Positions 1-64,000 of a DNA stretch of 64,000 nt are shown piece by piece. Where the stretch lies: contig NZ_CP041614.1 in assembly GCF_007197555.1 (NCBI RefSeq), forward strand, positions 2,906,001-2,970,000, given 5' to 3'. The notes beneath the pieces were generated by a model, which was given only the letters and a program-made list of their open reading frames with translations, was not told the origin of the DNA and searched no databases. Source of the DNA: Shewanella psychropiezotolerans. GTDB lineage: Bacteria; Pseudomonadota; Gammaproteobacteria; Enterobacterales; Shewanellaceae. The first letter of the stretch is position 1. The number at the start of each line of letters is the position of its first letter. The position numbers and the translations under genes were made by a program.

Positions 1-336
1 CGTGAATGCAGGTGTAATGGTGAGTCGAAGTTCAAGTTAATGCAACTCTGGAATCTAGCCATTGAAGGTATAACAAGTTTCAGTACGATTCCGTTGAAAA
101 TTTGGAGTTATATCGGTGCTTCTATTTCTTTGATCTCTTTTGCATATGGTTCATTTATTATCATTCGTACCTTAGTTTTTGGCATAGAGGTACCTGGGTA
201 TGCATCACTTTTGGTCGTTGTTCTATTTTTAGGTGGAACTCAACTGATTGGAATTGGCGTATTAGGAGAATATATATCCCGAGTTTACCTTGAAACCAAG
301 CATCGACCTCTATATATCATTGAGCGAGAGTACTAA
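1..336 (+). CDS. Family 2 glycosyltransferase, C-terminal part (GtrB/ArnC-like)
   Basis: Only the last ~111 codons lie in the window; the frame is open from base 1, so the start is upstream. The visible part has the end of the GT-A domain (GESKFK, then a helix rich in [10 protein letters not shown]) followed by two long hydrophobic segments (about residues 38-60 and 70-92 of the visible part) and a short basic tail. This layout is typical of GtrB/DpmA-like polyprenyl-phosphate glycosyltransferases, which load a sugar onto undecaprenyl phosphate at the inner membrane. The catalytic DXD region is outside the window, so the sugar cannot be guessed. A methyltransferase gene follows after 3 bp and a GtrA-like flippase comes next, supporting an envelope glycan-modification operon. 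Confidence 0.8.
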
Positions 337-339
337 CTT

Positions 340-1074
340 ATGGAAAAAAAAGCCTATGCTGAACTGGCCGAAAATCAAGATAACCATTGGTGGTTTAAAG
401 GCAGAAGAGAGATCATTGAGTTTTTTCTCCGTCGATATTCAGTCAATCGAGAGGCTAATGCTAAGGTACTCGAAGTCGGTTGTGGTACTGGTGGAAACTT
501 GGCTATGTTAAGTCAGTTTGGCGATGTAACTGCTGTCGAAATGGATGAGTTTTCAAGGGCGTATGTTAAGGAAAAACTGAACATTGAAGTACATTACGGT
601 GCGCTTCCATTTGAAATAGATCTTCAAGATAAACAGTTTGATCTTATTTGCTTATTTGATGTGTTAGAGCATATAGAAGATGATATATCATCCTTAGAGC
701 GAGTAAGTAATCTTTTGAAAGATAAAGGATATTTAATTATTACAGTCCCTGCATACCAATACCTTTACGGTAAACATGATAAAGAGATGCATCACTACAG
801 ACGCTATAACTCTGCACATCTATCTTCAATGCTATCTGATTGTGGATTTAGCATTGTCAGCATGAGCTACTTTAATTCCTTTTTATTGCCTATCGCGGGA
901 CTGTCTCGGCTGCTAGATAAATTTACTGTTAACGACAGTGCAATAGGAGCTAAACAACCTGCCACTGTCATTAATCAGTTCCTATACCGTATTCTTTCAT
1001 TTGAAAAACATGTTCTAAAATTTACCCTGCTTCCATTTGGATTATCATTAATATGTATAGTTCAAAAAAAGTAA
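340..1074 (+). CDS. Class I SAM-dependent methyltransferase
   Basis: A 244-residue protein with a clear SAM-binding motif I (VLEVGCGTGGN, about residues 43-53), an acidic residue at the end of strand 2 (AVEMDE) and motif IV-like LFDVLEHIEDD (about residues 104-114), as in UbiE/Methyltransf_11-type enzymes. The C-terminal ~60 residues are hydrophobic and may touch the membrane. It starts 3 bp after the glycosyltransferase stop and overlaps the GtrA-like gene by 22 bp, so the three genes are translationally coupled. The probable role is methylation of a lipid-linked sugar or related intermediate; this is inferred from neighbours, and the substrate is unknown. Confidence 0.8.
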   Translation: MEKKAYAELAENQDNHWWFKGRREIIEFFLRRYSVNREANAKVLEVGCGTGGNLAMLSQFGDVTAVEMDEFSRAYVKEKLNIEVHYGALPFEIDLQDKQFDLICLFDVLEHIEDDISSLERVSNLLKDKGYLIITVPAYQYLYGKHDKEMHHYRRYNSAHLSSMLSDCGFSIVSMSYFNSFLLPIAGLSRLLDKFTVNDSAIGAKQPATVINQFLYRILSFEKHVLKFTLLPFGLSLICIVQKK

Positions 1075-1457
1075 CTTGGGAAGAGATCCAGGAATTCGGA
1101 CGTTTTGCCGTGGTTGGGCTATTAACGACTTTGATTTACTTTTTCACGGCTAACAGGCTAATGTTAATACTGGCACTGAGTCCATTGTTATCAAATCTAT
1201 TGTCTTTTGTTATTAGTTTTATTTTTTCATATGTTTTGCAAAGTATTTGGAGTTTTAAAGTGAAGATCAATAAGTCCCGTTTTGTGCGTTTTAGCATTAT
1301 CTCGAGTGCTAATTTCACGTTAATATTGGTTATCACACTTACTTTTGACTACGTGGGATTCTCTAATGAGAAGGCCATACTATTTATTTGCCTATTATTA
1401 CCAATCATTAGCTATTTATTTCAAAAATATTGGGTGTTTAATGATAAGACAATATGA
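1053..1457 (+). CDS. GtrA-like membrane protein
   Basis: A 134-residue protein with four predicted membrane helices (about residues 17-37, 41-64, 78-98, 105-125) and the N-terminal pattern FGRFAVVGLLTTLIYF found in GtrA/DPMS proteins. Family members are thought to flip undecaprenyl-phosphate-linked sugars to the periplasmic face. It overlaps the end of the methyltransferase gene by 22 bp, and a GtrB-like transferase lies two genes upstream, the usual partner. Its stop lies 2 bp from the convergent sulfatase-like gene, leaving no room for a separate terminator. Confidence 0.8.
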   Translation: MYSSKKVTWEEIQEFGRFAVVGLLTTLIYFFTANRLMLILALSPLLSNLLSFVISFIFSYVLQSIWSFKVKINKSRFVRFSIISSANFTLILVITLTFDYVGFSNEKAILFICLLLPIISYLFQKYWVFNDKTI

Positions 1458-1459
1458 TG

Positions 1460-3496
1460 TTAATTTGAGATTGGAGTGACTCGTTGACATGCTTTTAGGG
1501 GATCGAATCCAGGATCTCCTTCATAGTGATCACATATGCTTGCTAGCATCTTCTTCCATGGGGCTTCTCCCGTATATTCGGATAGACTCTGCCACTCTTT
1601 ATTGTCTGTATCGATTAAAATAAGCTCCTCATAGTCAGGAATGAAGGCAAGTTGCCAGTGTTTGTAATATACAGATCTTTGCTTCTTTGCCACCATCTCT
1701 TTATAAATAGATGGAATCAATACTGCTCGACCATTTTCTCTAACTTCGTAATTGGATGCCGTTTCTGACATTACTTTCTTCTCGTCTATGAAGCTGGCAT
1801 TTATTGATCGAAAGGGAACTGAGGATTCTACAAAAACGGTTCGTTCCGATGTGTTTTGTGTCGAGTTTGTAAGCGCTGTACCATCGAATGGTTTATCTTT
1901 GGCCTGTAGTGCTAAATTTAGTTCATTAAAAAGGCTAGGAGCAATATCTACTAACGAAAACGTGCCTTCGATCTGTTGCGGTGTTTGATTGTCAAGAGAT
2001 GAGCTAAACCTGCGGTAAGCCATCAAGACATTTGTTTGTTCCTGACTCATTACATTGGTTCCATGGCCCCAAGCATTAGGATGAAGTTTAGTCTCTTCTC
2101 GTACTGATTTACTGGTAATAACATCTTTTTTTAGCATGAAACCTTCACCATGATCTGAAATTAGATAGACAATAGCATTGTTGAGAAAACCTCTCTCATG
2201 CAGATCCGTAAGCAATGCGTTCACTTGGTCATCTACTTTTGATAGCAGGGCTTGATACATAAAATGGTTATAGTTTCCATCCCAATGTGCCTTGTTAACA
2301 TCGATGAAGTCTTTAGAAGTGTATGGCCAATGAAGCTGGCAAAAATGTACCGCTAAGAAGTTGGGCCGCTCGGTCGATAGGCTGGCGAGCACTTCCTGGT
2401 TAAAATGTATTGGTGAATAGCCTTTCCCGTAGCCTCTATTCATATAAAGGTATGGAAAAAGTGTTGAAGCCGTTGGGATATTGGAAAACAAGTTAATTAG
2501 AGGGAAATCAGCCATGCTTGAAATAATGGCATCTGCAGCACCTACTTTAGGCCCCACTATTTCATCAAAGCCATAGGCTTTATCTATTTGATTAAACCGC
2601 CTTTCATCGATCGCATAGGTTGTTTTGTAACCTCTTGCACTTAGTTCGCGAACTAAGGGGATGTCCTTATTTATTAATTCAGGAGGAGCGAGGTTAAATC
2701 GTGCTCCATGACTCTTGGGGTACAATCCTGAAAGGATGCTCATCCAAGCAACATAAGTACGACCAAGTGGACTATAAGTATTTGTAAAAACATGGGATTT
2801 CGAGATGAATTCATCTATGTGAGGAGTGAACTTGTTTTCACTGTTCCTATATTCTAGATGATCGGGCCGCAGTCCATCTATTCCTATAATAAACACATTG
2901 GGATTATTTTTATCATTCAGAGCATAAGCCCGTTCTGGGGAATAACTCATAATAGCAATTGACATGGCAGCGAACAATAGGGTAAAGGTCATCACTTTAG
3001 GGCCAAAATCACTATAGATAGCCCATATAAGTTGTGATACCAGCAACATTGAGGCAAGTGTTAATCCGAGTGAGGATGCTAGAGGAGTACCTCTTAAAAA
3101 ACCCAATAATGACGTGGGATAAAAATATGCGTTTGCGGCGAGTACTATTGTCAGATGAAGTAAGACGATAACTAACCAAATTTGTGTTCGTATTCCTTCA
3201 TGAGCAACTAATCGAAACCATGGTTTACATGAAAAAGTGATGATAAGTGACCAGAGGATATGCAAAACAATCACGATAAAAATAAATTGAGAGAGATCTA
3301 ACAATAAACCTTGACTGTAGAGGTCTTCACTGCGTACATGGGTCATGACTTCAGCAAGAGAGAATGAAGAGAAGTACTGAATAAATAATTTAAAATTATA
3401 TAAGGCAATAAGAAACAGCAACATAAGTGCATTCGTTCGCCAAAAGGTTCTTACCATGGATATTTTTTTAGACTTCAAACGTGTCTCAACCTCCAT
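1460..3496 (-). CDS. Membrane-anchored sulfatase / alkaline phosphatase superfamily protein
   Basis: A 678-residue protein. The first ~190 residues hold about five hydrophobic helices; from residue 200 a sulfatase fold begins with the metal-binding pattern VFIIGIDGLRPD (D207). The nucleophile region reads S-P-L-G-R-T at 242-247 instead of the usual C/S-X-P-S/T-R, so the nucleophile may be Ser242 or Thr247. Later metal ligands are visible in LISDHGEGF. The layout resembles LTA synthase and phosphoethanolamine transferases, so it could be a phospho-group transferase rather than a true sulfatase. AAGG lies just before the ATG. It converges on the glycan-modification genes and probably forms an operon with the small gene upstream (53-bp gap). 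The substrate is unknown. Confidence 0.75.
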   Translation of the reverse strand: MEVETRLKSKKISMVRTFWRTNALMLLFLIALYNFKLFIQYFSSFSLAEVMTHVRSEDLYSQGLLLDLSQFIFIVIVLHILWSLIITFSCKPWFRLVAHEGIRTQIWLVIVLLHLTIVLAANAYFYPTSLLGFLRGTPLASSLGLTLASMLLVSQLIWAIYSDFGPKVMTFTLLFAAMSIAIMSYSPERAYALNDKNNPNVFIIGIDGLRPDHLEYRNSENKFTPHIDEFISKSHVFTNTYSPLGRTYVAWMSILSGLYPKSHGARFNLAPPELINKDIPLVRELSARGYKTTYAIDERRFNQIDKAYGFDEIVGPKVGAADAIISSMADFPLINLFSNIPTASTLFPYLYMNRGYGKGYSPIHFNQEVLASLSTERPNFLAVHFCQLHWPYTSKDFIDVNKAHWDGNYNHFMYQALLSKVDDQVNALLTDLHERGFLNNAIVYLISDHGEGFMLKKDVITSKSVREETKLHPNAWGHGTNVMSQEQTNVLMAYRRFSSSLDNQTPQQIEGTFSLVDIAPSLFNELNLALQAKDKPFDGTALTNSTQNTSERTVFVESSVPFRSINASFIDEKKVMSETASNYEVRENGRAVLIPSIYKEMVAKKQRSVYYKHWQLAFIPDYEELILIDTDNKEWQSLSEYTGEAPWKKMLASICDHYEGDPGFDPLKACQRVTPISN

Positions 3497-3549
3497 ATTT
3501 TTACCTTCTAGTCCAAGCTAGCTTTAACCTATTGAGTAGAGAAGGATAA

Positions 3550-3846
3550 TTACTGCATATCGTCATTATCATCTATGTCTGATGTTGAACCAGAATTTAT
3601 TGTTGTCTTTGCAGAGGTGACGATAAATTTGTCATTATCTCTTATCACGCTTGAAAGATCAGATTCTGCAGGCCAGTCTCCAAGAATAAGGTAACGTTCG
3701 GCAAGGCTTGAACCCGATGGAGCATCTGTCTTGATAGACATCCTTGATTGATAAGCACTCCAGGCTGGTACAAGATTCGACATAAGCAAAATGAAAACCG
3801 TTACGGATAAACTGGCTTGTGTAATCATTTCAGTATTTTTAGTCAT
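3550..3846 (-). CDS. Small hypothetical protein with N-terminal membrane anchor
   Basis: 98 residues, not recognised. Residues 9-31 form one hydrophobic segment ending in PAWSAYQ, which could be a signal peptide or anchor. The rest is hydrophilic, serine-rich and ends with an acidic tail (DIDDNDDMQ). AGGTAG precedes the ATG at a suitable distance. The gene lies 53 bp upstream of the sulfatase-like gene on the same strand, so the two are probably co-transcribed; a role as an exported accessory protein is only a guess. Confidence 0.5.
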   Translation of the reverse strand: MTKNTEMITQASLSVTVFILLMSNLVPAWSAYQSRMSIKTDAPSGSSLAERYLILGDWPAESDLSSVIRDNDKFIVTSAKTTINSGSTSDIDDNDDMQ

Positions 3847-4185
3847 ATTTATCTACCTGTGGACTAATTCTATTCAAAGGTGGAGTTCTTCAGAAAAATG
3901 GTATGCAAGTACATTTTCCTACCAAAAGTATAGTTGTAATTGATGTGCTTCGAATGATCTTTGGATAAAAATACTGTTCTGAAGTGTCAGCCTAAAATTT
4001 GTCATGGGCTAGCTTGTGTACTAAATTTTAAGAGAGACTCGGTAGAGTAATAAGAATAATCATGGCCTAAAATCATTTTTTATTTCAATAAAATGATTAT
4101 TAAGCAATTACATAAAGGATTATTGGTATTTTAGTCTGCGCTTTGAATGATAACTCCATCAGATAATGTGTCGAGGAGGGAGATA
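3847..4185. other. Intergenic region, divergent promoters
   Basis: About 340 AT-rich bases between the small membrane-protein gene (minus) and the L,D-transpeptidase gene (plus). They must hold both promoters. An imperfect AT-rich inverted repeat (AATCATTTT ... AAAATGATT) lies near 4070-4100. No ORF with a ribosome binding site was seen. Confidence 0.5.
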
Positions 4186-5670
4186 ATGAAAAGTAAAATG
4201 TTTTTGATCAGCTTATTCTTCTGTTCATTAATAATCTCTATTCCCTCTTTATCTGATGGTAACTCTTTAGCATCAAATCTGTCAGATACTCAAGAAGTGG
4301 AGCTTATTTATGAGCTTAACGATCAGCAGTTAATTTGGTTTGACTCCCATGGTTTAAGTGTAAATGGTCTCTCACTAGCACAATTATTAGAAGATCTAGG
4401 CATAGGGCTTGGTAACTATTTATCTATAGAACAAGTTGATCGGACAAAACTGAGTAAGGGCGAACGAGATAGAGCTTATACCCGCGCTTGTCTCTATCTT
4501 CTAGATAGAGTGTCAAAGTTGAGCCTGAATATGAATCTCAACTTAGAACTCAGCTTCACACAAGCGATCAGAAAGCATAGGTTATCTGAATTTATTGAAC
4601 AAGTTCTACCTCTCTATGATGAAGTCTCACAATTACGAGGAATGATAAGAAAATATAAAAAATTGACCCACAAACCTTGGCCTAACATAGGTCAAGCGGA
4701 GTTTAGGCTTGGGCAGAGCTCGAACAAAATTTCGACACTGAGAAATTTACTGGTTGATCTTGGAGATTTAAGTGTTAAACCTGAACTTAGACAAAGAGCG
4801 TCTATATATGATCCGGATATAGTACTAGGGATTAAGTCTTTTCAGATGCGTCATGGCCTCGAAGTTAATGGTCAGCTCGATACTCAAACGGCAGAAAGCT
4901 TGAGCGTTAAGCCAGAGACTAGAATAGTTCAAATGCAGTTAAACCTATGGCGTTGGTTCAGTTTACCTAATACCTTGCCTGAGCGGTTTGTCTGGATAAA
5001 TATTCCAGGTTACCAATTACAATTATTGGACCAAGGGGAAAAATTACTGGATATGAAGGTGATAGTAGGTAAGCCCCTGACACCAACGCCTATTATTACT
5101 TCCTCATTGACTCGCTTTACTGTCAATCCTAGCTGGACGCCTCCCTGGAGTATCGTCAGTAAGGAGTTAATCCCTTTGGATGCTAAGTATCCAGGATACT
5201 TAAACCGACAAAAATTTGAATTACGAAAATATGGAGCTAGTTCTTCTCTTGACTTGGTCGATATAAGCAGTTCTTCGATTCTGAATTTCTTGTCAGAATA
5301 CCAGCTGGTTCAATCCCCTGGACCTGAAAATGCCCTTGGGAAATACCGTTTCTCTATTCCCAATAATCACTCTATTTACCTGCATGACACACCATCTAAA
5401 TCTCTATTTACTAAACGTATAAGAGCCTTGAGTCACGGTTGTATTAGGCTGTCAGACCCTAAAGGGCTTTTGGATTATTTGATGCAAGCAGATAACAGAG
5501 CTGCTGATGTTGAAAGGGCCGTTAGAGGCACCCTGACACACTATTATTCTATAGTTAGTCCGACGCCTGTATATATCACTTATCACACAAGCTGGGTTGA
5601 TGAATTTGGTAAGTTACAACTTAGACCTGACATCTATGATTTAGATAGGATCCCTCAATATGATGAATGA
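4186..5670 (+). CDS. L,D-transpeptidase, YcbB/LdtD-like
   Basis: 494 residues from the ATG at 4186, which has GAGGAGGGA four bases upstream and a good signal peptide directly after it; the earlier in-frame ATG at 4147 lacks a ribosome binding site. After an N-terminal scaffold, a peptidoglycan-binding-like domain appears (about residues 205-240, DPDIVLGIKSFQMRHGLEVNG), then a YkuD catalytic domain with S-H-G-C-I-R (His417, Cys419). The enzyme should form 3-3 cross-links or attach proteins to peptidoglycan in the periplasm. The next gene overlaps its 3' end. It lies upstream of the Tad locus but is separated from it by 720 bp, so a link to pilus passage through the wall is only a possibility. 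Confidence 0.88.
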   Translation: MKSKMFLISLFFCSLIISIPSLSDGNSLASNLSDTQEVELIYELNDQQLIWFDSHGLSVNGLSLAQLLEDLGIGLGNYLSIEQVDRTKLSKGERDRAYTRACLYLLDRVSKLSLNMNLNLELSFTQAIRKHRLSEFIEQVLPLYDEVSQLRGMIRKYKKLTHKPWPNIGQAEFRLGQSSNKISTLRNLLVDLGDLSVKPELRQRASIYDPDIVLGIKSFQMRHGLEVNGQLDTQTAESLSVKPETRIVQMQLNLWRWFSLPNTLPERFVWINIPGYQLQLLDQGEKLLDMKVIVGKPLTPTPIITSSLTRFTVNPSWTPPWSIVSKELIPLDAKYPGYLNRQKFELRKYGASSSLDLVDISSSSILNFLSEYQLVQSPGPENALGKYRFSIPNNHSIYLHDTPSKSLFTKRIRALSHGCIRLSDPKGLLDYLMQADNRAADVERAVRGTLTHYYSIVSPTPVYITYHTSWVDEFGKLQLRPDIYDLDRIPQYDE

Positions 5671-6085
5671 CAGTTATGATAATCCTGATTTTATGAAACT
5701 GATCAGACAGGAAAAAAATGCCAGAATGAGGTTAAAACTTTTAGCGTTATTACATTTCCACGAAGGAAAATCGAGATATCAAATCTCAGATTACCTCAAA
5801 GTCAGTCGTACCAGTGTGAATAAGTGGGTAAGTAATTATTTAACTCATGGGTTAGAAGGACTTAAAGATAAGAAACACAGTGGTAGACCAGCTGCTTTAA
5901 CGGCTGAACAGTTAAAACAACTTTCTGTGTATATAAAACATAGATCTACAGCCAATGGTAAGGAGAAGCTACATGGCAGTGAAATTCAAAGCTATATATC
6001 GGATAACTTTGGTGTGAGTTATGAGATAAGTAATATTTATAAAATCCTTGAGAGACTGGGATATGCTTGGGTGACACATGCATAA
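5660..6085 (+). CDS. Helix-turn-helix protein related to IS630-type transposase N-termini
   Basis: 141 residues. Residues 20-75 form a helix-turn-helix (SRYQISDYLKVSRTSVNKWV) followed by a hinge GLEGLKDKKHSGRP and a second winged-helix part (YEISNIYKILERLGYAW), the order seen at the N-terminus of IS630 transposases. The DDE catalytic domain is absent, and translation of the other frames downstream gives no continuation, so this is not a simple frameshift. It is either a domesticated regulator or a transposase remnant. The ATG overlaps the L,D-transpeptidase stop by 11 bp (a second ATG at 5663 is possible), with TAGGAT upstream, which argues for co-expression and a retained function. Confidence 0.65.
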   Translation: MMNDSYDNPDFMKLIRQEKNARMRLKLLALLHFHEGKSRYQISDYLKVSRTSVNKWVSNYLTHGLEGLKDKKHSGRPAALTAEQLKQLSVYIKHRSTANGKEKLHGSEIQSYISDNFGVSYEISNIYKILERLGYAWVTHA

Positions 6086-6805
6086 ACGAGAGCCTTACAA
6101 CCTATGTTGAATAGTAAGGTGGACTATTAAAACTGTATTAATATGATTTAACGACTAGACTGATATTATCTGAAAGAGGTGATTTCTATCTGACTTAAAA
6201 ATACTACAAATCACATATCTATTTTGTATTGCTGTCATCAGGGATTATCGTGTAGCGACAGTAAGTGCACTTTTTTAATCTATAGCCTTTTAAAACTTAT
6301 CAATACATCTTGTTCATCTCGCTTGCAATACAGGCTTCATCTACACCTCTCCCCTATCTTTATATAAGCAGGTATTGAAAATGGATTAATTAATTGATCT
6401 GTTTTTACTTAATTACAAAAAAAACTAAAACTCATGATTTATATAACTGTAATGATTATAAATGTATAACTTACAGTTTTTTATGATGTTTTTTTAAATA
6501 GATAATAGTGTCAATGTAGAATTCAGATTCTCTTTGTCTATTGGGAAGATTCCTCTCTAGTAACTGCTATATAAACTTAGATAGTTCATATGGAACACTG
6601 GATCACTTCTTTCTTCAACATAGAGTGAAGAGCTGGTGTTTGCTACTTTTAAGTTAGCTTTAAATGTTTATGGTTAAATGGGCACTTAAGGCTGATGGAA
6701 TAAGTGACGCTCACGTAAATGTTACTGTAAGGGGTTATCATTTATCTAAAGTTTTATTGAAAGTCTTTAGCCATGTGCCGACTGCACGATTAGGAGAAAA
6801 CACTC
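6086..6805. other. Long AT-rich intergenic region before the Tad locus
   Basis: About 720 bases with low GC and stop codons in all frames. No RNA gene or insertion sequence end was recognised. It must contain the flp promoter; the ribosome binding site TTAGGAGAAA sits just before the flp ATG. No convincing sigma-54 site was seen. Confidence 0.5.
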
Positions 6806-7003
6806 ATGAACATTAAACAATTATTGACAGATTTTATTGAAGATGAAAGTGGATTAACTGCAGTTGAATATGCAATTGCCGGTGGCTTAGTCGTTGGTGG
6901 CATGATCGCTGCTTTCAATCAACTGGGTTCAAATGCAACAGATAAATTGAATTGTCTCGCCTCTGCGGTAACTGGTGCGAGTAGTGACTGTACAGGTTCT
7001 TAG
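6806..7003 (+). CDS. flp: Flp/Fap-family type IVb pilin
   Basis: 65 residues, the usual size for Flp pilins. The prepilin peptidase site is G16|LTAVEY, with Glu and Tyr at mature positions 5 and 6, the hallmark of the Flp family, followed by a hydrophobic helix (AIAGGLVVGGMIAAF). The C-terminus has two cysteines (NCLAS and DCTGS) that could form a disulfide. AGGAG precedes the ATG. It is the first gene of the Tad locus and should be the major structural subunit of the adhesive Flp pilus. Confidence 0.93.
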   Translation: MNIKQLLTDFIEDESGLTAVEYAIAGGLVVGGMIAAFNQLGSNATDKLNCLASAVTGASSDCTGS

Positions 7004-7095
7004 AAACTTATTCTTTGACATTAAGAATTGCCCATATGGACATGGGCATGTTTTCTAACTCTGTTCCTTTGTGATGATGTCCATGGTGGCAGGTT

Positions 7096-7671
7096 ATGAC
7101 AGATACTCAATTAACACTTCAGATTTTACTCTCGGGTCTCTTTTTTACCTCAGCGATTATCATGGACCTTTATCAAGAGAAAATCCCTAACAAGCTTTGT
7201 TTACTCGCCATTTTCTGTGGTTTTGCAATTAATGCTTATTACGCACAATTAGCTGGGGTATTAATGGCAAGCTTTGGTTTTGGGCTGGCGTTTATTCTTC
7301 TTTTTCCTACATTTATATTGAGGATATTAGGGGCTGGAGACATCAAATTAATGATGGGGATAGGTGCTTTAATGGGACCTGAATTGTTACTCTCAAATAT
7401 CGTTTACGGCATCGTTGCTGGTGCAGGAACCAGTTTAATATTAATCATTTGGAAAACTGGCTTCATTGGTTTAGCAAAAACATTTAAGCGATATTGGGAT
7501 TGTATTTATCTTCAAAGTTATTTTAAACCTGAAGCAGGTGAAGCAGCAGGTGAAAAGGTACCTTATGCACCTGCATTTGCTATTGGTTGGGTATGGGCTT
7601 GTTCACTCGATAGTAATATTTTAGAGCTTTTCTTCAACTGGAATCAATATTTAAGTCTTTGGGGAGTATGA
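7096..7671 (+). CDS. tadV: A24 prepilin peptidase (TadV/CpaA)
   Basis: 191 residues with about five to six membrane helices. The aspartyl protease pair is visible: Asp24 in IIMDLYQEKIPNK and Asp82 in the GAGDIKL motif (GXGD family). It lacks the N-terminal methylase domain of PilD, as expected for TadV/CpaA. It should remove the leader of Flp and of the TadE/F pseudopilins at the inner membrane. The stop codon overlaps the next ATG as ATGA at 7668-7671. Confidence 0.9.
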   Translation: MTDTQLTLQILLSGLFFTSAIIMDLYQEKIPNKLCLLAIFCGFAINAYYAQLAGVLMASFGFGLAFILLFPTFILRILGAGDIKLMMGIGALMGPELLLSNIVYGIVAGAGTSLILIIWKTGFIGLAKTFKRYWDCIYLQSYFKPEAGEAAGEKVPYAPAFAIGWVWACSLDSNILELFFNWNQYLSLWGV

Positions 7672-7673
7672 CT

Positions 7674-8900
7674 ATGTTGAAACTTAGCACAGATGAAACG
7701 CATACACTTCCTAAAATAGATCAGTTAGATAGCGCTCAATTAGCCCCTCGACCTAAAACTATCGAACAAACAGGTATCCATGAATCGGTTTTACTTGAGC
7801 TAATGCTAAAACATCTGCTTTCAGCTGGGGTACTTACTAAAGCTGAGCTTGTGTCTTATATGGGGATCACCGGAGGGATAATACAAGGGCTTCTTGATAG
7901 TGCAAAACAGCTGGCTTGGGTTGAAAATCGTCAATCAACATCAGATGGACAGATGCGGTATGCATTGAGTCATGGCGGAGAGGAGTTTGCCAAGCAAGCA
8001 TCGGCTAAGAGTGGTTATAAAGGACTAGTCCCTATTCCTTTATCTCAATACTCAGATATTTGCTGTAAGCAATCTAGCCGACGAAATCCGATAACATTTG
8101 AGATGCTACAGAATGGGCTAAAGTCATTAGTATTACCCAATGAGCTTCTACACAAAATTGGTCCTGCACTGAATTCAAGTCGACCTGTTCTTATCTATGG
8201 GCCACCAGGCACAGGTAAGAGCTATCTGTGTCGAAATTTGAATTTAACTTTAGGTGACTCGGTGTTAATTCCATACTCTATTTCAATCGGTAATGAAATT
8301 ATTCAAGTTTATGATCCCCAACTTCATCACAAAGTTGGTGAAAGTGATGTAAATAACCAATTAGACCTGGTTCGAGGACATGATCCTCGTTGGATAAAAT
8401 GTAAGCGACCATTAAGGATCACGGGCGGAGAGTTGAACGCCGATATGTTAGAAGTACAATTTGACAGCCATAGTAGAACCTATATGGCCCCCATTCAATT
8501 AAAAGCAAACAATGGCATCTTACTTCTCGATGATTTAGGCCGGCAAAAAATCAGTGCCAAGCAGTTGTTTAATCGTTGGATTATTCCAATGGAGGAGCGA
8601 CGAGATTTTCTTGCATTGCAGTCCGGTGAACATTTTGAGATACCTTTTGAGCTTATTTTACTTTTCTCTACTAATCTAAATCCTAACGAACTTGTCGATG
8701 ATGCATTTCTCAGAAGGTTAGGTTACAAGATTCATTTTGATGCATTAGATGAACCTCTTTATAGGAAAATTTGGTTTCAGGTGTGTGAGGAGCAAGGGCT
8801 TAAATGTAGTGAAGAGATGTTCCAATACTTGCTTACAGATTTTCATGAGTTGTTTGAGAAGCCTTTAATTCCCTGTTACCCAAGAGATCTGTTGGGATAA
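7674..8900 (+). CDS. AAA ATPase of the Tad locus, C-terminus lost to a frameshift
   Basis: 408 residues from the ATG at 7674, which has GGGGAG seven bases upstream; an ATG at 7668 overlaps the tadV stop but sits too close to that site. Residues ~35-105 look like a winged helix. The AAA core has Walker A GPPGTGKS at 176-183 and Walker B GILLLDDLGRQ near 281, followed by a sensor-like LLFSTNL. The protein stops abruptly after CYPRDLLG. In the neighbouring frame 8897-8989 continues for 30 codons, ending in a hydrophobic/aromatic stretch (AWSIYFV), so one G seems to be missing from GGG at 8894-8896. Role in Tad function unknown; MoxR-like ATPases often remodel protein complexes. Confidence 0.75.
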   Translation: MLKLSTDETHTLPKIDQLDSAQLAPRPKTIEQTGIHESVLLELMLKHLLSAGVLTKAELVSYMGITGGIIQGLLDSAKQLAWVENRQSTSDGQMRYALSHGGEEFAKQASAKSGYKGLVPIPLSQYSDICCKQSSRRNPITFEMLQNGLKSLVLPNELLHKIGPALNSSRPVLIYGPPGTGKSYLCRNLNLTLGDSVLIPYSISIGNEIIQVYDPQLHHKVGESDVNNQLDLVRGHDPRWIKCKRPLRITGGELNADMLEVQFDSHSRTYMAPIQLKANNGILLLDDLGRQKISAKQLFNRWIIPMEERRDFLALQSGEHFEIPFELILLFSTNLNPNELVDDAFLRRLGYKIHFDALDEPLYRKIWFQVCEEQGLKCSEEMFQYLLTDFHELFEKPLIPCYPRDLLG

Positions 8901-8989
8901 TGTCGGATCAGATTAGCTTTATGCAGCTAAAGTCAGAAGTGACGAAGTCATTGATTGTTGAAGCATGGTCAATTTATTTTGTGTCGTAA
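8897..8989 (+). other. Displaced C-terminal tail of the AAA ATPase gene
   Basis: Reading from 8897 gives I-M-S-D-Q-I-S-F-M and ends at TAA 8987-8989. It directly extends the interrupted PRDLLG region in the -1 frame. Adding one G to the run at 8894-8896 would give a protein of about 438 residues. Whether this is a sequencing slip or a real mutation cannot be told from the sequence. Confidence 0.6.
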
Positions 8990-9032
8990 TCATAAATCTC
9001 GTTGCTCTCAATAAGCATCTAAGGAGTTTTTG

Positions 9033-9839
9033 ATGAACAATAAAACAATACTATTTGTCATTCTTTCATTAGTGTTTGGCGTTACTGCTGTTTTCTTGGC
9101 ACAAAGTTGGCTTAAATCAAATACAGAAGCCAATTTGCCGCAAGCTTCTACTAATGTGATCACCATGGCCACGGTGGTTCCCTTAGGTGCCATTCTGGAA
9201 CGAAAACATCTTAAGCAAACAGCTATGCCAAATTCGATTATACCGGAAACCGCTGTTACTACATTTGAAGCAGCCGAAGGTATGGTCGTTAAACAAAACC
9301 TTTATGTTGGTGAGATCCTTCGTAGTGAAAGGTTAACCAAAAAAGGTGAAGGCAGCACTCTAGCAAGTCTTATCTCACCTCAAATGCGCGCGGTGACAAT
9401 TAGGGTTAATGATGTGGTAGGAGTGGCTGGTTTCCTACTGCCTGGTAATCGTGTTGATGTGCTAAACCTGTTTAAAAGGCATGGGCGGTTACAAACAGAT
9501 GTAGTGTTAGCTAATGTGAAGATATTAGCGATAGATCAACGTTCCTCTAATGATGAAAATAAACCTAAGCTGGTAAGAGCGGTCACTCTAGAATTGAGTC
9601 TAGAAGAAGCTGAAATACTGATGATAGCCAAGGGGCGTGGAAAATTGCAACTGGCACTAAGAAACCCCAATGACTCGGCCGTAGTTGAACTTGCTTTAAT
9701 CAATGAAAATAAGGAGGTGCAACCTATAAGCAATATAGTGAAACCTTCTAAGGAAACAGTTTATGTTTCATCAGAATCTAAGGTTAAGGTGTATCTGCTC
9801 AAAGGGATGAAAGAGCAGGTTATTAAGGTCAGTAATTAG
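9033..9839 (+). CDS. rcpC: Flp pilus assembly protein CpaB/RcpC
   Basis: 268 residues from the ATG at 9033, with AAGGAG six bases upstream. An N-terminal membrane helix (residues 4-24) is followed by a SAF domain (about residues 40-105, with VPLGAILERKHL and GMVVKQNLYVGEIL) and the RcpC/CpaB domain with RAVTIRVNDVVGVAGFLLPGNRVDVL. CpaB/RcpC proteins are periplasmic and support the outer-membrane secretin; SAF domains may bind glycans. It lies directly before the secretin gene, as in most Tad loci. Confidence 0.9.
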   Translation: MNNKTILFVILSLVFGVTAVFLAQSWLKSNTEANLPQASTNVITMATVVPLGAILERKHLKQTAMPNSIIPETAVTTFEAAEGMVVKQNLYVGEILRSERLTKKGEGSTLASLISPQMRAVTIRVNDVVGVAGFLLPGNRVDVLNLFKRHGRLQTDVVLANVKILAIDQRSSNDENKPKLVRAVTLELSLEEAEILMIAKGRGKLQLALRNPNDSAVVELALINENKEVQPISNIVKPSKETVYVSSESKVKVYLLKGMKEQVIKVSN

Positions 9840-9886
9840 CATCAGGTGTTAGTGAGTTCCTCACAAATAACGTATAGGAGTGCACC

Positions 9887-10432
9887 ATGGCACGTTCAAT
9901 ACCTCAAACGGCTAGGCTAGCAACTTGCATATTATTTTTGTATTTTATTTCTATTTCAAGTTATGCCGGTGGCCCAACAGGTGCCGATAGAGAGATTAAA
10001 AAGATCCCAATATTTAAATCTCGCGTATTTCAAATTGGTCATGCAGTGCATCGAGTGTCTGTAGGTAACCCGAAAATTGGGGATATTAAGTTACTGCCAA
10101 ACAATGAACTTTATGTACTGGGTAAAAAACTAGGCAGCACTAACATCATGATTTGGGATAAGAATGAACAACTCGCAGATGTCATCGATATAGAAATAAC
10201 GCATGATCTCAATGGATTAAAGGCTAGGTTGCATGAATTTCTACCTTCCGAGAAGCTAGGTGTACAAACTTCTCAAGGTCAGCTTCTTATCAGTGGTCAA
10301 GCATCAAATTTACATAAGATGAATACTGCTGTTGAACTTGCAAAAGCCTATGCTGCAGCCGCGTCAGTTTCAAAAGTAAAAAGTACGGTATTGAACATGA
10401 TGACTGTCGGGGGGATCATCAGGTTATGCTAG
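9887..10432 (+). CDS. rcpA: Tad secretin RcpA/CpaC, N-terminal fragment (frameshifted)
   Basis: Signal peptide (residues 1-27, ending SSYA) then the N-terminal secretin domain of pilus-type secretins (RVFQIGHAVHRVSVGNPKIGD, a BON-like part near 115-170). The reading frame runs into IIRLC and stop at 10432. The real continuation D-H-Q-V-M-L-E-V-V is in the -1 frame and joins exactly at a run of six G at 10409-10414; seven G would restore one ORF to 11334 (about 482 residues). As written, this fragment cannot form the outer-membrane channel. Confidence 0.85.
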   Translation: MARSIPQTARLATCILFLYFISISSYAGGPTGADREIKKIPIFKSRVFQIGHAVHRVSVGNPKIGDIKLLPNNELYVLGKKLGSTNIMIWDKNEQLADVIDIEITHDLNGLKARLHEFLPSEKLGVQTSQGQLLISGQASNLHKMNTAVELAKAYAAAASVSKVKSTVLNMMTVGGIIRLC

Positions 10433-11334
10433 AAGTGGTCATTGCAGAAGTGCAGAGAGAAGTCGCTAAACAGTTTGATTCTAAGTTTTTTATATTTAGT
10501 CAAGGTGATAACTTTTCTGGTGGTACGGCAGGTGGTGGCGGTTCGTTTGATCTTAATCCTGCGGCAGCTATCGGTAATCGAGGTTTTTTTGCTCGATATT
10601 TAAATGATAGTCTATTGATGAATTTTGCCCTTGATGTTGCAAAACAAAACGGGTTGGCTAAAGTACTGGCTGAGCCCAACGTCACTGCGATGAGCGGTCA
10701 ATCTGCAGAGTTTTTATCGGGAGGGGAATTTCCTATACCAGTCCCTGGAACGAACGGCTCAACCACCATCCAATATCGTGACTTTGGTGTCGGTGTTCGA
10801 TTCGTGCCTTCGGTGTTGGACTCTGGTCAGATAAACCTTAGTCTTAATGTTATGGTCAGTGAAGTGAGTAATGCTAACTCAGTGACGCTTTCCGGTGGCG
10901 GATCAAATGCTGCTCTTGTTGTGCCATCTATTGTAAAGCGTACAACATCAACAACGGTAGAATTAGCAGATGGGCAAACTATAGCTATAAGTGGCTTAAT
11001 TAGTGATACGCTCCGAGAAAATATCGATAAACTGCCAGGCCTTGGTGATATTCCTATTCTCGGTCAATTATTTACTAGTAAGAGCTTTAAAAGTGGTCAG
11101 AGTGAGCTGGTGATTTTAGTGACTCCTCGCTTAGTCAGGCCATTTAATCGTAAACATATCTCTTTACCTACCGATGATTTTGTATCGCCTTCAGACATTG
11201 AGTTTTATCTGCTAGGTAAAATGTCACAGAAGCAGACCAAGTCGGATAAGCATCAAACTCCTTATGAGGCTGTAGAGAGTGAGGCTAAGCTTGATGATAG
11301 TGGTACAAAACAAAAGTATGGCCATTCACTTTAA
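10426..11334 (+). CDS. rcpA: Tad secretin RcpA/CpaC, C-terminal secretin domain (frameshifted)
   Basis: 302 residues from the first in-frame ATG, but this Met is an internal residue of the secretin rather than a start: no signal peptide and no ribosome binding site. It holds the complete secretin domain: VMLEVVIAEV, LAEPNVTAMSGQSAEFLSGGEFPIP, VGVRFVPSVL, and the closing LPGLGDIPILGQLF ... ELVILVTPRLV. The last ~55 residues are hydrophilic. It should be fused to the fragment that ends at 10432. Together they form the outer-membrane pore through which the Flp pilus leaves the cell. Confidence 0.88.
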   Translation: MLEVVIAEVQREVAKQFDSKFFIFSQGDNFSGGTAGGGGSFDLNPAAAIGNRGFFARYLNDSLLMNFALDVAKQNGLAKVLAEPNVTAMSGQSAEFLSGGEFPIPVPGTNGSTTIQYRDFGVGVRFVPSVLDSGQINLSLNVMVSEVSNANSVTLSGGGSNAALVVPSIVKRTTSTTVELADGQTIAISGLISDTLRENIDKLPGLGDIPILGQLFTSKSFKSGQSELVILVTPRLVRPFNRKHISLPTDDFVSPSDIEFYLLGKMSQKQTKSDKHQTPYEAVESEAKLDDSGTKQKYGHSL

Positions 11335-11351
11335 AGTTGGAGACTGTGACA

Positions 11352-11639
11352 ATGGATTTTTGTGATAAAAATAGCAAGTCGATGATTAAATTGAGTTGTG
11401 TATTGATTGGGTTCAGTATCAGCTTGATGGGATGTGCTGAACTAAATGATTTTCCTATGGATCAGAGTTATCAGCAGGTGAAGCAGTTACAGATATTAGA
11501 TATGGGGGCTCCAGAACGTAATGAAGGGATCGTGGGTACGCTAGATGGGCAATATGGTGAAAGAGTGATGAAAGCTTATCGTGAAAGTAATTATCCTCCT
11601 AAGCATGCTAGAGGACATATAGCCGTGAAAGTTGACTAA
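11352..11639 (+). CDS. Small Tad-locus lipoprotein
   Basis: 95 residues from ATG 11352, with GGAG nine bases upstream. A hydrophobic signal ends in the lipobox ISLMGC, so the mature protein should be lipidated at that Cys. The remainder (~70 residues) is soluble and not recognised. It sits between the secretin gene and the TadG-like gene, where many Tad loci carry RcpB, TadD or other small lipoproteins; it may help secretin assembly in the outer membrane, but this is only positional inference. Confidence 0.65.
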   Translation: MDFCDKNSKSMIKLSCVLIGFSISLMGCAELNDFPMDQSYQQVKQLQILDMGAPERNEGIVGTLDGQYGERVMKAYRESNYPPKHARGHIAVKVD

Positions 11640-11806
11640 ACTTATATGAAGTAATAAATGATAAAAATGTAGAAGATAAATTCGTTCACATATATATGTT
11701 AAGTATAAACATAATTCTTTAGTAAGTTACACCGCTCTGGTTAAGGATGGCGTCAACAAGGTGTAGTTAAACATTCCTCGTCAGTCAGAGGATAAAAGGC
11801 AAGCAG

Positions 11807-13114
11807 ATGAAGTCTGCAAAAAATGAATGTCTGTATTGTACGCATCTAGATGCGCACCAGACTGGCTCTATACTCGTGATGTTTACTATTGGTATTTTTG
11901 CTTTGTTGACGGTAGCAGCATTGGCCTTAGATAGTGGGCATATGTTGCTGGATAAAGGCAGATTACAAAATGCCGCTGACTCTTCAGCCCTCTATGGGGC
12001 AAAAATCATTCAGGATGGAGGTAGCCTCTTTGAAGCAAGAGAAGCTGCAACATCAATGCTTATTCAGAACTTTCAGTTCAGTGAAAATGCCGATCTCAAC
12101 ACGAGTGTTTCACAATCTTCAGCTGATTATAATGCCACCCAAGTCACTTCAAATATCTTTATTGAGTTTTCCCTATGGCCTGACCCTTTTATACCTGTGC
12201 TTGATGAAGATGCACAATATGTGCGTGTACGAATTGAGAATGTAGGCTTGGATAACTTTATTGCTCAGATCATGAATTTTAATAAGGTCGTTAGAGCATC
12301 GGCAGTTGCGGGAAAAAGTACCGATATTGAGTGCCTCAATAAAGTCGTCCCCATGATGGTTTGTGCTGGATACGATGAACCAAACTTCCCTGATTTTATC
12401 GATGATTCGATGCCCTTCGGCCTCCCGCGTGACGAATTATATGTGATGAAAGCCGGGTCAAATCAAGGGACCGCCATAGGTCCTGGTAACTTTCAATTAT
12501 TACGTTTAGATGGCGCCTCTGGAGGGGCCGATATTAGGCGTGCATTAGCCGGTGAGTATACTCCGGGCTCTTGTGTAAGCAGGGGCGATGATGTTCCGAC
12601 TGAGCCAGGTAATACTGTTGGACCTGTGGTTCAAGGTCTTAATACTCGCTTCGGACAGTGGCAGGGAGGTGGAGTGAATTCAACTGATCACCCAAGAGAT
12701 TTCAATAATTGCCAAGGTGACAGAGTCGAGGTCGACAATGATGGGGTCATCATTCCCTTTACTGGATCTGCTGTCGAGTATAGTCACCTTGAATATATCA
12801 CTGGCGATACACTTAATTGTGACACCGGAGGTATCTCTAGCGATGCCTCCATTTCGGCTGGAGGTAGGAGAAAGCTGCCTGTTGTGATCGGTATCTGTGA
12901 TGGTATGACAAATGGCGCCAATACGATTGAAGCCCTAAGCATTGGATGTTTCTTTTTGTCTCAAGATATCTCGCAAAAAGGCAATGAAGCACATGTTATT
13001 GGGGAATTTGTGAGTGTTTGTTCCAGCTCTGGAGCTGCTTCACTCGATCCTGGGTTTGTGAGCAATACGTCGACGATTGTCCTCTATCGTGACCCCGATA
13101 GTCCTGATTCATAG
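11807..13114 (+). CDS. tadG: TadG-like pseudopilin / Flp pilus-assembly protein
   Basis: 435 residues. Residues 24-48 carry the TadE/G-like N-terminal helix (GSILVMFTIGIFALLTVAALALDSG) followed by the conserved KGRLQNAADSSALYGAK segment of TadG-type proteins. The large C-terminal part is periplasmic, rich in Gly/Asp and has several cysteines (e.g. NCQGD, NCDTGG, GICDG, GCFF). No clear von Willebrand A domain was seen. AAAAGG lies upstream of the ATG. First of three adjacent pilin-like genes; likely an anchoring or minor pilus component. Confidence 0.82.
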   Translation: MKSAKNECLYCTHLDAHQTGSILVMFTIGIFALLTVAALALDSGHMLLDKGRLQNAADSSALYGAKIIQDGGSLFEAREAATSMLIQNFQFSENADLNTSVSQSSADYNATQVTSNIFIEFSLWPDPFIPVLDEDAQYVRVRIENVGLDNFIAQIMNFNKVVRASAVAGKSTDIECLNKVVPMMVCAGYDEPNFPDFIDDSMPFGLPRDELYVMKAGSNQGTAIGPGNFQLLRLDGASGGADIRRALAGEYTPGSCVSRGDDVPTEPGNTVGPVVQGLNTRFGQWQGGGVNSTDHPRDFNNCQGDRVEVDNDGVIIPFTGSAVEYSHLEYITGDTLNCDTGGISSDASISAGGRRKLPVVIGICDGMTNGANTIEALSIGCFFLSQDISQKGNEAHVIGEFVSVCSSSGAASLDPGFVSNTSTIVLYRDPDSPDS

Positions 13115-13123
13115 GTGAGGAAG

Positions 13124-13594
13124 ATGAAGAGTAGCAATAGAGGTGTAGCGGCAGTTGAGTTTAGCATAATGCTGCCTTTGCTACTGTTATTAGCCTTCAC
13201 CACCGGTGAGATAGGGCGTGCACTGTTTCAATACAGTCATTTGACTCGCATGGTTAGAGACGCGGGACGATACCTTTCAACGACCGCCATACCCAATACG
13301 ACAGAGAGTGTACCAGACCCTCTAGATGATGGCAGCTGCCAAAACTGTATCTCAAACACGAAAGATATTCTAGTTTATGGTTTTATTGGAGGGACAGTGC
13401 CTCTACTCAGGGGCTTATCGACATCGAATGTGAATATAGCAGCCATTCCCTCAACGGACAGTGTCACTATCACCGTAGACTATGACTGGCAACCCTTGTT
13501 TGGTGAGGGGGCGTCACACTTTGGTCTAGGTGAACAAGCTAGCACTGATTTGAGTTTCAATATGCAAGTTAGCTATACGATTAGGGCATTATGA
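13124..13594 (+). CDS. tadE: TadE-family pseudopilin
   Basis: 156 residues from the ATG at 13124, with AGGTGAGG upstream; a GTG at 13115 is possible but has no site. The TadE domain is clear: RGVAAVEFSIMLPLLLLLAF, then GEIGRALFQYSHLTRMVRDAGRYLS. The AVEF segment resembles a prepilin peptidase target. The 3' end overlaps the next gene as ATGA. TadE is a minor pseudopilin needed for Flp pilus biogenesis. Confidence 0.87.
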   Translation: MKSSNRGVAAVEFSIMLPLLLLLAFTTGEIGRALFQYSHLTRMVRDAGRYLSTTAIPNTTESVPDPLDDGSCQNCISNTKDILVYGFIGGTVPLLRGLSTSNVNIAAIPSTDSVTITVDYDWQPLFGEGASHFGLGEQASTDLSFNMQVSYTIRAL

Positions 13595-14049
13595 AATCCC
13601 AAAAGGGAGTATATGCCGTAGAGTTTGCCATTGTGGGGGGATTTTTCCTATTTCTGTTATTTGCGATCATTGAAGTTGGCCGTTTAATGTATACCTATAA
13701 TGTGCTCCATGAAGCTTCAAGGCGTGCCGCGAGAATAGCGGTTGTGTGCCAAGTCTCAGATACTGATATCGGCCATATGGCTCTATTTTATGGGGCAAAC
13801 CTAATTCCTAACTTAACTCCTGCGAATTTAACCATCAGTTATCTCGACGAGTTGGGTAATGTAGCAACAGGGATAAATATTGTCATGGTGAGAGCCGACA
13901 TATCGAACTATCAGCATCAGTTTTTAGTCCCAGGAATGTCGCGGGTTATCAGCTCTCCCACTTTTTCTACTTATCTTCCAAGAGAGAGTCTAGGTGTATA
14001 TCGCGTCGATGACGAAGACCCAGGAAGTGGCTACATAGATTGTAATTAA
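13591..14049 (+). CDS. tadF: TadE/TadF-family pseudopilin
   Basis: 152 residues with the same N-terminal architecture as the gene before it: KGVYAVEFAIVGGFFLFLLFA, then IEVGRLMYTYNVLHEASRRAARIA. The start overlaps the upstream stop by 4 bp, so translation is coupled. The assignment to TadF rather than a second TadE is by order only. Probable minor pseudopilin at the base or tip of the Flp pilus. Confidence 0.82.
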   Translation: MKSQKGVYAVEFAIVGGFFLFLLFAIIEVGRLMYTYNVLHEASRRAARIAVVCQVSDTDIGHMALFYGANLIPNLTPANLTISYLDELGNVATGINIVMVRADISNYQHQFLVPGMSRVISSPTFSTYLPRESLGVYRVDDEDPGSGYIDCN

Positions 14050-14116
14050 TTCATCTGATCCTCTCAAATCCTTACTATAGTCAATATAAGGATATTTATC
14101 TGGGAAGGATTACTGA

Positions 14117-15397
14117 ATGGATAAGCCACTGGAGTTACTTGTGTCTAGCATAGATAACACAGAGACAGATTCACACTCGTGCACAAATACTATCCATGAT
14201 GCCATGCAAATAACTAATAATATTTTACCTTACCCTGTTCATGCACTGGTGATTAACAGTCAGCATCAGCCGATTGCTAACATTGAAACCAGACTTGATA
14301 ATTGCCTTAACTTATCGTGGCAGAGTATCAATACCCTAAATCCATTCGTCAGTAATAAGACTAATGCGCGCCCGTTTAACTTGATACTGCTTGTGTTGCC
14401 TAATGAGGAGTCCCAAGCAGTACAAGCGTTAAAGTTGGCTGCTACTCATCATGTGGATATCATCATTTTAGGTCAAGATACCCCGCAAAGTGTATTAAGG
14501 CTGGCATTTCAGCAGGGGGTCAGTGATTTCATTCCGGTTGATGGTGACGATAATGTATTGTTGCAATCTTTGGACAAAATTGCGAAAAAATTGGCCAGCA
14601 AGGCCAATTTAGCGCCTGTTTTAGCCATTGTAAACGGAAAAGGAGGCTCTGGTGCCAGCTTTGTTGCAACGAGTTTAGCCGTGATAGCAGCAAGAGATAA
14701 GGGGGAAGTAGCTCTTCTTGATACCGACTTATTACAAGGAACGTTAGCCCATATGCTTGGCTTGGAACCTAGCTACTTTATCACCGAAGCGATACAGGAA
14801 CTAGATTCATTAGATGAAGTGGCGTTGAGAGGTGCGATGACTAATCGAGGGAACCTTCACCTCTTGGCAGCGAAGCCCTTTGCGGTGCTTAATGCTCCCG
14901 ATCATATAGATCTGAGGAATACTAATGAGTTACTTCTTAAGTGTAGACAGTATTATGAACAGGTGATTATCGATTTGTCTCGTGGGCCAGAAGTATGGAA
15001 CGCTGATATGTTGACTAATGCTGATATTTTGTTGGTGATGCAACAAAATGTGATGAGTATTCGGGAAACAAGAGCAGTAGTTAACCAGCTAATTAATTTT
15101 ATGGGCATAAACAAAACCAAAATTCACATATTGGTTAACCGTTATCAGAAAACGAGTTCGGGGATCACACTGAAAGACATTAAAGAGACAACAGGAATAA
15201 GCTCTCTTTTTGTTGTCGCCAATGATTTTAAGTTGTCGAGCCAATGTATAGACCTTGGTACTCCCATCACGGACGTTGCAAAACGTGAGCAGATGCTTGT
15301 CGATTTTGTGGCTGTGACTGATTATTTTTTCCCCAAAAACAGTACCGATGATGATGATGATCCAAAAGGATTTTGGAATAGGCTATTAGGAAAATAA
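14117..15397 (+). CDS. tadZ: TadZ/CpaE-family pilus localisation ATPase
   Basis: 426 residues. About residues 20-150 look like an atypical receiver domain; then a ParA/MinD-like ATPase with Walker A NGKGGSGAS at 173-181, VALLDTDLLQGTLAHMLGL and VIIDLSRGP. The signature lysine of the deviant Walker motif is present (K175). The C-terminus is acidic (DDDDD). TadZ/CpaE proteins place the Tad machine at a cell pole or focus. The stop is 1 bp before the tadA start. Confidence 0.9.
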   Translation: MDKPLELLVSSIDNTETDSHSCTNTIHDAMQITNNILPYPVHALVINSQHQPIANIETRLDNCLNLSWQSINTLNPFVSNKTNARPFNLILLVLPNEESQAVQALKLAATHHVDIIILGQDTPQSVLRLAFQQGVSDFIPVDGDDNVLLQSLDKIAKKLASKANLAPVLAIVNGKGGSGASFVATSLAVIAARDKGEVALLDTDLLQGTLAHMLGLEPSYFITEAIQELDSLDEVALRGAMTNRGNLHLLAAKPFAVLNAPDHIDLRNTNELLLKCRQYYEQVIIDLSRGPEVWNADMLTNADILLVMQQNVMSIRETRAVVNQLINFMGINKTKIHILVNRYQKTSSGITLKDIKETTGISSLFVVANDFKLSSQCIDLGTPITDVAKREQMLVDFVAVTDYFFPKNSTDDDDDPKGFWNRLLGK

Positions 15398-15398
15398 C

Positions 15399-16724
15399 AT
15401 GAGCATAACTCAACAAACTGAGCCATTAGAGTTTAAACCTCTGTCACCTGAGGAGCAACAAATAAAGGAGGAGCTTTATAATAAGTTGCTCGATGTTATG
15501 GATTTATCCCTGATAGAAACTATTTCTAAAGACCAAGCAAAACAACAGATCATTGAAATAGGCGAGAAGTTAATTAACGATCTGCATATACCCATCAACC
15601 TAAGTTCTAGGCAAAGGTTAATTCAGTTGATCATCGATGAAGTTTTAGGCTTAGGTCCCTTAGAGACCTTGCTGGCGGATCCAACCATTTCAGATATTCT
15701 GGTTAATTCATTTGACCGTGTATATGTAGAACGAAGAGGTAAGCTCGAGTCCGTACCTATCAAGTTTCATAATAACGTACACCTATTGAACATTATTGAC
15801 CGAATTGTCTCCAGCGTTGGTAGAAGAATTGATGAGTCATCGCCTATGGTTGATGCCAGGCTAGAAGATGGTTCACGTGTCAATGCCATCATTCCACCCT
15901 TAGCTCTTGATGGTCCCGCATTATCTATAAGGCGTTTTTCCGTAGATAAACTCAATGCCGAACAGCTTATTAGTTATGGCTCGGTTACCCCTGAAATGGT
16001 GGAGCTTTTGAGAGGGGCGGTTGCCGGTAAACTCAATATCTTAGTGTCAGGTGGTACCGGTAGTGGAAAAACGACCTTACTCAATATGCTATCTGGCTAT
16101 ATTCCAAGCGATGAACGGATTGTGACTATAGAAGATTCAGCAGAGCTTCAGTTGCAGCAACCCCATACCGTACGCTTGGAAACCCGGCCTGCCAATATAG
16201 AGGGGAGAGGCGAAATTACTCAACGAGATCTGGTTAAAAACTGTCTACGTATGCGGCCAGATAGAATAGTCATCGGTGAGGTTCGTGGTGGTGAAGCACT
16301 GGATATGTTAACAGCGATGAATACCGGTCATGAAGGATCATTAACCACGTTACACGCTAACAGTCCACGGGATGCCCTAGGCAGATTAGAGTATATGGTG
16401 TGTATGGCTGGATTTGACATGCCTGTTAGCAATATCAGAACACAAATTGCATCGGCTATCGATCTTGTGGTTCAACTAGAGCGTTTAGAAGATGGAGGAA
16501 GGCGGATAACCAGCATTCAAGAGATTAACGGTATGGAGGGGGACATTATAACCATGTCTGAGATCTTCCACTTTGTGAGAGAAGGGCGGGATCAAAATGG
16601 CGACATTATCGGTAAGTTTAGCTCTACAGGTGTGATCCCAGGTTTTCACAGTAAGCTTAAACAACATGGTATTGATCTTCCCTATGAACTGTTCAATAGC
16701 GGCGATCCATTTGCTGATTTCTAA
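15399..16724 (+). CDS. tadA: TadA/CpaF secretion ATPase
   Basis: 441 residues, normal length. Walker A GGTGSGKT at 218-225, Asp box/Walker B VIGEVRGGEALDMLTAMNTGHEG and His box LTTLHANSPRDAL are intact. It is the cytoplasmic hexameric motor that powers Flp pilus polymerisation. It begins right after tadZ and is followed by the two inner-membrane platform genes, the standard Tad order. Confidence 0.95.
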   Translation: MSITQQTEPLEFKPLSPEEQQIKEELYNKLLDVMDLSLIETISKDQAKQQIIEIGEKLINDLHIPINLSSRQRLIQLIIDEVLGLGPLETLLADPTISDILVNSFDRVYVERRGKLESVPIKFHNNVHLLNIIDRIVSSVGRRIDESSPMVDARLEDGSRVNAIIPPLALDGPALSIRRFSVDKLNAEQLISYGSVTPEMVELLRGAVAGKLNILVSGGTGSGKTTLLNMLSGYIPSDERIVTIEDSAELQLQQPHTVRLETRPANIEGRGEITQRDLVKNCLRMRPDRIVIGEVRGGEALDMLTAMNTGHEGSLTTLHANSPRDALGRLEYMVCMAGFDMPVSNIRTQIASAIDLVVQLERLEDGGRRITSIQEINGMEGDIITMSEIFHFVREGRDQNGDIIGKFSSTGVIPGFHSKLKQHGIDLPYELFNSGDPFADF

Positions 16725-16735
16725 AGGACTTGATT

Positions 16736-17713
16736 ATGTTTTCTAATGAGATGATTTTTCTCGGTTTGATTTTTTTGGCCGTGATCTTACTCTCACAGGC
16801 TTTATTCTTGCCAGTTTATAGTCCTCAAAGAGCCAATACAGCCCTTGTACGTAAGAGGCTTAAAAAATTGGCTGAGAGAGCGAATGACTCCGCGTACGAA
16901 ACCTCACTACTCAGAACAAGTAGGTTGAAGAATGTCACTAGTATTGGTAGAACTCTTGAAAAAATAGAGTTTATTGAGAACCTAAGTTATAGACTCGAAC
17001 TCGCTGATTACAAAATAATGGGGCATCATTTTCTACTAATAACGCTAATCTGTGCCACCGTTGTAGCTTTAGTTTCCTGGATTTTTATCCATGAACCCAT
17101 TCTTAGCTTCTTTCTTTTTGGCCTCACTGTGATGATGTTCAACTTCAAACTCAATAGGGATACCAATAAGCGCATGGATGCCATAGAAGCCAGTTTCCCT
17201 GATGCTTTAGATGTAATACGAAGAGCACTGCAAGCGGGATATTCATTTTCGGATGCCATAAAACTGGCCACTGAAGAGTTAGATGGACCGATAGCCAAAG
17301 AGTTTAAACTCATGTTCGCCAATATTAATTACACTAAAGATACCAAGCGGGCATTACTTGGATTTATTGAACGTGTTCCCAGTATCTCTTCCATGGCTTT
17401 TGCCAGTGCGGTCATGGTGCAAAAAGAGACTGGGGGGAATTTGGCTGAAAATATCGGTAATTTATCTAGGGTAATTCGAGAAAGGTTTACATTCAGGCGT
17501 AGAGTGAGAACGCTCTCTGCAGAGGGACGGTTATCTGCATGGATCTTAATCTTGTTACCTTTTGTACTTTTTGCCGTTATATATTTACAAACACCTTCCT
17601 ATGTAGGCGAATTAACTGGCACTGAACAGGGGCAAAAATTATTGATGTGGGGAGCCATCGGAATGACGATAGGTGGCTGGTGGATCAGCAAGTTAATTAA
17701 AATAGATGTGTAA
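16736..17713 (+). CDS. tadB: TadB inner-membrane platform protein
   Basis: 325 residues from ATG 16736, with AAAGGA seven bases upstream (an earlier TTG at 16730 is too close to it). N-terminal helix, paired helices near residues 95-130, then the T2SSF cytoplasmic domain (SFPDALDVIRRALQAGYSFSDAI, VQKETGGNLAENIGNLSRVIRER) and two C-terminal membrane helices. Together with TadC it should form the platform on which TadA acts. 2-bp gap to tadC. Confidence 0.92.
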   Translation: MFSNEMIFLGLIFLAVILLSQALFLPVYSPQRANTALVRKRLKKLAERANDSAYETSLLRTSRLKNVTSIGRTLEKIEFIENLSYRLELADYKIMGHHFLLITLICATVVALVSWIFIHEPILSFFLFGLTVMMFNFKLNRDTNKRMDAIEASFPDALDVIRRALQAGYSFSDAIKLATEELDGPIAKEFKLMFANINYTKDTKRALLGFIERVPSISSMAFASAVMVQKETGGNLAENIGNLSRVIRERFTFRRRVRTLSAEGRLSAWILILLPFVLFAVIYLQTPSYVGELTGTEQGQKLLMWGAIGMTIGGWWISKLIKIDV

Positions 17714-17715
17714 TT

Positions 17716-18684
17716 ATGGACTATTTAATTGGATTGTTCGGCACTCTTTTCGATAACCCGGAAAACATTAAATGGGGCATTTATGGTGTGGCTGCTATTG
17801 CAGGTGTCACGTTAGCCATTGCCATTTCATTTCTTATTAGTGGAATTTATTCCCCTCTTAGAAAGCGACTCAAGCACATCAATCAAGAAAAGTCTTCCTT
17901 AACTGGTTTCGAAGATGATGTGAACTCTACTCTGGAGCACGGGATCAGCCATGTTGTCAAAAAATTTCCAATTGATTTTTCTAATGATCAGACACGACGC
18001 TTATTGATCCATGCAGGTTTGCATTCAGAAAATGCCCTGGCTGTATTTAGTTCGGCCAGACTTATCTTGATCTTGATAGGAGCAGGTCTATCTGTTGTTG
18101 TGTTGAGCTATTTTCCAGAACTTTCCAGCATGATGACGGCCTATGTGATCGCTTTTTTGATGGGCAGTGCATTTCTGTTGCCATCCATGGTTTTACAAAC
18201 GTTAGCGAATAGACGTATGAAGATGTTGAGGAGAGGCTTTCCCGATGCTTTAGACCTGTTAGTTGTTTGTTGTGAAGCGGGTCTTGGCCTATTAGCGGCA
18301 ATACAGAGAGTTGCCAATGAACTTGCAATAAGTCACCCCTGTCTTGCCAGCGAACTAGATCTTGTTTGTAGTAAGGTTAGGGCGGGCTTAACGGTCAAAG
18401 TGGCTTTATCGGAATTTACAGAGAGGACTGGACTTGAGGATATCAAAGGACTTAATTCTGCTATTTCACAGAGTATTCGTCTCGGAACTGGTATCGCGGA
18501 AACGTTAAGAGTGTTTTCTGATGAATATAGGAATAAGCGGCTACAAGAAGCAGAGGAGCAAGCGGCAAAACTGGCAGTAAAAATGATTTTCCCCATGATG
18601 CTCTGTATTTGGCCCTCGTTTTTTATTGTCGCAGTAGGTCCTGCAGTATTGAAAGTGATGAAGGTGTGGGGGCAGGCATTTTAG
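17716..18684 (+). CDS. tadC: TadC inner-membrane platform protein
   Basis: 322 residues. Membrane helices near residues 20-42 and 112-155, a T2SSF domain (GFPDALDLLVVCCEAGLGLLAAI, SIRLGTGIAETLRVFSDEYR) and C-terminal helices (MIFPMMLCIWPSFFIVAVG). It is the smaller partner of TadB. It ends 33 bp before the tadD start. Confidence 0.92.
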   Translation: MDYLIGLFGTLFDNPENIKWGIYGVAAIAGVTLAIAISFLISGIYSPLRKRLKHINQEKSSLTGFEDDVNSTLEHGISHVVKKFPIDFSNDQTRRLLIHAGLHSENALAVFSSARLILILIGAGLSVVVLSYFPELSSMMTAYVIAFLMGSAFLLPSMVLQTLANRRMKMLRRGFPDALDLLVVCCEAGLGLLAAIQRVANELAISHPCLASELDLVCSKVRAGLTVKVALSEFTERTGLEDIKGLNSAISQSIRLGTGIAETLRVFSDEYRNKRLQEAEEQAAKLAVKMIFPMMLCIWPSFFIVAVGPAVLKVMKVWGQAF

Positions 18685-18716
18685 GCTATATTTTTCTGAT
18701 TATTGGGGGCGTTAGG

Positions 18717-19754
18717 ATGGGAATCAACGATGGTCCGACTATGAATAATACTCGATTTTTCTTTGTGTTGATAGGAGCTCTTCTTTGCAGCCAATTATTG
18801 TCAGGCTGTACTTCTACGGTTAAGGAAGATGAACTTTTAGTTGAAAATACAGCGCCTTCACGCCATGATCTCTATGATGGAAATGCTATGGTGTCTGTGG
18901 CGGCTGCAAACCCGCCAATAGACGAAGCCGATGCGTTAGACAGAGCAAAAAATGAAGAGAATAAAGGCAATTTAGATCAAGCACTTTACCTGTATGTTCA
19001 AGCGCTAGATTTCAACGGTGAAAATGCAGATACATTGTACAATATCGCAAGGATTCATAGTATTAAAGGAAATATCCAGCTTGCTTATTTAACTTATAAT
19101 GAAGCCTTGGTACTCGATCCAAACATGTTGATGTCACATGCAGGTCTTGGATTAATCAATATGGATAAGAGGCAACACAGCCAAGCGAAAATCCATTTAG
19201 AAAAAGCCATCGAACTCGATCAGATAAGGCTGAAAAATGCCGGTTATAAGGCGATGTCCAATCATTATTTTTCATTAGACCAAGAGTCTCCAGTTAGGAT
19301 TTATAATGCATTAGCTATTTTAGAGGACATGGGTAATGAGTATCAAAATGCCAGAGAATATTATCAATTGTCTTTGCAAAGAGAGCCTCATTCAGCACTT
19401 ATCACGACTAATTTAGGCTATTCATACTACTTAAGTGGCAATTATACTCTGGCAGAGAAATACCTTAAACAGGCTGTGAAGCAAGATCCGAGTTTTGAAC
19501 GTGGCTGGACAAACCTAGGGCTGGTTTATGTGAGAAAAGGTCTTTATGCCCGTGCATTAACAACGTTTGAACACACGATGGAACCTGCGGATGCTCTTAA
19601 TGACCTTGGCTATTTTCTTATGCTTGAAGGTCAATATAAACAAGCTATTAAACTTTTTCAGCGCGCCATCGACAACTCCCCAACTTACTTTGATCAAGCA
19701 CAAAAGAATTTAAAACGTGCATCAATGGAATTAAAGTCTCAGGGTCGACATTGA
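18717..19754 (+). CDS. tadD: TadD-like TPR lipoprotein
   Basis: 345 residues from ATG 18717; a second ATG at 18741 gives a more compact signal peptide and is a fair alternative. The signal ends in the lipobox LLSGC (Cys31 from the first ATG). The rest is tetratricopeptide repeats, e.g. ADTLYNIARIHSIKGNIQLAY, ITTNLGYSYYLSGNYTLAEKY and GWTNLGLVYVRKGLYARAL. TadD is an outer-membrane pilotin-like lipoprotein needed for secretin placement. It is the last gene of the Tad operon and is followed by a strong terminator. Confidence 0.88.
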   Translation: MGINDGPTMNNTRFFFVLIGALLCSQLLSGCTSTVKEDELLVENTAPSRHDLYDGNAMVSVAAANPPIDEADALDRAKNEENKGNLDQALYLYVQALDFNGENADTLYNIARIHSIKGNIQLAYLTYNEALVLDPNMLMSHAGLGLINMDKRQHSQAKIHLEKAIELDQIRLKNAGYKAMSNHYFSLDQESPVRIYNALAILEDMGNEYQNAREYYQLSLQREPHSALITTNLGYSYYLSGNYTLAEKYLKQAVKQDPSFERGWTNLGLVYVRKGLYARALTTFEHTMEPADALNDLGYFLMLEGQYKQAIKLFQRAIDNSPTYFDQAQKNLKRASMELKSQGRH

Positions 19755-19770
19755 TCTTGAATTTAGTGCT

Positions 19771-19806
19771 AAAAACAAAAACGCCCAAGAGGGCGTTTTT
19801 GTTTTT
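19771..19806. terminator. Bidirectional rho-independent terminator
   Basis: Perfect inverted repeat with A-rich left and T-rich right arms (AAAAACAAAAACGCCC, loop AAGA, GGGCGTTTTTGTTTTT). It serves tadD on the plus strand and asnS on the minus strand. Confidence 0.92.
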
Positions 19807-19821
19807 AGCTGTGATCGGCGT

Positions 19822-21222
<1,401 letters not shown>

Positions 21223-21482
21223 TGTTGCTTAGTTCTCCAACGAAACGTTTATATATAAAATTTGGACGTTTATATTACCTTGCTGGCTGGTTTTCTCAAG
21301 TAGCAAAATCAGATAAAGGGCCTAATAGCCGGTAATATTGATGATTAATCCTGCTTTTGAATTTTAACCCAAACCCAGATCGCAGTTTTTCTCTACTAAC
21401 TGCTTGAAATTGGCAGCCATAAGGCTTACTTGTTATGATTAATTAGAGGGCTAGATTAATTACATTTGTTAGAGGGGTTGTC

Positions 21483-21818
21483 ATGAAGAAAATAAAAATT
21501 TTTCAGCGATTATTGGCCACTCTATCTATTACAGGTTGGTCTCTTGCAATATATGCCTTGCTGGTTTTCGATAAGGCTAGGCCAGATCGCGCGATAGGGT
21601 ATTATTTGAGCAAGGGCGCAGCGATTCGTCTTGGTTGGGATCCTGTACAGACAGTTCAATTGGAACATATTATATGGGCGTGTGCGGCAATCAGTTTTGT
21701 CAGTTTGGCTTTTAATTACTATTTTGCTCATCACAGTAAGATGGGGTATTGGTTCAATATTCCTCTGCTGCTATTAAGTTCTGTCGCTGCGGGCCTGTAT
21801 ATCACCTTTGTAATTTAA
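21483..21818 (+). CDS. Small conserved-type membrane protein, function unknown
   Basis: 111 residues, about three membrane helices (near 10-30, 60-80 and 90-110) with a charged stretch between the first two (DKARPDRAIGYYLSKGAAIRLGW). GAGGGG lies upstream of the ATG. Not recognised as a named family, and no catalytic motif is visible. It is followed by a decayed duplication of the neighbouring Nudix gene end. Confidence 0.65.
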   Translation: MKKIKIFQRLLATLSITGWSLAIYALLVFDKARPDRAIGYYLSKGAAIRLGWDPVQTVQLEHIIWACAAISFVSLAFNYYFAHHSKMGYWFNIPLLLLSSVAAGLYITFVI

Positions 21819-21828
21819 CGAGTGACTA

Positions 21829-21984
21829 GTTTCTAGAGTATCAGATGTTTGCAGAGTCTGTTTATCATGGCCGCGGTTACGCCCCAGATAAGGTGTTGTC
21901 TGTAACGGATAAAATAAATTGCGAGCCGTGGATCCCATGGCCTTGGTCTATCTGCTTTTGATGACTGTCGTTTTGTAATAAATA
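21829..21984 (-). pseudogene. Decayed partial copy of the Nudix gene 3' end
   Basis: About 155 bp that align, with roughly 80% identity by eye, to 21994-22147, the last part of the Nudix gene plus a few flanking bases. Shared blocks include TTTCTAGAG, GCAGAGTCTGTTTATCATGG, CCCCAGATAAGGTGTT, AACGGATAAAATAAA and GGATCCCATGG. The copies are tandem, 9 bp apart. The remnant has no start and has diverged, so it is a fossil of a local duplication. Confidence 0.85.
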
Positions 21985-21993
21985 TTACTGAGA

Positions 21994-22147
21994 GTTTCTA
22001 GAGAATCAGATGCTTGCAGAGTCTGTTTATCATGGCAGCGGTTGCTCCCCAGATAAGGTGTTCTCGATAACGGATAAAATAAACCGGGTGATGGATCCCA
22101 TGGCGTTGATAAATCTGCTTTTGACGATTCTCGGCTTGTAATAAATA
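21994..22147 (-). repeat. Parent copy of the tandem duplication
   Basis: This stretch is the 3' end of the Nudix gene (C-terminal ~48 codons and stop) and is matched by 21829-21984 in the same orientation. Confidence 0.85.
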
Positions 22148-22588
22148 GGACAAAGGCACGGTGAACAGTTCATCGACTTCTCCCGGATCCAGTTTAGGGG
22201 TAAAGGCTTCCTTTACCAGGCCTATAACTGGGGTTATTTCGAAACCGGTAAAGGTTTTCATCGCAGGGTACTGGCCAATCACTTCTACATTACCGGGGTA
22301 AAGCGCAATCTCCTCCGCGGCTTCTCGCAATGCTGTTTCGATAAGAGAAGCATCTCCCCGCTCAACTTTCCCCCCTGGAAAACTGATTTGTCCCGGATGA
22401 GATCTAAGATGAGTAGGGCGCCGGGTAAGCAAGACATGCAATGCACCCTCTTCTTGTATTAAGGCAATAAGGACAGCAGCTTGGCGCAGGGGATCTTTAA
22501 TATCCGGATTCGACTCGTGAGGGGCTTGCAAGAGGCTATATCTGAGTTTAAATTCAGTTAATTGTATAGGCTTAATATTTTTTTGCAT
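21998..22588 (-). CDS. Nudix hydrolase, CoA pyrophosphatase type (NudL-like)
   Basis: 196 residues from ATG 22588, which has AGAGG upstream; an in-frame GTG at 22609 has none. The family pattern LTRRPTHLRSHPGQISFPGG precedes the Nudix box GKVERGDASLIETALREAAEEIAL (from residue 73), matching CoA-diphosphatase-type Nudix enzymes that split coenzyme A or its derivatives. The metal-binding REAAEE is intact. It lies 35 bp downstream of pabB on the same strand, likely one operon. Its 3' end has been duplicated. Confidence 0.87.
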   Translation of the reverse strand: MQKNIKPIQLTEFKLRYSLLQAPHESNPDIKDPLRQAAVLIALIQEEGALHVLLTRRPTHLRSHPGQISFPGGKVERGDASLIETALREAAEEIALYPGNVEVIGQYPAMKTFTGFEITPVIGLVKEAFTPKLDPGEVDELFTVPLSYLLQAENRQKQIYQRHGIHHPVYFIRYREHLIWGATAAMINRLCKHLIL

Positions 22589-22623
22589 ATAACCTCTACT
22601 GATTTCCACTTCGATATCAAATA

Positions 22624-24018
22624 TTAACCCTGTAATACTGGCAGGATTTTACTGACTTTGTCATAGGTTTCTTTGTATTCACTCTCAGCCGTCGAGTCGA
22701 CAACTATTCCGCCGCCAGCCCAGCAATAAATGATCCCATCTATAGCCACTAAGGTTCGTATGGTGATGCTGGTGTCCATCTGACCGTCTTGACTGATGTA
22801 ACCGATAGAACCACAGTAAAGGCTTCTCCTCGAGGGTTCAAGCTCTTCTATGATCTCCATCGCCCGGATTTTTGGCGCTCCGGTGATCGAGCCGCCCGGA
22901 AAACTGGCTTTTAACAGGTCGATGGCATCATATTTAGCGTCGAGTTGTGCTGTGACTGTGCTGACCAGATGATGCACGGCTGGAAAGCTTTCAATCTCAA
23001 ACAGATGAGGCACAGATACCGAGCCCGGTTTGGCGACCTTGCCCAGATCGTTACGAAGTAGATCGACTATCATCAAGTTCTCCGCCCTGTCTTTCGCTGA
23101 ATGGCGTAGCTGTGTGGCCGATTGCTGATCTTGTGCCGCCGTGGAATATCTGGGACTCGTGCCTTTAATGGGCTTAGTCTGAATATCTTTCCCTCTTAAC
23201 TGAATAAACCGCTCGGGAGAAATAGACAATAACGCACCTTGTGGTAGGCGAATGAAGGCGGAGAAGGGAGCCTTATTGGATTCCCTGAGTTTGAGGTAGG
23301 CTCGCCATTCATTGCCCTGATATTTAGCCGAGAACCTTTGGGTCAGGTTTATTTGATAGCAATCGCCGCTTTGAATATATTCTTGAATGGCATCAAATTT
23401 TGCTTCGTAGTCAGTCTTAGTTAGTTGTGGCTGCCAGTCACCGATAAGGGAGAATTCAGGCTTCTTTGGTTTAATTTTCAGCTTAGCTTGCAGCCAAGCC
23501 AGACTGGTTTGCGCGGCTTCTTCGCTGCCGTAATGCACCAAGCTCCAGACGTGTTCTTGATGATCGAATACCAGCGCCCATAAATATAAGCCTATGTTCA
23601 TCAGCGGAAGGGCGATATCGTCGGCGGCTATTTCGGGGATTTTCTCAATCTTACGTCCTAGATCATAATTGAAGCTACCCATCGCGCCCCCGGAAAAGGG
23701 GAATTCACTCGACTTCGGTATCGGGAAGTAGTGTGTTAACTCCTGTTTAACCAAGTCGAATGGGTTTAACTGGCTAAGGCTTGAGTCTGTCAGACAATGA
23801 GTTCGATACCGGCTTATTTTTGTACTGTCTCCCTCGGTGACAAGTGTCGCAATAGGGTCAAGGCAGATAATGTCAAAGTGGCTATCACAGTGATCGCCAC
23901 TGGCCGAGTCGAGTAACATAGCCCAGGGGATATCTGACAAAGATGAAAATAATTCTGTCGTGGTATATTTCCAATCAAGACGCAGTATTGATACACCCTG
24001 CAGCGCCGAAAAACTCAT
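22624..24018 (-). CDS. pabB: Aminodeoxychorismate synthase component I
   Basis: 464 residues. The chorismate-binding domain is clear: PIKGTSPR (the Lys distinguishes PabB from TrpE, which has Ala), RAENLMIVDLLRNDLGKV, FPGGSITGAPKIRAMEIIEELEP and the closing WAGGGIVVDSTAESEYKET. It makes 4-amino-4-deoxychorismate for folate with PabA. It is divergent from the fumarase gene and probably co-transcribed with the Nudix gene. Confidence 0.93.
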   Translation of the reverse strand: MSFSALQGVSILRLDWKYTTTELFSSLSDIPWAMLLDSASGDHCDSHFDIICLDPIATLVTEGDSTKISRYRTHCLTDSSLSQLNPFDLVKQELTHYFPIPKSSEFPFSGGAMGSFNYDLGRKIEKIPEIAADDIALPLMNIGLYLWALVFDHQEHVWSLVHYGSEEAAQTSLAWLQAKLKIKPKKPEFSLIGDWQPQLTKTDYEAKFDAIQEYIQSGDCYQINLTQRFSAKYQGNEWRAYLKLRESNKAPFSAFIRLPQGALLSISPERFIQLRGKDIQTKPIKGTSPRYSTAAQDQQSATQLRHSAKDRAENLMIVDLLRNDLGKVAKPGSVSVPHLFEIESFPAVHHLVSTVTAQLDAKYDAIDLLKASFPGGSITGAPKIRAMEIIEELEPSRRSLYCGSIGYISQDGQMDTSITIRTLVAIDGIIYCWAGGGIVVDSTAESEYKETYDKVSKILPVLQG

Positions 24019-24159
24019 CGATTCACCTTATCTAAAATGTGATATTCCCCTAAAAGTCGCGAAAGAGTATCATATCTCTCAGCTAGCATTAATAAAAACA
24101 GATATAGATGCCGAAAATGGCTGAAAAGTGTCCCTAATGTCGTGTATAAGGAAGTGATT

Positions 24160-25683
24160 GTGAGTAAAGAAGTTGTCATCAAACAAGTGGATCTCATCGA
24201 GAGCGTAGCCGATTCCCTACAATATATCTCTTACTATCATCCTAAGGATTTCGTCGATGCAATGACGCAAGCCTATGAACGTGAAGAGAGCGCTGCTGCA
24301 AAAGATGCTATCGCTCAAATCTTGATAAATTCACGTATGTCTGCCGAAGGCAAGAGACCTCTGTGCCAAGACACGGGTATTGTGACTTGTTTCGTCAAGG
24401 TCGGTATGGCTGTTAAGTGGGATAAAACAGACATGACCATTCAGCAGATGGTCGATGAGGGCGTAAGACAAGCCTATCTCAATCCAGACAACCCACTGCG
24501 TGCATCCATAGTCGCAGATCCAGCCGGGGCACGTAAAAATACCAGAGATAATACGCCATCTGTGGTCCATATCGATATGATACCAGGCAATCACATCGAG
24601 GTTGCTATCGCAGCTAAAGGTGGCGGTTCTGAAAATAAATCTAAGATGGCCATGCTAAATCCATCTGATGATATTGCCGCTTGGGTTGAAAGAACCTTGC
24701 CAACCATGGGAGCGGGCTGGTGTCCTCCGGGCATGTTAGGTATAGGTATCGGCGGTACAGCTGAGAAAGCGGCCGTTTTAGCGAAAGAATCCTTGATGGA
24801 TCCGGTCGATATTCACGAACTACAGCAAAGAGGCGCCGAGACGGCCGAAGAAAAGTTACGTCTCGATATCTTCGAGCGTGCCAACAACTTGGGCATAGGT
24901 GCACAAGGGCTCGGTGGCTTGACAACCGTCCTAGACGTGAAGATTAAATCACTGCCTACTCACGCGGCGTCTAAGCCTGTTGTCATGATCCCCAATTGCG
25001 CCGCGACGCGGCATGTACATTTCCATCTTGATGGCACTGGACCTGCGGAATTAACGCCGCCTTCTCTGGAAGACTGGCCTGTGATCACCCGTGAAGTGGG
25101 GGAGAACACACACAGGGTCAACCTAGATACCGTGACACAAGCCGAGATAGAAAAGTGGAAGAGTGGTGATACCTTGCTCCTCAACGGTAAGATGCTGACG
25201 GGTCGCGATGCGGCTCATAAACGCATTCAGACCCTTATCGAATCCGGTGAAGGGCTTCCCGAAGGCGTCGACTTTACCGGTAAGTTTATCTATTACGTCG
25301 GTCCGGTCGATCCTGTGGGCAGTGAAGTTGTCGGCCCTGCGGGTCCTACAACGGCGACCCGCATGGATAAGTTTACCGATCTAATGCTAGAGAAAACTGG
25401 CTTGATGGGCATGATAGGTAAGGCCGAACGTGGCCCTGCCACCGTTGCATCAATCAAGAAGCACAAGGCTGTGTATCTTATGGCTGTTGGCGGCGCGGCT
25501 TATCTGGTGTCTAAAGCCATTAAGAAGTCACGTGTGGTAGCCTTTGCCGACTTAGGCATGGAAGCTATCTATGAGTTCGATGTTAAAGATATGCCAGTCA
25601 CAGTGGCGGTTGACTCCAAGGGCGTGAATGTTCATGAAACCGGTCCTGCACAATGGAAAGTGAGCCTGGAACCCGCGAAATAA
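24160..25683 (+). CDS. Class I (Fe-S) fumarate hydratase
   Basis: 507 residues from a GTG at 24160 with AAGGAAG five bases upstream; the GTG at 24142 lacks a site. Three cysteines that can hold the 4Fe-4S cluster are seen in PLCQDTG, WCPPGM and IPNCAATRH. The C-terminal beta part has GPTTATRMDKFTDLMLEKTGLMGMIGKAERG. It interconverts fumarate and malate in the TCA cycle and in anaerobic respiration. It is the oxygen-sensitive FumA/FumB type, not FumC. A hairpin terminator follows. Confidence 0.92.
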   Translation: MSKEVVIKQVDLIESVADSLQYISYYHPKDFVDAMTQAYEREESAAAKDAIAQILINSRMSAEGKRPLCQDTGIVTCFVKVGMAVKWDKTDMTIQQMVDEGVRQAYLNPDNPLRASIVADPAGARKNTRDNTPSVVHIDMIPGNHIEVAIAAKGGGSENKSKMAMLNPSDDIAAWVERTLPTMGAGWCPPGMLGIGIGGTAEKAAVLAKESLMDPVDIHELQQRGAETAEEKLRLDIFERANNLGIGAQGLGGLTTVLDVKIKSLPTHAASKPVVMIPNCAATRHVHFHLDGTGPAELTPPSLEDWPVITREVGENTHRVNLDTVTQAEIEKWKSGDTLLLNGKMLTGRDAAHKRIQTLIESGEGLPEGVDFTGKFIYYVGPVDPVGSEVVGPAGPTTATRMDKFTDLMLEKTGLMGMIGKAERGPATVASIKKHKAVYLMAVGGAAYLVSKAIKKSRVVAFADLGMEAIYEFDVKDMPVTVAVDSKGVNVHETGPAQWKVSLEPAK

Positions 25684-25706
25684 CACACTTGTTTCTAAAG
25701 TAAAGT

Positions 25707-25740
25707 TTGGCTTAGGTGTCTTGCCTAAGCCAAATATTTT
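25707..25740 (+). terminator. Probable terminator after the fumarase gene
   Basis: Ten-bp perfect stem TTGGCTTAGG / CCTAAGCCAA with a 7-base loop, followed by a weak T tract (ATATTTT). Confidence 0.7.
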
Positions 25741-25914
25741 GGATAGTGTGCGCATATTCAGCTCGATAGATTAAAATTTTTTATGTCTGCAGGGATGCTT
25801 GCTAATAACACCAGCTAACTTAGGTGTCGGATGAATGTTGGACAGTTTAACTCGCTGACCATCTGGACTATACGCCAATCGGTTAGATTGAAATCACAAA
25901 AGATGATAATAACA

Positions 25915-27966
25915 ATGAAAAAAACTGCAATCATACTCGCTATGGCTGGTGCTGGAGTCGCTATGTCGGCTCAAGCCTCATCACCACAGCCTTTCAAGGT
26001 TCAAGATCTCGTTAAAATCAACAAACTTCATTCATCAACTTTATCTAGCGATGGTAACAGCATCGTATTTGGCATCAAAAAATTTGATGCTGAAGGTAAG
26101 GCCAGTTCAGACCTTTATATTCAAGACTTGACCCAAATGGGATCGGAGCCGAAGCAACTCACGTTTGCTGCCGGTACCGAACATAGTGCCGCTTTTTCGG
26201 CCGACGACCAGTCAGTCTACTTTCTGGCTTCACGTGATGGTTCGAGCCAACTGTATAAGTTACCTCTGACAGGCGGTGAAGCTAGGCAAGTGTCAGACCT
26301 ACCACTGGATGTGGAAGGCTTTAAACTGTCTCAAGACGGCAAGCAAGTGGTCTTGAACATGCGTGTCTTCCCGGACTGCCAAGATCTGAAATGCTCTGAG
26401 GATAAATTCACCGCAGAAGCTGAACGTAAATCCAACGGCCGTGAATATAAACAATTGATGATCCGTCATTGGGATACCTGGAGCGATAACTCCCGCAGTC
26501 ATCTGTTTGTGGCACAATTGAACGGTGACAAGATCACCACTGCCGTGGATGTCACCGCTGGGCTGGACACGGAAACGCCACCTAAACCTTTCTCCGGCAT
26601 GGAAGAGGTGACCTTTACCCCTGATGGTAAATATGTGGTTTATAGCGCTAAGGCGCCGAGTAAAGATCAGGCCTGGATCACTAACTATGACTTGTGGCAG
26701 GTGCCGGTAACGGGTGGTGATGCGGTTAATTTAACCGAGTCTAACAAGGCGTGGGATGCACATCCGACATATTCTGCCGATGGCCGCTACTTAGCTTATC
26801 TGGCAATGAAAAAGCCGGGCTTCGAAGCCGACAGATATCGCATCATGTTGCGTGATACCGTGACGGGCCAGGAAAAAGAAGTTGCGCCCCTATGGGACAG
26901 AAGTGCGAGTTCATTGACCTTTGGTAAAGATAATCGAACCTTATACGTCACGGCTCAAGATGTGGGTCAAGTCACCATTTTTGAAGTGAACACTCAATTT
27001 GGTGATGTAAAAACCTTATACAACGAGGGCAGCAACAGCATAGTCGGCGTGACGGCGGACAAGATTATCTTCAATCACAAGAGTCTGGTACAGCCAGGTG
27101 ATCTTCATTCTATCAATTTAGATGGTCAGGGCTTACAAAAACTGACCGATATCAATAGCGAGAAACTCGCCAAGATTAAATTTGGTGAGTTCGAGCAGTT
27201 CAGTTTCAAGGGTTGGAATAATGAAGAGGTCCATGGTTACTGGATTAAGCCATCGAACTTCAAGGCTGGCACTCAGTATCCTATTGCGTTTCTGGTTCAC
27301 GGCGGGCCTCAGGGCTCATTCGGTAATTCATTCAGCAGTCGCTGGAATGCTCAACTCTGGGCCGGTGCGGGTTACGGCGTGGTGATGATCGATTTCCACG
27401 GCTCTACCGGCTATGGGCAGGCATTCACCGACTCTATCTCTAAAGATTGGGGCGGTAAGCCACTGGAAGATCTGCAAAAAGGCCTAGCCGCCGTGACCAA
27501 GCAACAGAAATGGTTAGATTCTAGCCGTACCTGTGCACTCGGTGGGTCATATGGTGGCTATATGATGAACTGGATCCAGGGTAACTGGAGCGATGGCTTC
27601 AATTGTCTGGTTAACCATGCTGGTTTGTTCGATATGCGCTCCATGTATTATGTGACCGAAGAGCTCTGGTTCCCCGAATATGAGTTCGGTGGTACATATG
27701 ATGAGAACAAGGACTTGTATGAGAAATTCAATCCAGTCAATTACGTAGAGAACTGGAAGACACCTATGTTAATCATTCATGGTGAGCAAGATTTCCGAGT
27801 GCCTTATGGACAAAGTCTGGCTGCGTTTACCTTTATGCAGAGAAAAGGCATTCCATCTGAGTTGCTGGTTTATCCGGAAGAGAATCATTGGATCCTCAAC
27901 CCTGATAACCTGGAACAGTGGTACGCCAATGTCTTGGGTTGGATGGACCGCTGGACTAAAAAGTAA
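25915..27966 (+). CDS. S9 family prolyl oligopeptidase-type serine peptidase, exported
   Basis: 683 residues from ATG 25915, where a normal signal peptide begins (MKKTAIILAMAGAGVAMSAQA); the longer in-frame start would bury it. Residues ~30-390 form a WD/propeller part (PD40-like SADGRYLAYLAM). The alpha/beta hydrolase domain has GGSYGG with Ser545, Asp626 in HGEQDFRVP and His658 in EENHWI, the complete triad. S9C-type dipeptidyl or acylaminoacyl peptidase in the periplasm. It has terminators on both sides and so stands alone. Confidence 0.88.
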   Translation: MKKTAIILAMAGAGVAMSAQASSPQPFKVQDLVKINKLHSSTLSSDGNSIVFGIKKFDAEGKASSDLYIQDLTQMGSEPKQLTFAAGTEHSAAFSADDQSVYFLASRDGSSQLYKLPLTGGEARQVSDLPLDVEGFKLSQDGKQVVLNMRVFPDCQDLKCSEDKFTAEAERKSNGREYKQLMIRHWDTWSDNSRSHLFVAQLNGDKITTAVDVTAGLDTETPPKPFSGMEEVTFTPDGKYVVYSAKAPSKDQAWITNYDLWQVPVTGGDAVNLTESNKAWDAHPTYSADGRYLAYLAMKKPGFEADRYRIMLRDTVTGQEKEVAPLWDRSASSLTFGKDNRTLYVTAQDVGQVTIFEVNTQFGDVKTLYNEGSNSIVGVTADKIIFNHKSLVQPGDLHSINLDGQGLQKLTDINSEKLAKIKFGEFEQFSFKGWNNEEVHGYWIKPSNFKAGTQYPIAFLVHGGPQGSFGNSFSSRWNAQLWAGAGYGVVMIDFHGSTGYGQAFTDSISKDWGGKPLEDLQKGLAAVTKQQKWLDSSRTCALGGSYGGYMMNWIQGNWSDGFNCLVNHAGLFDMRSMYYVTEELWFPEYEFGGTYDENKDLYEKFNPVNYVENWKTPMLIIHGEQDFRVPYGQSLAAFTFMQRKGIPSELLVYPEENHWILNPDNLEQWYANVLGWMDRWTKK

Positions 27967-27997
27967 CCTGTAATTTACCGCTTAGTATGGTTAGATG

Positions 27998-28027
27998 AAA
28001 AGGTCAGATATTTATCTGGCCTTTTTT
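27998..28027 (+). terminator. Rho-independent terminator after the S9 peptidase gene
   Basis: Stem AAAGGTCAGATA / TATCTGGCCTTT with one G-T pair and a short loop, ending in TTTTTT. Confidence 0.8.
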
Positions 28028-28082
28028 GTCGATGATTTTTGAATAAAGTGTATATCGTTTTCAGGTCTCAAAGGAGTGAAGC

Positions 28083-29408
28083 ATGCGGCTTATACAGCTA
28101 TTAAAGAAAGAGTTAGCACACGAAGCTAGGGAGTGGGTAGATGAATCAATTATCACCCATGAGCAAGGCCAAGCGATTTTGGCTAAATATGGTGAGTCTC
28201 TGGATAATGACGCCAATAAAACAAGCTTTGGTTATTATCTATTAATGGCATTAGGCAGTCTATTTATCGGACTGGCCCTCATATTAATCATTTCTCATAA
28301 CTGGGATGAGATCCCAAGCTTGGTTAAAACCGGCGTCTTAATCTTATTGACTGCCACCACGAACCTAATTGGCTTGCGTTTATATCTGACTAACCGGTAT
28401 CAAGCCGCAAATATTTGGGTGTTTTTTGGGGCCATATCCTATGGCGCCAGTATTATGCTCATTGCGCAAATTTACCACTTAGGTGAGCATTATCCAGATG
28501 GTATATATTGGTGGGCGTTAGGGGTGTTACCTTTAGTGCTATTAACCCGAAGTCGTTTACTGTCATTATTGATGCTCGCACTTGCTACAATTTGGCTGTG
28601 CGTAGAGGTCGGTGAAGCATTTTTCCCCTCTAGCTATCCTGTCTTTCTCTTATCTGCCCTGTTCCTGGCGCTGTATTGCCGCTCAACACCCACCATATTT
28701 GTCTTTAGTCTGTTTGCACTGCTGGTTTGGCTTAACTTAGCCTTGGCTTGGCTGATGGGTAGCGGCATTCATTATGAGCCCTTTGGTGACTTGCTGCCGT
28801 TCTCTCTCGCGCTTGGGTTAGTATTCAATGGCTTGGCCTGGGCATTGATGCGTACATCGAATCCTACATGGCGAGAGTATGGACTCGTGTTGCATCTTTG
28901 GCTCTTAAGAGTTTCTGTGGTGACTCTGCTCATACTCAGTTTTGAAGGTATCTGGCACGAGTACTCATCAGAAAGTGACATGTCTCTGGTATTGAGTATC
29001 GCTGCATTGATTACGGGCGGCGTGATTTCATGGAGCCTGTCTGCTAGAAATAGCCGATACGCCTCGATGCCCGCTGTACTTTTTAGCCTTTGTTTTAGTA
29101 TTTGCTTTATTGCTCAAGCCTACTTTAGCAGTGGCGATATGATTGCTGCAGTCACTATCAATTTTTTATTGCTGGTGCTGGGCATAAGTTTGATTAGGCG
29201 GGGCATAGAGCAAGATGAAACCCAATACTTTTATACCGGAGTCGTGGCGTTGTTAGCGACGGCATTTGTGCGATACTTTGATCTTATCGGTGATTATCTC
29301 GGCGGCGCGCTGCTGTTTCTGATTGCCGCGTCTATCATGATGCTTGCTGCCAGATATTGGCGATTACGCGGGCAAACAGAGCTTGGAGGGCGAACCGATG
29401 AAGCTTAA
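28083..29408 (+). CDS. DUF2157-type polytopic membrane protein
   Basis: 441 residues. A soluble N-terminus (KKELAHEAREWVDESIITHEQGQAILAKYG) typical of DUF2157 leads to about twelve membrane helices, ending RYFDLIGDYLGGALLFLIAASIMMLAARYWR. Function unknown. AAGGAG precedes the ATG. It overlaps the GDYXXLXY-domain gene by 11 bp; the two are commonly found together, which suggests one membrane complex. Confidence 0.82.
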   Translation: MRLIQLLKKELAHEAREWVDESIITHEQGQAILAKYGESLDNDANKTSFGYYLLMALGSLFIGLALILIISHNWDEIPSLVKTGVLILLTATTNLIGLRLYLTNRYQAANIWVFFGAISYGASIMLIAQIYHLGEHYPDGIYWWALGVLPLVLLTRSRLLSLLMLALATIWLCVEVGEAFFPSSYPVFLLSALFLALYCRSTPTIFVFSLFALLVWLNLALAWLMGSGIHYEPFGDLLPFSLALGLVFNGLAWALMRTSNPTWREYGLVLHLWLLRVSVVTLLILSFEGIWHEYSSESDMSLVLSIAALITGGVISWSLSARNSRYASMPAVLFSLCFSICFIAQAYFSSGDMIAAVTINFLLLVLGISLIRRGIEQDETQYFYTGVVALLATAFVRYFDLIGDYLGGALLFLIAASIMMLAARYWRLRGQTELGGRTDEA

Positions 29409-29946
29409 TTCAGGGCTAGTGCAAGATACGAACTGGTATCAGAGTCATACCTTTAAGATAGGACTCATAGTCGCGATCACTCTTCAGCTTTCGGTGCTAG
29501 TGGTAGAGTATTTGGGCTCAGTCTGGCCAATTTGGACCGGCACCCCAATCATACTCAAAACCCAGCCTTATGATCCCAGAAGCCTGTTTCGAGGCAATTT
29601 TGTGCGTCTTAGTTATGAAATCAGTCAAGTAGAGAGTGATAATGCCAGTGAATATAAGCTAGGCAGTGTCGTCTACGTCAGTGTCAAAGAAGAACTGAAC
29701 CATTGGCGCTTTCAAAGTATTTCTAAGTTAAAACCGGTAACTGGGCTGTTTATACGTGGAAGGGTCAGGGCTAATTACGGTAACAGTTTATCTATCGAGT
29801 ACGGTATAGAGGCATTTTTCATGCCCAAGGAGAAAGCGCTTTTAGCACAAGAAACCCTGAGGGAAGGAGCATTGATGCGTATCTTTGTGTCGGGAAACGG
29901 TAAAGCCCGCGCGCAGGAATTTGTCTGCCAAGGTGATGCTTGTTGA
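29398..29946 (+). CDS. GDYXXLXY domain protein
   Basis: 182 residues from ATG 29398, preceded by GGAGGG and overlapping the DUF2157 gene. One N-terminal membrane helix (about residues 20-43), then a periplasmic domain with the family motif in the form G-N-F-V-R-L-S-Y within PRSLFRGNFVRLSYEIS; the usual G-D-Y is G-N-F here. Function unknown; partner of the preceding membrane protein by coupling. Confidence 0.82.
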   Translation: MKLNSGLVQDTNWYQSHTFKIGLIVAITLQLSVLVVEYLGSVWPIWTGTPIILKTQPYDPRSLFRGNFVRLSYEISQVESDNASEYKLGSVVYVSVKEELNHWRFQSISKLKPVTGLFIRGRVRANYGNSLSIEYGIEAFFMPKEKALLAQETLREGALMRIFVSGNGKARAQEFVCQGDAC

Positions 29947-29960
29947 GATAACTGACTAAA

Positions 29961-29979
29961 CCCGGAACTCAGTTCCGGG
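29961..29979 (+). terminator. Hairpin after the GDYXXLXY gene
   Basis: Stem CCCGGAAC / GTTCCGGG with loop TCA; the following T tract is poor (TGTTATTGTT), so it is a weak or rho-assisted terminator. Confidence 0.55.
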
Positions 29980-30310
29980 GTGTTATTGTTCTCGTTATTT
30001 TATCACTATTTTATCGTTATGGCTTAAATCGTGCCAATATGGATAAACACCCAAGCCATTAATTCATTTTGATACATGACTCACAAAAATAAGGGCTGAG
30101 TGAAAACACCTCTGGTTTTATGGTAAAAAGCGAGTAGTTTAATGATTGGGTAATGGGGTTCTACTCTATATCAATGGACTGATATTAAACCGCCTTCTGG
30201 GCTGATGACTCCTGGCATTTATAACGAATTAAGATCGTTAGAGGTCGGGCACAGCTGTATCAATTTCCTTCCACAACGGTCTTCCTAGCCATTTAAGCGA
30301 AGAGACTGCT
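29980..30310. other. Intergenic region and leader of the scaffold/GGGtGRT operon
   Basis: About 330 bases without an ORF. An inverted repeat ATATCA-N6-TGATAT lies at 30168-30185 and could be an operator. No known riboswitch was recognised. Confidence 0.45.
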
Positions 30311-31003
30311 ATGAATTATTCTACCGAAATTCAAAATATGTGTCCTATAGCAAGAGGACCCAATCATGCTAATGCGCCCGTCCCCATAGAGGGAAACTTT
30401 ATCCACGTCACAGAAGTCAGCCATATCTCAGGTGTCACCCATGGTGTCGGGACGTGTGCGCCGCAGCAGGGTGCGGCCAAACTGACCCTCAATGTAAAAG
30501 ACGGCATCATCGAAGAGTGCTTGATAGAGACCGTTGGTTGCTCTGGCATGACACATTCAGCCGCCATGGCCTCTGAGATCATGACGGGCAAGACCTTACT
30601 CGAAGCCATGAATACCGATCTTGTGTGTGATGCCATCAATGTGGCCATGCGCGAGCTGTTTCTGCAGATGGCCTACGGACGCAGTCAAACCGCATTCTCT
30701 CAAGGCGGTTTGCCTATTGGGGCCGGGTTGGAAGATTTAGGCAAAGGGCTGCGCTCTCAAGTGGGGACCACCTATGGCACCCGGGCCAAGGGGGTTCGTT
30801 ATCTGGACCTTGCCGAAGGATACATTACCCGAATGGCATTGGATGAAGACACTGAGGTGATCGGTTATGAATATGTGCAACTGGGTAAGATGATGGCATT
30901 AGTGGCCGATGGCGTCGATGCAAATGAAGCCATCGACAGAGCCAAGAGCCATTACGGTCGATTCGATGAAGCCGTGTCATACATTAACCCAAGAAAACAG
31001 TAG
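30311..31003 (+). CDS. NifU/IscU-like iron-sulfur scaffold of the GGGtGRT pair
   Basis: 230 residues. Three IscU/NifU-type cysteine contexts are visible: GTCAPQQGAAKL, ETVGCSGMTHSA and CDAIN. The C-terminal half (RAKGVRYLDLAEGYITRMALDEDTEVIGYEYVQLGK) is specific to the version found next to GGGtGRT proteins. It likely holds or transfers an Fe-S cluster for its partner, whose gene starts 9 bp later. No isc or suf genes are nearby, so this is a dedicated scaffold rather than the general assembly system. Confidence 0.8.
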   Translation: MNYSTEIQNMCPIARGPNHANAPVPIEGNFIHVTEVSHISGVTHGVGTCAPQQGAAKLTLNVKDGIIEECLIETVGCSGMTHSAAMASEIMTGKTLLEAMNTDLVCDAINVAMRELFLQMAYGRSQTAFSQGGLPIGAGLEDLGKGLRSQVGTTYGTRAKGVRYLDLAEGYITRMALDEDTEVIGYEYVQLGKMMALVADGVDANEAIDRAKSHYGRFDEAVSYINPRKQ

Positions 31004-31012
31004 GGGATCATC

Positions 31013-32011
31013 ATGATTGAATTTGAACGTAGCGTGGAACGTATGCCACGTATTCAGCAGATATTGGATATGTATGGCCTAGAGAGTCTAACTAACAGCC
31101 GTGACTTGTGTAATAAGCATGGCTTCGATCCCTTCGACATAGTGAAAGAGACACAAACCATCGCCTTCGATGATGCGGCCTGGGCTTACACCTTAGGGGC
31201 CGCTATTGCCATAAAACAACAGAAGTTTAAGGCCTATGAGGCGGCGAATGCCATCGGTGAAGGCTTGCAGGCTTTCACCATACCTGGCTCGGTAGCTGAG
31301 CAGAGGAAGGTAGGCTTGGGCCACGGCAACCTTGCCTCACGCCTCTTGTCTGAAGAGTCCCGTTGTTTCTGTTTTCTCGCGGGCCATGAATCCTTTGCCG
31401 CAGCCGAGGGGGCCATCAAGATAGCCCAGAATGCCAACAAGGTCAGACAATCGCCTTTAAGGGTGATTCTTAATGGTCTGGGGAAAGATGCGGCCTACCT
31501 TATTGCCCGCATCAATGGTTTTAACTATGTGGAGACTCGGTTTGATTATGCGACCGACGAGCTCAGCGTGGTGCGTGAGAAGCGATTTGGTAAGGACGTG
31601 CGTGGAGAGATCAACTGTTATGGCGCCGATGATGTGATGGAAGGCGTGGCCATCATGCACAAAGAAGGGGTGGATATCTCTATCACAGGCAATTCGACTA
31701 ATCCCACCCGTTTCCAGCATCCTGTGGCCGGCACTTACAAGAAAGAGCGTCTGTTGTTGAAACAAGCTTACTTCTCTGTGGCATCAGGCGGCGGAACCGG
31801 ACGTACTCTGCATCCGGATAATGTTGGCGCCGGCCCTGCTAGCTATGGCATGACAGATACTATGGGTAGGATGCACAGCGATGCCCAGTTTGCAGGCTCT
31901 TCCTCGGTACCCGCCCATGTGGAGATGATGGGTTTGGTTGGCATGGGAAATAACCCTATGGTGGGGGCCAGCGTGGCAATCGCCGTGGCCATCGAACAGG
32001 CGTTTAGTTAA
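31013..32011 (+). CDS. GGGtGRT protein
   Basis: 332 residues. The naming motif appears as SGGGTGRTLHPDN near residue 260, followed by GPASYGMTDTMGRMHSD and a Gly/Met-rich C-terminus. The family is mostly known from anaerobes and its biochemical role is not established as far as I know. GGGGATC precedes the ATG, 9 bp after the scaffold gene, so both are made together. An Fe-S-dependent reaction is inferred from the partner only. Confidence 0.85.
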   Translation: MIEFERSVERMPRIQQILDMYGLESLTNSRDLCNKHGFDPFDIVKETQTIAFDDAAWAYTLGAAIAIKQQKFKAYEAANAIGEGLQAFTIPGSVAEQRKVGLGHGNLASRLLSEESRCFCFLAGHESFAAAEGAIKIAQNANKVRQSPLRVILNGLGKDAAYLIARINGFNYVETRFDYATDELSVVREKRFGKDVRGEINCYGADDVMEGVAIMHKEGVDISITGNSTNPTRFQHPVAGTYKKERLLLKQAYFSVASGGGTGRTLHPDNVGAGPASYGMTDTMGRMHSDAQFAGSSSVPAHVEMMGLVGMGNNPMVGASVAIAVAIEQAFS

Positions 32012-32100
32012 TACCCTAGGTATACAGGCTAGATTTTCCCTTGGTATATTTAGTCAATCAGATGAATAGATTGGGATGACTTTTCGTATTCCAAAAACAG

Positions 32101-32132
32101 AAAAAACCGAAGTCGTGTGACTCCGGTTTTTT
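32101..32132. terminator. Bidirectional terminator between GGGtGRT gene and aceA
   Basis: Inverted repeat AAAAAACCGAAGTC, loop GTGT, GACTCCGGTTTTTT, with one mismatch; works for both converging genes. Confidence 0.88.
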
Positions 32133-32180
32133 GTTTCCCTTATCCCTATTGGGGATTTAGTCGGGGTAGTTAGTAGGGCA

Positions 32181-33764
32181 TTAGCCGAACTGGTTCATGG
32201 TGTTGTCTTTACCCGACGCCTTCAGCGCCTGATCACCAGAGAAGTATTCCTTGTGAGCATCACCCATATCTGAGCCAGCCATGTTCTGGTGCTTAACACA
32301 GGCGATACCCTGGCGGATCTCTTTGCGCTGCACATTAGCCACATAACCTAGCATGCCTTGGTCACCGAAGTACTCTTTCGCCAAGTTGTCCGTAGACAAG
32401 GCAGCCGTGTGGTAAGTCGGTAGCGTGATCAGGTGATGGAAGATACCGGCTTCACGGGCTGAGTCGGCCTGGAAGGTACGGATTTTCTCGTCCGCCTGAA
32501 TACCGAGTTCAGTTTCGTCATACTTGATATTCATCAAGTCAGCACGTTCGTAACTTGATACATCATTACCAGCTTCTTGCATGATATCAAAGATCTGTTG
32601 ACGGAAGTTAAGCGTCCAGTTAAATGAAGGCGAGTTGTTGTAAACCAGCTTAGCATTTGGCACGACTTCACGAATGGCATTGACCATGGCACCAATCTGA
32701 GCCACATGAGGCTTCTCGGTCTCAATCCACAATAAGTCAGCGCCGTTCTGAAGACTGGTGATACAGTCGAGCACACAGCGCTCTTCACCAGTACCCGCGC
32801 GGAATTTAAACAGGCCATTGGGTAGACGTGAAGGCTTAACCAGCTTATCGCCGCGCTTAAACACTACGTCGCCATTTTCTAAGTTGTCGCTAGTGACTTC
32901 TTCTACTTCGATGAAAGAGTTGTACTTGTCACCCAAATCACCCGGCTCTGAAGTTACCGCAATCTTCTGCGTCAGACCCGCACCGAGAGAATCGGTACGT
33001 GCCACGATAACGCCATCATCGATGCCAAGTTCTAAGAAGGCATAACGTACGGCATTGATCTTAGCCAAAAACTCAACATGAGGAACCGTTACCTTGCCGT
33101 CTTGGTGACCACATTGCTTTACATCGGAAACCTGATTTTCAAGCTGTATACAACAGGCACCGGCTTCAATCATCTGCTTAGCCATCAGGTAAGTGGCTTC
33201 TTCGTTGCCAAAACCTGCATCGATATCGGCAATAATAGGTACAACATGGGTCTCGAAATTATCTATCTTATCCTGAATCGCGGCTTTATCGGCGGCGTCG
33301 GCATTATCAAGTTCACGGAACAGGCCGCCCAACTCACGAGCATCGGCTTGGCGAAGGAAAGTATAAAGCTCGGCAATTAGGCTAGCGACTGAAGTCTTCT
33401 CATGCATTGATTGGTCAGGCAGAGGACCGAACTCACTGCGAAGGGCTGCAACCATCCAACCCGAAAGATAGAGGTAACGTCGTTTCGTAGTCAAAAGATG
33501 CTTCTTAATCGCAATCATCTTCTGTTGGCCGATGAAACCGTGCCAACATCCTAGTGATTGAGTGTACTGAGAGCTATCAGCATCATAGTTAGCCATGTCT
33601 TCACGCATTATCTTGGCGGTATACTTAGCTATGTCTAAACCCGTCTTAAATTGGTTCTGAGTGCGCATACGAGCGACTGACTCAGGATTGATTGCATTCC
33701 AGGCACTACCTTCATTCTCAATCAAGCTTGCTGCAGTATCAATATCGGTTCGGTAATTTGACAT
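32181..33764 (-). CDS. aceA: Isocitrate lyase
   Basis: 527 residues from the ATG at 33764, with AGGAAGGGA upstream; the frame is open further but without a site. It is the long isocitrate lyase form. The active-site region reads DVKQCGHQDGK (K-Q-C-G-H in place of the common K-K-C-G-H), and VARTDSLGA, LWIETEKP and YNNSPSFNW are present. It splits isocitrate into glyoxylate and succinate, the first step of the glyoxylate shunt. It is divergent from a LysR gene and near glcB, which uses the glyoxylate. Confidence 0.95.
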   Translation of the reverse strand: MSNYRTDIDTAASLIENEGSAWNAINPESVARMRTQNQFKTGLDIAKYTAKIMREDMANYDADSSQYTQSLGCWHGFIGQQKMIAIKKHLLTTKRRYLYLSGWMVAALRSEFGPLPDQSMHEKTSVASLIAELYTFLRQADARELGGLFRELDNADAADKAAIQDKIDNFETHVVPIIADIDAGFGNEEATYLMAKQMIEAGACCIQLENQVSDVKQCGHQDGKVTVPHVEFLAKINAVRYAFLELGIDDGVIVARTDSLGAGLTQKIAVTSEPGDLGDKYNSFIEVEEVTSDNLENGDVVFKRGDKLVKPSRLPNGLFKFRAGTGEERCVLDCITSLQNGADLLWIETEKPHVAQIGAMVNAIREVVPNAKLVYNNSPSFNWTLNFRQQIFDIMQEAGNDVSSYERADLMNIKYDETELGIQADEKIRTFQADSAREAGIFHHLITLPTYHTAALSTDNLAKEYFGDQGMLGYVANVQRKEIRQGIACVKHQNMAGSDMGDAHKEYFSGDQALKASGKDNTMNQFG

Positions 33765-33833
33765 GGTAAGTCCCTTCCTACAAAAAATAATTATCAACGA
33801 TTGCTTCCGTTCAAAATAATAGTAATATTGAGC

Positions 33834-33850
33834 TAAATTAGTCTAATTTA
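33834..33850. promoter_or_regulatory. 17-bp palindrome between aceA and lysR, candidate LysR operator
   Basis: Perfect palindrome TAAATTAGTCTAATTTA, containing T-N11-A spacing typical of LysR-family sites, placed 27 bp before the lysR start and 70 bp before the aceA start. A related sequence lies before glcB at 34883-34903. Confidence 0.55.
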
Positions 33851-33876
33851 TAGTAATTATCTTCGGTATTTGTTTT

Positions 33877-34719
33877 ATGAATATATCTCGTATTGACCTG
33901 AATTTGTTGGTTTATTTTGATGTCTTGCTCAGGGAGTTGAATGTAACCCGAGCCGCAGATCAGCTGGGGATCAGCCAACCGGCCATGAGTAATGGTCTTA
34001 AAAGGTTAAGGGTTTTGTTCGACGATCCGCTCTTAATCAGAACCAGTAAGGGGATGACACCGACAGAGAGGGCAAGTGAGTTAAAACCTGTGATCCGTGA
34101 GCTATTAATTGGGCTGGAGAAAGCCGTACAACCCAAAGCCGAGTTTAATGCATTAGAGAGTGAGCAAGTGTTTCGCATGATGGCGTCGGATTATGCCGAG
34201 TCTACCCTTATTCCCTTGTTGATCGCTCGCTTGCGTAATGAAGCACCGAAAGTCATTTTGGATATCATGACCCCAAGCGATGTCAATTTTGCCGATGTGG
34301 AACAGGGTAGAGTGGATATGGCGATTAACCGCTTCGATGAAATCCCTCAATCTTTTCATCAAAAAGTGCTCTGGAAAGATACATTCAGTTGCCTCATTAA
34401 CCGCACTAATCCAGTATTGAGGGACTTTAATTTAGACAATTATCTTAAGTCTCATCACGTCTGGGTGAGTAAGACCGGCATGGGGGTCGGGGTCGGCATG
34501 GATCCCGATGATGTCCAACGTCTGGGCTGGGTAGATGAGGCCCTCGCAAAAATTGGTGCAAAACGTCGTATCACAGTATTCACCCGAAATTATCAAGCGG
34601 CCAGTTCATTGGCGGAGAGGCAAGATTTGATTGCCACTGTGCCCAGTAAAATGGCCAGATTACAGCAAGATAATACCCGAGTCAGTATAGTGACACCGCC
34701 ATTCGATATCCCCCCATAG
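33877..34719 (+). CDS. LysR-family regulator of the glyoxylate shunt, C-terminus lost to a frameshift
   Basis: 280 residues as written. N-terminal winged helix (NVTRAADQLGISQPAMSNGLKRLR, residues ~20-43) and a substrate-binding domain. Translation stops at PFDIPP. The next frame continues from 34716 as P-I-E-L-T-M-A-W-S and ends at 34820, giving a normal LysR length of about 314 residues if a run of six C (34710-34715) had one more. It is divergent from aceA, with glcB next on the same strand, so regulation of both is likely. The effector is unknown. Confidence 0.85.
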   Translation: MNISRIDLNLLVYFDVLLRELNVTRAADQLGISQPAMSNGLKRLRVLFDDPLLIRTSKGMTPTERASELKPVIRELLIGLEKAVQPKAEFNALESEQVFRMMASDYAESTLIPLLIARLRNEAPKVILDIMTPSDVNFADVEQGRVDMAINRFDEIPQSFHQKVLWKDTFSCLINRTNPVLRDFNLDNYLKSHHVWVSKTGMGVGVGMDPDDVQRLGWVDEALAKIGAKRRITVFTRNYQAASSLAERQDLIATVPSKMARLQQDNTRVSIVTPPFDIPP

Positions 34720-34820
34720 AGTTGACCATGGCCTGGAGCCCCTTATTGCAACATAATCCGGCTCACAGATGGATGAGAGAACTCATCACTGAAACTGCCA
34801 GAATCATAGATAGATTCTAG
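34716..34820 (+). other. Displaced C-terminal tail of the LysR gene
   Basis: The -1 frame codes for about 34 residues typical of the end of a LysR effector domain (AWSPLLQHNPAHRWMRELI), stopping at TAG 34818-34820. The junction is the C run at 34710-34715. Confidence 0.75.
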
Positions 34821-34882
34821 TCATTGGACATCAAGTTTTATTTAAGTAATATAAGTTTTATGAATGCTAGCTATAACTACGA

Positions 34883-34903
34883 TAAATTAGTGATATACAT
34901 TTA
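34883..34903. promoter_or_regulatory. Imperfect palindrome before glcB, related to the aceA-lysR site
   Basis: TAAATTAGT shares nine bases with the 17-bp palindrome at 33834-33850 and is followed by ATTTA, giving outer arms TAAAT/ATTTA. It lies 140 bp before the glcB ATG. Confidence 0.4.
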
Positions 34904-35042
34904 GGCTGGATAAACTGAACAAAACTTCTACTAACATTCTGCTCTTATGAGTCTTCATGTAGAGTGAGGTTCAATCGGCTTCATTTTTTAGCAATAGAGA
35001 CAGGCACGACATAGTCAATGACACCTATCGGAAGGGAAAAAT

Positions 35043-37211
35043 ATGACATCACGTATTCAAGTTGGCAATTTACAGGTCGCTACATCATTATTTAAATTAG
35101 TTAATGAGCAGATTATTCCTGGGACCGACATCTCATCGGAAAGGTTTTGGAACTCACTTGAATCCATTATTGATGATCTAACGCCAAAGAATAGAAGTTT
35201 ATTGGCCCGCCGCGATGAGTTACAAGCTCAGATAGATAAGTGGCATACAGATAATAAAGTCCATGATCCTCTGGCCTATAAAGCATTTTTGCAAGAGATA
35301 GATTACCTCGTTCCAGAAGGCGACGATTTCAGTATTACCACAGAAAATGTAGATATTGAAATTGCCCAGCAAGCGGGTCCTCAGCTTGTAGTCCCGGTTA
35401 AAAATGCCCGTTTTGCCCTAAATGCTGCGAATGCGCGATGGGGTAGTTTATATGATGCCCTCTATGGTACCGATGCCATCAGTGAAGAAGGCGGCGCCGA
35501 GATGGGTAGCGGTTTCAATCCGGTACGTGGTAGTAAGGTGATAGCGTTTGCCAAGCAACACTTAGATCAACTGGCTCCTTTAGCGGTAGGCAGCCATCGC
35601 GAGGCAAGCCATTACCAAATAGATGGAAACCAGCTGGTTATCACCCTAAGGGATGGAACTGATACTGGGCTCAAGCAGCCTGAAAAGTTGGTGGGTTATC
35701 TCGGTAATTTGGTTGCTCCCCATGCAGTCTTACTCAAAAATAATGGTCTGCATGTGGAGATCCAGATAGACAGACATCACGTCATAGGTAAGACAGATCT
35801 GGCTGGCATGAAAGATCTGCTGGTAGAAGCTGCTGTGACCACCATCATGGATTGTGAAGACTCGGTGGCTGCTGTCGATGCCGAAGATAAGTGTGAGGTC
35901 TATCAAAACTGGTTAGGCTTAATGAAAGGCGATCTCAAAGCCCATCTGACTAAAGGCGACAAGACCATCACTCGAGAGCTCAACCTTGATCGTCATTATC
36001 TGTGTCCTCTTGGAAGGGAGTTTACTCTGCCTGGTCGAAGCCTGTTATTTATCCGGAACGTCGGTCACTTGATGACCAATGATGCCATTTTAGACAAGGC
36101 GGGTGATGAGGTTCCCGAGGGGATCTTAGATGGCATGGTGTCGGTGCTGGCTGCAATGCACGATCTTAAGGGCAATAATAAGCAGCGGACTAATAGCCGA
36201 GCTGGATCGATCAATATTGTTAAACCTAAGATGCATGGACCGGATGAGGTGGCGTTTACCTGTGAGCTGTTTACCCGCATCGAAGATGCGCTGAGCCTGT
36301 CCAGAAATACCATCAAACTTGGGATCATGGATGAAGAGCGCAGGACGACAGTAAACTTAAAAGAGTGTATTCGCGTGGCTAAGGAGAGAGTGGTGTTTAT
36401 TAACACAGGATTTCTCGATAGAACTGGCGATGAGATCCATACCTCTATGCTCGCCGGGCCTTTTGTGCCAAAAACACAGATGAAACAGCAAGCCTGGATC
36501 AATGCCTATGAGGATTGGAATGTCGATGTCGGTCTGGCATGTGGTTTACCTGGTCGTGCTCAGATTGGCAAGGGGATGTGGGCCATGCCAGATGAGATGG
36601 CGTCCATGCTTGCACAAAAGTCAGCCCATCCCAATGCGGGGGCTAACACTGCCTGGGTGCCATCACCCAATGGCGCCATACTGCATTCGACTCATTATCA
36701 TCAGATCAACGTCGCCGAGAAACAGCTGGAATTGTCTAACAGAACCCATGCTAAATTAGATGACATTCTGACCATTCCCTTGTTATCGGAAACCTTGACA
36801 GATGAGCAGATCCAACGTGAACTCGACAACAATGCCCAGGGGATCTTAGGTTACGTTGTGCGTTGGATTGATCATGGTGTCGGTTGCTCGAAAGTGCCCG
36901 ATATCAATAACGTGGGCCTAATGGAAGACAGGGCAACCTTGAGAATATCATCACAATATATTGCCAATTGGCTGGAGCATAAGATCTGCACCGAAGAGCA
37001 AGTTACCGCGTCCATGAAGAGGATGGCTGCTGTTGTCGATAAGCAAAATGTCGGTGATGCGCTCTATCACAAAATGGCGCCAGATTTCAGCGGTATCGCC
37101 TTTAACACGGCGCTTGATCTGGTGTTCAAAGGAAAAGAGCAGCCTTCGGGTTACACTGAGCCCTTGCTGCACGCTTATCGGATTAAAAAGAAGGCTGAGC
37201 AAGCTCAATAA
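35043..37211 (+). CDS. glcB: Malate synthase G
   Basis: 722 residues, the length of the GlcB type rather than the ~530-residue AceB. Typical segments: [46 protein letters not shown] and [18 protein letters not shown]. It condenses glyoxylate with acetyl-CoA to malate, completing the shunt begun by AceA. GGAAGGGA lies upstream of the ATG. Own terminator follows. Confidence 0.95.
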
Positions 37212-37247
37212 AATAGATACGCCACCATCCCTTTGATATTTTAAATA

Positions 37248-37285
37248 AAAAGCCAGTTAACATTATGATGTTAACTGGCTTTCTT
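37248..37285. terminator. Strong hairpin terminator between glcB and adhE
   Basis: Perfect 13-bp stem AGCCAGTTAACAT / ATGTTAACTGGCT, loop TATG, flanked by A and T runs. The genes converge, so it can serve both. Confidence 0.85.
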
Positions 37286-37350
37286 ATACGGCTGATTTTA
37301 TACCGATTGGGAGCAGCTAGTGTTTAGACCCTATGCACATGGAACTGGTA

Positions 37351-39951
37351 TTAGCTATCGCTATAGGCGTTGCCATAGAAACTGTCGAGCAGTATCTGCT
37401 TTAGCTCTGCTATCAGGGGATACCTAGGGTTCGCTCCGGTACATTGATCATCGAAGGCATCTTCGGCTAACTCGTCTAGTTTAGCTAGGAAGTCGGCTTC
37501 GTTGACGCCTGCATCTTGGATTGAAGCCGGAATGCCAATCGTCTTCTTGAGCTCATCGATTTTTTCAAGCAAAGCTTTAACTTTCTCTTCATCTGTATTA
37601 CCACTTAAGTCTAGGTAGTCTGCAATCTTTGCATAGCGACAAAGAGCCTTTGGTCGATCGTATTGGCTAAATGCCGCCTGTTTAGTGGGCATGTCAGTCG
37701 CATTGAAACGGACAACATTGCTGATGAGCAATGCATTTGCCAGGCCATGGGCAAGATGAAATTCGGCGCCTAACTTATGGGCCATAGAGTGACAGACTCC
37801 AAGGAAGGCATTAGCAAAAGCTATGCCTGCGATGGTAGAGCCATTATGTACCTTCTCGCGTGCCACGGGCGCCGCAGCGCCCAGATTATAGGCATCGGGA
37901 AGGTGCTTAAATAACAGGTCTAATGCTTGCAGAGCTTGGCCATCACTGTATTCGTTGGCCATCACACTGACATAGGCTTCCAGTGCATGGGTGATGGCAT
38001 CTATTCCACCGAAGGCGGTGAGAGATTTGGGCATGTCCATGACTAAATTAGGATCGATTATGGCCATGTTCGGTGTTAATTGATAATCGGCAATAGGGTA
38101 CTTCATTCCCGTGGTTTCATCTGTCACTACCGCGAATGGCGTGACTTCTGAACCTGTGCCTGAGGTGGTCGGGATGGCGACCATCTGCGCTTTGACACCC
38201 AATTTAGGGAACTTGTAGATACGCTTGCGAATATCCATAAATCTGAGGGCGAGATCGGCAAAATCCACATCGGGATGCTCATACATGACCCAGATAATCT
38301 TAGCCGCATCCATGGGAGAGCCGCCGCCCAGTGCGATGATCACATCGGGTTGAAAGCTATGGGCCACCTTGGCGCCTTGTTTGACGATGGCTAAGGTAGG
38401 ATCGGCTTCTACTTCATAAAATATCTCAGTTTCTAATCCCTGAGCCTTGAGGATCTTGACGGTTTCGTCACAATATCCATTATTGAACAGATACTTGTCT
38501 GTAACTATCAGTGCTCGTTTTTTGTCACTCAGTTCCTCGAGTGCAATAGGCAAGCTACCACGGCGGAAATAGATAGATGAAGGAAGCTTGTGCCACAACA
38601 TGTTTTCAGCCCTCTTAGCGACCATTTTTTTGTTAATCAGGTGACTCGGTCCCACATTTTCTGAGATGGAGTTGCCGCCCCATGAGCCACAACCTAAGGT
38701 GAGTGAAGGTGCTAGCTTGAAGTTATACAGATCGCCGATGCCGCCTTGGGAGGCTGGTGTGTTGATCAATATGCGGGCGGTCTTCATGCGAAAACCGAAG
38801 GTCTTGACGCGATCTTCTTGTGTATCTTGGTCGGTATAGAGACCCGAGGTGTGTCCTATTCCGCCCAAGGTGACCAGGGCCTCCGCCTTATCCATAGCAT
38901 CATCGAAGTCTTTGGCTCGATACATACCCAATAAAGGAGAGAGTTTTTCATGGGCAAAGGCTTCGGCGTCATTGATATCTGTCGCCTCGCCAATCAAGAC
39001 CTTAGTCCAATGGGGGACGTCTAGACCAGCCATGGAGGCGATATCTATCGCGCTCTGTCCGACGATGTCGGCATTGAGTCCGCCATTCTTGAGTATGACG
39101 CCTTGCATGGCCTCTGATTCATCGGCACTGAGAATATAGCCGCCGTGAGTTGCGAAGCGCTCTTTCACTGTGTCATAAATTTCATCGACGACGATCACCG
39201 CTTGCTCTGATGCACACACGACGCCGTTATCGAAGGTTTTAGACATCAATATTGAGCTGACAGCACGCTTGATGTCAGCGGTTTCATCTATCACGATTGG
39301 GGTATTACCCGCGCCGACGCCGATGGCGGGTTTGCCTGAAGAATAAGCCGCTTTTACCATGCCGGGTCCACCGGTGGCTAAGATGAGGTTTATCTTGTCA
39401 TGGGTCATCAAGCGATTCGACAATGCGACACTCGGCTCATCTATCCAACCGATAATATCTTTCGGAGCTCCGGCTTTAACGGCAGCATCCAGTACGATGC
39501 GTGCTGCGGTTGTGGTCGACTCTTTCGCCCTGGGATGAGGTGAGAAGATGATGCCATTACGGGTCTTGAGGCTGATAAGCGCTTTAAAGATGGCGGTGGA
39601 AGTTGGGTTAGTGGTGGGGACTATGCCACAGATGATACCGACAGGTTCGGCTATGGTTATGGTGCCGAAGGTGGGGTCTTCATCTATTATGCCGCAGGTC
39701 TTCGAGTCCTTATACTTGTTATAGATGTATTCGGAGGCGAAGTGATTCTTGATCACCTTATCTTCAATCACGCCCATGCCAGTTTCTGATGCTGCCATCT
39801 TAGCCAGAGATATTCTTGCATCGGCCGCCGCTAACGCCGCCGCTCTGAAGATGATATCGACTTGTTCCTGACTGAAGTTAGCAAACTGGGCTTGTGCATC
39901 TGCAACTCGTTGTACAAGAAGATCGAGTTCTTGCTCATTGGTCACTGTCAT
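37351..39951 (-). CDS. adhE: Bifunctional acetaldehyde-CoA / alcohol dehydrogenase
   Basis: 866 residues with the AdhE two-domain layout. Residues ~1-440 are the aldehyde dehydrogenase with the catalytic Cys in NGVVCASEQ; residues ~450-866 are the iron-dependent alcohol dehydrogenase with GGGSPMDAAK and metal-binding His in FLGVCHSMAHKLGAEFHLAHG. It converts acetyl-CoA to ethanol in fermentation and forms spirosomes in other bacteria. AAGGAAA precedes the ATG. A terminator-like hairpin lies directly before that site. Confidence 0.96.
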   Translation of the reverse strand: MTVTNEQELDLLVQRVADAQAQFANFSQEQVDIIFRAAALAAADARISLAKMAASETGMGVIEDKVIKNHFASEYIYNKYKDSKTCGIIDEDPTFGTITIAEPVGIICGIVPTTNPTSTAIFKALISLKTRNGIIFSPHPRAKESTTTAARIVLDAAVKAGAPKDIIGWIDEPSVALSNRLMTHDKINLILATGGPGMVKAAYSSGKPAIGVGAGNTPIVIDETADIKRAVSSILMSKTFDNGVVCASEQAVIVVDEIYDTVKERFATHGGYILSADESEAMQGVILKNGGLNADIVGQSAIDIASMAGLDVPHWTKVLIGEATDINDAEAFAHEKLSPLLGMYRAKDFDDAMDKAEALVTLGGIGHTSGLYTDQDTQEDRVKTFGFRMKTARILINTPASQGGIGDLYNFKLAPSLTLGCGSWGGNSISENVGPSHLINKKMVAKRAENMLWHKLPSSIYFRRGSLPIALEELSDKKRALIVTDKYLFNNGYCDETVKILKAQGLETEIFYEVEADPTLAIVKQGAKVAHSFQPDVIIALGGGSPMDAAKIIWVMYEHPDVDFADLALRFMDIRKRIYKFPKLGVKAQMVAIPTTSGTGSEVTPFAVVTDETTGMKYPIADYQLTPNMAIIDPNLVMDMPKSLTAFGGIDAITHALEAYVSVMANEYSDGQALQALDLLFKHLPDAYNLGAAAPVAREKVHNGSTIAGIAFANAFLGVCHSMAHKLGAEFHLAHGLANALLISNVVRFNATDMPTKQAAFSQYDRPKALCRYAKIADYLDLSGNTDEEKVKALLEKIDELKKTIGIPASIQDAGVNEADFLAKLDELAEDAFDDQCTGANPRYPLIAELKQILLDSFYGNAYSDS

Positions 39952-39965
39952 TTTGTATTTCCTTG

Positions 39966-39998
39966 AAAAAATTTAGCCAAAATCGGTTTTGGCTAAAT
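39966..39998 (-). promoter_or_regulatory. Terminator-like hairpin in the adhE leader (candidate attenuator)
   Basis: On the minus strand a perfect 12-bp stem ATTTAGCCAAAA / TTTTGGCTAAAT with a 4-base loop is followed by TTTTT and then the adhE ribosome binding site, ending 14 bases from the ATG. No gene upstream on this strand needs a terminator, because ychE is divergent. It may be an attenuator, an RNA-processing site or a protein-binding palindrome. Confidence 0.6.
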
Positions 39999-40245
39999 CT
40001 TCTCGATGACTAAAAATTACACCCAAACCCCCTCGATAACCGTGATCTTAGCCACAGTTTGCGGCCTTGTTGTAATTAAATTACATTGTTAACGACTTGT
40101 TTGTTTAATTGGTGAGCTGTGATGTTTTTAATCGGAATAAAAAAACTCATTTTTACCGGATGAAATCATAAGGTAAACTCGTCTGCTCAATACAAGGGCG
40201 ATGGCAAATTAGCTAACGCTTTAATCTGTATTTACACTCGAGGAT

Positions 40246-40884
40246 ATGTCGTTGGATTATACATTTTATGTTAAGTTTTTTTTAGGCTTGTTGGCCATCA
40301 TCAACCCTGTGGGTCTTTTACCTGTGTTTGTGAGCTTAACCAGTCATCAAAATGATATCGAACGCAATCATACGGGAAAAGTGGCTAACTTTGCCGTTGT
40401 GGTTATCTTGCTGGTGACCATATTTGCCGGTCAGCATATTCTAAACTTGTTCAGTATCTCGCTGTCGGCTTTTAGGATAGCCGGTGGTTCCTTGATTGCG
40501 ATCATTGCCATGTCTATGCTGCAGGGAAAATTGGGTGAGGTTAAACGTAACAAGGAAGAAGACAGGGAATCATCGGGCATGGAGTCGGTTGCCGTGGTAC
40601 CTCTGGCCTTACCCTTGATGGCTGGCCCAGGTGCCATTAGCTCTGTGATTGTGTCTGCGGCTGAAAATAACACCTTTATCAATCATGTCGGCATGTCTAT
40701 CACAGTCATGGTATTTGGTTTAACCAGCTTTATGCTCTTTAGGGCGGCGCCCGTGATATATAAAGTGCTGGGGAAAACGGGTATTAATGTCATTACTAGA
40801 TTGATGGGACTCTTGATGCTATCTATTGGTATCGAAGTGATCGTGGCAGGGTTTAAAGGCCTGTTTCCCAATTTGCTGAATTAG
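40246..40884 (+). CDS. ychE: MarC-family membrane protein (YchE)
   Basis: 212 residues, six membrane helices. Family blocks: NPVGLLPVF, FRIAGGSLIAIIAMSMLQGKLGE, VVPLALPLMAGPGAIS and the ending GINVITRLMGLLMLSIGIE. The C-terminal part closely resembles E. coli YchE, which is also the neighbour of adhE, so the gene name is by synteny and likeness. The function of MarC proteins is unsettled. Confidence 0.88.
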   Translation: MSLDYTFYVKFFLGLLAIINPVGLLPVFVSLTSHQNDIERNHTGKVANFAVVVILLVTIFAGQHILNLFSISLSAFRIAGGSLIAIIAMSMLQGKLGEVKRNKEEDRESSGMESVAVVPLALPLMAGPGAISSVIVSAAENNTFINHVGMSITVMVFGLTSFMLFRAAPVIYKVLGKTGINVITRLMGLLMLSIGIEVIVAGFKGLFPNLLN

Positions 40885-40968
40885 CCATTTAAGTATTAAG
40901 CTTAATCAGGATTTACGTAATTTTTCATTATTGTTTCACATGTGCAGCCAGTAAGGCGCTACATGAGT

Positions 40969-41005
40969 AAACGCTGTTTGAATGACTCGAACGGCGTTTT
41001 TGTTT
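40969..41005 (+). terminator. Rho-independent terminator after ychE
   Basis: Stem AAACGCTGTT / AACGGCGTTT with one mismatch and an 11-base loop, then TTGTTT. Confidence 0.78.
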
Positions 41006-41082
41006 CATCATAAAATAACCCTTATAGCGGATCTGTACTAAGATTTTGATAGAGCTCTACCTCCTATATCATGGAAGATTTT

Positions 41083-42039
41083 ATGTCACAGCTTCAGACT
41101 CCTCGCCAACCTTTTTTTTTACAATACTGTCATTTAATCAGTCTTCTAACACTCGCCTTTATTTTATGTGCCTGCTCCCGAGAGCAGGTCGATGCCGAAC
41201 TTCTCTTCATCTTCGGGGAGGAGGGTGCAGCCCCTGGTCAGTTTAAATACGTAGAAGACTTCGCAGTGGATGGCAACGGGAATTTACTGATTACCGATGC
41301 GCTCAATGGCAATGTTCAGGTCTTCAGCGCCGACGGCACCTATATTTCCATGTTTGGGGCCACTAAACAGATAGGGGGCTTGAGAAAGCCAGAGGGGATA
41401 GCCATAGATGAAGATGGGAATATTCATGTAGCGGATTATTTAACCGGCCATGTAGAGAAGTTTTCATCTGACCATAACCATATGCTGACATATAGCGGTT
41501 ATGGCAGCGTCGAGGGGAAGACTCAGGAAACCGAATTTATGACGTTTCATCAAAATGGTTTCCTGTATGTGCCCGAGGCTGGCAATAGTCGTATCAGCGT
41601 GTTCGATAAAGAGGGGAACTTTCAATTTACCTTCGCACAAAAAGGCAATGAACCGGGTCAGTTAAGCAGGCCTGAAGCCATCAAACATAACAGTCGAGGC
41701 TTACTTTATGTTGCCGATCTTGGAAATCACCGAATTCAGGTTTTCGATGAGTACGGTAACTTCCTGTTTCTCTGGGGAAATGAGGGAGATGGTCCGGGAG
41801 AATTCAGGAAGCCCTCAGGCTTAGCGATAGACGCTAACGATAATGTGTATGTAGCGGAAATTGGTAATAACCGGATACAGAAATTTAACAGCCGTGGCAA
41901 ATTTCTGTATATGTTCGGTCAAAGTGGCCGTGAACCCGGCGATTTCGGCAATATACATGGTCTCGTTATAGGTTTGAATAAGTTGCTTTATGTTGCCGAT
42001 ACTGCCAATCATAGAGTGCAAGTTTTTGATGTCAGATGA
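41083..42039 (+). CDS. NHL-repeat lipoprotein
   Basis: 318 residues from ATG 41083, with GGAAG five bases upstream (the ATG at 41071 has none). The signal peptide ends in a lipobox-like ILCAC. About six NHL repeats follow, e.g. LRKPEGIAIDEDGNIHVADYLTGHVEKF, LLYVADLGNHRIQVFDEYGNFLF and LAIDANDNVYVAEIGNNRIQKF. This makes a beta-propeller, probably an outer-membrane or periplasmic binding module. It is followed after 14 bp by a sensor kinase gene, so it may feed a signal to it. Confidence 0.82.
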   Translation: MSQLQTPRQPFFLQYCHLISLLTLAFILCACSREQVDAELLFIFGEEGAAPGQFKYVEDFAVDGNGNLLITDALNGNVQVFSADGTYISMFGATKQIGGLRKPEGIAIDEDGNIHVADYLTGHVEKFSSDHNHMLTYSGYGSVEGKTQETEFMTFHQNGFLYVPEAGNSRISVFDKEGNFQFTFAQKGNEPGQLSRPEAIKHNSRGLLYVADLGNHRIQVFDEYGNFLFLWGNEGDGPGEFRKPSGLAIDANDNVYVAEIGNNRIQKFNSRGKFLYMFGQSGREPGDFGNIHGLVIGLNKLLYVADTANHRVQVFDVR

Positions 42040-42053
42040 TGTAGGAATTACCT

Positions 42054-43772
42054 ATGTTTATTGCGATGAAAAACCTGTCATTGAGAGATTTACCCATAGC
42101 GAAAAAATTTGCTTTGCCTGGTATTGTCTATATTTTGGGGATATTAATCATAACGAGCACTGTGTATGCCTTTATTAATGACCAGCGCGCACGCAATGTT
42201 TTGATCTATGACGTTATTACCCAAAAAAATATTTTGTCAAATTTAGAAAGTAACCTTGCTAAGGTCAACGAGGGCCTGAATCAGATGTTATTCTTCGATA
42301 GTCGTGAATTTGATGTCTTATTACTGGCGAAGGCCGAAGACTTTCAATCGACTCTGGTGGAGTTTAAGTATATTTCGCAGCGGCATGCTTTTATCAATGA
42401 TGAGTCTTTGGCTGAAGAGATAGAACCCGTCCTCGAACTGATGAGGACCCAGTTGATTAAAGTGGTCAGCCTGTCATTTAGTCGCTCTCTCAGAGGCAGC
42501 GGAAAGTCATATCAACAAGAATTTATCTTGTATTCGAATCAAATTAGAGCATTTACTAATGATGCCTTGTACGGTAAGTCTGAGCTGGTAGAAGCCTTGT
42601 TAAAAGAGAATGTTTATAGAGAATGGCTGTTTTCTGTCCTTTTCCTGTTGGAAGTCACTATCACGGCACTGTTAAGTTATTTTATGCACGTGCTCGTATC
42701 CAGGCAACTTATTTTTCCCATCAATAAAATAAAACTCATCAGCGACGAAGTGATTAAGCGCTACGCTTTTAATGATAATAATGCCCTGGACTATGAAATG
42801 TTGTTGACGCGACTCGCCTTGATAACATCTAAGGATGAAGTGGGAGATCTAGCTAGGCAATTTTTAGTCATGATGCAGACGATAGATCTTGGCAGACAAA
42901 TAGAGTCCGAAAAAAAACAAGCGATTGAACATCTCTACAGCACATTAAAACAGACCAATGAACAAGTATTGAAAACAAAGGGGGAATTAAACCTGCGTAA
43001 TCAAGAGTTAGAACGTATTCACGAGAAGCTGATCACGTCGAATAAACAACTGGAGCAATCGGCCAAGCTTTCTTCAATAGGGGAGATGTCGGCGGGCATT
43101 GCTCATGAAATAAATCAGCCACTAGGGGTGATGAGATTATACACAGACTGCATGCTTCTGGTTCAGGGGCATCCCTCTAAGATAAATGACATGCTAGAAA
43201 AAAACTTAATGCAAATAGAGCGGATCAGCAAGATCATCAATCACCTAAGACTGTTCAGTCGAGATGAGCAGGGTGAAGAAAGGGAAATCATTGCCGTGGA
43301 TTGGTTGATCGATCAATCCTTGATCCTCATTTCCCCAGAATTAAAGCTGCTTTCCATCACACTCGCCGTAAATATCCAAAACAAGGGTCAATTTATATTA
43401 TGTAATCAGGTTCAGCTACTACAAGTGCTGACCAATCTACTCAATAATGCCAAAGATGCCATCATCGAACTCGAATCCTTAGCCCTGCCACAGGGCATAG
43501 GAAAACTGATATCGATTAATGTGCAGTGCCGAGCAGAACGTGTCTTGATTGAAGTCAGTGACACGGGTGTAGGGGTTCCAAGCTCACTGATTAGAAAAAT
43601 ATTCCAACCTTTCTACACGACTAAGCCCGTCGGTTCGGGTACTGGGCTCGGGCTTTCTATTTGTTATGGAATAATAGAACAGCATGCCGGCACTATAGAG
43701 TGTAGGAGTCAACAAGGCTGTGGAACGACCTTTCTAATCGATTTACCCCATGTGTTAGCATTGAGTTCTTAA
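42054..43772 (+). CDS. Membrane sensor histidine kinase
   Basis: 572 residues. Membrane helix near 24-44, a periplasmic helical region to ~190, second helix near 192-216, HAMP-like linker, and a coiled coil (290-345). The HisKA box GEMSAGIAHEINQPLGVM has His351; the HATPase part shows N box NLLNNAKDAI, G1 DTGVGVP and G2 GTGLGLSICYGIIEQHAGTIECRS. It is the NtrB/DctB-like four-helix sensor type. It lies 13 bp before the response regulator gene. The ligand is unknown. Confidence 0.88.
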   Translation: MFIAMKNLSLRDLPIAKKFALPGIVYILGILIITSTVYAFINDQRARNVLIYDVITQKNILSNLESNLAKVNEGLNQMLFFDSREFDVLLLAKAEDFQSTLVEFKYISQRHAFINDESLAEEIEPVLELMRTQLIKVVSLSFSRSLRGSGKSYQQEFILYSNQIRAFTNDALYGKSELVEALLKENVYREWLFSVLFLLEVTITALLSYFMHVLVSRQLIFPINKIKLISDEVIKRYAFNDNNALDYEMLLTRLALITSKDEVGDLARQFLVMMQTIDLGRQIESEKKQAIEHLYSTLKQTNEQVLKTKGELNLRNQELERIHEKLITSNKQLEQSAKLSSIGEMSAGIAHEINQPLGVMRLYTDCMLLVQGHPSKINDMLEKNLMQIERISKIINHLRLFSRDEQGEEREIIAVDWLIDQSLILISPELKLLSITLAVNIQNKGQFILCNQVQLLQVLTNLLNNAKDAIIELESLALPQGIGKLISINVQCRAERVLIEVSDTGVGVPSSLIRKIFQPFYTTKPVGSGTGLGLSICYGIIEQHAGTIECRSQQGCGTTFLIDLPHVLALSS

Positions 43773-43785
43773 AAAGGAGAGATCT

Positions 43786-44082
43786 ATGACTAATATTCTT
43801 ATTGTTGATGATGATGCTGATTTCTCGGAAGCCTTACAAGACTCCTTGTCTATGCTTCTGAGCCATTATCAATTTATAACTTGTGGTAAATCTAGTCAGG
43901 TATTCGACTTAATATACAGTTTACCCGCTTCTCTTGTTATCACGGATATGATCATGCCGGATGTGGAAGGGATAGAGATCATCACACGGTTAAAGCAAGA
44001 GATGCCTGATATACCCATTATAGCCATGTCCGGCGGTGGCCGAGTCGGGGGAGTAACTATCTTATCTTGGCGGATGCGTTAG
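43786..44082 (+). CDS. Response regulator receiver protein, frameshifted near the C-terminus
   Basis: 98 residues as written. Receiver domain with acidic pair DDDAD, phospho-acceptor Asp in VITDMIMPD and Thr/Ser switch IIAMSGGG. After GGRVGG the reading frame goes wrong and ends at WRMR. The -1 frame continues S-N-Y-L-I-L-A-D-A-L-G-A-D-A with the conserved Lys in FDKPLS and stops at 44162. The junction is a run of five G (44047-44051); six would give a 125-residue single-domain regulator. AAGGAG precedes the ATG. Cognate to the kinase just upstream. Confidence 0.85.
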   Translation: MTNILIVDDDADFSEALQDSLSMLLSHYQFITCGKSSQVFDLIYSLPASLVITDMIMPDVEGIEIITRLKQEMPDIPIIAMSGGGRVGGVTILSWRMR

Positions 44083-44162
44083 GGGCCGATGCCATTTTTG
44101 ATAAACCATTGAGCGTGTTTGATATGTCTAGAAAAGTTGAAGACTTGCTAGGCTCAACTTAG
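44052..44162 (+). other. Displaced C-terminal part of the response regulator
   Basis: About 36 codons in the -1 frame encoding the last helices of a receiver domain, including the conserved Lys-Pro (FDKPLSVFDMSRKVEDLL). Needed for a working receiver. Confidence 0.8.
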
Positions 44163-44200
44163 CTTATGATCGATATTCTATGGCAAGTTTTTCGTGTTCT

Positions 44201-44310
44201 GTGATGACTTTTGCCACAGAGGCTATGGCAAAAGTCATCACCAAGTAGCTGCTCAGCCCATTTAAGGCTGAGAGGTGCAGGTGATGAACAGACTGAAATT
44301 CCAGTCTGTT
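44201..44310. repeat. Three consecutive hairpins between converging genes
   Basis: Perfect 16-bp stem GTGATGACTTTTGCCA / TGGCAAAAGTCATCAC (44201-44241, loop 9), then CTCAGCC / GGCTGAG (near 44254-44275), then AACAGACTG / CAGTCTGTT (44287-44310). No long T tract. They separate the regulator gene from the converging dGTPase gene. Confidence 0.65.
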
Positions 44311-44324
44311 TGTGTGTACTGGTT

Positions 44325-45659
44325 TCAGAGTTCTCGATTAAACTCTAGCATAGAGCCTGAATTTGGGCTAAATAGCTGTTGGTGTAGCCTGGCTGCAAAC
44401 TCATCGGTCATGCCAGAGATATAATCTGCGATGACTCTGTGACTGTTCAATCCCTTGTCTCTGCTATTACGCCATCTTTCTTGAGTATTGATCGGTAATA
44501 ACCGCTCAGGATCCGATTCGAATGCCTCGAATAGCTCCATAACAATCTGCTGACCCTTGTATTCAAGCATCTGTATTTCGGGTTTTCTGATCACATATTT
44601 AAAGACAAATTGCTTCAATATTTCCAATGCTTCGGAAAAATTCTTATCCAAACCCGCATTATAGCGCAATAAGTTATCTTCAAAATCGGTATTGAGTTTG
44701 ATATCGATGGCGGTGACGAAACCATTGACTAAGGTCCCTATGGCATCTTTTCTCAGGTGATGCTTACTGGAAAAGAGTTTATTGCCAATAGAACCAAACT
44801 CATCCTGGATCCAATGGTCTTCACTGCATGTGAGTTTGCTGCCTACATCCACTTGCCATTGTTCCTGGTTGACGATTCCCATGACAATCGCATCTTCGAG
44901 ATCGTGCACCGCATAGGCAATATCATCGGCTAATTCCATGATAGAGCAGTCTAATGATTTATAGCGCGTCCGCCTGTGTTGTTGGCCATCGACATCCTGA
45001 TGTGAGAGGAACTTATGTCTGTCATTCTCAGACAGGGGAGACAAGACCCAATCTAGTATCTCGATATCGTCGTCGAATATGCCTTTAACCGGTGGCCATT
45101 CAGAGGGTTTGAGTTGGCGAATGTTGGTGACTGGCTGGCTGGATGAATCTTGATGTAGACTCGAATAAGCGGCTGGGTACTTCAAGAGCCCCAATAAGGT
45201 TCTGCGGCACAGGTTCATGCCATAAAATTCTGTGTAGGGTTCTAGGCCTGTGAGGATCCTGAATGTTTGGCCATTACCCTCAAAACCCCCATGATCTCGC
45301 ATCATATAGTTGAGTGCAACTTCTCCGCCATGACCATAAGGGGGATGACCTATGTCATGGGCTAAGCACAAGGATTCGATTAAACTCATGGAATCAAACA
45401 AGTGGTCCAATTGAGGTTGCTTCTGTTTGAGTTGAGCACGTATGCCGGTGCCTATTTGTGATACTTCCAGAGAATGAGTCAGCCGGGTTCGATAGAAATC
45501 ATTCATACCGACACCCAAGACTTGGGTCTTAGCCTGCAGACGTCTAAAAGCAGCCGAATGTAAGATCCGTGCTCTATCTCTTTGATAGGGACTGCGGTGA
45601 TCATTTCTACGTTTCTTATCTTCTGTTAAACGTCTGGCATGCCATACTGACTCTGTCAT
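44325..45659 (-). CDS. dGTPase-like dNTP triphosphohydrolase
   Basis: 444 residues, HD superfamily: [12 protein letters not shown] with the first His, [17 protein letters not shown] with the HD pair, and [20 protein letters not shown] with the last Asp. The length and sequence match the dGTPase-like group 2 rather than E. coli Dgt. Such enzymes hydrolyse dNTPs to nucleosides and triphosphate; some related enzymes in Shewanella and Vibrio are known to act against phages by depleting dGTP. It lies 47 bp after yfbR on the same strand. Confidence 0.85.
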
Positions 45660-45706
45660 TGGGATCCTTAACCTGCGTTAATCCTTGGAGTGATTAACCT
45701 GAATAA

Positions 45707-46306
45707 TTAAAGTAACTGGTTGATATCGTCTAAATTTAATTTAAAACTCGGAACAAAACAATCAATAAAGTATTGCACGGCAGGATCCGGGTTATCATTC
45801 AGTGATTGCTCGAGCCGTTTTCTGGCAGTATTAAATTCACTATTACCGGCTCTATCTTCTTCTAAGCACTTAAGGTAAGCACAAATCGTATCGGCTGATT
45901 TGACTAGCGCCTTATATTCAATATCGGCATCCTCACTGGTGAGTAAGCTGGCATATTCTTGTTTAAATTCTTCAGGGACCATTTCGAGTAATCTGTTTTC
46001 AGCAATGGCTTCAATTTTTTTGTACTCAGCTTCTATCTCTTTATTGAAGTACTTTACCGGGGTGGGGAGATCGCCGGTAATGATTTCACTGGCATCATGA
46101 AAAATGGCAACAGTTGCTGCTCTGTCTGGGGATAGGGACTTACCAAATTTGTGATTACCTATGATGGCGAGGCTGTGTGCGACCATGGCCACCTGAAGAG
46201 AGTGTTCTTGCACATTTTCGCTTCTAACATTGTACATTAGTGGCCAGCGTTGAATTAATTTCATGCGAGCTAGGTGAGCGAAGAGGTGACTCATATTGAT
46301 TTGCAA
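45707..46306 (-). CDS. yfbR: 5'-deoxynucleotidase YfbR
   Basis: 199 residues, the same length as E. coli YfbR. HD-domain residues in NVQEHSLQVAMVAH, IFHDASEIITGDLPTPVKYFN and LVKSADTICAYLKC. It removes phosphate from deoxynucleoside 5'-monophosphates. With the downstream dGTPase-like gene it forms a dNTP catabolism pair. Confidence 0.93.
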   Translation of the reverse strand: MQINMSHLFAHLARMKLIQRWPLMYNVRSENVQEHSLQVAMVAHSLAIIGNHKFGKSLSPDRAATVAIFHDASEIITGDLPTPVKYFNKEIEAEYKKIEAIAENRLLEMVPEEFKQEYASLLTSEDADIEYKALVKSADTICAYLKCLEEDRAGNSEFNTARKRLEQSLNDNPDPAVQYFIDCFVPSFKLNLDDINQLL

Positions 46307-47036
46307 CTTAATACAATGACTACATAAAGTTACATTATCACAAGCCTTCCAGCTAGAGGCAAATAATTGTCGCTTAACTCAGAATGGTACAGATTAACAA
46401 GCGGTGATCTATCATCATTCTCAGTCCAAAGGATGAAAAGATTAAATATAAACAGCTTGATTTACTGCTTCCTTTTAGGGTTAGCCAGAGTGATAAATTG
46501 GAGTAGTGAAAAGTGGCGGCTATACCTTCATATTAAGTTAACGATAGGGCGTAAATCTCTATCGCTAGTATTATTTACACAGCCTAGTGAGGCTTCTTCC
46601 TAGAAATCACCTCGTTATTGATCCGTATTTTCATTTCTTTTGTTGATAACAGTTCTGCGGGCTCCGGTTGAAACTGTGTGTTCAGAGTGAAGTTATCATT
46701 CTCTGTGTCAGCATGTATACAAGTGAGGGAAATGCCAATTAATCAGACTGTTAAGAGTTAACTATGCATCAAAAGTGCATGGTTACGCACACTGGTGACT
46801 TTTATATATTTTATATGGACAATTTATTAAGTTAGACGCTTGTACCAGTATTGATGGTGATAGCAGTGTTAAAGCCTGGGGAGTGTGAGTTGGTAGGGTT
46901 TTTAACTGCTCACTAATTGACTTATTGCCACTAAAAATGTAACATGCCGTCCGTTTTTTTGATTGGTTACATGTGTTGTGTTGCCAGTTTGAGATGAGTG
47001 TTACGGACTTGGTGTTTGTCCTTCTGGAGAATTGAA
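46307..47036. other. Long intergenic region upstream of the giant adhesin gene
   Basis: About 730 bases between yfbR (minus) and the adhesin (plus). It is AT-rich and must hold both promoters. A 78-codon frame at 46367-46603 lacks a good start and any family resemblance and is not called. GGAGA at 47026-47030 is the ribosome binding site of the adhesin. Confidence 0.5.
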
Positions 47037-50000
47037 TTGAAAAAAGTGGTAATTACGCAGTCTGGAGAAGTTTTGATTGCTCGTGGAGTGATCGAGGTTG
47101 AAGTAAACAGTGTGGTGGAAGATATCACCCAGGGCAAACATATCCACGCAGGATCAATTCTCTTTATAGAAGATGGTGCAGAGATCAGCATAGCTTATGA
47201 AGATGGCACCGCTTTTCATCAAACTCAACACGGTCAGATTGTCGACAATAATGAAATCAGTGATGCTTTGTCTGATGCTGCCGAGATCGCGCAACTACAA
47301 GATTTAATTTCTGCAGAAAAAGATCCGACAGTTATGTTACCTGAGACTGCTGCGGGCTCAGGACTCAGCAATGAGGGAGAAAGCCACTTCATCTCTGTGG
47401 GACGTACCGGGCATGAAACCATAGCGGCGGCGGGTTATTCCACTATTGGTACGACTCAAATCAGTTTTGATACTACAGATGGTATTGAGAGCAGTGACAT
47501 AGATGAGCCCTCGACCCTGGAAAGTGACAGCAACACCATAGCCGAAGATACAGTTGCGACCGGTAATGTGTTAAATAACGACACGGATATCGATAATGAT
47601 CTTAGTGTGACGAGCTTCGAAGTCGAAGGCAGCAGATACAGCGCTGGCACTACGGTTATATTGGATGATGGCAGCTTGGTGCTCAACACCGATGGTAGCT
47701 ACATTTTTACCCCGAATGAAAACTGGAATGGCACAGTACCAGTTATCATCTATACGGTGAATACAGACTTAAGCTCTACCTTGAACATTATCGTTACTCC
47801 GGTAGCTGATGATTTTACCGATGACAATGAAGTGCGCACCATAAGCGAAGACAGCCCAGAAGTGAGCGGCAATGTCATCGACGGCAGCAGCGTCGACGGT
47901 GATGTTTCGCTAACCAGCTTTACTGTCGATGGCGACGATACCGTTTATCAAGCCGATGGCAGCGATATTGTTATCAATAATGTCGGTACCTTTAGCCTAG
48001 ACAGTCAGGGTGACTACACCTTTACCCCAGCCGCCAACTATAACGGCGCGGTCCCGGTGATCACTTATAGCCTGACCGACGGCTCAAGCACTGATACTTC
48101 AAGCTTAAGTATCACAGTCACGCCAGTGAATGATGATTTTACCGATGACAATGAAGTGCGCACCATAAGCGAAGACAGCCCTGAAGTGAGCGGCAATGTC
48201 ATCGATGGCAGCAGCGTCGATGGTGAACTTTCGCTAACCAGCTTTACTGTCGATGGCGATAGCAACGTCTATCAAGCCGATGGCAGCGATATTACGATTG
48301 CCGATGTGGGGACTTTTAGCCTGGACAGTCAGGGTGACTACACCTTTACTCCAGCCGCCAACTATAATGGCGCGGTCCCGCTGATCACTTATAGCCTGAC
48401 CGACGGCTCAAGTACTGACACGTCAAGCTTAAGCATCACAGTCACGCCAGTGAATGATGATTTTACCGATGACAATGAAGTGCGCACCATAAGCGAAGAC
48501 AGCCCAGAAGTGAGCGGCAATGTCATCGACGGCAGCAGCGTCGACGGTGATGTTTCGCTAACCAGCTTTACTGTCGATGGCGACGATACCGTTTATCAAG
48601 CCGATGGCAGCGATATTGTTATCAATAATGTCGGTACCTTTAGCCTAGACAGTCAGGGTGACTACACCTTTACCCCAGCCGCCAACTATAACGGCGCGGT
48701 CCCGGTGATCACTTATAGCCTGACCGACGGCTCAAGCACTGATACTTCAAGCTTAAGTATCACAGTCACGCCAGTGAATGATGATTTTACCGATGACAAT
48801 GAAGTGCGCACCATAAGCGAAGACAGCCCTGAAGTGAGCGGCAATGTCATCGATGGCAGCAGCGTCGATGGTGAACTTTCGCTAACCAGCTTTACTGTCG
48901 ATGGCGATAGCAACGTCTATCAAGCCGATGGCGATAGCAACGTCTATCAAGCCGATGGCAGCGATATTACGATTGCCGATGTGGGGACTTTTAGCCTGGA
49001 CAGTCAGGGTGACTACACCTTTACTCCAGCCGCCAACTATAATGGCGCGGTCCCGCTGATCACTTATAGCCTGACCGACGGCTCAAGTACTGACACGTCA
49101 AGCTTAAGCATCACAGTCACGCCAGTGAATGATGATTTTACCGATGACAATGAAGTGCGCACCATAAGCGAAGACAACCCAGAAGTGAGCGGCAATGTCA
49201 TCGATGGCAGCAGCGTCGACGGTGATGTTTCGCTAACCAGCTTTACTGTCGATGGCGACAACACCGTTTATCAAGCCGATGGCAGCGATATTACGATTGC
49301 CGATGTCGGTACCTTTAGCCTCGACAGTCAGGGTGACTACACCTTTACCCCAGCCGCCAACTATAACGGCGCGGTTCCGGTGATCACTTATAGCCTGACC
49401 GACGGCTCAAGTACTGACACGTCGAGCTTAAGCATCACAGTCACGCCAGTGAATGATGATTTTACCGATGACAATGAAGTACGCACCATAAGCGAAGACA
49501 GCCCTGAAGTGAGCGGCAATGTCATCGACGGCAGCAGCGTCGACGGTGATGTTTCGCTAACCAGCTTTACTGTCGATGGCGACAACACCGTTTATCAAGC
49601 CGATGGCAGCGATATTACGATTGCCGATGTGGGTACCTTTAGCCTCGACAGTCAGGGTGACTACACCTTTACCCCAGCCGCCAACTATAATGGCGCGGTC
49701 CCGGTGATCACTTATAGCCTGACCGACGGCTCAAGTACTGACACGTCAAGCTTAAGCATCACAGTCACCCCAGTGAATGATGATTTTACCGATGACAATG
49801 AAGTGCGCACCATAAGCGAAGACAGCCCTGAAGTGAGCGGCAATGTCATCGATGGCAGCAGCGTCGACGGTGAACTTTCGCTAACCAGCTTTACTGTCGA
49901 TGGCGACGATACCGTTTATCAAGCCGATGGCAGCGATATTACGATTGCCGATGTCGGGACTTTTAGCCTGGACAGTCAGGGTGACTACACCTTTACTCCA

Positions 50001-53000
50001 GCCGCCAACTATAACGGCGCGGTCCCGGTGATCACTTATAGCCTGACCGACGGCTCAAGTACTGACACGTCGAGCTTAAGCATCACAGTCACGCCAGTGA
50101 ATGATGATTTTACCGATGACAATGAAGTACGCACCATAAGCGAAGACAGCCCTGAAGTGAGCGGCAATGTCATCGACGGCAGCAGCGTCGACGGTGAACT
50201 CTCGCTAACCAGCTTTACTGTCGATGGCGACGATACCGTTTATCAAGCCGATGGCAGCGATATTACGATTGCCGATGTCGGTACCTTTAGCCTAGACAGT
50301 CAGGGTGACTACACCTTTACTCCAGCCGCCAACTATAATGGCGCGGTCCCGGTGATCACTTATAGCCTGACCGACGGCTCAAGTACTGACACGTCAAGCT
50401 TAAGCATCACAGTCACCCCAGTGAATGATGATTTTACCGATGACAATGAAGTGCGCACCATAAGCGAAGACAGCCCTGAAGTGAGCGGCAATGTCATCGA
50501 CGGCAGCAGCGTCGACGGTGATGTTTCGCTAACCAGCTTTACTGTCGATGGCGACGATACCGTTTATCAAGCCGATGGCAGCGATATTACGATTGCCGAT
50601 GTCGGTACCTTTAGCCTAGACAGTCAGGGTGACTACACCTTTACTCCAGCCGCCAACTATAATGGCGCGGTCCCGGTGATCACTTATAGCCTGACCGACG
50701 GCTCAAGCACTGATACTTCAAGCTTAAGTATCACAGTCACGCCAGTGAATGATGATTTTACCGATGACAATGAAGTGCGCACCATAAGCGAAGACAGCCC
50801 AGAAGTGAGCGGCAATGTCATCGACGGCAGCAGCGTCGACGGTGAACTCTCGCTAACCAGCTTTACTGTCGATGGCGATAGCAACGTTTATCAAGCCGAT
50901 GGCAGCGATATTACGATTGCCGATGTCGGTACCTTTAGCCTAGACAGTCAGGGTGACTACACCTTTACTCCAGCCGCCAACTATAACGGCGCGGTCCCGG
51001 TGATCACTTATAGCCTGACCGACGGCTCAAGTACTGACACGTCAAGCTTAAGCATCACAGTCACCCCAGTGAATGATAAGCCAACGATAATTTTCACTTC
51101 GGACACCATAGTTTCCGAAGAGGGGTTAACCTCTGGTCTTGCTGATAACCAAGGCAGTTCAGATACAACGGACTCAGTTACGGCTAACGGAACGTTTAGA
51201 CTGCAAGATATTGATACTGACACACTGAATGTCACTCTTTCCGGTCCTGAGGGACTTACCTCCGATGGGCAAGTCGTTCAGTGGCAGTGGAATTCAGACT
51301 CACAGACATTATCCGGTTATGTGGGAACACCTGGCGAGAGTGATTATCAAGAGATATTAGAAATTAGCCTGACTCCACCGGCTGGTCATTCATCTGGCGA
51401 TTGGGGCTATGAGTTGACCCTGAAAGGTGCCGTGGATCATAGTGATGACAACACAGAAGATACACTATCCTTGGCTATCGGAGTCAATGTCTCCGATGGA
51501 AATGGCGGTACGGCTAGCGGAAGTTTCTCTGTCACGGTTGAAGATGATGCCCCTGAGTTTACTGCAGTTCCTGCCGTTGACGTGGTATTGAATGATATTC
51601 CAGATTCATTGATTGGAGAGACTGACTTAACCAACAATCAGGGCTTTCATGAGTCGCTCGATTTTGATGGATTCACCATTACCGCCAGGGGTTTTACCTC
51701 TGCAACGGACTCTACACTCGTCGATAGTAAGCTATATGGCAGCAGCCAAGGTATAGGTGTCCAAAGTGCAGACTCTCCCTACCTCAGTTTAAATAATGAA
51801 GTTGAGTTTCGTAAGTTTGCCGATGGTAGCACGGCTTCGGAGGAGGTTGTTATCACCTTAGATCCGGGTACCGTTGCATTTGGCATGAACATAGAGTTTA
51901 GCCAGATGTTTGGTGGTGAACTCGAGACCGGCGTTGTTGAGTTTTACCGTGATGGTCAGATGGTCGCGACTCAAGCTTTCACATCCGATGCTCTCCATGG
52001 TAATTATGCGGCTAACTTTGAGGTGCTTGAAGGCGGTTTTGACAGTGTCATTATCAAGGCAACCGATAACGGCCACTCGGCTGCACATGGCGATAACAGC
52101 GATCTGACGATAAAATCGATAGAGTTTGTCGGCACAGAAACAAGCGATCCCATTGCCTATGCATCGGGAACTGTTACTCCAGAGTGGGGGGCCGATGGAG
52201 TGGGTTCTATCGAACTGACCGGGAGTGATGAAACCGCGCTTGTGACCAGTACCGGAGAAGCTATTTCCATCACTCAATCGGGTAATACCTTGTTGGGACA
52301 AACCGCATCCGGAGTCGTGATCTTCAAACTTGAGTTTACTCCGGGCACCGGACAGTGGGACTTCCATCAGTACCAGGATATGAAACCAAGTTCCGATGGT
52401 GATATCGACTTCAATGTACTCATCACCGACGCCGATGGCGATAGTGTCGAGGGGGCATTTTCGGTGAAGCCTAAGACGAGTACTCCGCCTGAGACTAAGG
52501 AAGACAGTATAGAACTGAGTGAAGGTCAGTCAATTAACTTCAATGAGGCGAGCCTGTTAGGCAATGACGACAATTACGACTCGGGTAACTTGTCTGTTAC
52601 CTCGTTGGCTACAGACAGCTCAGGTAGCGGAGCGATAACGGCAATAGAGCAGGGCGTAAGTTTCACCACTGCGCTCGGTGGCACAGTCACCATTAACCTC
52701 GATGGCAGTTATAGCTATCAGTCCCCAGCCAGCTTAGATCACAGTGGGGATGATAACCTGACAGACAGCTTCTTTTATCAGTCAACAGACGGAATTGAAA
52801 ATTCACTCTGGACCAAGGTCACAGTCAATATTGCCGATACGGCTCCGGTCGCAAATGATGATGTAGACAGTATCGGATTTGGTGGCACGGCCCATGGTAA
52901 CGTCATCTCCGCGATCGGCACCGGTATTGATACTCTGGGGGCAGATTCGGCGAGCATCTCCTCGGTTTCCTATAAGAGCACGAGTTATAGTGATTTCGAT

Positions 53001-56000
53001 GCCGATGGTAATATCACGATTACCACCGATGATGGCATCTTAGTGATGAACCATGATGGAAGTTACAGCTATCAATCGACCCTAAATGAATTTGTTAATC
53101 ATAACGCTGAAGATCTGTTTATCGGCAATGGTGTTCAGTTATATGGTTTTGATGCATCCACCAACTTCGTCAATGGTAGCAAGCTGGATACCTCCAAACT
53201 TAACGGTTCAGGTGACGGTATCTATGAATATAACAAACAGATAGGTGCCGGTGACGATGAATGGATAGCGCGTGGTGAGTCGGTCGTTATCGATCTCGAG
53301 GCTAGCATCAACGAAGTGTCGTTAGGTTTAAATGGCTGGGCGGGAAGCGATAGTTATGCCCACGGTCAATGGTCAACCTATGACAGCGTCGGGCATCTGG
53401 TCTCGAGCGGCACTTTCTCCGGCAGTGATTCACTGAACATCAATTCGGGTCAAGCCTATCAATATGTGGTTATAACGGCTGATTCAACAGGTTATTTATC
53501 ACTGACTTCGGTGCAAACGGCGGTCGTACACCCGCTGACCAGTGATGAGTTTGGCTATATTCTGACCGATGCCGATGGTGACAGCGATCCGGCGACACTC
53601 ACCATCAATCAAGACTCTAACCCACAAGCGAGCAACGATTCAGCCAGTGTGGCAGAATCTGGTTTGGCTTCAGGTACGACAGCTGGTGACAGCAGCAATG
53701 TCACCACAGGCAACCTGCTCGATAATGACTCAGGTGTGAGTAGCTCTACCCATATCAGTGAAGTGGAAGGGGTGACAGCGATAAACGGTGTGATCACCGT
53801 GACGACTAACTTAGGTGAGTTGACGGTATATAGCCAAGATTCTGGCGAACACAGAGCCGGAGACTATGAATATAAGCTGACTTCTAACAGTACAGATGGC
53901 GATTATGCCAGTGAGTCATTCGATTATACCATTACTAATAGTCTGGGCAGCAACGACAGTGCCAGCTTGACGGTCAAGCTTGGTGACGATGCACCGGTTA
54001 CACATGATATCAGCCAGAATCTGCAATCCAGTGCAGATGTTGTCACAACCAACCTGACTCTGGTATTGGATGTATCCGGCAGTATGGGCGATCCCGTCGG
54101 TAATGGCCAAACCTACCTGGAAGTTGCAATCGACGCCTTAACGGCGTTGATCGATGAGGTAGATAATACCGGTAATGTTAATATTCAAATTGTTAATTTC
54201 CACGGAAATACCGATTCTTCCGGTTGGTTGATTGATGATGTCGCCGGCGCCATCAGTTACCTCGAATCTCTGGTCGCTTATGGACCGACTCACTATGATG
54301 CGGCATTAAATGCGGTGATGAATAGCGGGCCTCTGCCAGAGGGAGCCGACCAAAGCCTACTCTACTTTATTTCGGATGGCTCACCCTCACAAGGGCAGGA
54401 GGTTGACAGTACATTGCAGTCAACCTGGGAGAACTATCTCGAAACCAATGGCTATAAGACAGCGTTCGGTATTGGTATCGGCGATGCGGGCCTGAGTGAT
54501 CTACTGCCCGTTGCTTACCCCGAAGTCGATGGTGATGAAACGTATGCGGTTAAACTCGATGATCCCGAAGATCTCGCTAGCACCATACTTAACTATTTCG
54601 ATGGTGATACCATAAAGGGGAGCTATAGCACAGGTGTCGTATTTGGCGCCGATGGTGGACGCATAGGGAGCATAAATGTCGATGGTGTGACCCATAACTA
54701 TGATGGTTCAAATCCGGTTCAGGTGTTCACGACGGCGCTCGGGGGCAAATTCACTGTTAACTTCGATACCGGCGAGTATAGCTACTCTATCGATGTGGAC
54801 CGTGATGTGCTTAACGAACAAGAAACACTTATTGCGGTTGTGAAAGACGGTGATGGAGATACGGCCTCTGTCACCTTAGAACTGGGTATCGATTACCATG
54901 CAAATCTTGATGCGAATTCGAACAACATTATTACTAATTTGGCCGAAGGAGCGAGCATAGATATTCCGGTCGAATATCTACTCCACGGTGATAAGACAGC
55001 GGGTAATGCGGGTATCACTCAGGTGTCCGGCGATAATGTGACCCTCAGTGAAGACGTAGTGACATTATCATCGACGACAGAAGGCTCGAGTTTCAATTAC
55101 ACCCTAAAGGGCAGCAGTGGCCAAGGTGAAGATTCGACCCATGTGGATCTCGACTACTCACAGCAGTTAATAGGAACGGCCGAAAACGATATCATTATCA
55201 ACTCAGGTACCGGCCAGCTAATACCAAATGATGCTTTGATCATGGCGATAGTGACGCCGGGTGAGAACAGCAGGGTTAACAATCCGTTCGGTTTCAAATT
55301 TGCCACTAACAGCGATGCGCTGTCGGTAACAAGCGTCAGCGTTAATCTCAGGGGCGGCAATGATAAGGATGCCTTCATCGAAAATTACGCGCTGGGAGAT
55401 TCTGTTGGCCTGAACCCAACGAGCAGTATTTTTTCTCTGTCTGAAGGGAACTCAGTTATCACGGTTAACTTTTCAGAGGGTGATTTTACCAATGGTGATG
55501 AATTCTGGTTTACCCTCGATACCAGCCTGCTTAACAGCAATGACAGTGGTGTCTTCGCTCATCAAGCGGTGACCTTTACCGTCACCTTGAGTGATGGCTC
55601 ACAAAAGAGCGGTGTCTATCTGGCTTATGAGGGCGGGGCTCAAAGTAAACTGGTGTTCGGTGATGTCTTAGATGGTGACGCCGGTGATGATGTCCTCGTT
55701 GGTGGCTCAGGCAGTGATATTTTACTTGGCGGTGATGGTGAAGATATGTTGATCGGTGGTCTGGGTGATGATCTGCTAAGTGGCGGAAGTGGTGCGGACA
55801 CGTTCATTTGGACGACTGGCTCTGAGGGGACAGATCATATTGCTGATTTTAACCTCAATGAAGATAAGCTTGATTTGAGCGACCTGATTCAGGGAGCTAC
55901 AACTGGTAATCTCGATGAGTATCTCAACTTTAGCGTCGATATCACTAGTCACTCTACCACAATCGATATTGATGCTGATGGAGATGGAACCTTCGAGCAA

Positions 56001-56198
56001 CATATCGTTCTGGACGGTGTCGATCTTAAAGCGGCATTCGGTAATACCGATGAGCAGATAATCAATGGTCTATTGGGTGAAAATAGTGACGGGCCTTTGA
56101 TCATAGATTCACTAGGTGAAAGCGCTGCAGCGTTCTCAATGGAAACTGGCTCTGCATATTCGATGAATGATGAAATGGTGAATCACTCTATACTGTAA
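47037..56198 (+). CDS. Giant LapA/BpfA-like repetitive RTX adhesin, type I secreted
   Basis: 3,053 residues from a TTG at 47037 with GGAGA seven bases upstream; the N-terminus then reads K-K-V-V-I-T-Q-S-G. Residues 1-~95 resemble the retention module of LapA-type adhesins; T-A-A-G at 104-107 matches the LapG cleavage site. One cadherin/VCBS-like domain (~160-257) is followed by ten 108-residue repeats (258-1346). Then come a T1SS-143-like domain, further VCBS-like domains, a von Willebrand A domain with MIDAS DVSGSMG near 2345, RTX nonapeptides (GGSGSDILLGGDGEDMLIGG, ~2885-2920) and a type I secretion C-terminus. No transporter or lapD/lapG genes are in the window. Probable biofilm adhesin. 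Confidence 0.9.
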   Translation: MKKVVITQSGEVLIARGVIEVEVNSVVEDITQGKHIHAGSILFIEDGAEISIAYEDGTAFHQTQHGQIVDNNEISDALSDAAEIAQLQDLISAEKDPTVMLPETAAGSGLSNEGESHFISVGRTGHETIAAAGYSTIGTTQISFDTTDGIESSDIDEPSTLESDSNTIAEDTVATGNVLNNDTDIDNDLSVTSFEVEGSRYSAGTTVILDDGSLVLNTDGSYIFTPNENWNGTVPVIIYTVNTDLSSTLNIIVTPVADDFTDDNEVRTISEDSPEVSGNVIDGSSVDGDVSLTSFTVDGDDTVYQADGSDIVINNVGTFSLDSQGDYTFTPAANYNGAVPVITYSLTDGSSTDTSSLSITVTPVNDDFTDDNEVRTISEDSPEVSGNVIDGSSVDGELSLTSFTVDGDSNVYQADGSDITIADVGTFSLDSQGDYTFTPAANYNGAVPLITYSLTDGSSTDTSSLSITVTPVNDDFTDDNEVRTISEDSPEVSGNVIDGSSVDGDVSLTSFTVDGDDTVYQADGSDIVINNVGTFSLDSQGDYTFTPAANYNGAVPVITYSLTDGSSTDTSSLSITVTPVNDDFTDDNEVRTISEDSPEVSGNVIDGSSVDGELSLTSFTVDGDSNVYQADGDSNVYQADGSDITIADVGTFSLDSQGDYTFTPAANYNGAVPLITYSLTDGSSTDTSSLSITVTPVNDDFTDDNEVRTISEDNPEVSGNVIDGSSVDGDVSLTSFTVDGDNTVYQADGSDITIADVGTFSLDSQGDYTFTPAANYNGAVPVITYSLTDGSSTDTSSLSITVTPVNDDFTDDNEVRTISEDSPEVSGNVIDGSSVDGDVSLTSFTVDGDNTVYQADGSDITIADVGTFSLDSQGDYTFTPAANYNGAVPVITYSLTDGSSTDTSSLSITVTPVNDDFTDDNEVRTISEDSPEVSGNVIDGSSVDGELSLTSFTVDGDDTVYQADGSDITIADVGTFSLDSQGDYTFTPAANYNGAVPVITYSLTDGSSTDTSSLSITVTPVNDDFTDDNEVRTISEDSPEVSGNVIDGSSVDGELSLTSFTVDGDDTVYQADGSDITIADVGTFSLDSQGDYTFTPAANYNGAVPVITYSLTDGSSTDTSSLSITVTPVNDDFTDDNEVRTISEDSPEVSGNVIDGSSVDGDVSLTSFTVDGDDTVYQADGSDITIADVGTFSLDSQGDYTFTPAANYNGAVPVITYSLTDGSSTDTSSLSITVTPVNDDFTDDNEVRTISEDSPEVSGNVIDGSSVDGELSLTSFTVDGDSNVYQADGSDITIADVGTFSLDSQGDYTFTPAANYNGAVPVITYSLTDGSSTDTSSLSITVTPVNDKPTIIFTSDTIVSEEGLTSGLADNQGSSDTTDSVTANGTFRLQDIDTDTLNVTLSGPEGLTSDGQVVQWQWNSDSQTLSGYVGTPGESDYQEILEISLTPPAGHSSGDWGYELTLKGAVDHSDDNTEDTLSLAIGVNVSDGNGGTASGSFSVTVEDDAPEFTAVPAVDVVLNDIPDSLIGETDLTNNQGFHESLDFDGFTITARGFTSATDSTLVDSKLYGSSQGIGVQSADSPYLSLNNEVEFRKFADGSTASEEVVITLDPGTVAFGMNIEFSQMFGGELETGVVEFYRDGQMVATQAFTSDALHGNYAANFEVLEGGFDSVIIKATDNGHSAAHGDNSDLTIKSIEFVGTETSDPIAYASGTVTPEWGADGVGSIELTGSDETALVTSTGEAISITQSGNTLLGQTASGVVIFKLEFTPGTGQWDFHQYQDMKPSSDGDIDFNVLITDADGDSVEGAFSVKPKTSTPPETKEDSIELSEGQSINFNEASLLGNDDNYDSGNLSVTSLATDSSGSGAITAIEQGVSFTTALGGTVTINLDGSYSYQSPASLDHSGDDNLTDSFFYQSTDGIENSLWTKVTVNIADTAPVANDDVDSIGFGGTAHGNVISAIGTGIDTLGADSASISSVSYKSTSYSDFDADGNITITTDDGILVMNHDGSYSYQSTLNEFVNHNAEDLFIGNGVQLYGFDASTNFVNGSKLDTSKLNGSGDGIYEYNKQIGAGDDEWIARGESVVIDLEASINEVSLGLNGWAGSDSYAHGQWSTYDSVGHLVSSGTFSGSDSLNINSGQAYQYVVITADSTGYLSLTSVQTAVVHPLTSDEFGYILTDADGDSDPATLTINQDSNPQASNDSASVAESGLASGTTAGDSSNVTTGNLLDNDSGVSSSTHISEVEGVTAINGVITVTTNLGELTVYSQDSGEHRAGDYEYKLTSNSTDGDYASESFDYTITNSLGSNDSASLTVKLGDDAPVTHDISQNLQSSADVVTTNLTLVLDVSGSMGDPVGNGQTYLEVAIDALTALIDEVDNTGNVNIQIVNFHGNTDSSGWLIDDVAGAISYLESLVAYGPTHYDAALNAVMNSGPLPEGADQSLLYFISDGSPSQGQEVDSTLQSTWENYLETNGYKTAFGIGIGDAGLSDLLPVAYPEVDGDETYAVKLDDPEDLASTILNYFDGDTIKGSYSTGVVFGADGGRIGSINVDGVTHNYDGSNPVQVFTTALGGKFTVNFDTGEYSYSIDVDRDVLNEQETLIAVVKDGDGDTASVTLELGIDYHANLDANSNNIITNLAEGASIDIPVEYLLHGDKTAGNAGITQVSGDNVTLSEDVVTLSSTTEGSSFNYTLKGSSGQGEDSTHVDLDYSQQLIGTAENDIIINSGTGQLIPNDALIMAIVTPGENSRVNNPFGFKFATNSDALSVTSVSVNLRGGNDKDAFIENYALGDSVGLNPTSSIFSLSEGNSVITVNFSEGDFTNGDEFWFTLDTSLLNSNDSGVFAHQAVTFTVTLSDGSQKSGVYLAYEGGAQSKLVFGDVLDGDAGDDVLVGGSGSDILLGGDGEDMLIGGLGDDLLSGGSGADTFIWTTGSEGTDHIADFNLNEDKLDLSDLIQGATTGNLDEYLNFSVDITSHSTTIDIDADGDGTFEQHIVLDGVDLKAAFGNTDEQIINGLLGENSDGPLIIDSLGESAAAFSMETGSAYSMNDEMVNHSIL
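47346..47357 (+). other. Dialanine TAAG motif, candidate LapG protease site
   Basis: Codons ACT GCT GCG GGC encode T104-A105-A106-G107 in the context PETAAGSGLS, just after the N-terminal module, at nearly the same position as the cleavage site of Pseudomonas LapA. Confidence 0.7.
47808..51074 (+). repeat. Ten tandem 324-bp repeats in the adhesin gene
   Basis: Units start at 47808, 48132, 48456, 48780, 49131, 49455, 49779, 50103, 50427 and 50751. Each codes for 108 residues beginning DDFTDDNEVRTISED and ending ITVTPVN. Unit 4 has a 27-bp in-frame internal duplication (NVYQADGDS repeated). Units 1-2 and 3-4 are near-identical 648-bp pairs. Variation is limited to a few sites (GDV/GEL, DDT/DSN/DNT, IVINN/ITIAD). 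Confidence 0.95.
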
Positions 56199-56229
56199 AT
56201 TAGCAGTTTAGCTTCATCGAACTAGTTGA

Positions 56230-56261
56230 CCGATTGTGGATAAGCTATTATCCACAATCGG
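56230..56261 (+). terminator. Perfect hairpin after the adhesin gene
   Basis: 14-bp perfect stem CCGATTGTGGATAA / TTATCCACAATCGG with loop GCTA, 31 bp after the stop. There is no T tract, so it is a candidate terminator or 3'-end stabiliser. Confidence 0.6.
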
Positions 56262-56292
56262 TGCGTCGACAAGCACAAATAGACTAGGGTCT

Positions 56293-56561
56293 TATACCAA
56301 CCCTATTAAATATGTGATAGTTCAGCGGGAGTTCAAAGTGCTGTAGGCAAGGTCCAAATATTGCTCCTCGGTAACTACTCCTGCGTGACTCAACCACCTA
56401 TACCCCTATGGGTCAGGGGAGGAAATGTCTTATTTTGAGGCCACTCAGCCGTATATCAAGAACATCTAACCTAGCATAAAGGGCTTTGGCCCTTTGCTTT
56501 AAACATCAGCCGCACTAAGTGAGCCTCTGAACTGATCGCATATTTAATGGGACTGGTATTA
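56293..56561. mobile_element. MITE-like element with ~24-bp terminal inverted repeats
   Basis: Left end ATACCAACCCTATTAAATATG and right end, read on the minus strand, ATACCAGTCCCATTAAATATG are imperfect inverted repeats. They bound ~265 bp with no coding capacity and an internal hairpin AAAGGGC/GCCCTTT at 56478-56495. The right repeat reaches the alaA stop codon (56559-56561). Looks like a non-autonomous transposon-derived repeat; its transposase is not in the window. Confidence 0.6.
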
Positions 56562-57773
56562 TTGACGGTAACCATCCATAAATTCACCAAACTCGATTAA
56601 GGCCTTTTCGAGATCTTCCTTATGTGGCAAAAAGACTACACGTAAGTGATCCGGCTCAGGCCAGTTGAATGCGGTGCCATGAACCAGCAATATTTTCTTC
56701 TCTTTCAACAGGTCCAGCACTAAACGCTCATCATCGCGAATATTGAACTTCTTGGCGTCTAGCTTAGGAAACGCATACATGGCTCCCTTGGGGCATTTGA
56801 CACTGATGCCAGGGATCTGGTTGAGTAGTTCTACACAGGTATCTCGCTGTACTTTGAGACGGCCACCATCCACAAGCAGTTCGTTGATGCTCTGATAGCC
56901 CCCCAGTGCCGTCTGAATAGCATGCTGATTGGGTACATTGGAACAGAGGCGCATCGAAGCCAGCATTTCTAAGCCCTCGATATAACTTTTAGCCGCTTTC
57001 AGATTACCCGATAGCATCATCCAGCCTACGCGAAAGCCTGCCGCTCGGTATGATTTTGACAGACCATTGAAGGTGACGGTCAAGATATCATCAGATAGGC
57101 TCGCAGCTGGAATATGCATCGCCTCATCGTAGAGTATTTTATCGTAGATTTCATCGGCGAACAGGATTAGGTCGTGTTGTCTACATAGCTCGACGGCCTC
57201 TAATAGCAAGGCCCTGGAATACACTGCACCGGTAGGGTTATTGGGGTTAATCAATACCAGGGCTCGGGTCCTTGGGTTGATCTTAGACTTGATATCTTGC
57301 AGATCGGGAAACCAGTCTGATTCTTCATCACAGCGGTAGTGCCGGGCACTACCGCCTGAGAGGTGAACGGCTGCAGTCCAAAGGGGGTAATCCGGAGAGG
57401 GGATCAATACCTCATCTCCTGAATTTAACAGGCCCTGCATGGCCATTACAATCAATTCAGATACGCCGTTACCAATATAGATATCTTCGATATCGACACC
57501 GAAGATCCCTTGCGACTGATAATGCTGCACAATCGCCTTTCTGGCAGAGAAAAGCCCTTTAGACTCACAATAGCCTTGGGCACTGGGCAGATTTAAAATC
57601 ACATCACGAACAATCTCTTCTGGGGCTTCAAAACCGAAAGGGGCGGGATTACCGATATTGAGTTTTAAAATTCTGTGGCCTTCATCTTCGAGTCGCCTGG
57701 CTTCTTTGTGTACCGGGCCCCTGATGTCATAACAGACGGTATCTAGCTTGTTCGATTTGATTATTGGTCGCAC
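56559..57773 (-). CDS. alaA: Alanine transaminase AlaA-like PLP aminotransferase
   Basis: 404 residues, class I fold. N-terminal RGPVHKEARRLEDEGHRILKLNIGNPAPFGF is typical of AlaA; the PLP lysine lies in TFNGLSKSYRAAGFRVGW. Also NPNNPTGAVY and a late Arg in DHLRVVFLP. It makes alanine from pyruvate and glutamate. It stands alone; a MITE-like element ends on its stop codon. Confidence 0.92.
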   Translation of the reverse strand: MRPIIKSNKLDTVCYDIRGPVHKEARRLEDEGHRILKLNIGNPAPFGFEAPEEIVRDVILNLPSAQGYCESKGLFSARKAIVQHYQSQGIFGVDIEDIYIGNGVSELIVMAMQGLLNSGDEVLIPSPDYPLWTAAVHLSGGSARHYRCDEESDWFPDLQDIKSKINPRTRALVLINPNNPTGAVYSRALLLEAVELCRQHDLILFADEIYDKILYDEAMHIPAASLSDDILTVTFNGLSKSYRAAGFRVGWMMLSGNLKAAKSYIEGLEMLASMRLCSNVPNQHAIQTALGGYQSINELLVDGGRLKVQRDTCVELLNQIPGISVKCPKGAMYAFPKLDAKKFNIRDDERLVLDLLKEKKILLVHGTAFNWPEPDHLRVVFLPHKEDLEKALIEFGEFMDGYRQ

Positions 57774-58076
57774 TCTCTAACCTCTAAAATTCTCAAGAAC
57801 ACCGCTTGGTGTTCAATGAAAGCAAATAATGCATAAAGTCATTGGACAATAACGAATTAATAGCGAGTTGAGAAGTAATTTCAGGTGGATATGTGGAAGT
57901 AGCCAGTAAAACTTCTGAGTCGTTATAACTGAATCTTAACAATTAGTCACATCGCCACAGTCGAATGCCCTGTGTGAGGCGACAATTTCAGTACTTATCA
58001 CTATCGGGTTCGGCTCGAACGTCGACTAATATCGATAAGTATAATCAAGGGCATTTAGAAGTTGAATTTGGGGTAT
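57774..58076. other. alaA-efp intergenic region
   Basis: About 300 bases upstream of alaA (minus strand) and downstream of efp. It holds the alaA promoter and a nested inverted-repeat element at 57964-58055, described separately. No ORF was seen. Confidence 0.45.
57964..58055. repeat. Nested inverted-repeat element, possible structured RNA
   Basis: Outer arms AATGCCCT (57964-57971) / AGGGCATT (58048-58055), inner arms TACTTATC (57992-57999) / GATAAGTA (58034-58041), and a central hairpin GTTCGGCTCGAAC. It could be a folded RNA or small repeat upstream of alaA. Not a tRNA. Confidence 0.45.
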
Positions 58077-58106
58077 AAAAAAGCCAGTGAGTGTGTCACT
58101 GGCCTT
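58077..58106 (-). terminator. Terminator of the earP-efp operon
   Basis: On the minus strand GGCCAGTGA, loop CACAC, TCACTGGCTTTTTT. Confidence 0.85.
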
Positions 58107-58182
58107 ATTACAGTCGACGTCAGTTGTAACTGGCGGTCAGGTATCCTTTGTATATTAGGACTGAGAGCGCCACAAGTAACGG

Positions 58183-58746
58183 CTATACGCGTTTCTTAAA
58201 CTCATGAGTACGAGTATCAATTTCTATCATATCGCCTGTTTTGACGAAGTCAGCAACCGTTAAGGTGAAATCAGTGCCAAGTAATGTCGCTGGCTTCATT
58301 ACTTTTCCAGAGGTATCGCCACGAGCCGAAGGCTCTGTGTAACCCACTTCACGTGCGACTGTTGTTGGCAGCTCAATTGATATGGCTTTACCTTCATAAA
58401 AGGTAACTTGAACGATATCTTCCATGCCATCAACAATATAGTTAAGCGCATCGCCTACATTTTCGGTTTCTACGTCGTATGGATTAAAGTCTTCATCCAT
58501 GAATACATACATAGGGTCGGCGTAATAAGAATAGGTACAATTTAAGCGCTCAAGGATGATGTCTTCTAATTTGTCTTCGGCTTTAAATGCGGTTTCAGTT
58601 GCTGAACCTGTCAGTAGGTTTCTAAGCTTCATCTTCACAACAGCAGCTGAACGGCCAGAGTTGTGAGTTTCAGACTTGAGAATGACCATAGGGTCTTTGC
58701 CTACCATGATCACATTACCGACTCGCATTTCGTGAGCTGTTTTCAT
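58183..58746 (-). CDS. efp: Elongation factor P, arginine-modified type
   Basis: 187 residues, three-domain EF-P. The modified loop reads NSGRSAA with Arg32, not the Lys of EpmA/B-type EF-P, so it is a target for rhamnosylation by EarP, whose gene lies 47 bp upstream on the same strand. EF-P relieves ribosome stalling at polyproline stretches. The C-terminal signature region [20 protein letters not shown] is present. Confidence 0.95.
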
Positions 58747-58793
58747 TTATTTAATTCCTAATATTCACAGACAATTTGTTTCAGCGCAGAATA

Positions 58794-59957
58794 TTAGCCT
58801 TTTTTGACAAATTGCACTAGTCGAGTTGCCAAATCTGCGTGATTTAATGCCAACATTGGCCATTTAGTGGCGTGTTTATCCATAAAAGTGCGGCGCTCAT
58901 GTAACTCTTTCCACATTTTCACTGTAATTTCTCCGTCTTCCTGGTTGAAGGCCAGGTTGAGCCTTGACCAGGCTTGTCCTGTGTCTTCATCTAGAGAGTC
59001 AATATAGCGGTCGCTAAATGCAGATAATTTATCTAAATGTGCATCATTTTCCTGGCCATATATGTGCCAAATGAATGGCTTCGCGGCCCATTGAGCACGA
59101 ATAAAAGAGTCCTCCCCACGCACAATATTAAAGTCACAGCTCCAGAGCAAACGATCGTAAGCGCCTTGATCTGTCATGGGCAATATATGTAAGGTCAGGG
59201 AATTTAAAGTCAGTGAATCTCCGGGCACAAGGCTTAGCCCATCTGGGATCAGGCCCTTGAGGCTATTTAGGCTACGTCCCATGGGAATAAGAGCATGAAT
59301 CCGCTTTGTAGCTTGCCGCCACGATTGACAAAGGCTCAGCAATGCAGAACTTTCATAGCTAAAAACGCTGATCAGGGTGTCTTCACTGTTAACGCCATCT
59401 ATGCCTAATTGCTTGAGTAAATGAGCTCGATTAGTAGGCTCGCCTTGCCAACTGTCTCTAGCTTCGAATAGACCGTGTTCGCAGAGCAAACCGCCGCTGC
59501 TTGGTGTGAACCCCGGGAAGTAAAAATGCTTACTTATCCCATTGGACTGCAGCGAGGGCAAGCCATGGCAGCTATCTATCCAGTCCTCGGCGCTCAGGTA
59601 TTCCAGGTTGAGCCATCGTGGCGGCGTGTCGAGAGAGGCTAACTGATCGAGTACACATGCTGGCAAGTTGCAGGCAAAGGCTTCGATAAGTACGTCACCC
59701 GCTTGCCATTGCTCAGGTAAAGGCTGGCGCCAATGATATATCCTGACTCCCATGATCTCTTGCCGAGAGAGGGTGATATCGAGTTCTGGCAGAATATGGG
59801 CGAAACTCTTGAGATCGTCGACCCAGAGTCTGACTTCGATATCGAAATCATGTACCAGTTGTTTCGCTAAGCGCCAGGTTACCCCAATATCGCCATAGTT
59901 ATCTATGACGGCACAGAAGATGTCCCAGTGCCCGGAAGAGGAGAGCGGCTTAATCAT
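58794..59957 (-). CDS. earP: EF-P arginine rhamnosyltransferase
   Basis: 387 residues, GT-B-like family (GT104). N-terminal WDIFCAVIDNYGDIGVTWRLAKQL contains the conserved Asp (DNYGDIG); the C-terminal half has FNIVRGEDSFIRAQWAAKPFIWHIY, matching the TDP-rhamnose-binding region. It transfers rhamnose to Arg32 of EF-P. It is directly upstream of efp, the usual arrangement. Confidence 0.94.
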   Translation of the reverse strand: MIKPLSSSGHWDIFCAVIDNYGDIGVTWRLAKQLVHDFDIEVRLWVDDLKSFAHILPELDITLSRQEIMGVRIYHWRQPLPEQWQAGDVLIEAFACNLPACVLDQLASLDTPPRWLNLEYLSAEDWIDSCHGLPSLQSNGISKHFYFPGFTPSSGGLLCEHGLFEARDSWQGEPTNRAHLLKQLGIDGVNSEDTLISVFSYESSALLSLCQSWRQATKRIHALIPMGRSLNSLKGLIPDGLSLVPGDSLTLNSLTLHILPMTDQGAYDRLLWSCDFNIVRGEDSFIRAQWAAKPFIWHIYGQENDAHLDKLSAFSDRYIDSLDEDTGQAWSRLNLAFNQEDGEITVKMWKELHERRTFMDKHATKWPMLALNHADLATRLVQFVKKG

Positions 59958-60126
59958 GATCTACTCATTTATTTGGCTGATATGGGGCGGCTATGACTTG
60001 TATTAATATACAAGGTGAAATTTTTCCCATCCATGGCTTCTTATCAAATAAAGAGTACATAAGTGTTCCTGACACAAGGTCAGTTTTTATAAATCCGTGT
60101 AAAACTGACATAAATGTTCCAGACAT

Positions 60127-60161
60127 TAAAAAGCGGCGCTATTTCTAGTCGCCGCTTTTTT
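60127..60161 (-). terminator. Terminator after fldA
   Basis: Inverted repeat AAAAAGCGGCG / CGCCGCTTTTTT with an 11-base loop. The T run on the minus strand serves fldA; both strands fit. Confidence 0.9.
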
Positions 60162-60176
60162 AAGAGCTATGGAGAA

Positions 60177-60707
60177 TTAATCTGCTAATTCAGCCAAACA
60201 CATCTCTTCGTAGATCTGCTTGACCCAAGCATCGACTCGCTCTTCGGTCAGTTCAGGCTGTCTGTCTTCATCGATACCCAGACCGACGAAGTGTTTCTCA
60301 TCTTCCGTTAACCCTTTAGAAGCTTCGAAATCATAGCCTTTGACAGGCCAGTGACCTATGACGATACCGCCACGGCCTTCAACGATTTCATTGACCATAC
60401 CCATGGCATCGAGGAAGTACTCGGCGTAATCCTCCTGATCGCCACAACCGAAGATGGCAATGAGTTTGTCTTCGAAGTTGATTTGTTCTAATTCCGGGAA
60501 AAAATCATCCCAGTCACACTGAGCTTCACCGTAATACCAGGTAGGAATACCGAACATTAGAAGATCATATTCTTCTATCTGCTCCTTGGTACTCTTGGCG
60601 ATGTCTTTGACTTCGACCATTTTTTTACCCAGTTTTTTCTGGATCATCTTGGCGATGGCTTCAGTGTTACCTGTATCGCTACCGAAAAAAAGACCTACAG
60701 TTGCCAT
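60177..60707 (-). CDS. fldA: Flavodoxin FldA
   Basis: 176 residues, long-chain flavodoxin. FMN phosphate loop GSDTGNTE (residues ~9-16), flavin-flanking Trp/Tyr in GIPTWYYGEAQCDWDD and FGCGDQEDYAEYF. It is an electron carrier for ferredoxin/flavodoxin-dependent enzymes. It lies downstream of ybfE on the same strand. The fur gene that follows fldA in E. coli is replaced here by earP-efp. Confidence 0.95.
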   Translation of the reverse strand: MATVGLFFGSDTGNTEAIAKMIQKKLGKKMVEVKDIAKSTKEQIEEYDLLMFGIPTWYYGEAQCDWDDFFPELEQINFEDKLIAIFGCGDQEDYAEYFLDAMGMVNEIVEGRGGIVIGHWPVKGYDFEASKGLTEDEKHFVGLGIDEDRQPELTEERVDAWVKQIYEEMCLAELAD

Positions 60708-60756
60708 TGTCTTTCCTTTATCTATTTCGTTGTATGTTGATCGTTAACAAGAGCAA

Positions 60757-61029
60757 TCAGGCGTTGACTTGCTTCTGCAATATTAATTCGATTAATTGAC
60801 TGCGGCTGATATTACTGGCCAAAGCCTTTTCATTCAAGGCGTCGTATAAATCTTGTGACACCTTTAACTCTATTCGTTTTAAACCGTTCGCTCTGTCGCG
60901 TTGGATCTGATTTCGCTTATTAATTTTAAGCTGCTGATCTCTAGGCAGTGGATTACTACGTGGACGACCACGACGTTTTTCTGTGGCGAATAGATCGATT
61001 GTGGTTCTATCTGATGTTTCTTTTGCCAT
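60757..61029 (-). CDS. ybfE: YbfE-like ribbon-helix-helix protein
   Basis: 90 residues. Basic N-terminus KRRGRPRSNPLPRDQQLK, then a ribbon-helix-helix-like part (LKRIELKVSQDLYDALNEKALASNISRSQLIELIL). E. coli ybfE, also next to fldA, is LexA-regulated; no SOS box was visible here. It likely binds DNA. Confidence 0.85.
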   Translation of the reverse strand: MAKETSDRTTIDLFATEKRRGRPRSNPLPRDQQLKINKRNQIQRDRANGLKRIELKVSQDLYDALNEKALASNISRSQLIELILQKQVNA

Positions 61030-61039
61030 CGGTTCAATC

Positions 61040-61255
61040 TTACCCTACGCCTTCCCAAAAGAGCTGAATCATTCCTTTCGCAACAAATCCCGCGCAGCCT
61101 AAAAATAGCACTGACCAAACAATAATACGGCCAAATTTGGGGACTCTACCTTGTTTCAGTACGTCATGGATAGCCATGCCGATAAAGAAAAAAATCGCTG
61201 CAAAGAATAGGTCTAGGCCTATTGCTTCAATCTGTATCATGTACTGAGACAACAT
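61040..61255 (-). CDS. DUF2788 small membrane protein
   Basis: 71 residues with two membrane helices (about 12-30 and 44-66) and the family pattern FFIGMAIHDVLKQGRVPKFGRIIVW. Function unknown. It is 10 bp upstream of ybfE on the same strand, in the ybfE-fldA group. Confidence 0.82.
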   Translation of the reverse strand: MLSQYMIQIEAIGLDLFFAAIFFFIGMAIHDVLKQGRVPKFGRIIVWSVLFLGCAGFVAKGMIQLFWEGVG

Positions 61256-61337
61256 AAATCAATTCTTCAGGCCAAAAAGAGGCGCGAATATATCATAGTT
61301 GAGCAGTGCCTGCCATATGGATAGTGCCCTATGGGCA

Positions 61338-62120
61338 TTATTTAACCTCGTGTTTCGCTAGAAATTCACTCACTATCCGATTAAAAATGGCGGGTTTTTG
61401 CGCATGTAACCAATGGCCCGTCCCCTCAATCGTTTTAGCCTGAACTTGGGGGAATTGACTCATGATGGCTTGCCTATGTTCACTGGTAATATAATCTGAG
61501 TCGCCACCGCGAATAAATAAGGTGGGTTTTCTATATTGTAAAAAATCTTCGGCCTCGATGTCATTGTACCAAGCGATCAAGTCCCGATAGCAAGACTTCA
61601 GTCCTGCCAGATTCATTTTCCAGTTGAACCCTTCGTCGGTTCGAGACAGATTTTTTAACAAAAACTGAGCGGTACCTTCATCTAACCCTGCAGCTGATAG
61701 TTGTTTGAGTGCATCAGAGCGACTCTTTAAGCCGGTAAGATCGATACCCTCTAGTCCTGAAAAAACCTTATCATGTCGTTGTTCATAACTCACCGGAGCG
61801 ATATCGGCGGCAATCAGACTAGTCACTCTGTCCGGATAACCTAGCGCCGTCGCCATGGCTATCTTTCCTCCCATAGAGTGGCCAAGAATATGCGCGCGCT
61901 CTAAATGCAGACTGTCCATAAGCTCGATGACGGCTTGTGCCAGCAGTGGGTAATCCATTTTTTGCCAATGGGGGCTGAGTCCATGGTTGGGCACATCGAC
62001 TCGCACCACCTGATGATTCTCTTCCAGGCTCTTGCCGAGGCCCTTTAAATTATCCAGATTACCGAAGAGGCCATGAATTAAGATCACAGCGGAACCCTTA
62101 CCAGAAGAGATATAATGCAT
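61338..62120 (-). CDS. ybfF: Alpha/beta hydrolase YbfF
   Basis: 260 residues from ATG 62120, with AGGA seven bases upstream; the open frame runs further but without a site. Oxyanion region LIHGLFGNLDNLKGLG, nucleophile in GHSMGG, and late His in GTGHWLHAQKP. An esterase of broad substrate range in E. coli. Synteny with seqA on the other side supports the name. Confidence 0.88.
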   Translation of the reverse strand: MHYISSGKGSAVILIHGLFGNLDNLKGLGKSLEENHQVVRVDVPNHGLSPHWQKMDYPLLAQAVIELMDSLHLERAHILGHSMGGKIAMATALGYPDRVTSLIAADIAPVSYEQRHDKVFSGLEGIDLTGLKSRSDALKQLSAAGLDEGTAQFLLKNLSRTDEGFNWKMNLAGLKSCYRDLIAWYNDIEAEDFLQYRKPTLFIRGGDSDYITSEHRQAIMSQFPQVQAKTIEGTGHWLHAQKPAIFNRIVSEFLAKHEVK

Positions 62121-62410
62121 GGTAAATCCTGTCGACGTTTTTGAAGAGTGCAGATTGTGCCTGTAAATGAGGTAATTTAACAATCAAACTCGGATATAGA
62201 GACAATGCTTGCCGTCTTTTTGAGCAAACTCGTCATATTTTCAGGATCTAATGAGGATCTATGTCATTTTTACTGGTTTGGCACTTTATTATAAGCCACG
62301 AGTTGGCATACACTTGCAACTGACATATGAACGTTGATTTAAACAAGAAAAGCCAAAATGTTCAGTGCGAGCGGAAAATTAATTAATTTCACTTAAGGAA
62401 GATTAAGGTC

Positions 62411-62965
62411 ATGAAATATATCGAGGTCGATGAAGAGCTGTATCGCCATATTGCCGGTAAGACAGAGCGTATTGGTGAGAGTGCTTCAGATATCCTGCGC
62501 CGCTTGCTTGGGTTAGATGTCGAGTCTATCAATCATGACACGCCGGAAACGATAAGCCATCCTGGAATGGAGTCGGTTCCAGCCAAGCCTCAAGTTAAGG
62601 CTCAAACTGGCCATAAGCGACAATCGAATAAAGACTTCTCAGAGTGTATAGACACAGAGGAACTCGCGGCTCAGAAAGGGGCTGTGGGTCGTTTTCTATT
62701 TATCTTAGAGGCCGTTTACCGCGCCGCGCCAGAGCAGTTCTCTCAAGTGTTACAGATTCAGGGCCGCGATAGACTCTACTTTGCGACCTCAAGAGAATCA
62801 CTGCTTAAGGCCAGCAAGTCTGCCAATCCAAAAGAGATAGGTCAGAGTGGTTTTTGGGTGACCACCAACAATAATACCGCCAAGAAGCGTAATATTCTGA
62901 CCGAAGTCCTACAGCAATATGGCACGGTCGAAGCGCAAATTGAGGCGATTACAAATAATTTGTAG
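62411..62965 (+). CDS. seqA: Replication initiation negative regulator SeqA
   Basis: 184 residues. N-terminal oligomerisation domain (MKYIEVDEELYRHIAGKTERIGESASDILRRLL) and C-terminal hemimethylated GATC-binding domain (AVGRFLFILEAVYR, FATSRESLLKAS, GFWVTTNNNTAKKRNIL). It sequesters newly replicated origins; its presence implies Dam methylation. AAGGAAGATTAAGG precedes the ATG. pgm follows. Confidence 0.96.
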   Translation: MKYIEVDEELYRHIAGKTERIGESASDILRRLLGLDVESINHDTPETISHPGMESVPAKPQVKAQTGHKRQSNKDFSECIDTEELAAQKGAVGRFLFILEAVYRAAPEQFSQVLQIQGRDRLYFATSRESLLKASKSANPKEIGQSGFWVTTNNNTAKKRNILTEVLQQYGTVEAQIEAITNNL

Positions 62966-62995
62966 GTAACAACATAAATGTAATAGGCCAGCAAT

Positions 62996-63033
62996 AAGCT
63001 GAAATCATCTGAGTATGAATTCAGCTTTTTTTT
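62996..63033 (+). terminator. Terminator-like hairpin between seqA and pgm
   Basis: Stem AAGCTGAA / TTCAGCTT with a 16-base loop, followed by a T run. It could limit read-through from seqA into pgm. Confidence 0.7.
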
Positions 63034-63068
63034 ACCCATCATTAAATCAGCGCAATAAGGACACGAGA

Positions 63069-64000
63069 TTGAGCATTCATGAGCGAGCAGGGCAAGTTGC
63101 ACAGCAAGAGGACTTAGTGAATATTCCCAAGTTGATGAGTCACTATTTTTGCATCAAGCCAGATATTAAATTGGATGAGCAGAAAGTCTGCTTCGGCACA
63201 TCCGGTCATCGTGGCAGCTCGCTGAAGGGCAGTTTCAATCAAGCGCATATATTGGCCATCAGCCAAGCCGTTGTCGACTACCGCAATAGTGCCAGAATCA
63301 CCGGTCCCTTGTATCTGGGCATAGATACCCATGCATTGTCACAAGCCGCATTTATCAGTGCGATTGAGGTCTTAGTGGCGAATCTGGTTAGCGTCATCAT
63401 ACATAAAGATGATGGCTTCACGCCGACACCTGTGGTTTCTCACTCGATCATTCAAGCGAACAAACAGCCTGATGCACTTAAGCCGGCACTAGCCGACGGT
63501 CTTATTGTCACGCCTTCCCATAATCCTCCACAAGATGGCGGCATCAAGTATAACCCGCCACATGGTGGTCCGGCGGAAGGCGAGATCACCAAATGGATCG
63601 AGCAAAAGGCCAATCAGTATCTTAGAGATGGGCTCGCGGGCGTCAAACGTCTCGATTATGCTGTGGCCATAGCGTCGCCGTTAGTGAAAGCTGAAGACCT
63701 AATCGCGCCATATGTGGATGATTTAGATGCTGTTATCGATATGAAGGCCATTTCAGATGCGGGCATACGCATCGGCGTCGATCCATTGGGCGGCTCAGGC
63801 ATCCACTATTGGGCTAAGATTGCTAAGCGCTACGACTTAGATATAAAGCTGGTCAATACCCGTATCGATCCCAGTTTCAGTTTCATGCCGCTGGATAAAG
63901 ATGGCAAAATACGCATGGATTGCTCTTCACCTTATGCCATGGCTGGCTTGTTAAAGCAGCAAGATAATTTCGACCTCTGTGTTGGCAATGACCCTGATTA
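63069..64000 (+). CDS. pgm: Phosphoglucomutase, N-terminal part (runs off the window)
   Basis: 310 codons visible, out of about 550 expected. Start at TTG 63069 with AAGGA seven bases upstream; the protein then reads M-S-I-H-E-R-A-G-Q, like E. coli Pgm. Sugar-phosphate mutase blocks: VCFGTSGHRGSS, catalytic-serine loop VTPSHNPPQDGGIKYNPPHGGPA and VDPLGGSGIHYW. It interconverts glucose 1- and 6-phosphate. seqA-pgm order is as in E. coli. Confidence 0.93.
   Translation, partial: MSIHERAGQVAQQEDLVNIPKLMSHYFCIKPDIKLDEQKVCFGTSGHRGSSLKGSFNQAHILAISQAVVDYRNSARITGPLYLGIDTHALSQAAFISAIEVLVANLVSVIIHKDDGFTPTPVVSHSIIQANKQPDALKPALADGLIVTPSHNPPQDGGIKYNPPHGGPAEGEITKWIEQKANQYLRDGLAGVKRLDYAVAIASPLVKAEDLIAPYVDDLDAVIDMKAISDAGIRIGVDPLGGSGIHYWAKIAKRYDLDIKLVNTRIDPSFSFMPLDKDGKIRMDCSSPYAMAGLLKQQDNFDLCVGNDPD

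Follow-up and report, generated by a model that had tools for sequence, protein, structure and literature searches.

Why do four unrelated genes in a single stretch of Shewanella psychropiezotolerans YLB-06 DNA change reading frame, each at or beside a short run of G or C? The stretch, referred to here as the window, comprises 64,000 bases, from 2,906,001 to 2,970,000 of a single 6,449,204-base contig. Taking the letters of this genome together with those of its relatives, we conclude that the four breaks are almost certainly consensus errors of the deposited assembly, and not mutations of the organism.

Four genes of the window change frame at short G/C runs

When the intact proteins of the nearest relative in our set were compared with the window by tblastn, each of the four places returned two adjoining pieces in two frames (Table 1). 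This bears out the four frame breaks of the original prediction, which fall at or beside short G/C runs, and the runs themselves lie at the positions it gave. The relative, G073 (6,353,406 bases), which we take to be S. psychrophila WP2, is syntenic across most of the window at ~77-90% DNA identity. Conservation past the breaks is about the same as before them, the LysR tail and the C-terminal part of the secretin being examples. The AAA ATPase site, with a run of only three bases as assembled, is the weakest of the four, because runs with a true length of 4 were found shortened in just one of 1,336 cases.

Table 1. Pieces and runs of the four broken genes, in window coordinates
Feature	Position	Strand	tblastn piece	Remarks
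AAA ATPase, N-terminal piece	7659..8900	+	7659-8897	413 of 443 aa in the relative
GGG run at the AAA ATPase frame change	8894..8896	+		Run of 4 in the relative
AAA ATPase, conserved C-terminal piece in the other frame	8879..8989	+	8879-8986	89% identity to the relative; ends with the stop codon
Tad/Flp pilus secretin, N-terminal piece	9887..10432	+	9887-10414	181 aa; T2SS-T3SS_pil_N domain
G6 run at the secretin frame change	10409..10414	+		
Secretin, C-terminal piece in the other frame	10411..11334	+	10411-11331	98% identity to the relative; the Secretin domain of the relative's protein lies here
LysR regulator, N-terminal piece	33877..34719	+	33877-34716	280 of 314 aa in the relative
C6 run at the LysR frame change	34710..34715	+		
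LysR regulator, last 36 residues in the other frame	34710..34820	+	34710-34817	100% identity to the relative; ends with the stop codon
Response regulator receiver domain, N-terminal piece	43786..44082	+	43786-44064	Query, first 94 codons; conserved match to ~44064; stop 44080-44082
G5 run beside the response regulator frame change	44047..44051	+		Break placed to within 3 bases
Response regulator, last 37 residues in the other frame	44049..44162	+	44049-44159	86% identity to the relative; ends with the stop codon

The original prediction had named a comparison of orthologues as a check, and across 128 other genomes of the genus the close orthologues, judged by the length of their open frames, do not stop at these points. 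The open frame of the LysR regulator measures 324-331 aa in 59/59 close orthologues as against 290 aa here, and that of the secretin 482-500 aa in 36/36 as against 184 aa. For the AAA ATPase it is 438-464 aa in 35/36 as against 427 aa, the exception (G120) having internal stops, and for the response regulator, with at most 40 candidates scored per genome, 129-132 aa in 3/3 as against 105 aa. Within the window, 4 of 44 orthologues change frame, and these are precisely the four named genes and no other tested one; in stretches of five other relatives the corresponding counts are 0/50, 0/44, 1/45, 0/31, and 0/29.

Several other features were seen in passing. A secretin-like match outside the window (contig positions 4763953-4764384) has an open frame of 193 aa, compared with 472 in both G073 and a further genome of the set, G123, and is perhaps another undercall. 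Inside the window, a 3066-aa open frame (46998-56198) holds ten copies of a 324-base tandem repeat (47807-51077, 92% matches). A fluoride riboswitch aptamer (RF01734, 38.3 bits) occupies window positions 30140-30221; downstream of it lie a 230-aa frame, for which Pfam gave nothing at 1e-5, and a GGGtGRT-family protein.

Frame changes extend across the genome

The breaks are genome-wide and not local to the window. Our sample covers 864 kb, or 13% of the genome (positions 1-400,000 and 2,786,001-3,250,000, the window included), set against 880 kb of G073, with orthologues defined by at least 75% identity and at least 80% coverage. Frame changes were flagged in 36 of 490 orthologues here (38 junctions) and in 6 of 512 in the reverse test, the latter a lower bound (Fisher p 7e-7, on raw counts), and both sampled regions, the origin region as well as the window with its flanks, are affected. 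At least one frame change of G073, in the orthologue of window 44325-45659, escaped the filter, hence the lower bound. Among the six reverse flags, four (o31, o85, o377, o678) look like fragment or start-extension effects, and two (o388, o430) look like real frame changes in G073. As for the gene at window 44325-45659, which encodes an HD-domain protein, its frame is changed in G073 and not here, and the overlapping pieces in G073 resemble a small duplication.

Three of the flagged genes were dropped on hand reading, a matter of judgement: o355, whose break lies ahead of the HPr domain; o117, broken at an A6 run that precedes the likely start of a signal peptide; and o42, with a +1 shift (one of the 38 junctions) inside a poorly aligned stretch. 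This leaves 33 genes, which span 5.5% of the sample, and 35 junctions. Two genes carry two breaks each, where 1.4 would be expected if breaks were independent.

Each of the 35 kept junctions has lost one base modulo 3. In six of them this comes with another, in-frame change of length, and these were left unlocalized. A codon-aware score localized the 30 junctions without any other net length change, 29 of which belong to the kept set; it was preferred to plain nucleotide alignment, which placed many gaps off the run. For 26 of these 29, the position touches a G/C run that is 3-7 bases long as assembled; the remaining three lie within 1-3 bases of one, and none of the 30 localized junctions shows a plus-one shift at a run. 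This wider pattern excludes chance, since only 5.3% of sample positions have a G/C run of at least 4 no more than 7 bases away.

Losses rise with run length and spare A/T runs

Runs were counted over 513 kb of covered coding sequence, on the assumption that the true length at a broken site is the assembled length plus one. At a true length of 3, none of 6,407 G/C runs has lost a base; the losses then climb to 1/1,336 (0.07%) at length 4, 9/282 (3.2%) at length 5, 10/46 (22%) at length 6, 7/9 (78%) at length 7, and 2/2 at length 8. The A/T runs of lengths 3 to 7 gave 0/10,437, 0/2,809, 0/849, 0/231, and 1/70, and over lengths 3-9 a single loss was found in 14,404 runs, located upstream of a likely start. 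Methylation-linked miscalls were considered and set aside: GATC lies near 5/30 broken runs as compared with 21/273 (length 5) and 6/36 (length 6) intact G/C runs, with no clear link.

Exact G7 and G8 runs occur here at 10.5 and 1.7 per Mb, the lowest values among 11 chosen genomes (11.8-28.5 and 2.1-5.1 in the others), and A8 runs are ordinary, with 45.9 per Mb as compared with 40.4-51.2. The depletion of G7 and G8 runs is in agreement with run loss, but modest.

Ribosomal RNA genes are affected at a similar rate

From this genome we collected ten 16S and eleven 23S copies, and nine of each from G073. Consensus G/C runs of 6 lack one base in 5/21 copies here as compared with 0/18 in G073, runs of 5 in 2/73 as compared with 0/63, runs of 4 in 0/288 as compared with 0/243, and runs of 3 in 1/966 as compared with 1/814, and A/T runs of 3-5 show no base loss in the rRNA of either genome. 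The affected genes lie at several places on the chromosome, and two more single-base gaps occur outside runs in 23S copies here. These rates are about those of protein genes, though the two classes are under very different constraint.

Run losses were seen in two of the ten 16S copies found here. According to the available text of a published comparison, YLB-06 has twelve 16S copies with 11 variants (PMC10059138). All ten copies that we found are distinct (9/10 once gap columns are left out), and G073 has two types among nine. We rejected the idea that this heterogeneity is purely an artefact: substitutions common to several copies persist. One 16S copy (L269) shares six substitutions with G073, which looks like operon exchange or an ancestral form. 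Two 23S pieces, at 857000-862000 (L276) and 6366000-6374000 (L275), are without the 5' part and have no adjoining 16S gene by primer search; they are either truncated operons or assembly joins.

Losses are blind to gene function

Which genes are hit? The family search covered 32 of the 36 flagged proteins, with o117, o215, o230, and o396, which cross stretch borders, lying outside it, and several of the 32 had no family match. The flagged proteins include dapE, hldE, rmlC, three TrkH-family transporters, a heavy-metal RND transporter, a sarcosine-oxidase-alpha-family protein, a helicase IV-like protein, and two GGDEF proteins. In E. coli, loss of dapE is lethal unless diaminopimelate is supplied. 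Here dapE is split at a C6 run, and this is the only dapE_proteo place over the cut-off in the whole genome, other matches scoring no higher than 107 bits, with the cut-off at 362.

Identity to the relative is alike for broken and intact genes (medians 93.2% and 93.4%, p 0.31). Broken genes are longer (mean 458 aa as compared with 343 aa), in line with what an error acting per run predicts. With dapE hit, with rRNA and protein genes losing bases at similar rates, and with identity unchanged, the losses are blind to gene function and to selection.

Reading errors or mutations?

Homopolymer undercalling in the assembly was the first choice of the original prediction, and it gains support from the whole signature: the losses are of minus one base, fall in G/C runs only, depend on run length, and recur in the coding genes sampled as well as in rRNA copies, and the orthologues are intact. 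We infer a reading error as the cause and a long-read platform as its type. In an insufficiently corrected assembly, probably of long reads, base calling or consensus building would underestimate runs of G or C, and the chance of losing one base would be close to zero at a true length of 3, about one fifth at 6, and such as to affect most runs at 7. Any gene carrying such a run would be exposed, whatever its function, so that roughly 7% of the tested genes would look like frameshifted pseudogenes. The available text of the paper on strain YLB-09 makes no mention of the sequencing platform used for YLB-06 (PMC11527400).

The alternative that the original prediction had named, a replication or repair defect, deserves the closest look. 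The sequenced culture would then have been a mutator, defective in mismatch repair or proofreading, whose G/C runs really slipped and contracted. This is a serious rival because its indels, too, increase with run length: in mismatch-repair mutants they fall mainly in homopolymers and become more frequent with length, according to the available portions of two studies (PMC8510543, PMC5854121), so that the length trend is not decisive on its own. That both sampled regions are affected would also suit a mutator. What speaks against it is, in the first place, that mutS and mutL, the two repair genes examined, have open frames, and that the one copy of dapE is broken. In the second place, base loss from runs is about as frequent in rRNA as in protein genes, and the losses have therefore not been filtered by selection. 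Finally, mismatch-repair mutators produce indels of both signs, and we find one doubtful plus-one shift among 38 junctions, none of it localized to a run, and A/T runs spared but for one in 14,404. In Bacillus subtilis defective in mismatch repair, A/T runs do gain bases, as far as the accessible part of the report goes (PMC8510543). On this evidence we regard a mutator culture as very improbable.

We give slightly less credence still to a variant in which the YLB-06 culture truly carries shortened G/C runs genome-wide, dapE and some rRNA copies included. These would have arisen from an unrecognised slippage that is specific to G/C and yields deletions only, with mutS and mutL intact, and would be tolerated through recoding or slippage.

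Ordinary pseudogenes, formed as genes decayed in the YLB-06 lineage, rank lower again, and we would be most surprised to find them behind the breaks. The relative does contain a few seemingly real frame changes, such as an 11-base event and a multiply broken gene of 141 aa. Decay is, however, hard to reconcile with a set of junctions that share one sign modulo 3 in 35 of 35 cases, 29 of them localized to a G/C run or to a point no more than 3 bases from one, with window sequence about as conserved past the breaks as before them, or with dapE and rRNA among the targets. Programmed frameshifting, transcriptional slippage, and phase variation, of which homopolymer runs are the usual sites, can be dismissed with similar assurance: the frame is open in the relatives surveyed above, so that no frame change is conserved, the genes have no relation to one another, and non-coding rRNA loses bases about as often.

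Consequences for published data

Undercalling of G/C runs is ordinary as biology. If the sample is typical, extrapolation puts at ~7%, or some 300-400, the genes that are broken solely in the assembly, and hundreds of genes may thus look dead through run loss. Published pseudogene counts and the coding density of YLB-06 are probably affected. In the available text of PMC10059138, YLB-06 is credited with 5255 non-pseudo genes and a coding density of 77.28%, and serves as a comparator in an argument on deep-sea adaptation in which S. violacea (79.61%) and S. benthica (78.57%) also figure. If pseudogenes were left out of that figure, the low density of YLB-06 is probably in part an artefact, because 5.5% of the sample is taken up by the 33 broken genes alone; the argument, as far as that text shows, rests on other strains too. 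Claims that S. psychropiezotolerans lacks a gene need rechecking. Among the papers listed by searches for YLB-06 and the species, no title or abstract opening mentions such assembly errors.

Comparison with known systems

How does the pattern compare with systems in which runs are known to change? Like the mismatch-repair-deficient mutation accumulation lines described in the accessible parts of two studies (PMC8510543, PMC5854121), this genome shows single-base changes in homopolymers at a rate that goes up with length. Unlike them, it shows no localized plus-one change and spares its A/T runs, dapE and rRNA are hit with no sign of selection, and mutS and mutL are open.

Other parallels come from sequencing itself. 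The Kastor paper, in the part available, describes long-read draft assemblies that gain many frameshifted pseudogenes, as is very likely the case here, although in its example the deletion errors mostly follow A/T runs (PMC12007338), whereas the losses here fall almost only in G/C runs. On this last point, the homopolymer errors of Oxford Nanopore reads fit the pattern: according to the available text of PMC8486125, deletions dominate the longer runs, and runs of G and C are read worse than those of A and T, the more so as they lengthen.
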